A stretch of 42,259 nucleotides of DNA, taken from assembly GCA_902776365.1 (NCBI GenBank), contig CACYPU010000015.1, forward strand, positions 1 to 42,259, in the 5' to 3' direction. This document shows positions 1 through 42,259 of this stretch, one piece after another (the first letter of the stretch is position 1; every line of letters starts with the position of its first letter). The stretch comes from an uncultured Bacteroidota bacterium. Lineage in GTDB: Bacteria; Bacteroidota; Bacteroidia; Bacteroidales; P3. A program made the translations under genes and the position numbers. Under the pieces are notes generated by a model that worked only from the letters and a program-made list of their open reading frames with translations, made no database searches and was not told the origin of the DNA.

Positions 1-315
1 CTCCAGATTGGTGTCGAGAAGGGTGCCATCAGCCAGGAGACCGCCGATGTGCGTTTCAACGAGTGGCTGCAGGCCAAAGAGGCTAAGATAAACAGCAAGA
101 AGAGCGACGTGGAGAACGACGCCCGCAACACCCGCAAGGCTCGTCTCGAGGCCGAGAAGAAGGCCAACGAGGCCAAGGCTGCCGCCGTCGCCGCCAAGCG
201 TCAGGCTGCCGCCGAGGCAGAAGCTGCCGCCAAGGCCGAGGCTGAGGCCGCTGCCGCCGCCGAGAACGCCGAGGGCGAAGCTCCCGCTGAGACCGAGGCT
301 CCCGCCGAGGCTTAA
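1..315 (+). CDS. rpsP: Small ribosomal subunit protein bS16, C-terminal part
   Basis: The frame is open from base 1, so the start lies outside the window. The first visible residues (LQIGVEKGAIS, then ADVRFNEWLQAKEAKI) match the C-terminal half of bS16 from Bacteroidota. bS16 binds 16S rRNA and helps assemble the 30S subunit. The last 60 or so residues are a low-complexity Ala/Glu/Lys tail, as is common in this phylum. A terminator follows, then rimM, the usual neighbour of rpsP. A GTG at 49 is internal and is not the start. Identity is firm even though only the tail is present. Confidence 0.9.
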   Translation, partial: LQIGVEKGAISQETADVRFNEWLQAKEAKINSKKSDVENDARNTRKARLEAEKKANEAKAAAVAAKRQAAAEAEAAAKAEAEAAAAAENAEGEAPAETEAPAEA

Positions 316-339
316 TCTTAACGTTGAACGTTGAATGAT

Positions 340-377
340 GAACAGGCTGCGCGGTGAGCGTGAGCCTGTTCCTTTTT
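340..377 (+). terminator. Rho-independent terminator after rpsP
   Basis: GAACAGGCT (340-348) and AGCCTGTTC (363-371) form a perfect 9-bp stem with a 14-nt loop, followed by CTTTTT. It lies between rpsP and rimM, so rimM is at least partly uncoupled from rpsP. Confidence 0.8.
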
Positions 378-379
378 CC

Positions 380-410
380 ATTCATTATTCATCACTCACC
401 ATTCATCATT
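380..410. repeat. 7-bp period tandem repeat before rimM
   Basis: ATTCATT, ATTCATC, ACTCACC, ATTCATC and ATT run head to tail and end one base before the rimM ATG. This is one of more than fifteen such arrays in the window. Confidence 0.75.
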
Positions 411-944
411 ATGGAAATAAAGGATTGTTTTTATCTGGGTAAGGTCACCAAGCCTTGGGGTGTCAAAGGCCAGATGGTTCTGTTCCTCGATGTCGACACA
501 CCGGAGGACTACGCCGAACTCGACTCCGCCTTTGTCGAGGTGAAGGGTAGGCTGGTGCCCCATTTCTTCCATGTCGACCAACTTAACGGCAACAAGGCCA
601 TCGTGACCTTTGAAGAGATTTCCGCCGACCAAGCCGCCGCACTCTGTGGTCACGAGATCTACCTGCCGCTCGACCTCCTGCCCAAACTCGAGGGGAATAA
701 GTTCTATTTCCATGAGGTGGTGGGTTTCAAGGTGATAGATAGCGAGAAAGGCGATATCGGTACTCTCGCTCAGGTCATCGACTACCCCGCCCAGCCCCTT
801 TTCCAAGTGATGAAAAACGGCGTGGAGATATTCATTCCTGTCATCGATGAGGTCATCGACAAGGTGGATCGTGAACAAAAAACACTATACATTACGGCAC
901 CTAAAGGCTTGATTGATTTGTATCTAGACAATATTAACAACTAG
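411..944 (+). CDS. rimM: Ribosome maturation factor RimM
   Basis: RimM binds bS19 and assists maturation of the 30S head domain. The protein starts MEIKDCFYLGKVTKPWG, matching the family N-terminus (D-C-F-Y-L-G, then K-P-x-G-V-K-G), and has 177 residues, the usual length. An upstream in-frame ATG at 354 would add 19 hydrophobic residues translated from the terminator and the heptamer repeat, so I set the start at the ATG at 411. The C-terminal half (FQVMKNGVEIFIPVIDEVI) is the PRC-barrel. It sits downstream of rpsP, the normal order. Confidence 0.9.
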   Translation: MEIKDCFYLGKVTKPWGVKGQMVLFLDVDTPEDYAELDSAFVEVKGRLVPHFFHVDQLNGNKAIVTFEEISADQAAALCGHEIYLPLDLLPKLEGNKFYFHEVVGFKVIDSEKGDIGTLAQVIDYPAQPLFQVMKNGVEIFIPVIDEVIDKVDREQKTLYITAPKGLIDLYLDNINN

Positions 945-983
945 TGTTGAAATGTTTTTTCCCTTTAGTTCGTGGAAAATACC

Positions 984-991
984 TATTTTTG
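984..991 (+). promoter_or_regulatory. -7 box for the dksA-like gene
   Basis: TATTTTTG fits the Bacteroidota -7 consensus TAnnTTTG and lies 24 bases before the ATG at 1015. No clear TTTG is seen at the -33 position; the region there is a T-rich run (954-960). Confidence 0.6.
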
Positions 992-1014
992 CACTTTGAA
1001 AAACACGAAGAGCC

Positions 1015-1416
1015 ATGAAAACGAACGCGAAACATCAGGAGAAGAACCGGTATTCGCCACAAGAATTACAGGAGTTCAAGGAGTTGATATTGGGCAAGAT
1101 AGCTAAGGCAGAAAAGGATTTGGAGATGCTGCAGCAGGCTGTGGCCGGCAGCGAGAACGATGTCTCCGACACCGCTCCCACTTTCAAGACCCTCGAGGAG
1201 GGCAGCAATGTGCTGTTGAAAGAAGAGAATCAGAAACTTGCCGCCCGTCAGCAGAAGTTCATCCGTGACCTTCGCGCCGCCCTCATCCGTATCGAGAACG
1301 GCACCTATGGCATCTGTCAGGCCACCGGCAAACTCATCCCCAAGGAGCGCCTGATGATTGTCCCCCACGCCACGATGACCGTCGAGGCCAAGGAGGCCAG
1401 CAAGAAGAAAAAGTAA
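1015..1416 (+). CDS. DksA/TraR-family regulator (zinc-less)
   Basis: 133 residues. The order is a helical coiled-coil region (about 15-95) followed by the family's C-terminal motif NGTYGICQATGKLIPKERL, then VPHATMTVEA. DksA-type proteins enter the RNA polymerase secondary channel and modulate stringent-response promoters. In classical DksA this region carries four zinc-binding cysteines. Here only one Cys remains and the other positions are A/T/G and A/K, the usual state of the Bacteroidota version. It has its own promoter and a strong terminator, so it is monocistronic. Regulatory targets are unknown. Confidence 0.85.
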   Translation: MKTNAKHQEKNRYSPQELQEFKELILGKIAKAEKDLEMLQQAVAGSENDVSDTAPTFKTLEEGSNVLLKEENQKLAARQQKFIRDLRAALIRIENGTYGICQATGKLIPKERLMIVPHATMTVEAKEASKKKK

Positions 1417-1458
1417 TACATATCATTTAATATATATAATACCACTTTGACAAAGGAG

Positions 1459-1496
1459 GAACCGCGTCCTTCCGGGGCGCGGTTCTGTTTTTTTTT
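1459..1496 (+). terminator. Terminator after the dksA-like gene
   Basis: GAACCGCG (1459-1466) pairs with CGCGGTTC (1478-1485), followed by TG and a run of eight T. The end of the T run is also the -33 TTTG of the next promoter. Confidence 0.9.
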
Positions 1497-1524
1497 GCCG
1501 AATGGAAAAAAGTTCGTATTTTTG
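1494..1524 (+). promoter_or_regulatory. Promoter of the OmpA-like gene
   Basis: TTTG at 1494-1497, a 19-base spacer and TATTTTTG at 1517-1524: a full Bacteroidota promoter. Transcription should begin near 1530, which rules out the ATG at 1502 as the start of the following gene. Confidence 0.75.
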
Positions 1525-1546
1525 CATTTTCAAAAATGATAAAAAA

Positions 1547-2743
1547 GTGAGGTCCAAGAAGAGGCTGTCTGCTGTGATAGTGATGCTTGCTAGTGCTATG
1601 ACCCTCCATGCCCAGCATGGAGGCAATTCCGATATTGTGGCAAGCCCATGGTGGGTAGGTGTGGGTGTGGGAATGAACACCTGGGTGGGCAACGAAGCAG
1701 AGGCGGAGGGCTGCTGGAACCTGGACCGTCCGAGCGGCTATCTCGATGTTGAGGTGGGACGCTGGATGAGCCCGGAATGGAGTCTGTCGTTTCGCATGTC
1801 GGCCTTCGGCGTCCATGGACAGACACGCAATCTGCTGCATCCGATGGTTGATTTCGCAAGCCAGCCGATGACGGTGGGGCAGTACCCCTATCAGCCTTTC
1901 TATGCCTTCGGCCTGTCGGCTATGGCCACGGTGACGATGGATTGGACCAACCTCGACGGAGTGTTGCCCGGTGGTCTTCATTTCTACTCGCCGCTGTCGT
2001 TGGGTGCAGTCATACTGATGGGTAGTCAGAAGAATCCTGTCGATGCTGAGCATGCCCTTGGTGAGACAAGGACGAGAGGATCTCTGGCTTTCTCGACGGC
2101 CGCGGGCCTACGCTACGGCATTGACCGCGAGAACAGGATAGAACTGTTTGGCGAAGCGGGCTTTTCTCTGGTGGGCTCGTCAATCGACTGGTCGCCAGAA
2201 GATGCTGGGGGACTGGACCTGATGCCCTCCTTCACGGTGGGTGTGCGTATGGCGCTGCCTTCTCGCAGAGAGAGGCCTCATTACTCCACTAGCCGCCATT
2301 CTCAGCGCGACAGAAAATCGCAGGAAGAGCCTCAAGGCTTGGTGGACGACATGATGTTCACCAATGAGCAACTGCATCTCCCAGTGGCGGTGGTACGTTT
2401 TGCCTACGACGATAATCAATTGGATGACAATGCTATGCGACAGCTGAATCTCTTCATGTCGCAGATGGAGTCGTCGGACTGGTTCACGGAATTCTACATC
2501 ATTGGCACGGCCGACGACGCACGTGCGTCGGAGAGTCATAACCGCAGGCTCTGTAAACGCCGCTGCCAGGCGGTATATGATGCCTTGGTGAACACCTTGG
2601 AGGTGGACGAATACCGCTTGCTGCTGCTTCCCGACGGTGGCTATTCGGAATACGAGCATCAGCAGGGCGAACGGATGGTGTTGATTATCCAACGTACGCC
2701 CGAAACCGAGGAGGTTGTGGAGCGTTGGATTTCAAATTATTAG
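1547..2743 (+). CDS. OmpA-like outer-membrane protein
   Basis: The open frame reaches an ATG at 1502, but the promoter's -7 box lies at 1517-1524, downstream of that codon. I therefore choose the GTG at 1547, which gives a good signal peptide (charged RSKKR, hydrophobic core, cleavage after TLHA) and a 398-residue protein. Residues about 30-260 look like a beta-barrel, with alternating aromatic and small residues. The last 120 or so (from LPVAVVRFAYDDNQL) resemble an OmpA-type peptidoglycan-binding domain with an N-x-x-L-C-x-x-R stretch. The gene ends 4 bp from the convergent ABC ATPase gene. Function beyond envelope anchoring is not evident. Confidence 0.65.
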   Translation: MRSKKRLSAVIVMLASAMTLHAQHGGNSDIVASPWWVGVGVGMNTWVGNEAEAEGCWNLDRPSGYLDVEVGRWMSPEWSLSFRMSAFGVHGQTRNLLHPMVDFASQPMTVGQYPYQPFYAFGLSAMATVTMDWTNLDGVLPGGLHFYSPLSLGAVILMGSQKNPVDAEHALGETRTRGSLAFSTAAGLRYGIDRENRIELFGEAGFSLVGSSIDWSPEDAGGLDLMPSFTVGVRMALPSRRERPHYSTSRHSQRDRKSQEEPQGLVDDMMFTNEQLHLPVAVVRFAYDDNQLDDNAMRQLNLFMSQMESSDWFTEFYIIGTADDARASESHNRRLCKRRCQAVYDALVNTLEVDEYRLLLLPDGGYSEYEHQQGERMVLIIQRTPETEEVVERWISNY

Positions 2744-2747
2744 TGCT

Positions 2748-4439
2748 TTATTTGGTTTCCTTCCCGATCACAGGTATGGCGTCGATGAGCGTACGTGTGT
2801 AGTCGGTCTGAGGATGGGCGAAGAGTTCGTCGGGGGTGCCTTGTTCCACGATTTTGCCTTTTTGCATCACCATAATGCGGTCGGAGAGGAATTTTACCAC
2901 ACTGAGGTCGTGGGTGATGAAGAGGTAGGTGTAATGGTAGCGTCGCTTGAGGTCGTTGAGGAGATTGAGCACCTGGGCTTGCACGCTGACGTCGAGGGCC
3001 GAAACGCTCTCGTCGCACACTACCAACTCGGGCTGCAGGATAAGGGCCCGCGCGATGCACACCCGCTGCCGCTGCCCGCCGCTGAGTTCATGTGGATAGC
3101 GGCTGTACCAGTCGGGCTGCAATCCCACCTGTTGCATCAATTCAAGAACATGGTCGCGTTCCTCTTTCCACTTTCCGCTCTTCACTTTATGAACCCGCAA
3201 GGGTTCGCTTATGGCCTCCCCGATGGTAATTCTCGGGTTTAGCGAGGAGTAGGGGTCTTGGAAGATAATCTGCAGTTTGGGGCGCAAGGCACGCATCTGG
3301 CGGCGGGAGAGGGTGTCGAACGCCTGGCCACGATAGAGGATACTGCCGTCGCTATGGTCTATCAGGCGCAGCAGGGCACGGCCGAGTGTCGTCTTACCAC
3401 AGCCGCTCTCGCCCACCAGTCCTAGCGTCTCGCCCTCGCGGATGTCGAAGCTGACGCCATCGACACCCTTTAACGTCTGCAACGGCTTGCCGAAGAGGCT
3501 CTTCTTCAGGGTGTAGGTGACATCGAGGTTGCGAACTTCGATGAGTGGCTGAATGGCAGAGTGGCAGAGTGGCAGAGTGGTAGAATACTTAGTCACCTTG
3601 TCACTTGGTAACTTGTTCCCTTCTAAAAATTCCTCCACCGTCGGCAATCTCTCGGGTCTGCTGTCCATCGGTGGGCGGCAGGCCAGAAGGCCTTGGGTGT
3701 AAGCTTCTTGTGGATGATGCAGGATGTCGTTGGCAGGACCTTGCTCCACCATGTGGCCGCGGTACATCACCAGAATGTCGTCGGCAATCTGGCTGATGAC
3801 ACCGAGGTCGTGGGTGATGAAGATGATGCTGATACCGTGTTTCTTCTGTAGCGTTTTCAGAAGGTCGAGGATGGTCTTCTGCACCGTTACGTCGAGGGCC
3901 GTGGTGGGCTCGTCGGCGATGAGGATGTCGGGGTGGTTGATGAGAGCCATGGCAATCATCACGCGCTGCTTTTGACCGCCACTGATTTCGTGGGGGTAGC
4001 TGTCGAAAATTTTCTCAGGCCTTGGCAGGAGCACCTCTTTGAACAGTTCTAATACTTTTGTCCTTTCACTCCCTTTCACTCCATTATGAGCCCGTAGCAT
4101 CTCCATCACCTGTGCCCCGCATTTCTGCACGGGGTTGAGGCTGGTCATGGGCTCTTGGAAGATCATGCTGATGCGCTGTCCACGGACGGCTCGCAGCTGC
4201 TCCTCGTCGAGGGTCAACAGGTCGGTGCCGTCGAGGAGTGCGCTGCCGCTGACGGAGGCGTTTTTGGGCAGCAAGCCCATCAGTGCCAGCGAGCTGACAC
4301 TTTTGCCGCTGCCGCTCTCGCCCACGATGCCCAGCGTCTTACCTCGTTGGAGGCTGTAACTCAACCCCTCTACCACTGTCCGCCCGCCAAAAGCGATGGT
4401 GAGGTCCTTTATTTCTAGGATGTTATTGTCTTTACTCAC
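2748..4439 (-). CDS. Fused dipeptide/oligopeptide ABC transporter ATPase (DppD-DppF type)
   Basis: 563 residues with two complete ABC modules. Module 1: Walker A GESGSGKS (40-47), signature SGGQKQR (153-159), Walker B DILIADEP (171-178). Module 2: Walker A GESGCGKT (343-350), signature SGGQRQR (453-459), Walker B ELVVCDES (471-478). The C-terminal stretches after each module (VEQGP/VEQGT, then [12 protein letters not shown] and [12 protein letters not shown]) are the oligopeptide-transporter extensions. It energises peptide import from the cytoplasmic face. No permease or binding-protein gene is adjacent. Three linkers (about residues 119-128, 288-300, 417-428) are encoded by short tandem repeats. 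The second Walker B reads DES rather than the usual DEP. Confidence 0.9.
3162..3189. repeat. 7-bp period repeat inside the ABC ATPase gene
   Basis: CTCTTTC, CACTTTC, CGCTCTT, CACTTTA on the + strand. It encodes [14 protein letters not shown] on the minus strand, at a family-variable position between the Q-loop region and the signature of module 2. Confidence 0.6.
3554..3615. repeat. 8-bp period repeat in the inter-module linker of the ABC ATPase gene
   Basis: Three exact TGGCAGAG units and a fourth TGGTAGAA (3554-3585), followed by GTCACCTT, GTCACTTG, GTAACTTG (3592-3615). It encodes the variable linker between the two ATPase modules. Confidence 0.75.
4061..4083. repeat. 10-bp period repeat inside the ABC ATPase gene
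   Basis: TCCTTTCACT, CCCTTTCACT, CCA. It encodes [11 protein letters not shown] in module 1, a loop that varies in the family. Confidence 0.55.
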
Positions 4440-4470
4440 AAAGAAAATAACGCAAAAGGTTTTTAAAAAT

Positions 4471-4501
4471 TTTGTTCGTTGAAAAAAATGTTGTATATTT
4501 G
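4471..4501 (+). promoter_or_regulatory. Promoter of the ornithine aminotransferase gene
   Basis: TTTG (4471-4474), 19-base spacer, TATATTTG (4494-4501). Transcription start expected near 4507, giving a leader of about 40 nt. Confidence 0.8.
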
Positions 4502-4546
4502 CACCGACTTTTCAAACAGCAACATTAACAAAAAAACGATACAACT

Positions 4547-5767
4547 ATGACGAAATCAGAACAATTCATGGAGATGGAAGCCAAATACGGCGCCCATAAC
4601 TATCATCCGCTACCCGTCGTGCTCGCCAAGGGCGAGGGCGCTTTCGTGTGGGACTGCGAAGGCAAGAAGTATTTCGACTTCCTCTCGGCCTACAGTGCTG
4701 TCAATCAGGGTCACTGTCACCCGAAGATTGTTAAGGCCATGTGTGACCAAGCCCATGAGCTGACCCTCAGCAGCCGTGCTTTCTATAACAACTGCTTGGG
4801 TGAGTGGGAGAAGTACGTCACTGAGTACTTCGGCTACGATAAGGTGCTGCCGATGAACACCGGCGCCGAGGCCGACGAGACAGCCTTGAAGCTGGCCCGC
4901 CGCTGGGGTGTGGTGAAAAAAGGCATCCCCAATGACGAAGTGATGATTGTCTGCTGCGAAGGTAACTTCCACGGACGTACCATCACCATCATCACCATGA
5001 GCAACGACCCCGAGAGCTACGCCAACTACGGTCCCATGACTCCCGGCTTCCTGCGCATCCCCTATAATGACCCCGACGCCCTTGAGAAATGCCTGGCCGA
5101 GCACGGCAAGAAGGTGGCCGGTTTCCTGGTGGAGCCTATCCAGGGCGAGGCTGGCGTCTATGTCCCCGACGAGGGTTATCTGAAGAAATGCTATGATATC
5201 TGCCACAAATACAATGTGTTGTTCATGGCCGACGAGGTACAGTGCGGTATCGCCCGTACCGGCAAGATGCTGGCCTGCGACCACGAAGGTGTGCGTCCCG
5301 ACCTGCTCATCCTCGGCAAGGCCCTCGGCGGTGGCGTCATGCCCGTCAGCGCTGTGCTGGCCGATGACGACATCATGTTGAATATCAAGCCCGGTGAGCA
5401 TGGCTCCACCTTCGGTGGCAACCCCATCGCCGCCAAGGTCTCCATCGCCGCCCTCCAGGTCATCAAGGACGAGCACCTCATGGAGAACGCCGAGCGTCTC
5501 GGCAAGATTTTCCGCGAGGAGATGTCGAATTTCAAGAGCCCGATGATTGAGAAAGTCCGCGGCAAGGGCCTCCTCAACGCCATCATCATCAAGCCCCACA
5601 ACGGCAAGGAAGCATGGGATGTCTGCCTGAAGATGCGCGACCTCGGTGTGCTGGCCAAACCTACCCATCAGCACATCATCCGCTTCGCTCCCCCGCTGGT
5701 CATCACCGAGGAGCAGCTGCGTGCCGCCATGGAACTCATCAAGGAGGCTATCAAGTCGTTCGAATGA
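4547..5767 (+). CDS. rocD: Ornithine--oxo-acid aminotransferase
   Basis: 406 residues, a full-length class III PLP aminotransferase. It converts ornithine and 2-oxoglutarate to glutamate 5-semialdehyde and glutamate, linking arginine catabolism to proline. Visible landmarks are [18 protein letters not shown] (104-121), FHGRT (141-145), the cofactor Asp in ADEVQCG (D229) and the PLP lysine in [13 protein letters not shown] (K258), then GSTFGGNP. The ATG at 4547 is preceded by a full promoter. The gene stands alone and ends at a strong palindromic terminator. Acetylornithine aminotransferase is the main alternative, but overall similarity favours the ornithine enzyme. Confidence 0.9.
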
Positions 5768-5792
5768 TTCCTCGACAGGATACCATAAAGTT

Positions 5793-5827
5793 GAAAGCCA
5801 CGGAAATTTCCGTGGCTTTCTTTATTT
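5793..5827. terminator. Bidirectional terminator between rocD and the fucosidase gene
   Basis: A perfect 28-base palindrome (5793-5820), half-site GAAAGCCACGGAAA, followed by TTTATTTT on the + strand and preceded by A-rich sequence for the other strand. The convergent fucosidase stop codon (5822-5824) abuts it. Confidence 0.85.
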
Positions 5828-7222
5828 TGAGCAATGGAGCGAGAGACGGTTCAGAATGGGTGGTGCCAGCGCATGCTCGATGGTAATGTACAGGGACTGT
5901 GTGCGAATAGGGTGCGGCAGTCGGATGATGCGCTTGTATCCGATGGTAGTGCCCTGAGCAAGGACTAAGACTTCATGTTCATGATTTTTATAGCCTATAC
6001 TGAATTGTGACACTCTCTGTCCGAGGGGGATATATTCTTGAAGCATCACGATGTCTATCTCTCGTTCTTCTGGCAGCTGGACCATGAGGGTGACATAGCT
6101 GGTGTCGTCGTCACTTGGCATCCAGTAGGTGTGGTAGGCGGTGTCGAGGAGGTTATTGATAGGGTAGCGAGAGTTGGCATTTCTCTCGTTTACAAATGCA
6201 TAAATTGTGGCGTCCTGAGCCAGATCGTGGTTGAAGATACGGTCACGCTCGGCACGAAAGGCCGCCAGCATGGCGCTGTCTTCGGCAGGGATGCGCCCTC
6301 GGTCGTCGGGCGGCACGTTGAGAAGAAGCAAACCATTGCGTCCTACGGAGTTATAGTATATCTCCATCAGTTCTTCGACCGTCTTGGGATGTTCATCCTT
6401 ATGCCAGAACCATCCTGGACGGATGCTTACATCCACCTCGGCTGGAATCCATTGACTACCATTGATATCACCACCTCCTCCACTTTCCGTTTTTCTCATT
6501 CCATTTTCCACTTCCAACCGACTCCAGCAGGTCTCGTCCGCACGGCCCTCCTCGTTGCCTACCCAGCGGCAGCCGGGGCCCACGTCACTGAAAAGGATGC
6601 ATGATGGGTTGATATTCAGTACAGTGCCCTCAAAAAGAGGCCAGTCATACACCTGACGTTTGCCGTTAGGTCCCTCTCCACAAGCACCGTCGAACCACTG
6701 CTCGAAAAAGGGACCATAGAGGGAGTGAACCTCTTTTAAAGTGTTTGCAAACACGCTGTTATACTCATTGCTGCCATAGGCAGGATGGTTGCGGTCCCAC
6801 GGAGAAATATAGACTCCGGCTTTCACACGTCCGTGGCATGCATCGGTGAATTGGCGCAGTACATCGTTGTTTTTTGTTACGGTGTGTGTGCTGTAGGATG
6901 ACGGCCAGAGACAGAATCCGTCGTGATGCTTAGCGGTGAGGATAATGCCTTTCATGCCAGCGGCTTCCGCCACATCAACCCATTGGCTGCAGTCCAAATC
7001 AGTGGGAGCAAACACCTCCTCTTTCTCCTCGCCGCTGCCCCATTCTGCCCCGGTAAAAGTATTGGGCCCGAAATGACAGAACATGTTGATTTCCATGCGC
7101 TGCCATTCCAGCTGTGCAGTGGAGGGCACGGCACCGAACGGCATAGGGGATTCGCTGGCACATGCGGACAGCAGTATAACTCCAGAGAGGAGGGTTGAGA
7201 GGTGATATACGACCTTTTTCAT
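5822..7222 (-). CDS. GH29 alpha-L-fucosidase, lipoprotein
   Basis: Cleaves alpha-L-fucose from glycans at the cell surface or in the periplasm. From the ATG at 7222 it has 466 residues, with a lipoprotein signal and lipobox LLSAC (Cys21). The GH29 barrel shows FCHFGPNTFTGAEWGSG, ILTAKHHDGFCLWPS and the probable nucleophile Asp in EQWFDGACGEGP (D178), then PGCRWVGNEEG and IRPGWFWH. The last 130 or so residues look like a discoidin-type carbohydrate-binding domain. A stretch encoding ENGMRKTESGGGG (6481-6515) is of the short-repeat type. An upstream TTG at 7231 overlaps the -7 box and is not used. No polysaccharide-utilisation genes are adjacent. Confidence 0.85.
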   Translation of the reverse strand: MKKVVYHLSTLLSGVILLSACASESPMPFGAVPSTAQLEWQRMEINMFCHFGPNTFTGAEWGSGEEKEEVFAPTDLDCSQWVDVAEAAGMKGIILTAKHHDGFCLWPSSYSTHTVTKNNDVLRQFTDACHGRVKAGVYISPWDRNHPAYGSNEYNSVFANTLKEVHSLYGPFFEQWFDGACGEGPNGKRQVYDWPLFEGTVLNINPSCILFSDVGPGCRWVGNEEGRADETCWSRLEVENGMRKTESGGGGDINGSQWIPAEVDVSIRPGWFWHKDEHPKTVEELMEIYYNSVGRNGLLLLNVPPDDRGRIPAEDSAMLAAFRAERDRIFNHDLAQDATIYAFVNERNANSRYPINNLLDTAYHTYWMPSDDDTSYVTLMVQLPEEREIDIVMLQEYIPLGQRVSQFSIGYKNHEHEVLVLAQGTTIGYKRIIRLPHPIRTQSLYITIEHALAPPILNRLSLHCSK

Positions 7223-7228
7223 ATTTTG

Positions 7229-7236
7229 CAAAAGTA
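7229..7236 (-). promoter_or_regulatory. -7 box of the fucosidase gene
   Basis: Reads TACTTTTG on the minus strand; the -33 position has TCTG (7256-7259), one mismatch from TTTG, at 19-base spacing. Transcription would start within a few bases of the ATG at 7222, giving a nearly leaderless mRNA. Confidence 0.6.
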
Positions 7237-7613
7237 CGAAAAAAAATTGACGGCACAGAAATAATTATGTTAAAATGTCAAATATCATGGTATCAGTTAT
7301 TTGAATGTGAAAATTATGCTCGAAAGGCTTTTCTCTTTAAGAAAGTCACTACCATTCTGATTGCAAGATTGTTGGTGAATTTTTGACACGTTTTTTTTGA
7401 CTCAAAAAAGGAAGGGCGGGAGGGAAGTGGAGAGGGCATTCAACGAGATGGGCTCTAGAATGCCACCATTTTTATTGTTTGTCCTAGTCGAAAGAGGCCA
7501 AAAAACCGAATTCTTACCTTTCTGTTGGCTCTTTTTCGTGTATGAAAAGTGAATGTCGATAAAAATTATTTCGCTGATAACATGATATTTATAAAATATT
7601 TTTGCGAAAAAGC

Positions 7614-7643
7614 TTGTTGTTTCAAAAAATATTCGTAATATTG
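7614..7643 (+). promoter_or_regulatory. Candidate promoter of porP
   Basis: TTG at 7614-7616 and TAATATTG at 7636-7643 (one mismatch from TAnnTTTG) with 19 bases between. An alternative -7 box TATTTTTG lies at 7597-7604 without a clear -33 element. Confidence 0.45.
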
Positions 7644-7650
7644 CGTTTTG

Positions 7651-7666
7651 ATTATAGGCCTATAAT
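7651..7666. promoter_or_regulatory. 16-bp perfect palindrome abutting the porP start codon
   Basis: ATTATAGGCCTATAAT is its own reverse complement and ends one base before the porP ATG (7667). It could be an operator downstream of the promoter or an RNA element occluding the start codon. Confidence 0.6.
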
Positions 7667-8680
7667 ATGTCAAAAAAACAACTGAAAAAGAGTCTGAGAA
7701 ACGCCGTTTTGGGTGCTATGCTGCTGTTTTCAGCGACGGCAGGAGCCCAAGATATTGGCTTCTCTCAATTCTATGCCAACCCGCTCTACCTGAACCCTGC
7801 TTTTGCTGGTTCTGTCGTTGCTCCGCGCATCTCGTTGACCTACCGCGCCCAGTGGCCGGGTCTTGTAAGTGCATTTACCACGGTGTCAGCTTCCTATGAC
7901 CAATACTTTCCCGACCTCCATGGCGGCCTTGGTTTTATCCTGCTGACCGACCGTGTCGGCGACCATGGTGCGCTGTCGACTAACATGTTTGGTGCTATGT
8001 ATTCGTTCCGCTTCCAGTTGAGCCGCGACATCTATGTCAACGCAGCCCTGCAGGCGTCGATTGTCAACACGCACCTCAGCTGGGACGATTATCTGCGTTT
8101 CCCCGACCAGATTGACCGTGAGATGGGCTTCTCGTACAACACAGGAGCCACACCTCCCGACAAACTCAGCAAATGGACTCCCGACTTCAATGCCGGTGTC
8201 TTGGTCAGTGGCTCCAAGTGGTATGCCGGCCTCGCCGTCGCCCATCTGACTCAACCCAATGTGGCGTTCTACTCTGAAGACCCTGTCCCGATGAAGATTA
8301 CCGTGCATGGCGGAGGTCTTATCAATGTGGCCGAAGAGGGTCGCCGTCAGTCCTCGCTGGGACTGGGAACCCCCATCATTTCGCCCAACATCGTCTATCA
8401 GTATCAGAACGGCTTCCACTACTTCAACTATGGTGTCAACCTTGACTGGATGCCCTTCATCGTGGGCGTCTGGTTCCGTCACGGCACCGAGAACTCCGAT
8501 GCCTTCATCTTCCAGGCAGGTATCCGCCACGACTATTTCACTGTGGGATACAGCTATGACGTGACGGTGTCGAAACTGGCCAACAGCACGGCTGGCGCAC
8601 ATGAAATCACGCTGGGTGTCCTTCTGCCTGTGCCTGAGCACAAAAAGAAGGTCAAGGCTATCCGTTGCCCGTCGTTCTAA
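7667..8680 (+). CDS. porP: PorP/SprF family type IX secretion outer-membrane protein
   Basis: 337 residues with a signal peptide (cleavage near TAGAQ, residue 28) followed by the family signature DIGFSQFYANPLYLNPAFAG. The remainder is a predicted outer-membrane beta-barrel ending in an aromatic-rich strand region. PorP/SprF proteins work with the type IX secretion machinery or anchor gliding adhesins; several paralogues are usual per genome. It is followed 60 bp later by gldJ, another gliding/secretion gene. A 16-bp palindrome abuts its ATG. The symbol reflects the family; orthology to PorP rather than SprF is not settled. Confidence 0.85.
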   Translation: MSKKQLKKSLRNAVLGAMLLFSATAGAQDIGFSQFYANPLYLNPAFAGSVVAPRISLTYRAQWPGLVSAFTTVSASYDQYFPDLHGGLGFILLTDRVGDHGALSTNMFGAMYSFRFQLSRDIYVNAALQASIVNTHLSWDDYLRFPDQIDREMGFSYNTGATPPDKLSKWTPDFNAGVLVSGSKWYAGLAVAHLTQPNVAFYSEDPVPMKITVHGGGLINVAEEGRRQSSLGLGTPIISPNIVYQYQNGFHYFNYGVNLDWMPFIVGVWFRHGTENSDAFIFQAGIRHDYFTVGYSYDVTVSKLANSTAGAHEITLGVLLPVPEHKKKVKAIRCPSF

Positions 8681-8740
8681 AAAAGAATGAAACAAAAAGT
8701 AGAAAAAATCGTTATATAGGATAATATAAATAGTGAATAT

Positions 8741-10309
8741 ATGAAAATTTTCAGAATCTCAAGCCTGATGTTGGCTACCGTTTTGGTGCTTGCTTCTTGT
8801 GGTAACAAGGCTGGCAAGTCTGAAACAACGGGATGGAACTACAATGACCCTGAGTGGGGCGGTTACGATGTCTCTGACAGAACCAACCAAGAGACAGCCC
8901 CCGGTCTGGTGTTTATCGAGGGTGGCTCTTTTGTGATGGGCCATGTCACCGAGGACACCCGTTACACCTGGGACAATGTGGCGCACACCGTCACGGTCTC
9001 CTCGTTCTATATCGACGAGTGCGAGGTGAGCAACAAGCAGTATGGCGAATTTGTCTACTGGATGAAACGTGCCTATGGCGAAGAGTTCAGCGAGAAGGTG
9101 AAGGCCATCATGCCTGACACCGCCACCTGGCGCGATCGTCTGGCCTGGCGCGAGAGTTTCGTCGACCACTACTTCCAGAGCCCCTCCTATCAGGATTATC
9201 CTGTGGTGGGCGTGACCTGGGAGCAGGCCCAGCAGTTCTGCATCTGGCGTACCGACCGTGTTAACGAGAAGATTCTCGTCGACATGGGCATCCTCACCCT
9301 CGACCAGGAGAACCTCGGAAGCAATGCCTTCCAGACCGATGTCTACCTCGCCGGCCGCTATGAGGGTGAAATCCGCGGCGGTATCGTCAACCTCGACCCC
9401 TCTGCCGGTGGCGAGGAGCGTCAGATCCGCAAGTCCGACGGTATCCTCTATCCCTATTACCGCCTCCCAACAGAGGCTGAGTGGGAGTTCGCAGCCCTCG
9501 GCATGATTGGCAACACCTATGACGAGCGCGTCACCGAGCACAAGTCCTATCCTTGGGCCGGCCAGAGCCTTCGTTCCGCCAACAAGAAATACTATGGTCA
9601 GTTCCTTGCCAACTTCAAGCGCACCCGCGGCGATGCCATGGGCGTGGCTGGCAACCTGAACGACGGCTGGGACTACACCTGCCCCGTCAAGTGGTACTTC
9701 CCCAACGACTACGGCCTGTACAACATGGCTGGCAACGTCAGCGAATGGTGCATGGACGTCTATCGTAAGGTGGTTAACCCCGAAGGTGGCGACGACCTCG
9801 ATCCCTTCCGTGGCAACATCTACAGAACGCCCGAACTTGACGAGGACAACGAGGTCTTCATCGGTGAGGACGGCGCCATGCGTTACACCGAAGTGGAATA
9901 TCAGGCCAACCGCCGCAACTACCGTCAGGCCGACAACGTGAACTACCTCGACGGCGACCGCGCCTCCAACCTGGGTGCCAACGACAACTGGATGGATGCC
10001 GAGAGCGAAGAGGATGAAGAAGAAGGTGAGACCGAGGAAGTAGAAGAGGATGAGGAAGGCGAAGAAGAGGCCACCATGTCCGATCAGGACAACTGGACCA
10101 ACAAAATGTATCGCCGCAAGGCCGAATCGAAAGACGATGTGGCCCACACCTTCGTGAACAACAAGGTCCGCGTCATCAAGGGTGGTAGCTGGAAAGACCG
10201 TGCCTACTATCTGCAGGCTTCTGCCCGTCGCTACCTCGACCAGGATCAGTCCGCTTCGTGGATTGGCTTCCGCTGCGCCATGGACCGTCTCGGCTCCCGT
10301 GTGAACTAA
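8741..10309 (+). CDS. gldJ: Gliding motility/type IX secretion lipoprotein GldJ
   Basis: 522 residues. The lipoprotein signal ends at lipobox LVLASC (Cys20). Then a formylglycine-generating-enzyme-like (sulfatase-modifying factor) fold: GLVFIEGGSFVMG (about 56-68), YPVVGVTWEQAQQFCIWR, RLPTEAEWEFAALG, YNMAGNVSEWCMDVY and the C-terminal VRVIKGGSWKDRAYYLQ, SARRYLDQDQSASWIGFRC. The early block from DPEWGGYDVSDRTNQE through DTATWRDRLAWRESF resembles GldJ more than GldK. GldJ stabilises GldK and the secretion ring in flavobacteria. Residues about 418-445 are an almost purely acidic insert before the last conserved block. It appears co-transcribed with porP. Confidence 0.8.
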   Translation: MKIFRISSLMLATVLVLASCGNKAGKSETTGWNYNDPEWGGYDVSDRTNQETAPGLVFIEGGSFVMGHVTEDTRYTWDNVAHTVTVSSFYIDECEVSNKQYGEFVYWMKRAYGEEFSEKVKAIMPDTATWRDRLAWRESFVDHYFQSPSYQDYPVVGVTWEQAQQFCIWRTDRVNEKILVDMGILTLDQENLGSNAFQTDVYLAGRYEGEIRGGIVNLDPSAGGEERQIRKSDGILYPYYRLPTEAEWEFAALGMIGNTYDERVTEHKSYPWAGQSLRSANKKYYGQFLANFKRTRGDAMGVAGNLNDGWDYTCPVKWYFPNDYGLYNMAGNVSEWCMDVYRKVVNPEGGDDLDPFRGNIYRTPELDEDNEVFIGEDGAMRYTEVEYQANRRNYRQADNVNYLDGDRASNLGANDNWMDAESEEDEEEGETEEVEEDEEGEEEATMSDQDNWTNKMYRRKAESKDDVAHTFVNNKVRVIKGGSWKDRAYYLQASARRYLDQDQSASWIGFRCAMDRLGSRVN

Positions 10310-10354
10310 AAGTGTGGAGAATAGAGAGTGACGAGCAAAGCTCAGAACATTATA

Positions 10355-11869
10355 ATGGGAAAGTGGAAAGTGATTGTGCTTTTCACTTTCCTCTTTTTAC
10401 TCTTTCCTGTCGCTCAGGGACAGAAACTGATAGAGTATTCTTCCGGCATGGGTTCGCGCGACCCTAACGACGGCAACATCTGGATTCTGTACCAAAGGGT
10501 GACGGCGCGTCATGAAGGAATGACGCTGCGCTCCGACTCGGCGCATTACAATACCAAAGAAAACAGCTTCACGGCATTCGGCGACATTATTATCCGCCTC
10601 TCCGACACCACGTTCATCTATGGCGACCGCCTCTTCTACGACGGCAACACACGTGTTGTCGATATCTGGGACGATACCGTACTCCTGATTGACGGACGCA
10701 CAGAGCTCCGCGCCGACCATATCACCTATGACCGCAACATCGAGACGGCCTCCTATCCCCATTGGGGCCACGCCGTCAGCGGTGAGCGCAGGCTCGATAG
10801 TCAGCAGGGCCAGTACAATGCCAGGCGGAAGGAGTTCTACATCTACAGCGCTGTGCAGCTCTCCGACACCAAGATGCGACTCCTCACGGACACGCTTATT
10901 TACAACACCGTGACAGAGGTGGCTCATTTTGAAAGCCCCACACGGATATATACCGACTCGGCATTCATCTACAGCGAATTGGGCGACTACAACACCTCCA
11001 GCCGCGAGGCTACCTCATTCCTCGCCTCTCATGTCAACAACCAAGGTCGCACTATCGACAGCGACACGCTCTATTACCACGACACCCTCCGCTATGGTAA
11101 GGCTCGCGGTCATGTGCGCATCTTCGACTCGGTGAACAATATCACCTGTACAGGCCGCTACGGCGAGACCCATCAGGCCGACGGTTTTTCCTTCGTTACC
11201 GACAGCGCCCTGGTGGTCTTCGTCGACGAAGGCGATTCGGTCTTCCTGCATGCCGACACCGTCTATGTGACCACCGACAGCACCGACCACCTGCAGACCG
11301 TGCGGGCCAACTACAAGGTCAAGGTCTACCGTTGGGACGCCCAGGCCATGTGCGACTCCGCTTTCTACTCGGCCACCGATTCCCTCCTCTCGCTCTACCG
11401 CGAGCCGGTGCTTTGGTACGAACACTACCAGTGCCAGGCCGACACCATCGAATTGAAACATGACACCTCAGGTGTCCGACAGGCCTGGCTACGCAGCTCA
11501 TGCTTTGGCATGCAGCAGGTCGACCTGGAGAAGTTCAATCAACTGAAATGCAAGCAGGGTGTCGTCTACTTCGATAAGGGAGAACCGCTATATGCCGATA
11601 TGCTGGGCAATGCACAGATGGTGTTCTACATCACCGAGGAAGACAGCAGCTCCAATCCGACGCTGGTGGGCGTCAATGCCGGCACGGGTACCGACATGCG
11701 GATTTATTTTGACACTGCACGGGCTCCGTCGAGGGTGGTTACCTACGACAAGCCCGACATGAAGACCTACCCAGTCATGCTGCTGCCTAACGAATGGAGA
11801 CGTATGCAGGGCTTCCAGTGGCTCCCGCAACGACGTCCGAGACGTCCCGAGGACGTTTTCGTATGGTGA
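10355..11869 (+). CDS. OstA/LptA-like periplasmic protein
   Basis: 504 residues. The ATG at 10355 gives a clean signal peptide (MGKWKVIVLFTFLFLLFPVAQG); the GTG at 10328 would only add a short polar extension. The mature protein is a run of beta-jellyroll repeats of the OstA/LptA type, seen as recurring D-[ST]-x-x-Y and G-x-V/A-x-x-x-D units such as MTLRSDSAHYNTKENSFTAF and RELRADHITYDRN-like segments. LptA-like proteins bridge the periplasm and carry lipopolysaccharide to the outer membrane; the Bacteroidota OstA-like proteins are longer than classical LptA. It is 45 bp after gldJ and before the grpE operon terminator. Confidence 0.75.
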   Translation: MGKWKVIVLFTFLFLLFPVAQGQKLIEYSSGMGSRDPNDGNIWILYQRVTARHEGMTLRSDSAHYNTKENSFTAFGDIIIRLSDTTFIYGDRLFYDGNTRVVDIWDDTVLLIDGRTELRADHITYDRNIETASYPHWGHAVSGERRLDSQQGQYNARRKEFYIYSAVQLSDTKMRLLTDTLIYNTVTEVAHFESPTRIYTDSAFIYSELGDYNTSSREATSFLASHVNNQGRTIDSDTLYYHDTLRYGKARGHVRIFDSVNNITCTGRYGETHQADGFSFVTDSALVVFVDEGDSVFLHADTVYVTTDSTDHLQTVRANYKVKVYRWDAQAMCDSAFYSATDSLLSLYREPVLWYEHYQCQADTIELKHDTSGVRQAWLRSSCFGMQQVDLEKFNQLKCKQGVVYFDKGEPLYADMLGNAQMVFYITEEDSSSNPTLVGVNAGTGTDMRIYFDTARAPSRVVTYDKPDMKTYPVMLLPNEWRRMQGFQWLPQRRPRRPEDVFVW

Positions 11870-11898
11870 CATTTTGTCAGTCTGGACTGCCATTGGCA
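11867..11898. promoter_or_regulatory. TGNCA inverted repeats upstream of grpE-dnaJ
   Basis: TGACA-TTT-TGTCA (11867-11879) and TGCCA-T-TGGCA (11888-11898). The same half-site architecture occurs upstream of dnaK and lon. The second site is also the terminator stem at 11885-11901, so its regulatory status is less certain. Confidence 0.5.
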
Positions 11899-11906
11899 GT
11901 CTTTTT
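11885..11906 (+). terminator. Terminator after the OstA-like gene
   Basis: GACTGCC-ATT-GGCAGTC stem-loop (11885-11901) followed by five T. Confidence 0.75.
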
Positions 11907-11952
11907 GATATATATTAATCTGTAACAATTTGTAAAAAAAGAAACACCTAAT

Positions 11953-12513
11953 ATGAGCAACAAGGAAAAACATAGCAAAGACAAGGCAGCTGAGGACCTG
12001 TTAAAGGCCGCTGAAGAGGTTGTCAATGAGGCCGCCGAAGACCAGCAGTCCGAAGAACCTGCCGAGGAACCCGAAGCCACCGAGGCCGACAAGGTGCAGG
12101 AGATGGGCGAGAAGCTGGCAGAGATGAATGACAAATACCTCCGACTCTACTCCGAATACGAGAATTACCGCAAGCGCACTACCCAGGAGAAGGCCGACCT
12201 CCTCCTCAACGGCAGTCGCGAGATGATGAAGGCCATCCTGCCCGTCATCGACGACTTCGAGCGTGCACTGGCCGCCACCGAGGACGAGGGTGTCCAGCTC
12301 ATCTACAACAAGATGATGAAAATCCTTGAGCAGAAAGGCCTCAAGGCCATGGAGGTGAAGGGCGAGAAATTCGACGAGAACCTCCACGAGGCCATCACCC
12401 GCATTCCTGCCCCCGAGGAGTCGCAGAAAGGCCTCGTGATTGACGTGGTCGAAAAAGGATACTATCTCAACGACAAAGTGCTCCGCTACGCCAAAGTGGT
12501 GGTGGCATTTTAA
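11953..12513 (+). CDS. grpE: Nucleotide exchange factor GrpE
   Basis: 186 residues. GrpE releases ADP from DnaK. An acidic, low-complexity N-terminus (about 1-45) is followed by the long coiled coil (EMNDKYLRLYSEYENYRKRT) and the compact beta domain (MKILEQKGLKAMEV, ENLHEAITRIP, LVIDVVEKGYYLNDKVLRYAKVVV), all characteristic of the family. dnaJ starts 14 bp after the stop, so they form a two-gene unit. TGNCA inverted repeats lie upstream, matching those of dnaK. No clear -7 box was found. Confidence 0.95.
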   Translation: MSNKEKHSKDKAAEDLLKAAEEVVNEAAEDQQSEEPAEEPEATEADKVQEMGEKLAEMNDKYLRLYSEYENYRKRTTQEKADLLLNGSREMMKAILPVIDDFERALAATEDEGVQLIYNKMMKILEQKGLKAMEVKGEKFDENLHEAITRIPAPEESQKGLVIDVVEKGYYLNDKVLRYAKVVVAF

Positions 12514-12527
12514 TGGAGGAATAATTT

Positions 12528-13679
12528 ATGGCAAAGAGAGATTATTATGAGGTACTGGGAGTAAACAAGAACGCTACTCCCGACGAGTTAAAGAAAGCCT
12601 ACCGCAAGCTGGCTCTCCAATACCACCCCGACCGCAACCCCGGCGACAAGGAGGCCGAGGAGAAATTCAAGGAGGCTGCCGAGGCCTATGATGTCCTCAG
12701 CAACCCCGACAAGAAAGCCCGCTACGACCAGTTCGGCATGGCCGGCATGGATGGCGCCTACGGACAGGGCGGCATGGATATGAATGACATCTTCTCCCAG
12801 TTCGGCAGCATCTTCGGTGACTTCTTCGGCGGTGGCTTCCGCACGGGCTTCTCGGGCTTCGGCGGTGGTGGCGGTGGCGCACGGCGTGTCCTGCGTGGCA
12901 CCGACCTCCGCATCAAGGTCAAGCTCACCCTCGAGGAAATCGACCGCGGATGTGAGAAGAAAATAAAGGTCAACAAATATGTCCCCTGCAAGACCTGTCA
13001 CGGCAGCGGCTCCAAGGACGGCAAGACGGAAGTCTGCCCCCACTGCCACGGAACCGGTGTGGTCACCGAGACCAAGCGCACCATCCTCGGCATGATGCAG
13101 ACCCAGAGCGCCTGTCCGCAGTGCGGCGGCGAGGGACGCATCGTCAAGGACAAGTGCCCCGACTGCCACGGCGACGGCATCGTCAAGAGCGACGAAATCC
13201 TCACCATCAACATCCCCGCCGGCGTGCAGGACGGCATGCAACTCGCCATGCAGGGCAAGGGCAACGCCGGTCCTCGCGGCGGCATCGCTGGCGACCTCAT
13301 CGTCCTCGTCGAGGAACTCGAGCACGACACCTTCGAGCGCCAGGACGCCAACCTCTACTACAACGCCTTCATCACCTATGCCGATGCGGCCATGGGAGCC
13401 TCGGTGGAGATTCCCACCCTCAATGGCAAGGTGAAGATTAAGATAGACCCCGGCACCCCTTCGGGACGTGTGGTGCGTCTGCGCGGCAAGGGACTCCCCG
13501 TCATGAACGGCTACGGCCGTGGCGACCTCCTTGTCTGCCTCAACGTATGGGTGCCCAAAGAGCTCACGCGTGAAGAAAAGAAAATACTCGAAGACCTGCA
13601 GAAACGTCCCAACTTCCAACCCAACCCCACCAAGCAGGAACGTGGCTTCTTCGACAAGATGAAGGAAATGTTCAACTAG
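12528..13679 (+). CDS. dnaJ: Chaperone DnaJ
   Basis: 383 residues, complete type I DnaJ. J domain at 1-70 with the HPD motif at 33-35, then a Gly/Phe-rich linker (about 75-130, [17 protein letters not shown]), then the zinc domain with four CxxCxGxG motifs ([32 protein letters not shown], about 154-217), then the C-terminal substrate-binding domains. It stimulates DnaK's ATPase and delivers clients. It shares its operon with grpE, while dnaK is about 19 kb away and is broken here. The stop is followed by an 8-bp repeat and the DUF2851 gene. Confidence 0.96.
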
Positions 13680-13680
13680 A

Positions 13681-13704
13681 ATGTGTTAATGCGTTAATGT
13701 GTTA
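13681..13704. repeat. 8-bp period repeat between dnaJ and the DUF2851 gene
   Basis: ATGTGTTA, ATGCGTTA, ATGTGTTA, ending 4 bp before the next ATG. Confidence 0.7.
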
Positions 13705-13708
13705 GTAT

Positions 13709-14998
13709 ATGACCGAGGCGTTCCTACATTATATCTGGCAACACCAGATGCTTGGCACTGGGCTGACCACCACCGATGGCCAGCCTGTTGTCGTCCATCG
13801 CCCCGGTGAACTCAACCGCGATGCGGGACCCGATTTCTTCAACGCCAGGGTCTCCGTCGGCGGTGTCGAATGGGCTGGAAATATCGAACTCCATCTCCGC
13901 TCGTCCGACTGGAAACAGCACCATCACTCCTCCGACAAGGCCTACAACAGCATTATCCTTCATGTTGTCTATGAGCACGATGGCCCCATCGTCATGGAGA
14001 ACGGCAAGGAGCCTGTCACCCTCGAACTCAAGCCTTTCATCCATCCCTCGTTGGTGGCCAACTACGATGCCCTCATGACCCCCTGTGACCCGCAGACGGT
14101 GCCTTGTGTGCGCCGCCTGCCTGCGGTGACACCTTTCCTCGTCCACTCTTTCCTCGACCGTCTGGCTGTCGAACGCATCGAATCCAAGTCCGAGGTGGTG
14201 CGCCGTCTGCTCGACGAAAGCTGTGGCAATTGGGAGAAGACATGCTACTGGCTCATGGCACACTATTTCGGCGGGAAGGTCAACGCTTTGCCTTTCGAGC
14301 TGGTGGCCAAAGCCACCGACCCCCGTTTCCTGGCCCGCTGGAAAGACAATCCCCACCGCATCGAGGCCCTGCTGATGGGACAGGCTGGATTCCTCGAGGG
14401 CTATTTCGAGGACGATTACCCTCGGCGGCTGCAGGCCGACTATGAAGCCCTTCGCACCGGAGCCTACCTTGTCCCCATCGACAACTACCTCTGGCGCTTC
14501 TTCCGCATCCGCCCCTCGGCATTCCCCACCATCCGCCTCAGCCAGTTCGCCAACCTGCTCGCATCCTCCTCCAACCTCTTCGCCACACTCCTCGAAATCA
14601 CAGACGTGAAAGAGATGGAGAAACTCTTCAACTGCCGGGCTGACGACTACTGGAACACCCACTACCATTTCGACCAACCCACAGAGCGCTCTTCTGTCAA
14701 GCGTGTGGGATGCATGCAGGCCGACTCGCTGATTATCAACGCCTGGATACCGTTGCTCTTCGTCTACGGCGAGGTCCATGGACAGCAGCGGTACAAGGAC
14801 CAGGCTCTCGGCCTCCTGCAGCAGCTCTCCGCCGAGGACAACAGCATCGTCCGCCGTTTCGTCCCTGCTGGCCTCACGCCCGAGAACGCCGCCCAGTCGC
14901 AAGCCCTCATCCAGCTCTACAACAACTACTGCTCCTCCCGCCGCTGCCTCGACTGCCATATCGGCCACGCCATCATAAAAACCCCTCAAACCCCTTAA
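13709..14998 (+). CDS. DUF2851 family protein
   Basis: 429 residues. It begins MTEAFLHYIWQHQML and continues with GLTTTDGQPVVVHRPGELN, DAGPDFFNARV and WAGNIELHLRSSDW, the conserved N-terminal blocks of this widespread but uncharacterised Bacteroidota family. The N-terminal D-A-G-P-D-F and E-x-H pattern is reminiscent of nuclease-like folds, but I would not assign a reaction. The C-terminus has a cysteine pair (SRRCLDCHIGH). The stop codon lies inside the 9-bp repeat array that leads into murF-alr. No signal peptide, so probably cytoplasmic. Confidence 0.8.
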   Translation: MTEAFLHYIWQHQMLGTGLTTTDGQPVVVHRPGELNRDAGPDFFNARVSVGGVEWAGNIELHLRSSDWKQHHHSSDKAYNSIILHVVYEHDGPIVMENGKEPVTLELKPFIHPSLVANYDALMTPCDPQTVPCVRRLPAVTPFLVHSFLDRLAVERIESKSEVVRRLLDESCGNWEKTCYWLMAHYFGGKVNALPFELVAKATDPRFLARWKDNPHRIEALLMGQAGFLEGYFEDDYPRRLQADYEALRTGAYLVPIDNYLWRFFRIRPSAFPTIRLSQFANLLASSSNLFATLLEITDVKEMEKLFNCRADDYWNTHYHFDQPTERSSVKRVGCMQADSLIINAWIPLLFVYGEVHGQQRYKDQALGLLQQLSAEDNSIVRRFVPAGLTPENAAQSQALIQLYNNYCSSRRCLDCHIGHAIIKTPQTP

Positions 14999-15050
14999 AC
15001 CTTTTAAACCTCTTAAACCTTTCAAACCTCTTAAACCTTTCAAACCTTTC
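14979..15050. repeat. Eight tandem 9-bp units between the DUF2851 gene and murF-alr
   Basis: Consensus AAACCTYTY, eight contiguous units without a gap: AAACCCCTC, AAACCCCTT, AAACCTTTT, AAACCTCTT, AAACCTTTC, AAACCTCTT, AAACCTTTC, AAACCTTTC. The array contains the DUF2851 stop codon and ends one base before the murF-alr ATG. Its frame is open into murF-alr (would read NLLNLSNLLNLS). Confidence 0.9.
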
Positions 15051-15051
15051 T

Positions 15052-17550
15052 ATGAAAGCATCAGAAATCGCTTCCGTCATAAAATGCTCCTCCGCGAGTG
15101 TCAGGCGTCCCGACGACGCTATCCTTCATCTCCTCAACGACAGCCGCACCTTCTCCGAGGCCGACGGCACCCTCTTCTTCGCCATCCCCACCAAGCGTAA
15201 CTCCGGTTGTCGCTATATCGACGGCCTCTACCAGCGCGGTGTGCGCAACTTCGTGGTGCCTGCCGACTTCGCCGCCGACTACCACGATGCCAACCTCTGG
15301 CGTGTCGACGACGTCCTCCTGGCCCTCCAGCGTGTCGCCGCCGCCCATCGCCAGCAGTTCTCCATCCCCGTGGTGGGCATCACCGGAAGCAACGGCAAGA
15401 CCATCGTCAAGGATTGGCTCGTGCAGCTCCTCTCCACCGAGCATTGCATCGCCTCCAGCCCCAAGAGCTATAACTCGCAGATTGGCGTGCCGCTCTCCGT
15501 CTGGCAGATGAGCCCTGAGCACGATATGGCGGTCTTCGAGGCCGGCATCTCGGAGGTAGGGGAGATGACGCGTCTGCAGAATATCATACAACCCACTATC
15601 GGTATCTTTACCAATATCGGCCACGCCCACGACGAGAACTTCCTCACCCGCCAGCAGAAAGTAGCCGAGAAGCTCCAGCTCTTCACCCATTGCGACGTTC
15701 TCATCTACTCCACCGACCACAAGGAAATCCATAACGTGATTTCCGAAATCGAGAGCTTCCGACACCTCAACCGCTTCACTTGGGGTTCCTCGTCCGATAA
15801 TGCCGTGCAGCTCCTCTCCACCACCGTTACCGACCACAGCACCCACCTCGACATCGCCTATCACCTTTCACCTCTCACCTCTCACCTTTCACCTTTCTCC
15901 GTCACCATACCTTTCGTTGACCGCGCCTCGCAGGAGAATGTCATGCACTGCATCGCCCTCATGCTCTACCTAGGCTATGCCCCCGAGGCCATCGCCGCCC
16001 GCTGTGCTCAGCTCACCTCCGTTGAGATGCGTCTCGAGATGAACGAGGCCGTCAACAACTGCCTCCTCATCAACGACAGCTACAGCCTCGATTTCAACTC
16101 CCTCTCCATCGCCCTCGACTACCTCCAGTATGAGCATCAGCACTTCCGTAAGACCCTTATCATTAGCGATTTCTTGCAGACAGGTATGCCCGACAGCGAG
16201 CTCTACTCCCAGGTAGCGCAGCTGGCTTTGCAGCGCGGCATCTCGCGTCTCATCGCCATCGGGCCTGCCCTCAGCCACAACCGCAACTGCTTCGTCGGCA
16301 TCGAGACGCTCTTCTTCGACTCCACCGATCAGTTCCTGCAGGACTACGACACCAACTCTTTCCAGAACGAGACCATCCTCCTCAAAGGTGCCCGCATCTT
16401 CGGCTTCGAGAAGATAGCCAAGCTCCTCCAGCGCAAGTCGCACGAGACCATCATGGAGGTCAACCTCGGGTCTATGATACACAACCTCAACTACTACCGT
16501 TCGCTTATCCGCCCCGAGACCAAGCTCATGGCTATGGTCAAGGCGGCCTCCTACGGTGCCGGCAAGGTCGAGGTGGCCAGCGCCCTCCAGTTCTGTCATG
16601 TCGACTACTTCACCGTGGCCTATGCCGACGAAGGCGTCGACCTGCGCCGCAATGGCATCAGCGTCCCCATCATGGTGATGAATCCCGAGGAAGCCTCTTT
16701 CGACGACATCATCAAATACAACCTCGAGCCCGATATCTACTCCTTCCGCATCTTGGAACTTTTCGCCGCCCGTGTGCGCCTCCTGGGAGGCCGCAGGGCC
16801 ATCCATGTGGAGTTCGACACCGGCATGCACCGCCTGGGCTTCTCCGAGGGCGACATACTCGACCTTGGCCGCAAGCTCAACCAATGCGCCGACTGCCTCG
16901 AGGTGAAGAGCATCTTCTCCCACCTGGCCTGTGCCGACGACCCCGCGATGGACGACTTCACCCGCGGGCAGATCGACCGCTTCCGTGCTTGGAGCGACCG
17001 CCTCGACAACCTCATCGAGCGTCCCGCCGGCGTCAAGATACTCCATCACATCCTCAACTCCTCCGGCATCGCCCGCTTCCCCGAAGCCCAGATGGATATG
17101 GTTCGTCTCGGCATCGGCCTCTATGGTGTGGCTCCTGAGCCCGAGGTGCAGGCCCAGCTCCGCCAGGTGTCGCGTCTCGTCACCCGCATTTCGCAGCTCA
17201 AGGACATCGCCGAGGGCGAATCCGTGGGTTACAATCGCCGCTGGATAGCCTCACGCCCCTCGCGCATCGCCATCATTCCCATCGGCTATGCCGACGGCTT
17301 CAACCGTCACCTCGGCTACGAGCAGGGCCATGTGATTATCGCCGGCCACGAGGTGCCCATCATCGGCAGCATCTGCATGGACATGTGCTTCGTCGACGTC
17401 ACGGGTGTGGAATGCCGCGAAGGCGACCCCGTCGTCCTCTTCGGCGAAGGCGACCTCCTGCAGCGCAACGCCGCCGCCGCCGGCACCATCCCCTACGAGA
17501 TGCTCACCTCCGTCTCCCCCCGCGTCAAACGCGTCTACTTCCAGGAGTAG
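15052..17550 (+). CDS. Bifunctional MurF-like ligase/alanine racemase
   Basis: 832 residues. N-terminal half is MurF-like: substrate region LLNDSRTFSEADGTLFFAI, then P-loop GITGSNGKT (109-117) and the central domain. The C-terminal half is alanine racemase with the PLP lysine in MAMVKAASYGAG (K497), HVEFDTGMHRLGF, and the catalytic-tyrosine region SVGYNRRW, then IPIGYADGFNRHLG and GSICMDMCFVDV. It supplies D-alanine and joins D-Ala-D-Ala to the peptidoglycan precursor. This fusion is typical of Bacteroidota. The ATG at 15052 is chosen because homology starts there; upstream in-frame codons are the repeat. A 7-bp repeat at 15861-15895 inserts HLSPLTSHLSPFS into the MurF-like half. A stand-alone murF is also present at 25594-27069. 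Confidence 0.92.
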   Translation: MKASEIASVIKCSSASVRRPDDAILHLLNDSRTFSEADGTLFFAIPTKRNSGCRYIDGLYQRGVRNFVVPADFAADYHDANLWRVDDVLLALQRVAAAHRQQFSIPVVGITGSNGKTIVKDWLVQLLSTEHCIASSPKSYNSQIGVPLSVWQMSPEHDMAVFEAGISEVGEMTRLQNIIQPTIGIFTNIGHAHDENFLTRQQKVAEKLQLFTHCDVLIYSTDHKEIHNVISEIESFRHLNRFTWGSSSDNAVQLLSTTVTDHSTHLDIAYHLSPLTSHLSPFSVTIPFVDRASQENVMHCIALMLYLGYAPEAIAARCAQLTSVEMRLEMNEAVNNCLLINDSYSLDFNSLSIALDYLQYEHQHFRKTLIISDFLQTGMPDSELYSQVAQLALQRGISRLIAIGPALSHNRNCFVGIETLFFDSTDQFLQDYDTNSFQNETILLKGARIFGFEKIAKLLQRKSHETIMEVNLGSMIHNLNYYRSLIRPETKLMAMVKAASYGAGKVEVASALQFCHVDYFTVAYADEGVDLRRNGISVPIMVMNPEEASFDDIIKYNLEPDIYSFRILELFAARVRLLGGRRAIHVEFDTGMHRLGFSEGDILDLGRKLNQCADCLEVKSIFSHLACADDPAMDDFTRGQIDRFRAWSDRLDNLIERPAGVKILHHILNSSGIARFPEAQMDMVRLGIGLYGVAPEPEVQAQLRQVSRLVTRISQLKDIAEGESVGYNRRWIASRPSRIAIIPIGYADGFNRHLGYEQGHVIIAGHEVPIIGSICMDMCFVDVTGVECREGDPVVLFGEGDLLQRNAAAAGTIPYEMLTSVSPRVKRVYFQE
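15861..15895. repeat. 7-bp period repeat inside murF-alr
   Basis: TCACCTT, TCACCTC, TCACCTC, TCACCTT, TCACCTT in frame; three units encode the heptapeptide HLSPLTS. The same peptide is encoded by the array at 23451-23484. Confidence 0.85.
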
Positions 17551-17658
17551 GCTAACAGGTACCAGTCTCGTGTTTCACCGGGAATGACCCCCGTAAGGGG
17601 TGGCGAATAACGCTGAATCGAATCAGAAGTCTCTGATTGTAAGTGTTTTCTAGTGCTG

Positions 17659-17741
17659 TTCTTTCATTGTTCTTTCATTGTTCTTTCATTGTTTTACCAT
17701 TTTAATGGTTAAACAATGGTTAAACAATGGTTGAAATGATG
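17659..17741. repeat. Two 11-bp period arrays and a hairpin at the convergent gene ends
   Basis: TTCTTTCATTG three times (17659-17691), then TTAAACAATGG twice plus TTGAAATGATG (17709-17741). CATTGTTTTACCATT (17687-17701) and AATGGTTAAACAATG (17704-17718) pair over 14 of 15 positions with a 2-base loop. The hairpin lies between murF-alr and the convergent secreted-protein gene and may terminate transcription from both sides. Confidence 0.8.
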
Positions 17742-17753
17742 TAGAAGTGCTTG

Positions 17754-20720
17754 TTAGCGAATGACTTCGATGTTCCCGTTGGTGCGGACGAGGCCGTGGA
17801 GGCTTTTGGCGGAGAAGCGGAAGAAGTAGGTGCCGTCGGGGGAGTGGGTGAGGTTGGGGTCCCAGAAGTCGCTTTCCTGGCTGATGTTGCGTACATGGTA
17901 GACGAGGGTGCCCCAACGGTTGTATATCCAGAGTTCGTTCATGGGGTATTGCCCGATTTCGAGGAGGTTGAGCACGCGCCAGGTGTCGTTGGTGCCGTCG
18001 CCGTTGGGGGTGACGAGGTTGGGGAACTGGAGCCATGCGGTGACGATTTCGACCTGGTGGGTGACGGAGTCGAAGCAGGTATGGGTGATGAGGGAGTCCT
18101 TGAAAGCGAAGGTGGAGTCGTGGTAGGCGAAGAGCGTGACGTCGAAGGTGCCTTGTGGCAGGTCGCCGGGCCAGCGGTAGTGGGGCTCGAAAACGGTGAG
18201 GGTGTCGATGCCGTCCATGTTTTGGATTTCCCAGCGGAAGTAGCAGCTGTCGGGTATGCTGAGGTTGATGAAGCGTGCCTCGGGGGTGATGTCGACGGGC
18301 ACCTCGGGAGTCCAGGCAAAGTCGGCGGTGGGTGTGGGGAGGACGTAGACGGGCCAGTAGAGGGTGTCGCGGCAGTCGCCGCGGGAGGTGACTTCGAGGG
18401 TGAGGAGCTCGCCACGCATGGTGGTGTCGAGGAGGAAGGAGGCTTCGCGGTTTTGGGCCTCGAAGGTGAGGAGCGTCCAGTTCCATGCGGTGGCGCCGTC
18501 GGTGCTGTCGAGCAGGTAGAGCGTCTGTCCGGCGCAGAGGACGATGGGGACGCTGTCGTGCCAGATTTGGTGGTCGTCGCTGTAGTAGGCGAGGGGACGG
18601 AAGGAGGAGTCGCGTGGGAGGAGGCTGAGGTGGACGAGGGAGTCGCAGCCTTGCTGCGAGGTGAGTGGCACGTCGACGACGGCGGGTCCACCGTAGTCGA
18701 TGCCGTCGTAGATGAAGGGGTTGCCGGGGCAGATGGGGAGGGTGTCGTTGACCTCGTAGGTGGGTGCCTCGAAGGCCACGAGGGTGACGGTGCTGTCGGC
18801 GCCGTGGGAGTCGGTGAGGGTGAGGGTGACGCTGTCGGGGGAGGTGAAGGTGTAGCCTTCCCAGAGGAGGGGCCAGTCGCCTGGGCAGACGGGATGCTCG
18901 ACGCGCACCTGCTGGTTGGGCCACACATGGAGATGGTAGTGGAGGAGGGTGTCGCATCCGGAGGGGGAGGGGAGGAGGAAGGTGGTGTCGACGGAGGAGG
19001 TGAAGGTGCCGTCGAGGAAGGTGTGTGGCAGGTCGTTCTCGACGATTTCCTCGTTGACCCACTGTTGTGGCTGAGGCAGTGCCCAGCGGGAGATGACGGT
19101 GTTGCAGGCGGGGTTGAAGCGGTCGGTGAGTTGGCAGTGGTAGAGGGAGGAGTCGGCGGCGACGGTGATGCTTTGGGTGGTGTCGAGGGTGGCAGTGGAG
19201 CCGTCTTTCCACCAGCGGTAGTGGAAGCCGTAGGGCATGGTGAAGGTGAGGCTGTCGGAGGTGGAGCAGGCGTCGGAGTAGTCGTTGCGCTTGAGGCAGG
19301 AGAAGTTGTAGTAGGCGTAGCACCAGCGGTTGTTGACGACGCCGTCGGTGGCGGTGACGCGGAGGTGCAGCTGCCGGCCGTGGTAGGGGGAGAGGTCGAA
19401 GGCGATGCCGGTGAAGTCGCGTCGCTTATACATACCATTCATCTCGTCCCAGCCGTCGGTGTCCCACATGTCGATGTAGAAAAGTTGGCAGCTGTCGGTT
19501 GTCGGTTGCCAGTTGTCGTCGAGCATTTCGATGCGGAACCAGGCGGGGTGCAGGGTGTCGTTGCGATGGGTCTCCTCGGGGCCCTGGAAGGTGCCGAAGG
19601 CCATGGCCACGGTGTACTTCATCACCAGGAGGTCACTGGCGTTGGTGTCGACGGTGAGGGTGTAGAGCATGGCGTCGGACTCCCAGTCTCCCAGGCGGTT
19701 GCCGAGGCGGAGGGTGGCGTTGTCACCGGGGGGTATGGTGCGAGGGAAGACGAGCATGCCGCCGCCGTCGGGACCGGGAGTGGTGTTGAGGGCGTGGGAG
19801 CCGGCGAAGACGCCCGAGATGCTAGGGTCGGGGTTGGTGTAGGTGCCGGTGTGGAGGTAGGGGTTGACGTAGGTGCCGTAGTAGGGCGTGGCCATGGAGG
19901 AGTTGAAGTCGGTGGCGTCGAGGCAGTTGCCGTCTTGGTAGGCGTAGACCTTGACCTGCTCGGTATAGGGCTGCGCGGGCATGCAGGCGGTGAGGGGGAA
20001 GGAGGTGGAGAGCGTTGCGGTGTAGGTGGTGTTGGGTTGGTGAGGCACAGTGAGGCTATTGCCCGTGGGGGTGTAGGTGCCGTTGTTGGTGGTGATTGTC
20101 AGTGTCGGCAGGTTGCCCACCGACTGCCACTCGAGGCGCACGGAGTCGGCGCGGTTCTCGGCCACGTGCAAACCCCATGCCGCGCAGGGCGACGAGGTGA
20201 GGTGTATGTCGTCGAGCCAGAAGGTGCCGTCGCCCGAAAAGATGTCGTGGCCGAAGAAAGCTATGCGGGCCCCCGTGGGTACCGACGAGAGGTCGACGGC
20301 GAAGAAGTGCCACTGCTGCTGCCAGCCGTGGACGGTGTCTAGTACATGGAATGTGGAACTATTGGTCGCATCGGTCAGGTAGCCCACTTCAAAAAAATCG
20401 GTGTTCAGGTGGAGGTAGTACCAGAAGGTGAGCCAGACGTTGTCGGCTGAGTAGTTGAGGCCCTCGTCGGGCATGATGGTGAAGCAGGTGGTGCCGTTAT
20501 TGCCCAGAGATTTAGTGCCGGAATGTGCCAAAGCGTCCGATATCCCCACATAGTGGAAGTCGAGGTTGGGGAGGGCGTCCCAGCCGAGGGGTCGCGAGTT
20601 GGGAGTGGCATCTTCGAAAGAGTAGCAAATATCGACCTGTCCCTGGAGTGGCAGCATGGCCCACAGGAGGAGGGACAGGAGGAGTCCTGTTTTGTGATTT
20701 CTATGCATTTTTATATTCAT
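17754..20720 (-). CDS. Large secreted protein with gliding-type (CHU_C) C-terminal domain
   Basis: 988 residues with an N-terminal signal peptide (LLLSLLLWAMLPLQG). An N-terminal region resembles a carbohydrate-binding or MAM-like sandwich (FWLDDIHLTSS). Repeated modules follow, each with a GCDTLLHYHLHV or GCDSLVHLSLL element. Then a PKD-like domain (about 805-885) and the C-terminal domain with LVTPNGDGTNDTW (about 905-917), ELWIYNRWGTLVYH and GTYFFRFSAKS, as in type B type IX sorting domains. It is probably exported by the type IX machinery and surface bound, perhaps as an adhesin. The MNIK start and a second Met at codon 5 are both plausible. Strong G/C bias leaves very long antisense open frames; these are shadows. 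Confidence 0.8.
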   Translation of the reverse strand: MNIKMHRNHKTGLLLSLLLWAMLPLQGQVDICYSFEDATPNSRPLGWDALPNLDFHYVGISDALAHSGTKSLGNNGTTCFTIMPDEGLNYSADNVWLTFWYYLHLNTDFFEVGYLTDATNSSTFHVLDTVHGWQQQWHFFAVDLSSVPTGARIAFFGHDIFSGDGTFWLDDIHLTSSPCAAWGLHVAENRADSVRLEWQSVGNLPTLTITTNNGTYTPTGNSLTVPHQPNTTYTATLSTSFPLTACMPAQPYTEQVKVYAYQDGNCLDATDFNSSMATPYYGTYVNPYLHTGTYTNPDPSISGVFAGSHALNTTPGPDGGGMLVFPRTIPPGDNATLRLGNRLGDWESDAMLYTLTVDTNASDLLVMKYTVAMAFGTFQGPEETHRNDTLHPAWFRIEMLDDNWQPTTDSCQLFYIDMWDTDGWDEMNGMYKRRDFTGIAFDLSPYHGRQLHLRVTATDGVVNNRWCYAYYNFSCLKRNDYSDACSTSDSLTFTMPYGFHYRWWKDGSTATLDTTQSITVAADSSLYHCQLTDRFNPACNTVISRWALPQPQQWVNEEIVENDLPHTFLDGTFTSSVDTTFLLPSPSGCDTLLHYHLHVWPNQQVRVEHPVCPGDWPLLWEGYTFTSPDSVTLTLTDSHGADSTVTLVAFEAPTYEVNDTLPICPGNPFIYDGIDYGGPAVVDVPLTSQQGCDSLVHLSLLPRDSSFRPLAYYSDDHQIWHDSVPIVLCAGQTLYLLDSTDGATAWNWTLLTFEAQNREASFLLDTTMRGELLTLEVTSRGDCRDTLYWPVYVLPTPTADFAWTPEVPVDITPEARFINLSIPDSCYFRWEIQNMDGIDTLTVFEPHYRWPGDLPQGTFDVTLFAYHDSTFAFKDSLITHTCFDSVTHQVEIVTAWLQFPNLVTPNGDGTNDTWRVLNLLEIGQYPMNELWIYNRWGTLVYHVRNISQESDFWDPNLTHSPDGTYFFRFSAKSLHGLVRTNGNIEVIR

Positions 20721-20773
20721 AGACGGATAAAAAACGCAAAACGCTGCATTAAATTATGTCATTAACTAAAATT

Positions 20774-20787
20774 TAACATTTTTGGCA
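20774..20787. promoter_or_regulatory. TGNCA-like inverted repeat upstream of lon
   Basis: TAACA-TTTT-TGGCA; the reverse strand reads TGCCA-AAAA-TGTTA, one base from the TGCCA-AAA-TGTCA site upstream of dnaK apart from spacing. Confidence 0.4.
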
Positions 20788-20798
20788 CGTTTTTTGTA
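20783..20798 (+). promoter_or_regulatory. Sigma-54-like promoter upstream of lon
   Basis: TGGCACG-TTTT-TTGTA fits the -24/-12 pattern TGGCACGnnnnTTGCW with one mismatch at the important C of the -12 element. It lies about 95 bases before the lon ATG and overlaps the TGNCA-like site. Confidence 0.35.
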
Positions 20799-20859
20799 AG
20801 AAAAGAATAAAAAAATATGCTTCGTGATGAAACTTTTTTTGCGAAGATGCGTTAATTAG

Positions 20860-20887
20860 AGATAATAGTTAACAGATAACAGATAAT
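20860..20887. repeat. 7-bp period repeat before lon
   Basis: AGATAAT, AGTTAAC, AGATAAC, AGATAAT, ending 6 bp before the lon ATG at 20894. Confidence 0.75.
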
Positions 20888-20893
20888 AGTTTG

Positions 20894-23356
20894 ATGAAAT
20901 ATAATGGATTTGATGAGCTGGGGGAGATGCTAGCCAAGGGGATGAATGTGAGGGCAAATATTGTGCCGGTGGTCGACGAGGTGGACGAGGATGTGCTGTT
21001 GAACGACGACAACATAGAGAACGAGATGGCGGTGCTGCCGGTGATGGACCAGGTGCTGTTTCCGGGTGTGCTTATCCCCATTGCTGCCAAACGAGAGAAG
21101 TCGCGCCAGTTGCTGAATGAGGTGAGTGGCACGAACCAGCATATCATTGTTTTTACGCAGAAGAACAACGAAGAGGAGCCTTCGGAACTGGACCTCTACC
21201 CTGTGGGAGTGGTGGCCAAGGTGCTGAGGGTCTTTTCCTTCAAGGAGGATATCACCGTGGCTGTGATGCAGGGCATTGCACGTTGTCATTCGCTGTTGGT
21301 CACGGCCCGTGAACCCTACATGCGCGGCACCGTGACAATGGCGCCCGAGAATAGCGACGGCATGGATACCCAGGCGTTTGCCAAGCGTGTGAAGCTGCTG
21401 CGCAAGCAGTATGCCGAGATGATGAAGATGCGCATGCAGGACGAGGAGTTGGCACACATGTTGACGGGCATCGGCAGCGACAAGATTTTCATCAACTTCG
21501 CCGCCACGAACCTCGATATCGACGTCGAGCAGAAGTACGAACTGCTGGTGTGTGAGAGCTACCGTGAGCGTGTAAACAAGATGCTCGAGCAGCTGAGCAC
21601 GCTGAAGGGCCTCGACGAGTTGCGCCGAGAGATTGACGGCAAGACCAAGGAGGAGTTGGAGAAGCAGCAGAGGGAGTACTACCTGCGCCAGCAGATGAGT
21701 GTCATACAGGAGGAGCTGGGCGGAAACGGGCACAGTGCCTTCTGGGGTGACAACCAGAACGAGATTGAAGAGTTGCGCAAGCGTGCTGCCGAGAAGGGCT
21801 TTCCCGAGTCGGTGGCGAAGGTGTTTGACAAGGAACTTACCAAGCTCTCGCGCATCCAGCCGATGTCGAGCGATTACACCGTGCAGTATTCCTACCTTGA
21901 GACGTTGCTGGACATTCCGTGGACGGTGGCTGAGAATGCCGCCGGCAATTTCGATGTGGCCAAGGCCCGCGAGGTGATGGAACGCGACCACTACGGCATC
22001 AAGAAGGTGAAGGAGCGTATCATAGAATATCTGGCAGTGCGCAAACGCCAGACCGAGAAGGGCGTCGACGTGAAGGCCCAGGTACTTTGTCTGGTAGGTC
22101 CTCCAGGTACGGGCAAGACCTCCATCTGTCGTTCCATTGCCGAAGCGTTGGGACGCCCCTACCGCCGTGTGGCGCTGGGCGGATTGCACGACGAGGCTGA
22201 GATTCGTGGCCACCGCCGCACTTATGTGGGCGCTATGCCGGGCCGCATCATGCAGGAGATTATCAAGGCTGGCACGCCGAACCCCGTCTTTGTGCTTGAC
22301 GAGATTGACAAGGTGCAGGGCGGCAACCTCCATGGAGACCCTTCGTCGGCGCTCCTCGAGGTGCTCGACCCCGAGCAGAACTGCCACTTCCACGACAATT
22401 TTGTCAATATAGACTATGACCTCTCGAAGGTCTTCTTCGTGGCTACGGCCAACAACGCCGCTGCCATTCCGCCTCCGCTGCTCGACCGCATGGAGGTCAT
22501 CGACTTCAGCGGCTATATGCTCGAGGAGAAGCTTGAGATTGCCAACCGCCATCTTTTGCCGAAGATTATGCACGACAACGTGGTGGACCGCCGCACCATG
22601 CGCTTCCCCGAGGAGGTGCTGCGCATGATTATCAACGACTATACCCGAGAGGGTGGCGTGCGTCAGTTGGAGAAGCAGTTGTCCAAGGTGGTGCGCCACC
22701 GAGTGGTACAGCTTGAGAGCGGTGAGAAATGCAAGTCCGCAGTCAGTGACGACGAGGTGCGCAAGGTGTTGGGGTTGCCCATCCACAACAGCGAGCGCCG
22801 CCGTCCAGAATCCAGAGAGGGTGTGGTGACGGGCCTGGCGTGGACGCCTGTGGGAGGTGAGATTCTCTTCATCGAGGCCTCGCTGAGCAAGGGCAAGGGG
22901 ACGCTTTCGATGACCGGCAACCTGGGCGACGTGATGAAAGAGTCGGCTACGCTGGCATTCGAGTATATCAAGTCCAACGCCAGCCGCTTCGGTATCAAGC
23001 AGGAGGTGTTGGAGAAGAGCAATATCCATATCCATGTGCCTGAGGGTGCCACGCCCAAGGACGGCCCTTCGGCGGGCATCACGATGTTCGTGGCGATGGT
23101 TTCGGTGCTCACCCACCGCAAGGTGCGCCCCGAGGTGGCTATGACAGGAGAAATCACGCTGCGAGGCGACGTCACACCCATCGGTGGCGTCAAGGAGAAG
23201 ATTCTCGCCGCCAAGCGTGCCGGCATCACCGATATCCTTCTCTGTCACGACAACCGCCGCGACATTGAGGAGATAGAACCCGCCTATCTTGAAGGACTGA
23301 ATTTCCATTACATTGGAGAAATCTCCGAGGCGTTGGATTTGGCGCTGGAGAGTTAA
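20894..23356 (+). CDS. lon: ATP-dependent protease Lon
   Basis: 820 residues, full-length. It degrades damaged and regulatory proteins in the cytoplasm. Order: N-terminal substrate-recognition domain ([18 protein letters not shown]), helical linker, AAA+ module with Walker A GPPGTGKT (402-409) and VFVLDEIDK, then the protease domain with the Ser-Lys dyad: Ser726 in [10 protein letters not shown] and Lys769 in [14 protein letters not shown]. The ATG at 20894 is preferred to the TTG at 20891. A sigma-54-like site and a TGNCA-like inverted repeat lie upstream. The stop codon is embedded in a 7-bp repeat array. Confidence 0.96.
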
Positions 23357-23385
23357 GAGTTAAGAATTAAGAGTTAAGAATTAAG
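23351..23385. repeat. 7-bp period repeat at the end of lon
   Basis: AGTTAAG, AGTTAAG, AATTAAG, AGTTAAG, AATTAAG; the lon stop codon is in the first unit, and the next gene starts 7 bases after the array. Confidence 0.85.
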
Positions 23386-23391
23386 AATAAC

Positions 23392-24912
23392 ATGAAACAG
23401 ACTCGTTTAAAATATTATTTGTCCGTTCACCCCCTCCTTATTCTATTCTTTTTTACCTTTCACCTCTCACCTCTCACCTCTCTCGCTCAGTCTTCCGACT
23501 TTATTGTCCTCCGCCAGCAGCGCATCACTCTCCCACGCCAGGTGAGCAGCGTCTCCTATCTCGACAATAACTTCTATTGCTATGCCTCTGGAGTGCTGTT
23601 GAAAGCACAGCGCCAGGTTGACTCGCAACTCTCTTCTTTCAACTTTCAACTCAAGGCCGACACTGTTTTTGTCAAGCTTGACGAGAACATCGACTATGTG
23701 GTTCGTCACCCCTCCACGGGCGACTTGTATTACACCACCCTCGACAAGAAAGGCCGCTCCTATCTCTATCGCAGTACGGTGACTGACAACGGGAAACAGA
23801 AAATCTCGCAGGTGAAAATGGACGGTGGATTCCTCGATAAGGGAATGTGCGTCTATCATCCTACCTTCACCGACGATGGTTCTCTGATGGTTTTCTCTTC
23901 TTCTCGTGAGGACCGGAATAGGGGGAGCCTCGACCTTTGGTATTCCCGCTACAATGGCGGTGAATGGTCCGACCCCGTCAATCTGGGGCCCCGCATCAAC
24001 ACTTCGGGCGATGAAGTCAGCCCCTTCCTCTATCACGACTGCCTGCTTTTTGCTTCCAGCGGTAATGCCGATGACCACGGCCATTTCACCCTGTATGCCA
24101 CACGGCTCGTTTCCAACCCTGTTGGTGACACCGTAGGCCGCCGCCAGATTGGCCGATGCCTCGTTCAGCGGTTGCCAGAGCCGTTCAATGTAGTGGGCAC
24201 CGACAACCTGGGTCTCTCTTACGACTCTTTCGCCGGCTGTGGCTACTGGATATCCAACCGCGACGATGTTGCTGGCCGTCAGCTCTACTCCTTCTCCGGC
24301 ACCCTTGAGAGCCTCTTGCTTTGGGGCACTGTCTCCGACAAGTTCGACCATCCCGTGGCAGGGGTGACGGTTACCGCCTCGCAGCAAGGAAAGGTCCTCT
24401 GCAGCGCTGTTTCCGATGCGACCGGACACTACAGCCTGTATCTTCACTGTGGCCAGACTTATGAACTCTCCTTCAGTAAGCCTGATTATTTCGTCACCAC
24501 CGAGCCTCTCGATGCCCGTCAAGGTGGTGAAGGCTACCTCATCACCGAACAGCAGCACAATGTGAAGTTGCACGGACTGCCTGTAGGACAGCGTTTTTAT
24601 TACGACGACCTGTTTGCTCCTGATGCCGCTGTCGAACTCAGTGACCGGGGTAGGGAAGAGCTTGTACCCCTGGTACAGTTCCTTGTCGATAACCCCGGGA
24701 AGAAGGTCTCTATGACGCTCCTCAACGACCTCACCGATGACCCTTCTTTCAACAGCCTCCTTACGGACCGACGTATTCTCACGCTCGAAAAATACCTTCG
24801 GAAGGTTCTTCCGGAGACTATCGAATTTAACATTTCGAACGCATGCAATGGTGTGGAAAAATGTTCTACGGCTACGGGGTCGTCTATTTTAACGGTGTTG
24901 ATAGACAATTGA
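23392..24912 (+). CDS. PorE-like envelope protein (beta-propeller, carboxypeptidase-regulatory and OmpA-like domains)
   Basis: 506 residues with a signal peptide ending near TSLAQS. Residues about 60-290 carry PD40/WD40-like blades (YHPTFTDDGSLMVFSSSRED, LDLWYSRYNGGEWSDPVNLG). Residues about 310-375 resemble a carboxypeptidase regulatory domain (VAGVTVTASQQGKVLCSAVSD, ATGHYSLYLHCGQTYELSF). The last 110 or so are OmpA-like (YYDDLFAPDAAVELSDRGREELVPL), with a weakened peptidoglycan-binding motif. This order matches PorE of the Porphyromonas type IX system without its N-terminal TPR part. A heptamer repeat (23451-23484) encodes part of the signal peptide; a shorter one (23637-23650) follows. Confidence 0.6.
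   Translation: MKQTRLKYYLSVHPLLILFFFTFHLSPLTSLAQSSDFIVLRQQRITLPRQVSSVSYLDNNFYCYASGVLLKAQRQVDSQLSSFNFQLKADTVFVKLDENIDYVVRHPSTGDLYYTTLDKKGRSYLYRSTVTDNGKQKISQVKMDGGFLDKGMCVYHPTFTDDGSLMVFSSSREDRNRGSLDLWYSRYNGGEWSDPVNLGPRINTSGDEVSPFLYHDCLLFASSGNADDHGHFTLYATRLVSNPVGDTVGRRQIGRCLVQRLPEPFNVVGTDNLGLSYDSFAGCGYWISNRDDVAGRQLYSFSGTLESLLLWGTVSDKFDHPVAGVTVTASQQGKVLCSAVSDATGHYSLYLHCGQTYELSFSKPDYFVTTEPLDARQGGEGYLITEQQHNVKLHGLPVGQRFYYDDLFAPDAAVELSDRGREELVPLVQFLVDNPGKKVSMTLLNDLTDDPSFNSLLTDRRILTLEKYLRKVLPETIEFNISNACNGVEKCSTATGSSILTVLIDN
23451..23484. repeat. 7-bp period repeat inside a signal-peptide coding region
   Basis: TTTTACC, TTTCACC, TCTCACC, TCTCACC, TCTC. It encodes FTFHLSPLTSL, which makes up the end of the hydrophobic core and the cleavage region of the PorE-like protein. 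Confidence 0.85.
23637..23650. repeat. Short 7-bp repeat inside the PorE-like gene
   Basis: TTTCAAC twice, followed by TCAAGG; encodes SFNFQLK. Only two units, so it would be weak evidence by itself. Confidence 0.45.
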
Positions 24913-24934
24913 TTGGAAAATATTTGAAAAAAAA

Positions 24935-24966
24935 TTTGGTCAGTATTGAAAAAGTGTGTACTTTTG
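24935..24966 (+). promoter_or_regulatory. Promoter of the tRNA-Pro gene
   Basis: TTTG (24935-24938), 20-base spacer, TACTTTTG (24959-24966). The transcript would start about 50 bases before the tRNA. Confidence 0.75.
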
Positions 24967-25025
24967 CACCCGTTTTCAAGAGATGAAAACGCGAAAATTG
25001 AGTTGGAAAATTCGATTTAATTGTT

Positions 25026-25099
25026 CGGGGTGTGGCGCAGTTGGCTAGCGCACTTGCATGGGGTGCAAGGGGTCGAAAGTTCGAGTCTTTTCACCCCGA
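25026..25099 (+). tRNA. tRNA-Pro (anticodon GGG)
   Basis: The acceptor stem CGGGGTG (25026-25032) pairs with CACCCCG (25092-25098) over 7 bp, with discriminator A. D-arm stem GCGC/GCGC; anticodon stem CTTGC/GCAAG around loop ATGGGGT gives anticodon GGG. The T-stem is GAAAG/CTTTT with one G-U pair, and the loop is TTCGAGT. CCA is not encoded. It reads proline CCC/CCU codons. It is flanked by a promoter and a terminator, so it is a stand-alone unit. Confidence 0.95.
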
Positions 25100-25113
25100 C
25101 AATTTTTAAAAAA

Positions 25114-25138
25114 GGAGAGGTTTTTCCTCTCCTTTTTT
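25114..25138. terminator. Bidirectional terminator between tRNA-Pro and the coiled-coil gene
   Basis: GGAGAGG-TTTTT-CCTCTCC with an A run on one side and six T on the other. It serves the tRNA and the convergent minus-strand operon. Confidence 0.9.
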
Positions 25139-25147
25139 ATACTTTGT

Positions 25148-25576
25148 TCATTCTTTCATTGCATCTGAAGCCCACTTGAGATACATGCTGGCTTTTTCGG
25201 AGGCTTCGCTGGCTCTCTTTTGGTAGATTTGTACATTTTCGCTGATGTCTTTAGCCCTCTTCTGATAGGTTTGTGCCTTGCTGCGGTTTTCTTGGGCCCT
25301 TTGGCGGTAGGTCTTGGCGTGGTCGTATGCCTCACGCTTCTCGTAATACTCTGCTTCGCGGTCGTCGCTCTCTGCTTTCTTTATGTAGTAATCGACCTCA
25401 CGCATAGTGTTCTCAAGTTTCTTTTGATAATATTCCACCTCCTTCTGGAAGCGTTGCACCTCCTTCTGGTAGTATTCAGCCTCTTTCTGGTAACGCTGGG
25501 CCTTATCGAGATCTTGTGCTATAGCGGTCGTCGTCACAGCTGCCAGAAGCAACACTATGGTCAGTATTTTTTTCAT
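25148..25576 (-). CDS. Small secreted coiled-coil protein
   Basis: 142 residues from the ATG at 25576; upstream in-frame codons would place a polar segment before the signal peptide MKKILTIVLLLAAVTTTAIAQ. The mature part is entirely helical and built of seven-residue units such as YQKEAEY, YQKEVQR, FQKEVEY, YQKKLEN, then longer R/K/E/A-rich units. It is probably a periplasmic or surface-associated coiled coil. It starts 17 bp after the murF stop, so it is likely co-transcribed with murF. I do not recognise the family; a lipoprotein anchor is not present. Confidence 0.65.
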   Translation of the reverse strand: MKKILTIVLLLAAVTTTAIAQDLDKAQRYQKEAEYYQKEVQRFQKEVEYYQKKLENTMREVDYYIKKAESDDREAEYYEKREAYDHAKTYRQRAQENRSKAQTYQKRAKDISENVQIYQKRASEASEKASMYLKWASDAMKE

Positions 25577-25593
25577 GGTTATTATTCCTTTGT

Positions 25594-27069
25594 TTATAAT
25601 TCTTCTTCGAGTGTCCACAGTTTGTTGGTGTTGGAACCTTTGATGAGGATGGTGGCTCCAGACAAGGGGTTTCCCTGTAGCCAGATGCGCACAGCCTCGG
25701 TGTCGGGGAAGAGAATATATTCAGTGGGTAGTGGGTAGTGGGTAGTGGGTAGCATTTTCGCGTCCCATTCGGGGCCCACCAGCAGGACGCGGTCGAGATG
25801 GCAGGAGGCAAGTTGTTCGACCACGCGCTTATGTTCTTTGTGTTCCTCGTGCCCCAGTTCGTGCATACCGCCGATGATGGCCATTTTTTTAGTGGGTAGC
25901 TGGGAGTGGGTAGTGGGTAGTTGGGAAAATGATTCGATGGCGGCGGCCATGGAGGAGGGATTGGCGTTGTAGCAGTCGAGGTAGAGGTGGTTGCCGCGGG
26001 CGGTTTCCTTGTATTCGGAGCGCTGATTCGAGGGGATGTATTCCTCGATGGCCTCCTTGATGTCCCAGGGTTCCACGTTGAAGTGCAGGCCTACGGCGAC
26101 GGCGGCCATGCAGTTGTCCAAATTGTAGGCGCCCAAAAGGTGCGTGTGGACGTTGTAGACGTTGTCGCCCACCTCGAAATAGAAGTGGAGATAGGGATTG
26201 CTTGAGTCGGTGACCAAGGTTCCGCGGACGTCGGCTTCCTGCGAGCGACCGTATGTCAGCATGCTGAGTGGTGTTTTCTCGATGGTGGTGGGGATGAAGG
26301 CAGGATTGTCGGGCTGGTAGGCAGGAATCACCGACCGCAGACCCGGGATTGTCGCCAGCTTCTCGGCCTCGTGCATTAGGCGCTCGTTGTCGGCGTTGAC
26401 GAAGATAAGTCCGTGTTTGCCCTTTGGAGGGTTGGCTCCACTGAGGTCGCCACCCGCCAAATGGCGGTAGAGTTCGGTCTTGGTGTGTACCACGCCCTCG
26501 AAGGAACCGAAGCCCTCGAGGTGGGCGCGGCCGACATTTGTGATGAGTCCACAGTCGGGGTCGGCGATGCTACATAGGAATTCAATTTCGCCGGGATGGT
26601 TGGCGCCCATCTCCACGATGGAGATTTCTGTACCTTTGGGGATGGCGAGCAGCGTAAGCGGTACTCCCAGATGGTTGTTGAAGTTGCCTTTGGTTGCCGA
26701 GGTCTTGTATCGCTTGGCCAGTACGGCGTGAACCAATTCCTTAGTGGTGGTTTTGCCGTTGGTGCCCGTGATACCGATGACGGGGTGCTCGAGATGGCGA
26801 CGGTGCTCGCGTGCCAGCTCCTGCAGCGTATTCAGCACATTGGGTACTCCAATGATTCTTTCATCATCTTTCCATTTCCCGCTTTCTGCTTTCCACTTCT
26901 CATCAACAACGCACAGTGCCGCCCCTTGCTCGAGTGCTTTGGGTGCGAAGGCGTTGCCGTCGAAATGCTCGCCTTTGAATGCGAAGAAGATGCATCCGGG
27001 GGTGATATTGCGCGAATCGGAGGTCACCGTGTGCGACTGAAGATATGTTTTGTAAAGGCTGTCGATCAT
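25594..27069 (-). CDS. murF: UDP-N-acetylmuramoyl-tripeptide--D-alanyl-D-alanine ligase
   Basis: 491 residues. It adds D-Ala-D-Ala to the UDP-MurNAc-tripeptide in the cytoplasm. Visible blocks: VTSDSRNITPGCIFFAFKG (N-terminal), P-loop GITGTNGKTTTK (99-110), GNFNNHLGVPLTLL, VEMGANHPGEI, GRAHLEGFGSFEGV, and the C-terminal DCYNANPSSMAAAIESF. Three short tandem repeats are translated in frame: residues about 58-69 (KWKAESGKWKDD), 382-393 (QLPTTHSQLPTK) and 440-449 (LPTTHYPLPT). All fall in variable loops of the family. It leads a two-gene minus-strand operon. I find no clear promoter box upstream. Confidence 0.93.
   Translation of the reverse strand: MIDSLYKTYLQSHTVTSDSRNITPGCIFFAFKGEHFDGNAFAPKALEQGAALCVVDEKWKAESGKWKDDERIIGVPNVLNTLQELAREHRRHLEHPVIGITGTNGKTTTKELVHAVLAKRYKTSATKGNFNNHLGVPLTLLAIPKGTEISIVEMGANHPGEIEFLCSIADPDCGLITNVGRAHLEGFGSFEGVVHTKTELYRHLAGGDLSGANPPKGKHGLIFVNADNERLMHEAEKLATIPGLRSVIPAYQPDNPAFIPTTIEKTPLSMLTYGRSQEADVRGTLVTDSSNPYLHFYFEVGDNVYNVHTHLLGAYNLDNCMAAVAVGLHFNVEPWDIKEAIEEYIPSNQRSEYKETARGNHLYLDCYNANPSSMAAAIESFSQLPTTHSQLPTKKMAIIGGMHELGHEEHKEHKRVVEQLASCHLDRVLLVGPEWDAKMLPTTHYPLPTEYILFPDTEAVRIWLQGNPLSGATILIKGSNTNKLWTLEEEL
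25724..25751. repeat. 7-bp period repeat inside murF (first)
   Basis: Four exact GTGGGTA units on the + strand, encoding LPTTHYPLPT on the minus strand. Confidence 0.9.
25891..25925. repeat. 7-bp period repeat inside murF (second)
   Basis: AGTGGGT, AGCTGGG, AGTGGGT, AGTGGGT, AGTTGGG on the + strand, encoding QLPTTHSQLPT on the minus strand. Confidence 0.9.
26867..26901. repeat. 7-bp period repeat inside murF (third)
   Basis: TCTTTCC, ATTTCCC, GCTTTCT, GCTTTCC, ACTTCTC; encodes KWKAESGKWKDD on the minus strand. Confidence 0.7.
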
Positions 27070-27167
27070 ATTGTTAGGTTTAACGGGTTTAGGAGTTTAA
27101 AAGGTTCTAATGATATTTAAAATAACGATTAATCTCTAAAAAAAGTATTTATATCATAAAAAAATAA

Positions 27168-27175
27168 TATCTTTG
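27168..27175 (+). promoter_or_regulatory. -7 box of the Omp85-like operon
   Basis: TATCTTTG, matching TAnnTTTG, 14 bases before the TTG at 27189. The -33 region is only T-rich (27147-27150). Confidence 0.55.
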
Positions 27176-27188
27176 CAGAAGAAACCAA

Positions 27189-28511
27189 TTGTTTATTGTG
27201 GATATAAAAAGCTGTATATTAATAATAAGAAAAATATTTGCACTGATAGTATTGCTGTCGGCTGTTGGCGTATCCGCCCAAACCGCCGATACCGTGGAGA
27301 AAGAGATTGTCCGCGGATGGTCCGTCGGGGCATTCCCCACCATATCTATTTCCAACACTCTCGGCTTTCAGTATGGCGCTTTCGGCAGCCTCTTCTATTA
27401 CGGCGATGGCACCACTTACCCCGACCCTCTGCACAAATTCACCTTCGAAGGGTCCCACTTCACCAAGGGGCGCTCGCGCTTTTATGCCACCTACGACTCC
27501 AAGTATCTGATTCCCGACTGGCGCCTGACCCTCTCCGCACTCTATATGATTGACCCATTGGCGTATTTCTATGGTTTCAACGGTGCTGCACAGCCCTATG
27601 CCGACTCCCTTGACGGACAGAACCACTATTTCCTCGACCGCCGGTTTCTGCAGTTTTTTGCCAACGTACAGCGTGAATTGACTCCCGAGGTCAAGGTGGC
27701 GGGAGGTATCACCTTCTCTCACTACGACATCTGTGACTTTGATTCGACAGAATATGGAGGTAATCCCTCCCAGGGCCTCTATCAAAATTACATCTCCTCA
27801 GGTATTATCTCTCCTGATGAGGCCTCGGGTGGCAATGTCCTCGAGGTCCGTGCCGGCATGGTGTACGATACGCGTGACATCGAGGCGGCCCCCAACAGCG
27901 GTGTGCTGACCGAGGTGTTCCTCAACGGTGGCTTTGCCTCGGGCTCGCACAACTACCTCAAACTTTGTGCATACTTCTCGCATTTCGTTCGCATCCCTGT
28001 AGGTTTCATCTCTGCCGGTGACCCTGTCTTCGCCTACCGCCTGGCCTACACCGGCACTCTTGCTGGCGATGTGCCGTTCTACATGCAGCAGATTGTTCCT
28101 ATGCTTGTCCCACATACCATGCTCACCGAAGGCCTCGGCAGTGCCAAGACCATGCGTGGACTTTTCGAGAACCGCATTGTGGCCGACGGTGTGGCATGGG
28201 CCAACTTCGAATTGCGTGTGAAGCTCTTCAAGTTCACCTTGTGGAACCAGTATTTCTACACCGCAGTCAATCCTTTTTTCGACTGCGGCATCGTCACCCA
28301 GCCCTACCGTCTTGACCGACAGGCTCAGTCATTCGGCATCACCGAGGATGCCCTTCGCCGCAAGGCGCAAGGTCTCGCCACAGCTGCCGGCATCGGCTTC
28401 AAGCTGGCTTGGAATGAGAATTTTATCCTCTCGTTGGAGTTGGCCCGCAGTTTCGATTCAGCCCTCGGCAACGACCTATGGTTCGATGCTGGTGTCAATT
28501 ATGTTTTCTGA
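27189..28511 (+). CDS. Omp85/BamA-like outer-membrane barrel protein
   Basis: About 440 residues. A hydrophobic signal (IFALIVLLSAVGVSAQ) precedes a beta-barrel region resembling the C-terminal surface-antigen domain of the Omp85 family: VRAGMVYDTRDIEAAPNSGV is the typical strand-turn motif (Y-D-T-R-D), and the protein ends in an aromatic strand, WFDAGVNYVF. No POTRA domains are evident, so it is not BamA itself. No ATG is available near the start: candidates are TTG 27189 and GTG 27198. It leads a four-gene run with gaps of 12-17 bp (to 32189). Confidence 0.65.
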   Translation: MFIVDIKSCILIIRKIFALIVLLSAVGVSAQTADTVEKEIVRGWSVGAFPTISISNTLGFQYGAFGSLFYYGDGTTYPDPLHKFTFEGSHFTKGRSRFYATYDSKYLIPDWRLTLSALYMIDPLAYFYGFNGAAQPYADSLDGQNHYFLDRRFLQFFANVQRELTPEVKVAGGITFSHYDICDFDSTEYGGNPSQGLYQNYISSGIISPDEASGGNVLEVRAGMVYDTRDIEAAPNSGVLTEVFLNGGFASGSHNYLKLCAYFSHFVRIPVGFISAGDPVFAYRLAYTGTLAGDVPFYMQQIVPMLVPHTMLTEGLGSAKTMRGLFENRIVADGVAWANFELRVKLFKFTLWNQYFYTAVNPFFDCGIVTQPYRLDRQAQSFGITEDALRRKAQGLATAAGIGFKLAWNENFILSLELARSFDSALGNDLWFDAGVNYVF

Positions 28512-28524
28512 AAAATAACAATAT

Positions 28525-29307
28525 ATGAAACAGATAATAGTTTTTTTGAAGTTTTTCTTCCCCGCAGTCCTGTTGACTGCCTGTTCCCATCCGGCGGACA
28601 AGCCGTCTGACACTGTCTCCGACACCAGCAATCTTGAAATGCAGTCGTCTGATTTCGTCAATATCACCGACGTGGTGCCCGATGTAATCCTTGAGATTCG
28701 CTATTTCGGCACCTATAACTTCGTTGGCACCCGCATCGACGGCTACGAGCAGCCCACGGCACTCCTCACGCGCCAGGCCGCCGACAGCCTCAAGGCCGTC
28801 AGTGATGACCTCAAGGCCATGGGTTACCGCCTGAAAATCTACGACGCCTATCGTCCGCAGAAGGCCGTCGACCACTTCGTGCGTTGGGGCAAAGACCTGG
28901 GCGACACGGCGATGAAGCGCTACTTCTACCCCAACGAGTCGAAGGACAGCCTCTTCATTAAGGACTATATCGCCACCCGTAGTGGTCACTCGCGCGGCTC
29001 GACGCTCGACCTGACGCTCTTCGACATGCGCACTGAGAAGGAGGTGGATATGGGTGGCACCTTCGACTGGTTTGGCAGGGAGAGTCATCCCACTTGCCAA
29101 GGTGACCCAGAAAAAGGTCGTTATATCTCGTATGATGGTGTCGACACCATCACCGCCCAGCAGTTCGCCAATCGCATGATACTGCGTCGCGCCATGATGG
29201 CTCATGGATTCAAGCCCTATGAAAGCGAGTGGTGGCACTTCACCTTGAAGAACGAGCCCTTCCCCGACACCTACTTTGCTTTCCCTGTGAGGGAGTTGCC
29301 TAATTGA
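28525..29307 (+). CDS. VanX-like D-alanyl-D-alanine dipeptidase, lipoprotein (M15D)
   Basis: 260 residues, lipoprotein with lipobox LLTAC (Cys20). The M15D zinc site is intact: SGHSRGSTLD supplies His155 and Asp162, and SEWWH supplies the catalytic Glu235 and His238. VDDVLEIRYF-type N-terminal core and IYDAYRPQKAVDHF are also typical. It hydrolyses D-Ala-D-Ala, in the periplasm here because of the lipid anchor, probably for turnover of released peptidoglycan fragments rather than vancomycin resistance. It is 13 bp after the Omp85-like gene. Confidence 0.85.
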   Translation: MKQIIVFLKFFFPAVLLTACSHPADKPSDTVSDTSNLEMQSSDFVNITDVVPDVILEIRYFGTYNFVGTRIDGYEQPTALLTRQAADSLKAVSDDLKAMGYRLKIYDAYRPQKAVDHFVRWGKDLGDTAMKRYFYPNESKDSLFIKDYIATRSGHSRGSTLDLTLFDMRTEKEVDMGGTFDWFGRESHPTCQGDPEKGRYISYDGVDTITAQQFANRMILRRAMMAHGFKPYESEWWHFTLKNEPFPDTYFAFPVRELPN

Positions 29308-29324
29308 TAATTTAGGATAAGGGA

Positions 29325-30953
29325 ATGAACCTATACAATGCTGTTGCAAAAAATGTGTCGGAAAGTCCGGAGCGGGAGGCTCTGAGATATTTCGGCCACG
29401 CTGTCTCCTATGGTACTTTCGGCAAGACGATAGAGCAGACAGCAGCGGCATTACGTCAGCTTGGTATCAGTGCAGGCGACATTGTGACGTTGTCTTTGCC
29501 CAGCACACCGGAATGTCTGGCCACGATTTATGCTCTCAACAAGATTGGCGCCGTTGTGAGCACGATAGACCTGAGGGCAACCGCTGCCCAGGTGGTCGAG
29601 ATTGTCAATGGATTGAATGCCAAGATGCTGTTCATTACAGATTTCAACCTCGAAGCCGTAGCTTCCGAGGCTGAGCAGATGAGTGTTGAGCATATCGTGG
29701 TATTGCGAGGGTGCGAAATGTTCCCGTCTGTGGTGTCGGCGTGGTATGCATTGGGCGAGGTGTTCAACGGCCGCCGCCGAGCCTTCCGCTCCTCGCACAA
29801 GTTCATGCATTGGAGTGGTCTGTTGGCCCATGCCGTCGGGGAAACTCCATGCTATGACTGGCCACTGGATTCGGCTCAGATGATTTTCCAGACCTCTGGC
29901 ACCACTGGTCACACAAAGAGTGTTATGCTCTCGGCCGAGAATATTTCGCTGTCGGTACAGACCACGCTCAATGCACTCAATGACGCCGCCTCCACCGACT
30001 CCATCCTTTGTCTGATACCTCCTTTCGCATTCCATGGTTTCGCCACCACGGTGCATCTCCCGTTGAGTGTCGGAATGACGGTCGACATTGTGCCGATTTG
30101 GGAGCCTGGTGATTTTGTGAAGACAGTGGCCGAGCACAGGCCCCAGCATGTGTTCACCGTGCCCTCGCTGTGGGACACCATCTTCGACGAGGCCAACCAG
30201 CATGTCGACCTCTCCTCCCTCAAGACAGTGGCGGTGGCGGGCGATGTGCTGTCGCCGGAGTTCGAACGCAGCATCAATGAATTTCTCCGCCATAGCGGTT
30301 GCCGGTGCTACCTGTCGAAGGCCTACGGCATGACCGAGACGGCAGGTCTGGTGGCACACACCCCTCAGGAGACGAGGCATCGATACGAGGTGGGCTTCTC
30401 GGGCATGGTGACGGGAGGTCACAAGGTGCGTATCGTGGATGGCGAGGTCTGTGTGGCACATAGCACCAAACTGCTCGGCTATTACAATAATGAGGAGGCC
30501 ACCCGAGAACTCCTGAGACCCGACGCCGATGGCACCCTTTGGCTTCATACCGGCGATTCGGGCTATCTGGATGACGAGGGTAACCTCTACATTACTGGCC
30601 GTATGAAGCGCATGCTTGTGCGCTACGACGGTACGAAGATATTCCCCGTGGAGATAGAGGACGCCTTGATGCGCCATCCAGAAGTGCGGAGTTGTGCCGT
30701 TGTCGGCATACGCGACGAGCGTCACCCCCAGAGCAGCCTCCCCGTGGCATTCTGTGTGGTGAAAAACAAGGATGAAAAAACACGAGAGGAGATTATGCGA
30801 TTTGCAGAAAATGAGCTGCAGAACCACTTGCACCCGGCACAGCTGTTCTTCCTCGATGAAATCCCCGTAGCCACTGGCGGCAAGGTGGATTACTCGTGTC
30901 TGGTGGAAATAGCGAATAAAAAAGAAAAAAACAATATATTATGCCTAAAATAA
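29325..30953 (+). CDS. AMP-forming acyl-activating enzyme (acyl-CoA/acyl-ACP synthetase family)
   Basis: 542 residues. Adenylation motifs in order: QTSGTTGHTKSVML (189-202), SKAYGMTETAGLV, LHTGDSGYLDDEGNLYITGRMKRML, and the C-terminal GGKVDY with catalytic Lys520. It activates a carboxylic acid as an acyl-adenylate, then transfers it to CoA or a carrier protein. The substrate cannot be read from sequence; no acyl carrier protein or thioesterase gene is adjacent. It lies 17 bp after the VanX-like gene and 12 bp before the next gene, so an operon is likely. Confidence 0.85.
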   Translation: MNLYNAVAKNVSESPEREALRYFGHAVSYGTFGKTIEQTAAALRQLGISAGDIVTLSLPSTPECLATIYALNKIGAVVSTIDLRATAAQVVEIVNGLNAKMLFITDFNLEAVASEAEQMSVEHIVVLRGCEMFPSVVSAWYALGEVFNGRRRAFRSSHKFMHWSGLLAHAVGETPCYDWPLDSAQMIFQTSGTTGHTKSVMLSAENISLSVQTTLNALNDAASTDSILCLIPPFAFHGFATTVHLPLSVGMTVDIVPIWEPGDFVKTVAEHRPQHVFTVPSLWDTIFDEANQHVDLSSLKTVAVAGDVLSPEFERSINEFLRHSGCRCYLSKAYGMTETAGLVAHTPQETRHRYEVGFSGMVTGGHKVRIVDGEVCVAHSTKLLGYYNNEEATRELLRPDADGTLWLHTGDSGYLDDEGNLYITGRMKRMLVRYDGTKIFPVEIEDALMRHPEVRSCAVVGIRDERHPQSSLPVAFCVVKNKDEKTREEIMRFAENELQNHLHPAQLFFLDEIPVATGGKVDYSCLVEIANKKEKNNILCLK

Positions 30954-30965
30954 ATATTATCAGTT

Positions 30966-32189
30966 ATGAAACAGCGCCTTTTCATATTTGCTTTTTTGAT
31001 GCTTTCGACGTTGTGCCTGCATGGGCAGGTGACGTTCCGGGCGCGGATTTTCCTCCCCGGCGGTTATTCGGCGAGTGGCATGCTGAGCAGTCCGCAGATG
31101 ATAGTGGAGGGCGAGGATACGGCCCGCTATATGCCTCGCCTTGATCACATCGACACCACTGATGGCACCGTATGTTTCACCGGCATCGCCCGCGGGGCAC
31201 GCTGCTACCTGAGTCTGCACGACATTGGGTTCAGCTACGATTATCCGGTCTTCACCATCAACGAGGACATGAACGTCGACTCGTTGGTGCTGCGCCAGAT
31301 GAACAGCAGGGCAAGGGCATACTGCTGGAATCGCGCCAAGGGCGACAGCGCGCTGCGCGCCGAGGTGGAGCCTCTCAGCGTCAACCCCATGGCAAGAGAC
31401 ACTCTCTGGTATGATGAAGGCCGTTCTTACCTCATTGACGACGAACCGCACGCCTTGGAGTTGGCGAGACTTTACTATGCCGACTGGGTTTTCCCCATAC
31501 CGTCGTGGCGCACCTTCCCCCATGCTGCCGACAGCGCCTACAGATACGCCCTAATGGCCTACGACCGAGAGAAGACGCCGTGGCTCTATCCCGCCATCTG
31601 TCAGTTGCACCGCCATCTGGGGCTCCAGGGCGAACCCAAGATACGCAAGCCCAAGCAACCCAAGGTGATGTACCGTCCACTACCATATAATGAAGTCTCA
31701 CTGAATGACACAACGGTGGACTTGATGACACTGATGGAGCGGCGGCAGTGGCTGGACGATTTCCTCAACGAAGTGTTTCCCGAATTAGGCGAGCCAAGCC
31801 TTTGCTGCCCTGTGGCCGCCGACAGCACGATGCGCTATATGGTGTGGAGCCCGTGGGGCTATGTCAACGTGCTGCGTGTGGAGGGCCGCCGCCTATTTGT
31901 CAACAAAGCCTATGGAAGACCCCTCAAAGAGATGAAACTGGAGGCCTGCGACGAGTTCGACCTCAACGACAGCGAGCTTGTCGAGTTGCGTCGTCTGTTC
32001 GATCTCTTCCTCGCCGCCCATCTGCCCGACGAGATAAACGGCATCTATGTCATCGATGGCGCCGACTATCTGCTGGAATATATTCAGGGAGGCGAATACC
32101 ACACCTTCCGTGCCCCCGAAGGTGGCACACCCAAGGTGTTCGACGCTCTGACAGAATATCTATGGGGACTATACCGCGCCCGGCAGTAG
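30966..32189 (+). CDS. Secreted protein of unknown function
   Basis: 407 residues with a signal peptide ending near LCLHGQ. I do not recognise a family. Residues about 20-105 look like a beta-sandwich of the carboxypeptidase-regulatory kind (VTFRARIFLPGGYSASGMLSS then VCFTGIARGARCYLSLHD). The middle is rich in Pro/Trp/Tyr. The C-terminus (VRVEGRRLFVNKAYGRP-like segment, then LLEYIQGGEYHTFRAPEG) looks globular. It is the last gene of the Omp85-like operon. Probable location is the periplasm or outer membrane. Confidence 0.6.
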   Translation: MKQRLFIFAFLMLSTLCLHGQVTFRARIFLPGGYSASGMLSSPQMIVEGEDTARYMPRLDHIDTTDGTVCFTGIARGARCYLSLHDIGFSYDYPVFTINEDMNVDSLVLRQMNSRARAYCWNRAKGDSALRAEVEPLSVNPMARDTLWYDEGRSYLIDDEPHALELARLYYADWVFPIPSWRTFPHAADSAYRYALMAYDREKTPWLYPAICQLHRHLGLQGEPKIRKPKQPKVMYRPLPYNEVSLNDTTVDLMTLMERRQWLDDFLNEVFPELGEPSLCCPVAADSTMRYMVWSPWGYVNVLRVEGRRLFVNKAYGRPLKEMKLEACDEFDLNDSELVELRRLFDLFLAAHLPDEINGIYVIDGADYLLEYIQGGEYHTFRAPEGGTPKVFDALTEYLWGLYRARQ

Positions 32190-32206
32190 CAGCGCGATGT
32201 ACCGAC

Positions 32207-32279
32207 TGCCAAAATGTCAGTATCCGTGTCAGTTTTGACAAGATTGCGCCCACTGCGGGGCGCGACTTGTCAGTTGGCA
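32207..32279. promoter_or_regulatory. Three TGNCA inverted repeats upstream of dnaK
   Basis: TGCCA-AAA-TGTCA (32207-32219), TGTCA-GTTT-TGACA (32227-32240) and TGTCA-GT-TGGCA (32268-32279). The first is nearly the reverse complement of the site upstream of grpE, ACTG(A/C)CAAAATGTCA being shared. Candidate heat-shock operator cluster. Confidence 0.55.
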
Positions 32280-32284
32280 CGGAT
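32222..32284. other. Long imperfect hairpin before dnaK
   Basis: Outer arms start ATCCGTG (32222) and end CACGGAT (32284), with TGACAAG/CTTGTCA further in. The inner stem GCGCCC (32246-32251) pairs with GGGCGC (32258-32263). No T-run follows. It may terminate the upstream operon or act as DNA-level operator symmetry. Confidence 0.55.
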
Positions 32285-32347
32285 GTTGTTGTATGAGGGG
32301 TGATAAGTTCAAACAAAACGAAAAAAAATGAATTTTGATAGTTTTTT

Positions 32348-32355
32348 TAGTTTTG
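32348..32355 (+). promoter_or_regulatory. -7 box of dnaK
   Basis: TAGTTTTG matches TAnnTTTG exactly; no TTTG at -33. A Shine-Dalgarno-like AGAAAGGA (32384-32391), unusual here, lies 8 bases before the ATG. Confidence 0.6.
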
Positions 32356-32399
32356 GTTGAGATTAAAAAAGAAAACAAAAATAAGAAAGGAACAATATT

Positions 32400-34173
32400 A
32401 TGGCAAAAATCATCGGAATCGACCTCGGCACAACCAACAGCTGTGTCAGCGTCATGGAAGGTAACGAACCAGTAGTTATCGCTAACAGCGAGGGCAACCG
32501 CACCACCCCCTCGGTGGTGGGCTTCCTCGAGAATGGCGACCGCAAGGTGGGCGACCCCGCCAAGCGTCAGGCCATCACCAACCCCCACAACACCGTCTAC
32601 AGCATCAAGCGCTTCATGGGCGAGACCTACGACCAAGTCACCAAGGAGATTGAGGCTGTGCCCTACAAGGTGGTGCGCGGCAACAACAACACCCCCTGCG
32701 TCGACATCAACGGTCGACAGTACACCCCGCAGGAAATCAGCGCTATCGTGCTGCAGAAGATGAAGAAGACCGCCGAAGACTACCTCGGCACCGAGGTGAC
32801 GGAGGCCGTCATCACCGTCCCTGCCTACTTCAACGACAGCCAGCGTCAGGCCACCAAGGAGGCCGGCGAGATTGCAGGCCTCAAGGTGCGCCGTATCGTC
32901 AACGAGCCTACCGCTGCCGCCCTCGCCTACGGCCTCGACAAGAAGGCCAACGACATGAATGTGGCAGTGTTCGACCTCGGTGGCGGTACCTTCGATATCT
33001 CCATCCTGAACCTCGGCGACGGCGTCTTCGAGGTGAAGAGCACCAACGGCAACACGCACCTCGGCGGCGACGACTTCGACCGCAAGATTATCAACTGGAT
33101 GGCCGACAGCTTCCAGAGCGACAAGGGCATCGACCTCCGCAAGGATCCCATGGCCATGCAGCGCCTGAAAGAGGCTGCCGAGAAGGCCAAGATTGAGCTC
33201 TCCAGCTCGATGGAGACCGAGATTAACCTGCCCTACATCACCGTGGCTGACGGTGTGCCGCAGCACCTGGTGATGAAGCTCACCCGCGCCAAGTTCGAGC
33301 AGCTCTGCGACGACCTGATCCGCGCCACCATCGAACCCTGCCGCAAGGCTATGCAGGACGCCGGCCTCACCAACAGCGACATCAACGAGGTCATCCTCGT
33401 GGGCGGCTCTAGCCGTATCCCCGCCGTGCAGAAGAAGGTCGAAGAGTTCTTCGGCAAGGTGCCCAGCAAGGGCGTCAACCCCGACGAGGTGGTTGCCATC
33501 GGCGCCGCCATCCAGGGCGGTGTGCTCACCGGCGAGGTGAAGGACGTGCTGCTGCTCGATGTCACACCGCTGTCGCTGGGTATCGAGACCCTCGGCGGTG
33601 TGATGACCAAGCTCATCGACGCCAACACCACCATCCCCACCAAGAAGAGCCAGGTCTTCAGCACCGCTGCCGACAACCAGCCCGAGGTGGAGATCCACGT
33701 GCTGCAGGGCGAGCGGCATCGAGGCCAGCAGCGGCTTGAGCGAAGAGGAGATCAAGCGCATGAAAGCCGAAGCCGAGGCCCACGCTGACGCCGACAAGAA
33801 GGCCAAGGAAGAGGTGGAGAAAATCAACAATGCCGACGGCATGATCTTCCAGAGCGAGAAGAACCTCAAGGACTACGGCGACAAGATTCCCGCCGACAAG
33901 AAGAGCGCCATCGAGAGTGCCCTCAACGAGCTGAAGGCCGCCCACAGCGCCCGCAACGTCCAGCAGATCGACGCCGCCATGGCCAAGATCAACGCCGCCT
34001 GGCAGGCCGCCAGCGAGGACATGTACAAAGCCCAGCAGCAGGCCGGCGGTGCCAACCCCGGCGCCGGCTTCGACCCCAACAACATGGGTGGCAACCCCAA
34101 CACAGGTGCCGGTCAGCAGGGCAACAACCCCAACGACAACGTCACGGACGTCGACTACGAAGAAGTCAAATAA
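32400..34173 (+). pseudogene. dnaK: Chaperone DnaK, internally deleted and frameshifted
   Basis: The first 439 codons (32400-33716) are normal Dna[12 protein letters not shown], the nucleotide-binding domain to about residue 380, the linker [18 protein letters not shown] and the start of the substrate-binding beta domain up to VLQGER. One extra base (33717) then shifts the frame, and the sequence resumes at 33718 as [20 protein letters not shown], the start of the helical lid, ending normally at 34173 with DVDYEEVK. By comparison with DnaK elsewhere, about 55 codons (PMA...IR) are missing, about 164 bases (3n-1). Read as is, translation runs 24 codons out of frame to a stop at 33786-33788. 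The DnaK chaperone would be non-functional. Either a real lesion or an assembly/sequencing error; I cannot tell which. Confidence 0.88.
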
Positions 34174-34194
34174 GATTGACTTTCAATTAAATAG

Positions 34195-34226
34195 AAAAGA
34201 GAGACCGCAAGGCCTCTCTTTTTTGT
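34195..34226 (+). terminator. Terminator after dnaK
   Basis: AAAAGAGAG (34195-34203) pairs with CTCTCTTTT (34214-34222), with CC/GG pairs further in, followed by more T. Confidence 0.8.
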
Positions 34227-34440
34227 TTGTATTCTTCGTGGGTTATATCTGCCTTCTTTGCGCCTTTTATATGGCAATGGGAAAATTACTGTATACCAAC
34301 TGAATACATAAAATCGTATGCAACGCATACAAAATACTGATTTACAGCAATATTATTGGGTGGTCTCTCGGTGATCTCTCGACGCTGTTTCGGCAGTCTG
34401 TTTACCGTCCTCTATCACCACTAAAAAGATACAATTGCCG

Positions 34441-34494
34441 TTATCTCGGGTCGCGCGGGTTGACCCTTTGCACTTTGTTGTAGAATAATGGCAA
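34441..34494 (-). pseudogene. 5' remnant of an HU-family DNA-binding protein gene
   Basis: Read from TTG at 34494 the minus strand gives LPLFYNKVQRVNPRDPR and a stop at 34443-34441. That string is the conserved N-terminus of Bacteroidota HU-like (IHF-related) DNA-binding proteins, normally about 130 residues or more. A Shine-Dalgarno-like AGAAAGGAG precedes the TTG by 5 bases, and a full promoter lies upstream. The remaining 100 or more codons are gone. The initial TTG probably replaces an ATG. Identification rests on about 16 residues. Confidence 0.45.
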
Positions 34495-34539
34495 AGTTGC
34501 TCCTTTCTTTTGTGGTTTAACATGTGATGAATACGGGTG

Positions 34540-34570
34540 CAAAGGTACGGATTATTTCTGACACAGCAAA
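34540..34570 (-). promoter_or_regulatory. Complete promoter reading into the HU remnant
   Basis: On the minus strand TTTG (34570-34567), a 19-base spacer and TACCTTTG (34547-34540). It drives no intact gene. Confidence 0.75.
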
Positions 34571-34630
34571 ATAAAAATGAAAAAGGCGGACACTTATCTC
34601 ACCTTTTTCATCATTTATTAAAATGTGCAA

Positions 34631-35437
34631 CTACATATTCTCAATATTAAATGTCTTTTTTTGCCCATTTATTTCTGCGTCATATATTTTGTTGGGGATA
34701 CGCCATGTTATTGTATCATATTTTGCATTTTCTTTTACACAATAATGTGTAGCATCAATAATTCCGTATTTCCCATCTTTTTTAAAGAAAACATATTTGT
34801 ACTTGCAAAATCCCGAAAGCTCATATGGTTCTATCTCATCCGCGTAATCGCGAGGCAACCCATCTTTTAGAGTTGGGAATTTTAGTTTTCTCGTCCATGA
34901 AATTGCAATAATAAGAAAAATTATTGCAGGAAGGGCCCCAAATAACACAACGCGTTTTCTGAAATCAAAATGTGCATCATCCACTTCTTCTGGTGTAAAT
35001 GCCCACGGGATCACATTTCCATAAAAAGTAAAAAGACTTGGTTGGTTCCACTTTTTCTTTTCAGTATGGAATATGCCCAATATGTCCTTAATTTTAAGAG
35101 TTTCTTCATATTGACGAGTCTCTCGGAAATACTTAGTGCCAGGATTTTCAACTGATAAAGTCCTGCTATCTCCGAAATATCTACTTACTTTTCCTCCATG
35201 AATAACGCAGGTAATACTATATATTAGAAATAATGTTGATACGGCAATGCATACTATATGCGTTACTCTTGCAACATATGGTTTTTTCCATGTGGTATTC
35301 TTCGTTGGAATCCACTGTTCTTTATCTTGCGGCGGCTGAATTATTACCCGGGGGGATGCCTCAACAACTATTTTACCGCATCGTGAGCAGAAAACACTAT
35401 CATCCGCTATTTGATTTCCACAATGTTTGCAGTACAT
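34631..35437 (-). CDS. Zinc-ribbon membrane protein
   Basis: 268 residues. The N-terminal zinc ribbon MYCKHCGNQIADDSVFCSRC has four Cys (3, 6, 17, 20). Two predicted membrane helices follow (about 57-80 and 163-181). The C-terminal part contains a WG-like unit (FFKKDGKYGIIDATHYC, then YDTITW). The role is unknown; ribbon plus two helices suggests a small membrane sensor or scaffold. It is the last gene of a four-gene minus-strand operon. Base use is clearly A/T-richer than in the core genes, consistent with an acquired segment. Confidence 0.65.
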   Translation of the reverse strand: MYCKHCGNQIADDSVFCSRCGKIVVEASPRVIIQPPQDKEQWIPTKNTTWKKPYVARVTHIVCIAVSTLFLIYSITCVIHGGKVSRYFGDSRTLSVENPGTKYFRETRQYEETLKIKDILGIFHTEKKKWNQPSLFTFYGNVIPWAFTPEEVDDAHFDFRKRVVLFGALPAIIFLIIAISWTRKLKFPTLKDGLPRDYADEIEPYELSGFCKYKYVFFKKDGKYGIIDATHYCVKENAKYDTITWRIPNKIYDAEINGQKKTFNIENM

Positions 35438-35454
35438 ATTACGATTCCCCAGAT

Positions 35455-35637
35455 TTAATATACGTCAACACTATTTGTAACCTCTGCTTCAACCTCCCCA
35501 CCTACAACATAAACATCCTTTACCCCATTATTGCTGCAGCAGTTTTGAAATACTAAAATCCACACTCCAATACACATCAACACTATCCATAGATGAGTAT
35601 TGCGGTAAAATTTTGTAAAAAAATTATCCTTTTTCAT
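35455..35637 (-). CDS. Small membrane protein of unknown function
   Basis: 60 residues from the ATG at 35637. One hydrophobic segment (about 16-33, LWIVLMCIGVWILVF) is followed by a Cys pair (NCCSNN) and an acidic/valine-rich tail. It overlaps the end of the upstream gene by 14 bases and starts the third place of the operon. An upstream Met at 35661 would lengthen the overlap and add no useful sequence. No family recognised. Confidence 0.5.
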   Translation of the reverse strand: MKKDNFFTKFYRNTHLWIVLMCIGVWILVFQNCCSNNGVKDVYVVGGEVEAEVTNSVDVY

Positions 35638-35962
35638 TGTTGTTTTGTATTGATTTGACAATTTTCATTACATCTTCAACATCATACATAAGCACACGAA
35701 TCGCATCCTCAACATTTTTGTTTTGAGATTCTCTGTCAACAGCACTTATGCAACCACCTATTCGTAATAGTTCGCTCGGAGAAAAAACACTTTCTTGGCC
35801 TAACAAGTCAACATTTGTATAGAATCTTCTTACCACAGCAACAAAACTAGTAATGCTCGGCTGTAATTGTCTACCGTTTGCACCATAGCAATCTCTGTGT
35901 TCGTATTTTTTAAGGAGATTATAATCATTCTCAATAAGGTTTATCAATCTCAATTTGTCCAT
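35624..35962 (-). CDS. Hypothetical 112-residue protein
   Basis: 112 residues, soluble, mostly helical by composition (LINLIENDYNLLKKYEH, then VEDAIRVLMYDVEDVMKIVKS). No signal peptide or membrane segment. It overlaps the upstream lipoprotein gene by 13 bases and the next small gene by 14, so translation is probably coupled within the operon. No family recognised. Confidence 0.55.
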   Translation of the reverse strand: MDKLRLINLIENDYNLLKKYEHRDCYGANGRQLQPSITSFVAVVRRFYTNVDLLGQESVFSPSELLRIGGCISAVDRESQNKNVEDAIRVLMYDVEDVMKIVKSIQNNNEKG

Positions 35963-36828
35963 TTTGTAGAATATTTGTGTTCTTCGATTTCATTCATTAC
36001 CGCCATCAACCTCGGGCAGCCTTTGATTTGTTCCTCAAAATGAATCTGAGGAAAACTGATATATTCGATATGCTCATTAGGGGTGTCATAGGACATTATG
36101 ATTGTATTTGTTTTGAGCATAGCGTCAATTAAGAAAGAAGGTTTCACTAAAGCCCGTTTTACACCAGCATAGGCATCGGTATTATCCACCTGCAATATAT
36201 CAGATTTGGTAAGAGCCAAAACGGTGTCTTTATCTTGCAGGAAGTATATATTGAGATTGTCCATTGCCGTGTCAATAAGGTTGGTGAAAATCATTTCCGC
36301 ATAGACATTATCGTCATTGTCATACTTTGAAAAGATGACATTTACTTTTCGTGCCATAGCCTGCCATGAGTTATAGAAGAGCGAGGTCGCCATGAAATCC
36401 ATAGAATCGTTGCTGAATGTTTGCCAACGCCCGTCTATCAACATTAATTCCAAAGCGCAATCCGATAGAAGCCGACTATCAACAGGCATCCTGCCAGTAA
36501 GGTTTCTTGCAGTTGCACGCATCATTTGGGCAAACTCATAATAGCCATCAGTATCAATAACATGCCCTATAGTCTCTTTCATTTTGCAGATAGGGCCTTC
36601 AAGTTGCTCAGCCGAGATGGTTGTATCATCAATCATATCAAATACCGATATGATTTGGTCAACAACAGCCATGCGTTTAGCATCATCGTTAATGTCATAC
36701 GACTCGCACCACATTCGCAGAACACCCTGCCATGTTGTAGGGTCTTCTCTGTTGTCAGTTGTTTTTTGTGCAGAACTGCAAGATGCGAGAAGTACTAAAC
36801 TTGATATGAGATAAAAAAACTTCTTCAT
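35950..36828 (-). CDS. Lipoprotein of unknown function
   Basis: 292 residues from the ATG at 36828, chosen because it gives a proper lipoprotein signal MKKFFYLISSLVLLASC (Cys17); the longer frame to 36909 would put 27 polar and mixed residues in front. The mature protein is helical, with no motif I recognise. It is the first gene of a tightly overlapping four-gene operon. Lipid modification places it at a membrane, perhaps with the small and zinc-ribbon membrane proteins as partners. Confidence 0.6.
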   Translation of the reverse strand: MKKFFYLISSLVLLASCSSAQKTTDNREDPTTWQGVLRMWCESYDINDDAKRMAVVDQIISVFDMIDDTTISAEQLEGPICKMKETIGHVIDTDGYYEFAQMMRATARNLTGRMPVDSRLLSDCALELMLIDGRWQTFSNDSMDFMATSLFYNSWQAMARKVNVIFSKYDNDDNVYAEMIFTNLIDTAMDNLNIYFLQDKDTVLALTKSDILQVDNTDAYAGVKRALVKPSFLIDAMLKTNTIIMSYDTPNEHIEYISFPQIHFEEQIKGCPRLMAVMNEIEEHKYSTKWTN

Positions 36829-37134
36829 TGCGTTATAGAATCTTTGTATTTCATAAAAGATAATTCTCAATAAAAAAGGCGTTGAATTATCCGTTTTGTC
36901 GCTCATCATGTCTATGGGCTCTGGAATTGCCTTGTTAGGTGATAAGCATTGAATAATTCACGCCTAAGCGCGAATATTCGCATGCTTTCTTCCTAACATT
37001 TGATTTTCCAGATCTATAGACAGAGAATGAGCTGCGTTATTCTATTATGTCGTCTTTATTATATTTCTACGTTTTATGTCATCATCATTTTATCAATTTC
37101 ACGCTGCAAAGATTCCAATTAATTATAGCACTTG
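36829..37134. other. 306-bp intergenic region upstream of the four-gene operon
   Basis: No gene seen. Contains a 12-bp palindrome GCGAATATTCGC (36970-36981) and direct-repeat copy A (37062-37113), whose AATCTTTG (minus strand) is one mismatch from a -7 box. No -33 partner was found for it. Confidence 0.55.
37062..37113. repeat. 52-bp direct repeat, copy A
   Basis: Begins TATTTCTACGTTTTATG and ends CACGCTGCAAAGAT. Matches copy B at 50 of 52 positions in the same orientation. It lies just beyond the toxin stop codon. Confidence 0.9.
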
Positions 37135-37410
37135 CTATTTGTCGTTATAATGTGATTCGGCTTGGATAACGAGCACGGTTATTCGTTCGTCGTAAATGTC
37201 ATATACAATACGGTCGTCGGCTGTGATGTGACGTGACCATGTAATGTCGTTGCCTCCCACCAATGCCTCGGGGTGTCCTATGCCAGTACGTGGATGCTGC
37301 ATAATGTCGAGCAACACCTTGGTGGCTTTCTTGAACAGCACAGGGTTCGACTTCTTCCACTTCCGCAGCGTCTTGTCGGCCGCCTTGGAATATTCAACCT
37401 TGTAAATCAT
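37135..37410 (-). CDS. YoeB/Txe-family toxin
   Basis: 91 residues, RelE superfold: YKVEYSKAADKTLRKWKKSNP, then the family core HPRTGIGHPEALVG, WSRHITADDRIVYDIYD and terminal ESHYNDK. YoeB-type toxins cleave mRNA at the ribosomal A site; the conserved Arg and terminal His-Tyr pair are present. Its start overlaps the antitoxin stop by 4 bases (ATGA), the usual translational coupling of such modules. Confidence 0.85.
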   Translation of the reverse strand: MIYKVEYSKAADKTLRKWKKSNPVLFKKATKVLLDIMQHPRTGIGHPEALVGGNDITWSRHITADDRIVYDIYDERITVLVIQAESHYNDK

Positions 37411-37661
37411 AGGCTGTCGAAGTATTGCTGCATCTCCTCCGGCGTGCTGCAGACGATGGTCTCGCCATCGGCCAACTCTTTACGGGCTTTTCTTATCTTG
37501 GTGCGCAATGCGGGCGTGACAATATTGTCGCCATGTGCCACACGTACCGCTGCAACACCACGTATCAACAGCAAAGCCTTCCTGATTTCGGACAGGGCTG
37601 CACCATCCTCAAGAGTTACAATCACTTGGTTTGTCTGTGGTGTATATGTTTTTGTATCCAT
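37407..37661 (-). CDS. Antitoxin of the YoeB-type toxin
   Basis: 84 residues, first gene of the pair. N-terminal TNQVIVTLEDGAALSEIRKAL, then a variable middle and an acidic C-terminal STPEEMQQYFDSL that would wrap the toxin. It is expected to neutralise the toxin and repress its own promoter. The antitoxin class (Phd or other) is not clear from sequence; assignment rests mainly on position and size. Confidence 0.7.
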   Translation of the reverse strand: MDTKTYTPQTNQVIVTLEDGAALSEIRKALLLIRGVAAVRVAHGDNIVTPALRTKIRKARKELADGETIVCSTPEEMQQYFDSL

Positions 37662-37683
37662 TTTGTTTTGTCATTTCACGCTG

Positions 37684-37714
37684 CAAAGATACGAATAAAT
37701 ATTCGTCTAGCAAA
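37684..37714 (-). promoter_or_regulatory. Promoter of the YoeB-type antitoxin-toxin operon
   Basis: Minus strand TTTG (37714-37711), 19-base spacer, TATCTTTG (37691-37684). The sequence around the -7 box (CACGCTGCAAAGATA on the + strand) is shared with copies A and B. Confidence 0.8.
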
Positions 37715-37728
37715 AAAAAATGTTGTCA

Positions 37729-37830
37729 TGCGGAGAAAAAAGAAAATATTCTCCGCAAAATATGCGGAGAATAATAGCTTTGCCGGTTATACAAAACAAC
37801 TTCCGCCGCTTATTGAAGCGACGGAAGTTG
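37729..37830. other. Hairpin-rich stretch between the two toxin-antitoxin modules
   Basis: TGCGGAGAA (37729-37737), then TATTCTCCGCA (37747-37757) and TGCGGAGAATA (37763-37773) can form two alternative stems. Further on, CAACTTCCGCCGCTT (37797-37811) and AAGCGACGGAAGTTG (37816-37830) form a 15-nt stem with one mismatch and a 4-base loop. Confidence 0.75.
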
Positions 37831-37866
37831 GATGAATTAGAGCGTCAAGCTCAATATGTCTTTGTC

Positions 37867-37918
37867 TATTTCTACGTTTTATGTCATCATCATTTTATCA
37901 ATTTCATGCTGTAAAGAT
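37867..37918. repeat. 52-bp direct repeat, copy B
   Basis: Same orientation as copy A; two C-to-T differences near the end. The two copies lie 805 bp apart and flank the YoeB module plus the hairpin region. Confidence 0.9.
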
Positions 37919-37958
37919 ACTCATATTTTTCTAAATTCTGAAAATAATTTTATTATAT

Positions 37959-37992
37959 TCAAGAAAAGTTGTATTTTTGCAACATTTCTTGA
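37959..37992 (+). promoter_or_regulatory. abiE promoter with operator arms around the -7 box
   Basis: TCAAGAAAAGTTG (37959-37971), TATTTTTG (37972-37979, exact -7 consensus) and CAACATTTCTTGA (37980-37992). The arms are inverted repeats, 12 of 13 matching. The AbiEi start lies 10 bases further on. AbiEi antitoxins are known to repress their own promoter through inverted repeats. Confidence 0.8.
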
Positions 37993-38002
37993 TTGAAATA
38001 AA

Positions 38003-38623
38003 ATGACGTATTTGCAGTTCAGAGAACAATGGCGCAAGGTGGGATGTTTCAATATATATCAGCTTCGCGCGTGGCAAAATGACTTCGACCGCACCAATCT
38101 TAGCCGATGGGTGAAGCAGGGCTATTTGCTCAAAATCCGGCAAGATTGGTATGCTTTTAGCGATATTTTGTCCGAACCCGAAGCGCCCAGATATATTGCC
38201 TACAAGATTTATCAACCATCATACATCAGCCTTCACTCGGCTTTGTCAATCTACGGGATTATTCCCGAGGCCGTATCAAGGATAACGAGTGTTACCACCA
38301 GCCGCACAACCGCCTACAGCAATGACCTGGGCGAATTCAGTTATCAATCAATTAAGCTGGATTTATATTTCGGATACAAGCAGGTGCCAGTAGCCTACGG
38401 CGGATTCTATCAGTTGGCATTGCCGGAAAAGGCCATCATAGATTTGCTGTATTTGTATCCAGAGTACAATACCGAGGAGGCCATGCTTGACCTGCGTTTT
38501 GACGAATGGTGGATGCAGAACGAGTTGGGCAAGGAACGTCTCTTGGCTTTTGCTGCCCAATGCGGGAAGAAGAGTATTCAAAACAGGGTTGAATTATTAT
38601 TAAAAACCTATTGCCATGATTGA
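38003..38623 (+). CDS. abiEi: AbiEi-type antitoxin/autorepressor
   Basis: 206 residues. N-terminal winged-helix region (FRTNLSRWVKQGYLLKI-like: DRTNLSRWVKQGYLLKIRQDWYAF), followed by the AbiEi C-terminal domain (YISLHSALSIYGIIPEAV, ITSVTTSRT, PEKAIIDLLYLYP). In type IV AbiE systems AbiEi represses the operon and counteracts the toxin AbiEii; the pair can abort phage infection. It overlaps abiEii by 8 bases. Its promoter carries matching operator arms. Confidence 0.85.
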   Translation: MTYLQFREQWRKVGCFNIYQLRAWQNDFDRTNLSRWVKQGYLLKIRQDWYAFSDILSEPEAPRYIAYKIYQPSYISLHSALSIYGIIPEAVSRITSVTTSRTTAYSNDLGEFSYQSIKLDLYFGYKQVPVAYGGFYQLALPEKAIIDLLYLYPEYNTEEAMLDLRFDEWWMQNELGKERLLAFAAQCGKKSIQNRVELLLKTYCHD

Positions 38624-39431
38624 CATACAATCTCTATTGCCATACTATCCACAAACGATTGCGGAACAGACTGCATTTCACAAACATATTCTGAAGGAAT
38701 ATATCGAGTTGCTGGCACTGGAGCATCTTTCTCAGACACCTTTCGCCACGAAGATTGTTTTCATCGGAGGAACCAACTTGCGCATTGTCCACGGCATCGA
38801 CCGATTTTCCGAAGACCTAGACTTCGACTGCAAAAATCTTTCGGAAGCAGAGTTTATCAGGATGACAGACATGCTGGTAGACTATCTCAGGGGGAACGGA
38901 TTGCAAGTAGAACTACGCGACAAAGACAACCCCAAGCTATCGGCATTCCGACGCAATATCTATTTCCCTGGATTGCTGTTTGATATGAATCTGACGGGTC
39001 ATCGCGAGGAACGTTTCCTGATGAAGATTGAAGCGCAAGATCAAGATGTTATGTATACACCACAGACGGCCATCGTCAATCGCTGTGGTTTCATATTTCC
39101 GATAACTGTCCCCACCAAAGAGATTCTGCTGTCGATGAAGCTATCTGCATTGCTTGCACGCGCCAAGGGAAGAGACTTCTACGACACCATATTTCTTTGG
39201 CAACAAGTTGAACCTGACTATAATTTTCTGAGCGAGCGCAACGGAATAACCACGCCTGATGAATTGAAATTAGCACTATACAACAAGCTATCAACAGTCG
39301 ATTTGAAGCAGAAGCAGCGAGATCTTGAGCACCTATTGTTCAATCCATCTCGCAGCAAACAGATATTGCTTTTTCCAGCTTTTATCGATGGCAAGTTACA
39401 TTGCAACCACAAACGAACAGAAACATTTTAA
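38616..39431 (+). CDS. abiEii: AbiEii-type nucleotidyltransferase toxin
   Basis: 271 residues, DUF1814 nucleotidyltransferase. The catalytic signature is intact: IGGTNLR (50-56), then RFSEDLDFD (63-71) with the metal-binding acidic residues D67 and D69. Downstream MNLTGHREERFLMKIEA and LLSMKLSALLARAKGRDFYD (the helix carrying a conserved Lys/Arg) are also typical. AbiEii-type toxins transfer nucleotides to tRNA or other substrates and arrest growth. Coupled to abiEi by an 8-base overlap. The next gene starts 2 bp after the stop, with no terminator. Confidence 0.87.
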   Translation: MIDIQSLLPYYPQTIAEQTAFHKHILKEYIELLALEHLSQTPFATKIVFIGGTNLRIVHGIDRFSEDLDFDCKNLSEAEFIRMTDMLVDYLRGNGLQVELRDKDNPKLSAFRRNIYFPGLLFDMNLTGHREERFLMKIEAQDQDVMYTPQTAIVNRCGFIFPITVPTKEILLSMKLSALLARAKGRDFYDTIFLWQQVEPDYNFLSERNGITTPDELKLALYNKLSTVDLKQKQRDLEHLLFNPSRSKQILLFPAFIDGKLHCNHKRTETF

Positions 39432-39433
39432 CC

Positions 39434-40468
39434 ATGAAACATACGAAGGCCTTTATACTCCTTGCTTTTGCGGCATTTCTGCTGTTTGCCTGCAGCAAGG
39501 AGGAACCGACGCCGGAGCCGCAACCGACGGCTGTGCCGCAGATTATCCTCGACACCGACATCGCCAGTTCGACCGACGACCTTTTCGCCATGCAGCTGCT
39601 CTACCGCAACGCCGCTCAGGGACGCTGCAAGCTGCTGGGTGTGGTGGTGGACCGCATGGGCGACACCAACGCCGCCGTCGCCGACCTGATGAACAATTAC
39701 TACGGCTTCCCGACGCTGCCCATAGCGCTGGAGCGCAACGGCACCTACGAGCGCTTCGGTTATATCAACTACACCCCCATCGCTCAGGCCACCGACAGCA
39801 ACGGCAACCTGCTGTTCGCCCGCACCTACAGCGACTATTCGTCGCTCCCCGACGGCTACGTCCTCTACCGCCAACTGCTGGCCAATGCCCCCGACGGCAG
39901 CGTCACCATCATGCTCACCGGCATCGCTTCGACGATAGCCAACCTCCTCACTTCCGGTGCCGACCAGTATTCGCCGCTGACGGGCGTGGAGCTGGTGCGC
40001 CGCAAGGTGAAGCGGCTCTACTTCATGGCCACCAAGCTGGAGCCTGGCAGCGAGCAGGAGGTCAGTCCCGGATACAATATGATGATGCACCCCGAGGCAG
40101 CAAGTACGCTGCTGGAAATGTGGCCCGACGACGTCGACGTCATCATCTCGCCCAGTGCGCCAGGCAACATGGTGGAATATGCACCCGAACAGGTGATTAG
40201 CGACATCTACTGGACGGATGTCCATCCGATAAAACAGATCTACATGCGGTTCAACTGCAACACCGGGCAGCGAATGTGGGACCCCATGATTCCGCTGCAA
40301 GAGATTGAAGGCGACAGCCTGATAGCCCTCTCGCCCCACGGACATTTAAGTTTCAACGCCAACAAGGTCAGCTTCACCTCCGACCCCGACGGCAACTTCC
40401 GCTATCAAATCGCTGGCGACGAGGCGTGGGCACAGCGCATGTTGAATCTGATACGTGCATCCAACTGA
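39434..40468 (+). CDS. Nucleoside-hydrolase-like lipoprotein
   Basis: 344 residues. Lipoprotein signal with lipobox LLFAC (Cys20), then a short Pro/Glu linker. ILDTDIASSTDDLFAM (D40, D42, D48, D49) corresponds to the calcium-binding DTD(x)nDD of inosine-uridine nucleoside hydrolases. TIMLTGIASTIANLL fits the second core block. The canonical active-site histidine region is not obvious, so a divergent or non-canonical substrate is possible. The lipid anchor suggests extracytoplasmic nucleoside or ribosyl hydrolysis. It starts 2 bp after abiEii but has core-like G/C-rich codons, marking the edge of the island. Confidence 0.65.
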   Translation: MKHTKAFILLAFAAFLLFACSKEEPTPEPQPTAVPQIILDTDIASSTDDLFAMQLLYRNAAQGRCKLLGVVVDRMGDTNAAVADLMNNYYGFPTLPIALERNGTYERFGYINYTPIAQATDSNGNLLFARTYSDYSSLPDGYVLYRQLLANAPDGSVTIMLTGIASTIANLLTSGADQYSPLTGVELVRRKVKRLYFMATKLEPGSEQEVSPGYNMMMHPEAASTLLEMWPDDVDVIISPSAPGNMVEYAPEQVISDIYWTDVHPIKQIYMRFNCNTGQRMWDPMIPLQEIEGDSLIALSPHGHLSFNANKVSFTSDPDGNFRYQIAGDEAWAQRMLNLIRASN

Positions 40469-40530
40469 TAAGTCATTCACCAGCGGCAGCAAGACCATTG
40501 TAATCTAGTGGAAAATAAGTAGATAATGAA

Positions 40531-40560
40531 AGAGGCTGGCACATTTTTGTGCCTGCCTCT
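40531..40560. terminator. Hairpin between convergent genes
   Basis: AGAGGCTGGCAC (40531-40542), loop ATTTTT, GTGCCTGCCTCT (40549-40560): 11 of 12 pairs with one T-T mismatch. No downstream T-run, so termination efficiency is uncertain. Confidence 0.55.
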
Positions 40561-40584
40561 CGGTATAAGACGTCGATGGGCACC

Positions 40585-42259
40585 CTATTCAGCGCGGAAC
40601 GACGTGAGGTCGGCCTCGGTGAAGTGCATGACGTAGTAGGACTTGGCGCAGACGTCTTCCTCGGTCATGCGGACGTAGACGTTGGCGCTCTTCTCGAAGA
40701 GTTCGGGGGCGCGGCTGGCGTCGTCGATGATAAGGAGGCTCATGATGATTTCGCAGGTCATGTCGTAGAGGCGGCGGGCCAGGAAGTCGTGCACCTCCTC
40801 GTTGTTGGCCTCTTTGACGTAGGCCACGGCCTTCTCGTAGAGGTCGATGAGCGGATCGATGCGGTCAAGCAGCGTAGCCATTTCACCTTTCACCTTTGAC
40901 CTTTCACCTTCCATCATGTCGCGCATCACCTGCAGGTAGGTGCCGTTGGTGACGTAGCGGATGGCAGCGACGACCTGCAGCTGGGTGGTGCCCTCGTAGA
41001 TGCTGAAGATGCGGGCATCGCGGTAGAGGCGCTGACTCTTGTACTCCATGATGAAGCCCGAGCCGCCGTGGATGCTGATGGCGTCGTAGGCGTTCTGGCT
41101 GGCGTACTCGCTGTTCATGCCCTTGGCGATGGGGGTGAAGGCGTCGGCCAGACGGCTGTAGGTCTTCATCTCGGTGCGCTCTTCGGGGGTGAGCTTGCGG
41201 TCGCGGGCGATGTCCTCGAGGCATTTGTAGAGGTCGACGTAGCGGGCGGTCTGGTAGAGCAGGCTGCGGCCGGCGTCGAGCTTGGCTTTCATGCGGGAAA
41301 GCATATCATATACCGCGGGGAAGTTGATGATTTTCTGGCCGAACTGGGCACGCTCGCGGGCGTAGGCCAGTCCTTCGTTGTAGGCTTCCTGCTCCACGCC
41401 GACGCTCTGGGCGGCGATGCCGAGGCGGGCGCCGTTCATCAGGGCCATCACATATTTGATGAGGCCCAGCTTGCGGTCGCCGCAGAGCTCCGCTTTGGCG
41501 TTCTTGTAGGTGAGCTCGCAGGTGGGGCTGCCGTGGATGCCGAGCTTGTGCTCGATGTGGCGCACGTCGACGCCGCCGTTGCGCTTGTCGTAGATGAACA
41601 TCGACAGGCCGCGGCCGTCCTTGGTGCCCTCCTCGCTGCGGGCAAGGACGAGGTGGATGTCCGAATCACCGTTGGTGATGAAGCGCTTCACGCCGTTGAG
41701 GCGCCAGCAGTTCTCCTTCTCGTCGAAGGTGGCCTTGAGCATCACACGCTGCAGGTCGCTGCCGGCGTCGGGCTCGGTGAGGTCCATACTCATGGTCTCG
41801 CCGGCACAGATGCGCGGGATGTATTTCTGGCGCTGCTCCTCGCTGCCGAACTCGTAGAGGGTGTCGATGCAGCTCTGCAGGCTCCAGATGTTCTGGAAGC
41901 CGGCGTCGGAGGCGCTGATGATTTCGCTCATCATGCTGAAGATGACGTTCGGCAGGTTCAATCCGCCGTAGCGGCGCGGCATGGAGACACCGTAGAGGCC
42001 GGCCTTGCGGGTCACCTCGAGGTTCTCCTTGGTCTTCGAGGCGTAAATCATGCGGTTGTTTTCCAGGTGCGGTCCTTCGAGGTCGACGCTCTCCGAGTTG
42101 GGCTCGATGACGTTGGCGGCCACATCGCCGGTGATCTCGAGGATGCGGCGGTAGTTCTCGATGGTGTCCTCGAAGTCCACGGGGGCATAGTCGATGCCCT
42201 TCTGGGCGTCCTCGTAATTCTTTTCGCGAAGCTCGACCAGGCGCTTCATTTGCGGATGC
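40585..42259 (-). CDS. Acyl-CoA dehydrogenase, 5' end outside the window
   Basis: At least 557 codons; the frame is open to the window edge, and the family in Bacteroidota starts about 20 residues before the Met at 42249, so the N-terminus is cut. Visible: YAPVDFEDTIENYRRILE, GETMSMDLTEPDAGSDLQ (FAD/acyl-CoA motif), WRLNGVKRFITNGDSD, GIHGSPTCELTYKNA, SIHGGSGFIMEY, and FSIYEGTTQLQ with the likely catalytic Glu. It oxidises an acyl-CoA to the 2-enoyl-CoA with FAD and is longer than the classical enzymes (C-terminal extension as in FadE-like/AcdA3 types). A 7-bp repeat (40881-40908) encodes GERSKVKGEMA near the C-terminus. Confidence 0.85.
   Translation of the reverse strand, partial: HPQMKRLVELREKNYEDAQKGIDYAPVDFEDTIENYRRILEITGDVAANVIEPNSESVDLEGPHLENNRMIYASKTKENLEVTRKAGLYGVSMPRRYGGLNLPNVIFSMMSEIISASDAGFQNIWSLQSCIDTLYEFGSEEQRQKYIPRICAGETMSMDLTEPDAGSDLQRVMLKATFDEKENCWRLNGVKRFITNGDSDIHLVLARSEEGTKDGRGLSMFIYDKRNGGVDVRHIEHKLGIHGSPTCELTYKNAKAELCGDRKLGLIKYVMALMNGARLGIAAQSVGVEQEAYNEGLAYARERAQFGQKIINFPAVYDMLSRMKAKLDAGRSLLYQTARYVDLYKCLEDIARDRKLTPEERTEMKTYSRLADAFTPIAKGMNSEYASQNAYDAISIHGGSGFIMEYKSQRLYRDARIFSIYEGTTQLQVVAAIRYVTNGTYLQVMRDMMEGERSKVKGEMATLLDRIDPLIDLYEKAVAYVKEANNEEVHDFLARRLYDMTCEIIMSLLIIDDASRAPELFEKSANVYVRMTEEDVCAKSYYVMHFTEADLTSFRAE
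40881..40908. repeat. 7-bp period repeat inside the acyl-CoA dehydrogenase gene
   Basis: TTTCACC, TTTCACC, TTTGACC, TTTCACC on the + strand; encodes GERSKVKGEMA on the minus strand in a variable linker. Confidence 0.85.

Follow-up and report, generated by a model that had tools for sequence, protein, structure and literature searches.

Short tandem repeats with a preferred period of 7 bp dispersed in a rumen Bacteroidales genome

Introduction

The window analysed here, a stretch of 42,259 nucleotides (contig CACYPU010000015.1) from an uncultured Bacteroidota bacterium, carries short tandem arrays of 7-11-bp units that lie next to genes or in frame within them (Table 1). The questions raised by this locus are whether the arrays exceed chance expectation, whether they belong to a described class of repeats, and how similar arrays come to occupy many loci.

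Tandem arrays in the window

An ungapped scan, which assigns +1 to a match and -3 to a mismatch at lag p, recovers 15 of the 17 arrays listed in the first-pass annotation, 10 of them at a score of at least 11. Five weaker arrays, with scores of 7-10, start at 3159, 13680, 20870, 23636 and 25905, and the scan does not recover 380-410 or 26867-26901. Tandem Repeats Finder (TRF) lists 379-410, 3159-3188, 13680-13704, 20860-20886, 23636-23651 and 25890-25921; the repeat at 26867-26901 is visible solely as a degenerate protein repeat, EKWKAESGKWKD. Two entries of the initial list require correction: the 8-bp array given as 3554-3615 is present at 3554..3580, with 3581-3615 outside any array, and the two 11-bp arrays, present at 17657-17732, are the two arms of one predicted hairpin. 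The coding arrays of the window are largely found in core enzymes (MurF, the Mur/Alr fusion, acyl-CoA dehydrogenase, the ABC ATPase) and contain no internal stops.

Table 1. Repeat features of the window, with the state of the site in related genomes or other remarks (TRF, Tandem Repeats Finder; scan, ungapped scan)
Coordinates	Strand	Feature	Location	Evidence	Relatives and remarks
379..410	.	degenerate 7-bp array CATTCAT	ends at ATG of RimM gene (called start 411)	TRF; Pfam RimM; missed by scan	
3159..3188	-	weak 7-bp array TTCCACT	in frame, peptide ABC transporter ATPase	TRF; score 7	
3554..3580	-	8-bp array GAGTGGCA	in frame, same ATPase gene as 3159..3188	scan	ATTCTTC-type repeats in G036, none in G056
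4062..4082	-	10-bp array CCTTTCACTC, two copies	peptide ABC transporter ATPase gene	TRF; scan	
10358..10400	+	GGAAAGT repeat and complementary CACTTTCC stretch	signal-peptide-like coding region	alignment; TRF lists 10358-10372	by eye: same in G056, G036, G002; not in G102, G139, G115
13680..13704	.	8-bp array AATGTGTT	between DnaJ and DUF2851 genes	score 9; alignment, annotation	by eye: repeats resembling GGTAAGGA in G056 and G036, 7-bp repeats of another kind in G002; DnaJ and DUF2851 genes overlapping (TGATG) in G102, G139, G115
14979..15050	.	9-bp array AAACCTCTT	gap after DUF2851 gene	TRF; alignment; scan	by eye: repeats of the CAATCAAG type in G036, absent from G056
15861..15897	+	7-bp array CACCTTT/CACCTCT	in frame, Mur-ligase/alanine-racemase fusion (AYHLSPLTSHLSPF)	alignment; scan	net +21 bp vs all six aligned relatives
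17657..17741	.	predicted hairpin, 11-bp tandem arms TGTTCTTTCAT (17657-17693) and AATGGTTAAAC (17704-17732)	between convergent genes	TRF; scan; RNA fold	RNA fold of 17650-17750: -30.8 kcal/mol, z -5.25
20860..20886	.	7-bp array AGATAAC	before Lon gene	TRF; score 10	by eye: GGTTAAC/GGTTAAA-type repeats in G056
23349..23388	.	7-bp array AGAGTTA/AGAATTA	between Lon and OmpA-like gene	TRF; scan	
23455..23482	+	7-bp array ACCTCTC	near N-terminus (TFHLSPLTSLAQ, signal-peptide-like by eye)	scan; annotation	10-bp TCACTCCCTT array in G056; gene weakly like PorE/OmpA, below NCBIfam cut-off
23636..23651	+	7-bp CTTTCAA, 2.3 copies	in frame, same PorE/OmpA-like gene as 23455..23482	TRF; score 9	
25723..25752	-	7-bp array ACCCACT	MurF (LPTTHYPLPT)	alignment; scan	same word at 18 places in genome; net +21 bp vs G056 and G036
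25890..25921	-	degenerate ACCCACT array	second MurF loop (QLPTTHSQLPTK)	TRF; protein alignment	similar PTTHYPLPT in L078; SNQAIKQ-type in L058, L061, L066; several others without insert
26867..26901	-	degenerate ACTTTCC-type repeat	MurF (EKWKAESGKWKD)	protein alignment; missed by scan	6-residue insert common only to L063 among 18 aligned sequences
40881..40910	-	7-bp array TTTCACC	in frame, acyl-CoA dehydrogenase (EGERSKVKGEM)	alignment; annotation	absent from G056 and G036

Comparison with shuffled sequences, which covers scores of 9 and above, confirms the observation. The window contains 17 arrays at a score of at least 9, 10 at 11 or more and 9 at 13 or more; the respective means over 25 dinucleotide shuffles in 1-kb blocks are 0.80 (maximum 4), 0.08 (maximum 1) and 0.00, and those over 25 codon shuffles are 1.72, 0.28 and 0.04. 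On the 472-kb contig C1, the only one simulated, 103 period-7 arrays reach a score of at least 13 vs none in each of three order-5 Markov simulations. The excess over shuffled sequence supports the initial proposal that a process other than chance is active in the core genome.

Genome-wide distribution

Across 834 kb of the genome of this rumen Bacteroidales bacterium, 339 arrays with periods of 7-11 are detected; period 7 is the commonest, as originally noted for the window, and periods 2-6 are nearly absent at a score of at least 13. Summing the counts for each period, so that one place may count twice, the density per 100 kb (period 7-11, score of at least 13) is 37 in C1, 21 in C2 and 21 in the window, compared with 23 in the related genome G036, 4 in G031, 4.5 in G027 and 3.1 in 52 other Bacteroidota loci. 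Thus, the arrays are far from evenly distributed between genomes. The A/T-rich island at 34.2-39.4 kb is indeed free of arrays at a score of at least 9, which is weak evidence when taken alone, but the proposed depletion in A/T-rich segments is supported by a count over 2-kb windows: those with GC below 0.46 contain 2 arrays in 26 windows, and the remaining 390 windows contain 289.

Although non-coding DNA accounts for only 125 of 835 kb, 195 of the 339 arrays are intergenic, the other 144 lying within called coding sequence. A gene end is found within 15 nt of 83 of 147 arrays, vs 56.9 expected. Placement before start codons and in coding loops, as first described, holds but is incomplete: in co-directional gaps, positions after a stop codon are even commoner (62, vs 26 before a start). 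Among the coding arrays of periods 7, 8, 10 and 11, the coding strand is open in 103 of 129; the other 26 have a stop in the called strand, where the simple gene caller may err. Words with stops on both strands make up 8 of 129 coding vs 60 of 168 intergenic arrays of these periods.

Units, tract lengths and inverted partners

The units of 190 period-7 arrays fall into 16 clusters, the largest with 43 members; local random 7-mers give 72.9 clusters on average over 20 draws, the largest with 13. One strand of the units is markedly rich in C (C 3499, G 513). Identical whole arrays occur at up to five loci, and the dominant words are species-specific. Many unlinked loci draw on the same small set of G-poor words. 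Whatever the period, tracts have a median length of 31-37 bp; length rises slightly with period (Spearman 0.31), and in G036, where arrays of period 9-11 are few, the corresponding medians are 27-43 bp. The phase at which arrays end is non-random for several words, with p <=1e-4 for both start and end of ACCCACT arrays and one start phase in 9 of 11 GTTCTTTCATT arrays; the tests for TTAATTC ends (0.64) and TTTCAAT ends (0.78) are not significant.

An inverted partner within 300 bp is found for 80 of 339 arrays at 14 or more of 16 matches (direct 20, reversed 7, complement 10, inverted in the flank of another family 3) and for 109 at 13 or more (34, 18, 24 and 9, respectively). In co-directional gaps, the partner lies 3' of 20 of 23 paired G-rich arrays and 5' of 21 of 21 paired C-rich arrays; paired arms have a fixed polarity, G-rich 5' and C-rich 3' on the operon RNA strand. 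Because of the few unit clusters, the near-constant tract length and this polarity, the arrays do not look like independent slippage scars. Two thirds of the arrays have no inverted partner, and no hidden one was found, so that the hairpin is no general part of these repeats. Hairpin pairs of some families contain recurrent cores, such as CAAGACAA, near an array in 15 of its own 32 occurrences, and the 11-bp hairpins have fixed boundaries. A candidate shared core, T[TG]CG[TC]CAGC, is unconvincing: 18 of 151 occurrences in G000, G056 and G036 are near arrays vs 6 of 88 for its reversed control, and 0 of 53 in G012, G023, G031 and G027.

Comparison with related genomes

The relatives G056 and G036 are about 80% identical to this genome. 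The array is missing at 46 of 67 sites in G056 and 51 of 91 in G036 (intergenic 27/39 and 27/52; coding 19/28 and 24/39, respectively). Arrays are kept at 8 of 28 and 10 of 39 coding sites, vs 7 of 2349 and 35 of 2459 controls, and at 10 of 37 and 21 of 51 intergenic sites, vs 3 of 46 and 3 of 66 controls (p 0.012 for the weakest comparison). Where any array is present at the loose threshold of score 9 or above, the unit differs at 17 sites and agrees at 4 in G056, and differs at 32 and agrees at 8 in G036, counts in which some cases are doubtful, for example 191139, where a conserved repeat within a gene was scored as different. A minority of sites in the relatives carry a tract with a different word. 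The exact length is kept at 206875 and 26639, which looks like overwriting rather than loss followed by insertion. No target-site duplications are seen at empty sites, in alignments too diverged at about 80% identity to exclude them.

Closer pairs show smaller changes. Between two genomes 99.2% identical, the sole indel of 3 bp or more is one 11-bp unit, a single event at one locus. A comparison by eye of the 87% identical pair G008/G023 could place 7 arrays: the word is retained in 3 and differs in 2, and the array is reduced or lost in the remaining 2; of the 14 arrays in total, 6 are not placeable, and one poly-C run was excluded.

Relationship to known repeat classes

Cyanobacterial STRR sequences are short tandem heptamers dispersed in the genome, as are the arrays described here. 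The features of heptamer STRR/SSR of 6-9 bp are found in this genome: dispersed arrays with 7 bp over-represented (none in the three simulations of C1), enrichment outside coding sequence and near gene ends, and whole-unit length variation between close strains, the latter seen as a single event in one pair. Phase-variable SSRs turn the reading frames of surface genes on and off; in the present genome, coding arrays mostly use stop-free words, and those of the window lie largely in core enzymes. The first-pass annotation knew of no named class that fits, but heptamer arrays have already been described for Xanthomonas and Nostoc (PMC4692102) and as TAACTGA repeats (PMC4679880). According to the account in PMC4692102, which also mentions Calothrix heptanucleotides, Xanthomonas GGGAATC and Nostoc GGGGA(C/T)T heptamers are over-represented, lie near gene ends, form some inverted pairs, usually have four units per array, and are mostly flanked by the same genes in a pair of related strains while varying in length and sequence. 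The arrays analysed here share the over-representation, location, some inverted pairing and variation at the same genes; they differ from the single G-rich, quadruplex-forming and strongly non-coding word type described there in having many words, periods of 7-11 and many in-frame copies in conserved enzymes, and in that a retained site can come to hold a different word. The TAACTGA direct repeats, as presented in PMC4679880, are patchily distributed in Beggiatoaceae, cyanobacteria and five Bacteroidetes, mostly upstream of start codons, with 7-nt differences between related cyanobacterial strains; they are likewise heptameric but consist of one word. The BrickBuilt MITE of Porphyromonas gingivalis resembles the present arrays in being a dispersed Bacteroidales element with tandem repeats and inverted-repeat ends, but its description in PMC4596501 (a 23-bp unit with leader and tail subunits, in 19 copies that are all intergenic) does not match units of 7-11 bp, 144 of 339 of the arrays being coding. 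Thus, heptamer-dominated repeats are known elsewhere, and what is new here is the many-word dictionary, the tract length, the in-frame use and the same-site swapping.

Origin and spread of the arrays

The reading we prefer, to which we give about an even chance, is that these heptamer-dominated, many-word repeats behave as a dispersed non-autonomous system that spreads by inter-locus copying, changes size through slippage and is filtered by selection. Short-patch copying, gene conversion or template switching at forks would carry tracts from one locus to another, and strand slippage would then alter their size; they would survive only where tolerated, namely at stop-start junctions, in signal peptides and in loops, on a stop-free strand. 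The unit swaps would follow from the repeated arrival of copies at a limited number of permissive sites, together with loss and replacement. Copying between loci is what we infer, because no insertion event was caught between near-identical genomes. Purely local replication slippage, in which each array has its own seed, the polymerase footprint favours 7 bp, and words are alike since only pyrimidine-rich, stop-free or hairpin-compatible ones are tolerated, is compatible with the one-unit change in the 99.2% identical pair, the C-richness of the units, the word kept at 3 of 7 placed arrays at 87% identity, and the heptamer excess and polymerase-footprint idea put forward in PMC4692102. This simple local form, one of the options initially offered, leaves the sharing of units among unlinked loci unexplained, including one 23-mer at 18 places, and fits poorly with the identical whole arrays, the fixed boundary phases of several families, the similar tract length at all periods, the species-specific dominant words and the near absence of periods 2-6 at scores of 13 or above; we consider it unlikely.

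Miniature palindromic elements mobilised by a transposase in trans (REPIN/RAYT-like or MITE-like), with single arrays as half-elements or relics, would account for the recurrent cores that the hairpin pairs of some families contain and for the fixed boundaries of the 11-bp hairpins. In-frame palindromes are known from Rickettsia, whose palindromic elements are tolerated in protein genes, which favours such elements here, but those of Rickettsia are longer and are not known to have tandem arms. Inverted arms are found in at most a third of the arrays, the shared core is unconvincing, and the empty sites, where no duplication is seen, are too diverged for one to be read. REPINs, as defined in PMC3116915, are likewise inverted doublets in extragenic space predicted to form hairpins, but tandem arms of 7-11 bp fall outside that definition. 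Moreover, the Y1 transposase (PF01797) does not track array load: a profile search gives no match in the array-bearing drafts G009 (95% complete) and G008 (88%), which may miss a contig, and a single weak one in G000, whereas the array-poor genomes G027 and G031 have 3 and 1, respectively. Mobile elements of this kind are quite improbable. Templated synthesis, whereby a reverse transcriptase or other polymerase would reiteratively copy a 7-11-nt template, in the manner of DRT10 and telomerase, and the resulting tandem tracts of about 30 nt would be joined in at breaks or forks, fits the narrow unit range, the similar tract length, the same-length overwriting with a new word and the species-specific dictionaries; bacterial reverse transcriptases able to make tandem-repeat DNA are exemplified by DRT10 in PMC12632851. 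However, reverse transcriptases are not present wherever arrays are: a search with RVT_1 (PF00078) gives no match in array-bearing G002 (98% complete), G022 (94%) and G009 (95%), drafts that may miss a contig and in which other families may escape the profile, and the one enzyme of G000 scores as defence class UG24. This account appears very unlikely. A further reading is rather unlikely, namely that trans-acting machinery writes tandem tracts of about 31 bp over the existing ones at marked chromosomal sites, using a small set of 7-11-nt words that is species-specific and changes with time, such that unlinked arrays change word in concert; if true, it would represent a bacterial short-tract rewriting system instead of slippage. 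Finally, the named related records are metagenome-assembled genomes or uncultured-isolate assemblies, and one C run in G008 looks artefactual, but the same pattern in independent RUG, RGIG and UBA assemblies, the window coding arrays without internal stops and the hundreds of loci in long contigs make an assembly or binning artefact exceedingly improbable.

Implications

Explanations encountered in the literature for the spread of heptamers invoke the polymerase footprint or an unspecified transfer route. With many words, hundreds of tracts, in-frame insertions and swapped words at the same site in sister species, this lineage makes the repeat class testable: local growth, inter-locus copying and templated synthesis make differing predictions that are separable in close strains. 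The tracts also look as if they steadily supply essential enzymes with new loops and signal peptides with new sequence.

Occurrence of the arrays

The tandem arrays of 7-11-bp units, scored here by an ungapped lag-p self-match scan (+1 match, -3 mismatch), are a genome-wide feature that is uneven between genomes. The window is contig C15 of the draft genome G000 (2.23 Mb). It contains 10 arrays of period 7-11 with a score of at least 11; 25 dinucleotide shuffles of the window average 0.08 such arrays and 25 codon shuffles average 0.28, so the proposal of the first-pass annotation that the arrays exceed chance holds. Of the 17 arrays listed there, the scan recovers 15 (10 strong and 5 at scores of 7-10) and misses two (see the table). 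In contig C1 (472 kb) of the same genome, 103 period-7 arrays reach a score of at least 13, compared with zero in three order-5 Markov sequences simulated for C1; the dominance of 7 bp is borne out at this score, with 11-23 arrays for each of periods 8-11 and 0-1 for each of periods 2-6.

The load per 100 kb, for which per-period counts are summed over periods 7-11 at a score of at least 13, so that one place may count twice, is 37 in C1, 21 in contig C2, 21 in the window, 23 and about 22 in two relatives (G036 and G056, respectively) and 18 in genome G012. The load is low in genomes G031 (4) and G027 (4.5) and in 52 other Bacteroidota loci (3.1); 28 kin loci show 15. The unequal frequency implied by the first-pass annotation is thus found, and so is the absence of arrays from the AT-rich segment of the window (zero at a score of at least 9). 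Generally, AT-rich 2-kb windows are almost array-free (2 arrays in 26 windows vs 289 arrays in 390 windows elsewhere). The named kin records come from rumen Bacteroidales (e.g., RUG14564, RUG153 and "bacterium P3"). At a score of at least 12, each of the 26 kin loci L058-L083 carries at least one array (L073, from contig C34 of G021, has 3 in 12 kb), L084-L088 have no array, and L088-L137 contain 26 arrays within 807 kb.

Features with coordinates in the window and in compared sequences
Sequence	Position	Observation
Window	380-410	Detected by Tandem Repeats Finder alone; missed by the lag-p scan
Window	13680	AATGTGTT in the window; GGTAAGGA-like repeats in G056 and G036; different 7-bp repeats in G002; no repeat in three relatives with overlapping genes at that site (by eye)
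Window	15861	In-frame tract, net +21 bp, in the window only among relatives aligned
Window	17657-17741	Two 11-bp arrays forming one predicted hairpin (-30.8 kcal/mol, z -5.25)
Window	26867-26901	Nothing beyond a degenerate protein repeat; missed by the lag-p scan
Window	33715-33716	About 164 extra bases in G056, G036, G102, G139 and G002, against which BLAST blocks (87-96% identity) are interrupted here; either a deletion in the window or an assembly gap
Window	34200-39400	AT-rich segment, GC 0.36-0.46 (1-kb steps); zinc-ribbon protein, lipoprotein signal, ORF without Pfam match
C1 of G000	40377, 225877, 365893	Common layout: GTCAGTG-type repeats, TTTGCGTCAGCAT stretch, ATTTTC-type repeats; at 40377, by eye, a start codon with signal peptide
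C1 of G000	301432	Hairpin family differs from that at the G056 site (by eye)
	206875	Coding; TCAATTT repeats opposite ACTTTCC repeats, length unchanged (by eye)
	26639	CATTCAA repeats in G000; degenerate CACCTST in G036 (by eye, below the array call of the script); no repeat in G056; length almost constant across the three
C3 of G000 (L287)	11526-14906 (minus)	1126-aa protein with RT and HD-CE domains, PADLOC class RT_UG24 (DRT); sole RVT_1 match found in G000
C34 of G008	~28985-29007	Run of about 22 C, ordinary sequence in its relative; probably an assembly error

Units, tract length and hairpins

The 339 arrays of period 7-11 in 834 kb of G000 fall into 66 unit families. The period-7 arrays (n=190) form 16 clusters (43, 38, 30, 25 and smaller), compared with 72.9 clusters, the biggest of at most 13, for local random 7-mers (20 draws). 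The sequence CTACCCACTACCCACTACCCACT is found at 18 places in the genome (28 overlapping matches) and its reverse at none. G000 contains 25 occurrences of the pattern CTTTCANCTTTCANCTTTCA; with G000 itself counted, 32 of the 99 genomes searched have it. The reversed control likewise gives matches in some genomes, which is what arrays of a different word would produce. The favoured words are ACCTTTC, AATTTTC and ACCCACT in G000, ACTTTCC in G056 and the 11-mer AATACTACCGT in G012. On the G-poor strand, the units contain 3499 C and 513 G (3612 to 2277 in random segments). Tracts of different units are similar in length: the medians for periods 7 to 11 are 31, 31, 37, 35 and 34 bp, with copies dropping from 4.4 to 3.1 and only a slight climb with period (Spearman 0.31); in G036, where arrays above period 8 are few, they are 30, 27, 35, 28.5 and 43 bp. 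Several families, though not every one, have a fixed start or end phase.

An inverted partner within 300 bp accompanies 80 of the 339 arrays at 14 or more matches of 16 (109 at 13 or more), as against 20 (34) with a direct partner and 3 (9) in the control, an inverted match in the flank of another family. Among clearly skewed arrays in co-directional gaps, 51 of the 62 right after a stop codon have their G-rich sequence on the coding strand, and 21 of the 26 right before a start codon have their C-rich sequence there; among paired arrays, the partner lies 3' of the G-rich ones (20/23) and 5' of the C-rich ones (21/21). The unpaired arrays are truly unpaired; a search for hidden partners gave flank duplex energies close to those of shuffles (median z -0.12 and -0.28). 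Some families have a recurrent core between the arms, and CAAGACAA has an array nearby in 15 of its 32 occurrences in G000. A core common to all families appeared convincing by eye and failed against the reversed control. The layout common to the three C1 loci, together with the putative signal peptide at 40377, hints that whole signal-peptide regions might be moved between genes by copying.

Coding use and replacement at the same site

Selection probably filters the sites where arrays persist: words with stops on both strands account for 8 of 129 coding arrays vs 60 of 168 intergenic ones, and 103 of the 129 have an open coding strand. The in-frame arrays reported in conserved enzymes of the window are confirmed for the peptide ABC transporter ATPase, the Mur-ligase/alanine-racemase fusion, MurF (three loops) and acyl-CoA dehydrogenase; a gene weakly similar to PorE/OmpA is another carrier. 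In aligned MurF proteins, the loop repeats vary by species (LPTTHYPLPT in the window, SNQAIKQ-type in L058 and L061, KVKGES ... HLSPLTSHLSP in L060).

The mean DNA identity to G056 is 80.5% for C1 and 83.2% for the window. Of 243 arrays, 67 could be placed in G056, where 46 sites are array-free (score of at least 9), 17 have a different unit and 4 keep the unit; in G036, the corresponding numbers for 91 placed arrays are 51, 32 and 8, the class with another unit including doubtful cases (e.g., 191139, a conserved coding repeat). Retention of an array (score of at least 11) exceeds that at control sites, subject to a caveat on segment width in the comparison: it is 8/28 vs 7/2349 in G056 and 10/39 vs 35/2459 in G036 for coding sites, and 10/37 vs 3/46 (p 0.012) and 21/51 vs 3/66, respectively, for intergenic sites. 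Between G008 and G023, which are 97% identical in MurF and 87% over 70 kb, 7 placed arrays compared by eye comprise 3 with the word kept, 2 with a different word and 2 reduced or gone; their indels of at least 7 bp show no clear array change.

Possible mechanisms

The slippage suggested by the first-pass annotation is probably part of the explanation. G004 and RUG737 (99.2% identity over 10.5 kb) differ by four indels. Three of them involve 1-2 bases within or next to a run of T, and the remaining one is exactly one 11-bp array unit; this single event agrees with whole-unit slippage as described in the heptamer literature. Slippage is insufficient, however, for word reuse and swaps: the reuse of words, the similar tract length, the fixed ends in some families and the swaps at kept sites indicate that more is needed. 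Copying between loci is the best of the candidates beyond slippage. Ranked below it are transposition and templated writing, for which the searches for a Y1 transposase and a reverse transcriptase, respectively, gave no support within the limits of draft genomes. Among the 61 (draft) genomes searched, PF00078 has no match in the array-bearing G002, G022 and G009, PF01797 (Y1/RAYT) has none in the array-bearing G009 and G008, and the array-poor G027 has three PF01797 matches; the Y1 argument rests on the distribution of PF01797 over G009, G008, G027 and G031.

Relation to known repeats

The first-pass statement that no named class fits is not supported, given that heptamer repeats are a known kind. 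According to excerpts of the respective papers, precedents include the heptamers of Xanthomonas and Nostoc (PMC4692102), TAACTGA repeats (PMC4679880) and, within Bacteroidales, the BrickBuilt MITE (PMC4596501); the excerpt of PMC4060949 contains nothing on heptamers. Among the matches listed from the open-access library searched, there is no paper on the repeats of this lineage. Compared with those matches, a system of many words whose tracts are of similar length at every period appears to be new, as do the in-frame use in core enzymes and the replacement of words at the same site. Loci L096, L107, L114, L116, L119 and L126, from Bacteroidaceae, Saprospiraceae, Chitinophagales and Bacteroidales, each contain at least 2 arrays of 7-11 bp with words of their own. 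Such arrays may thus turn up repeatedly within the phylum Bacteroidota.
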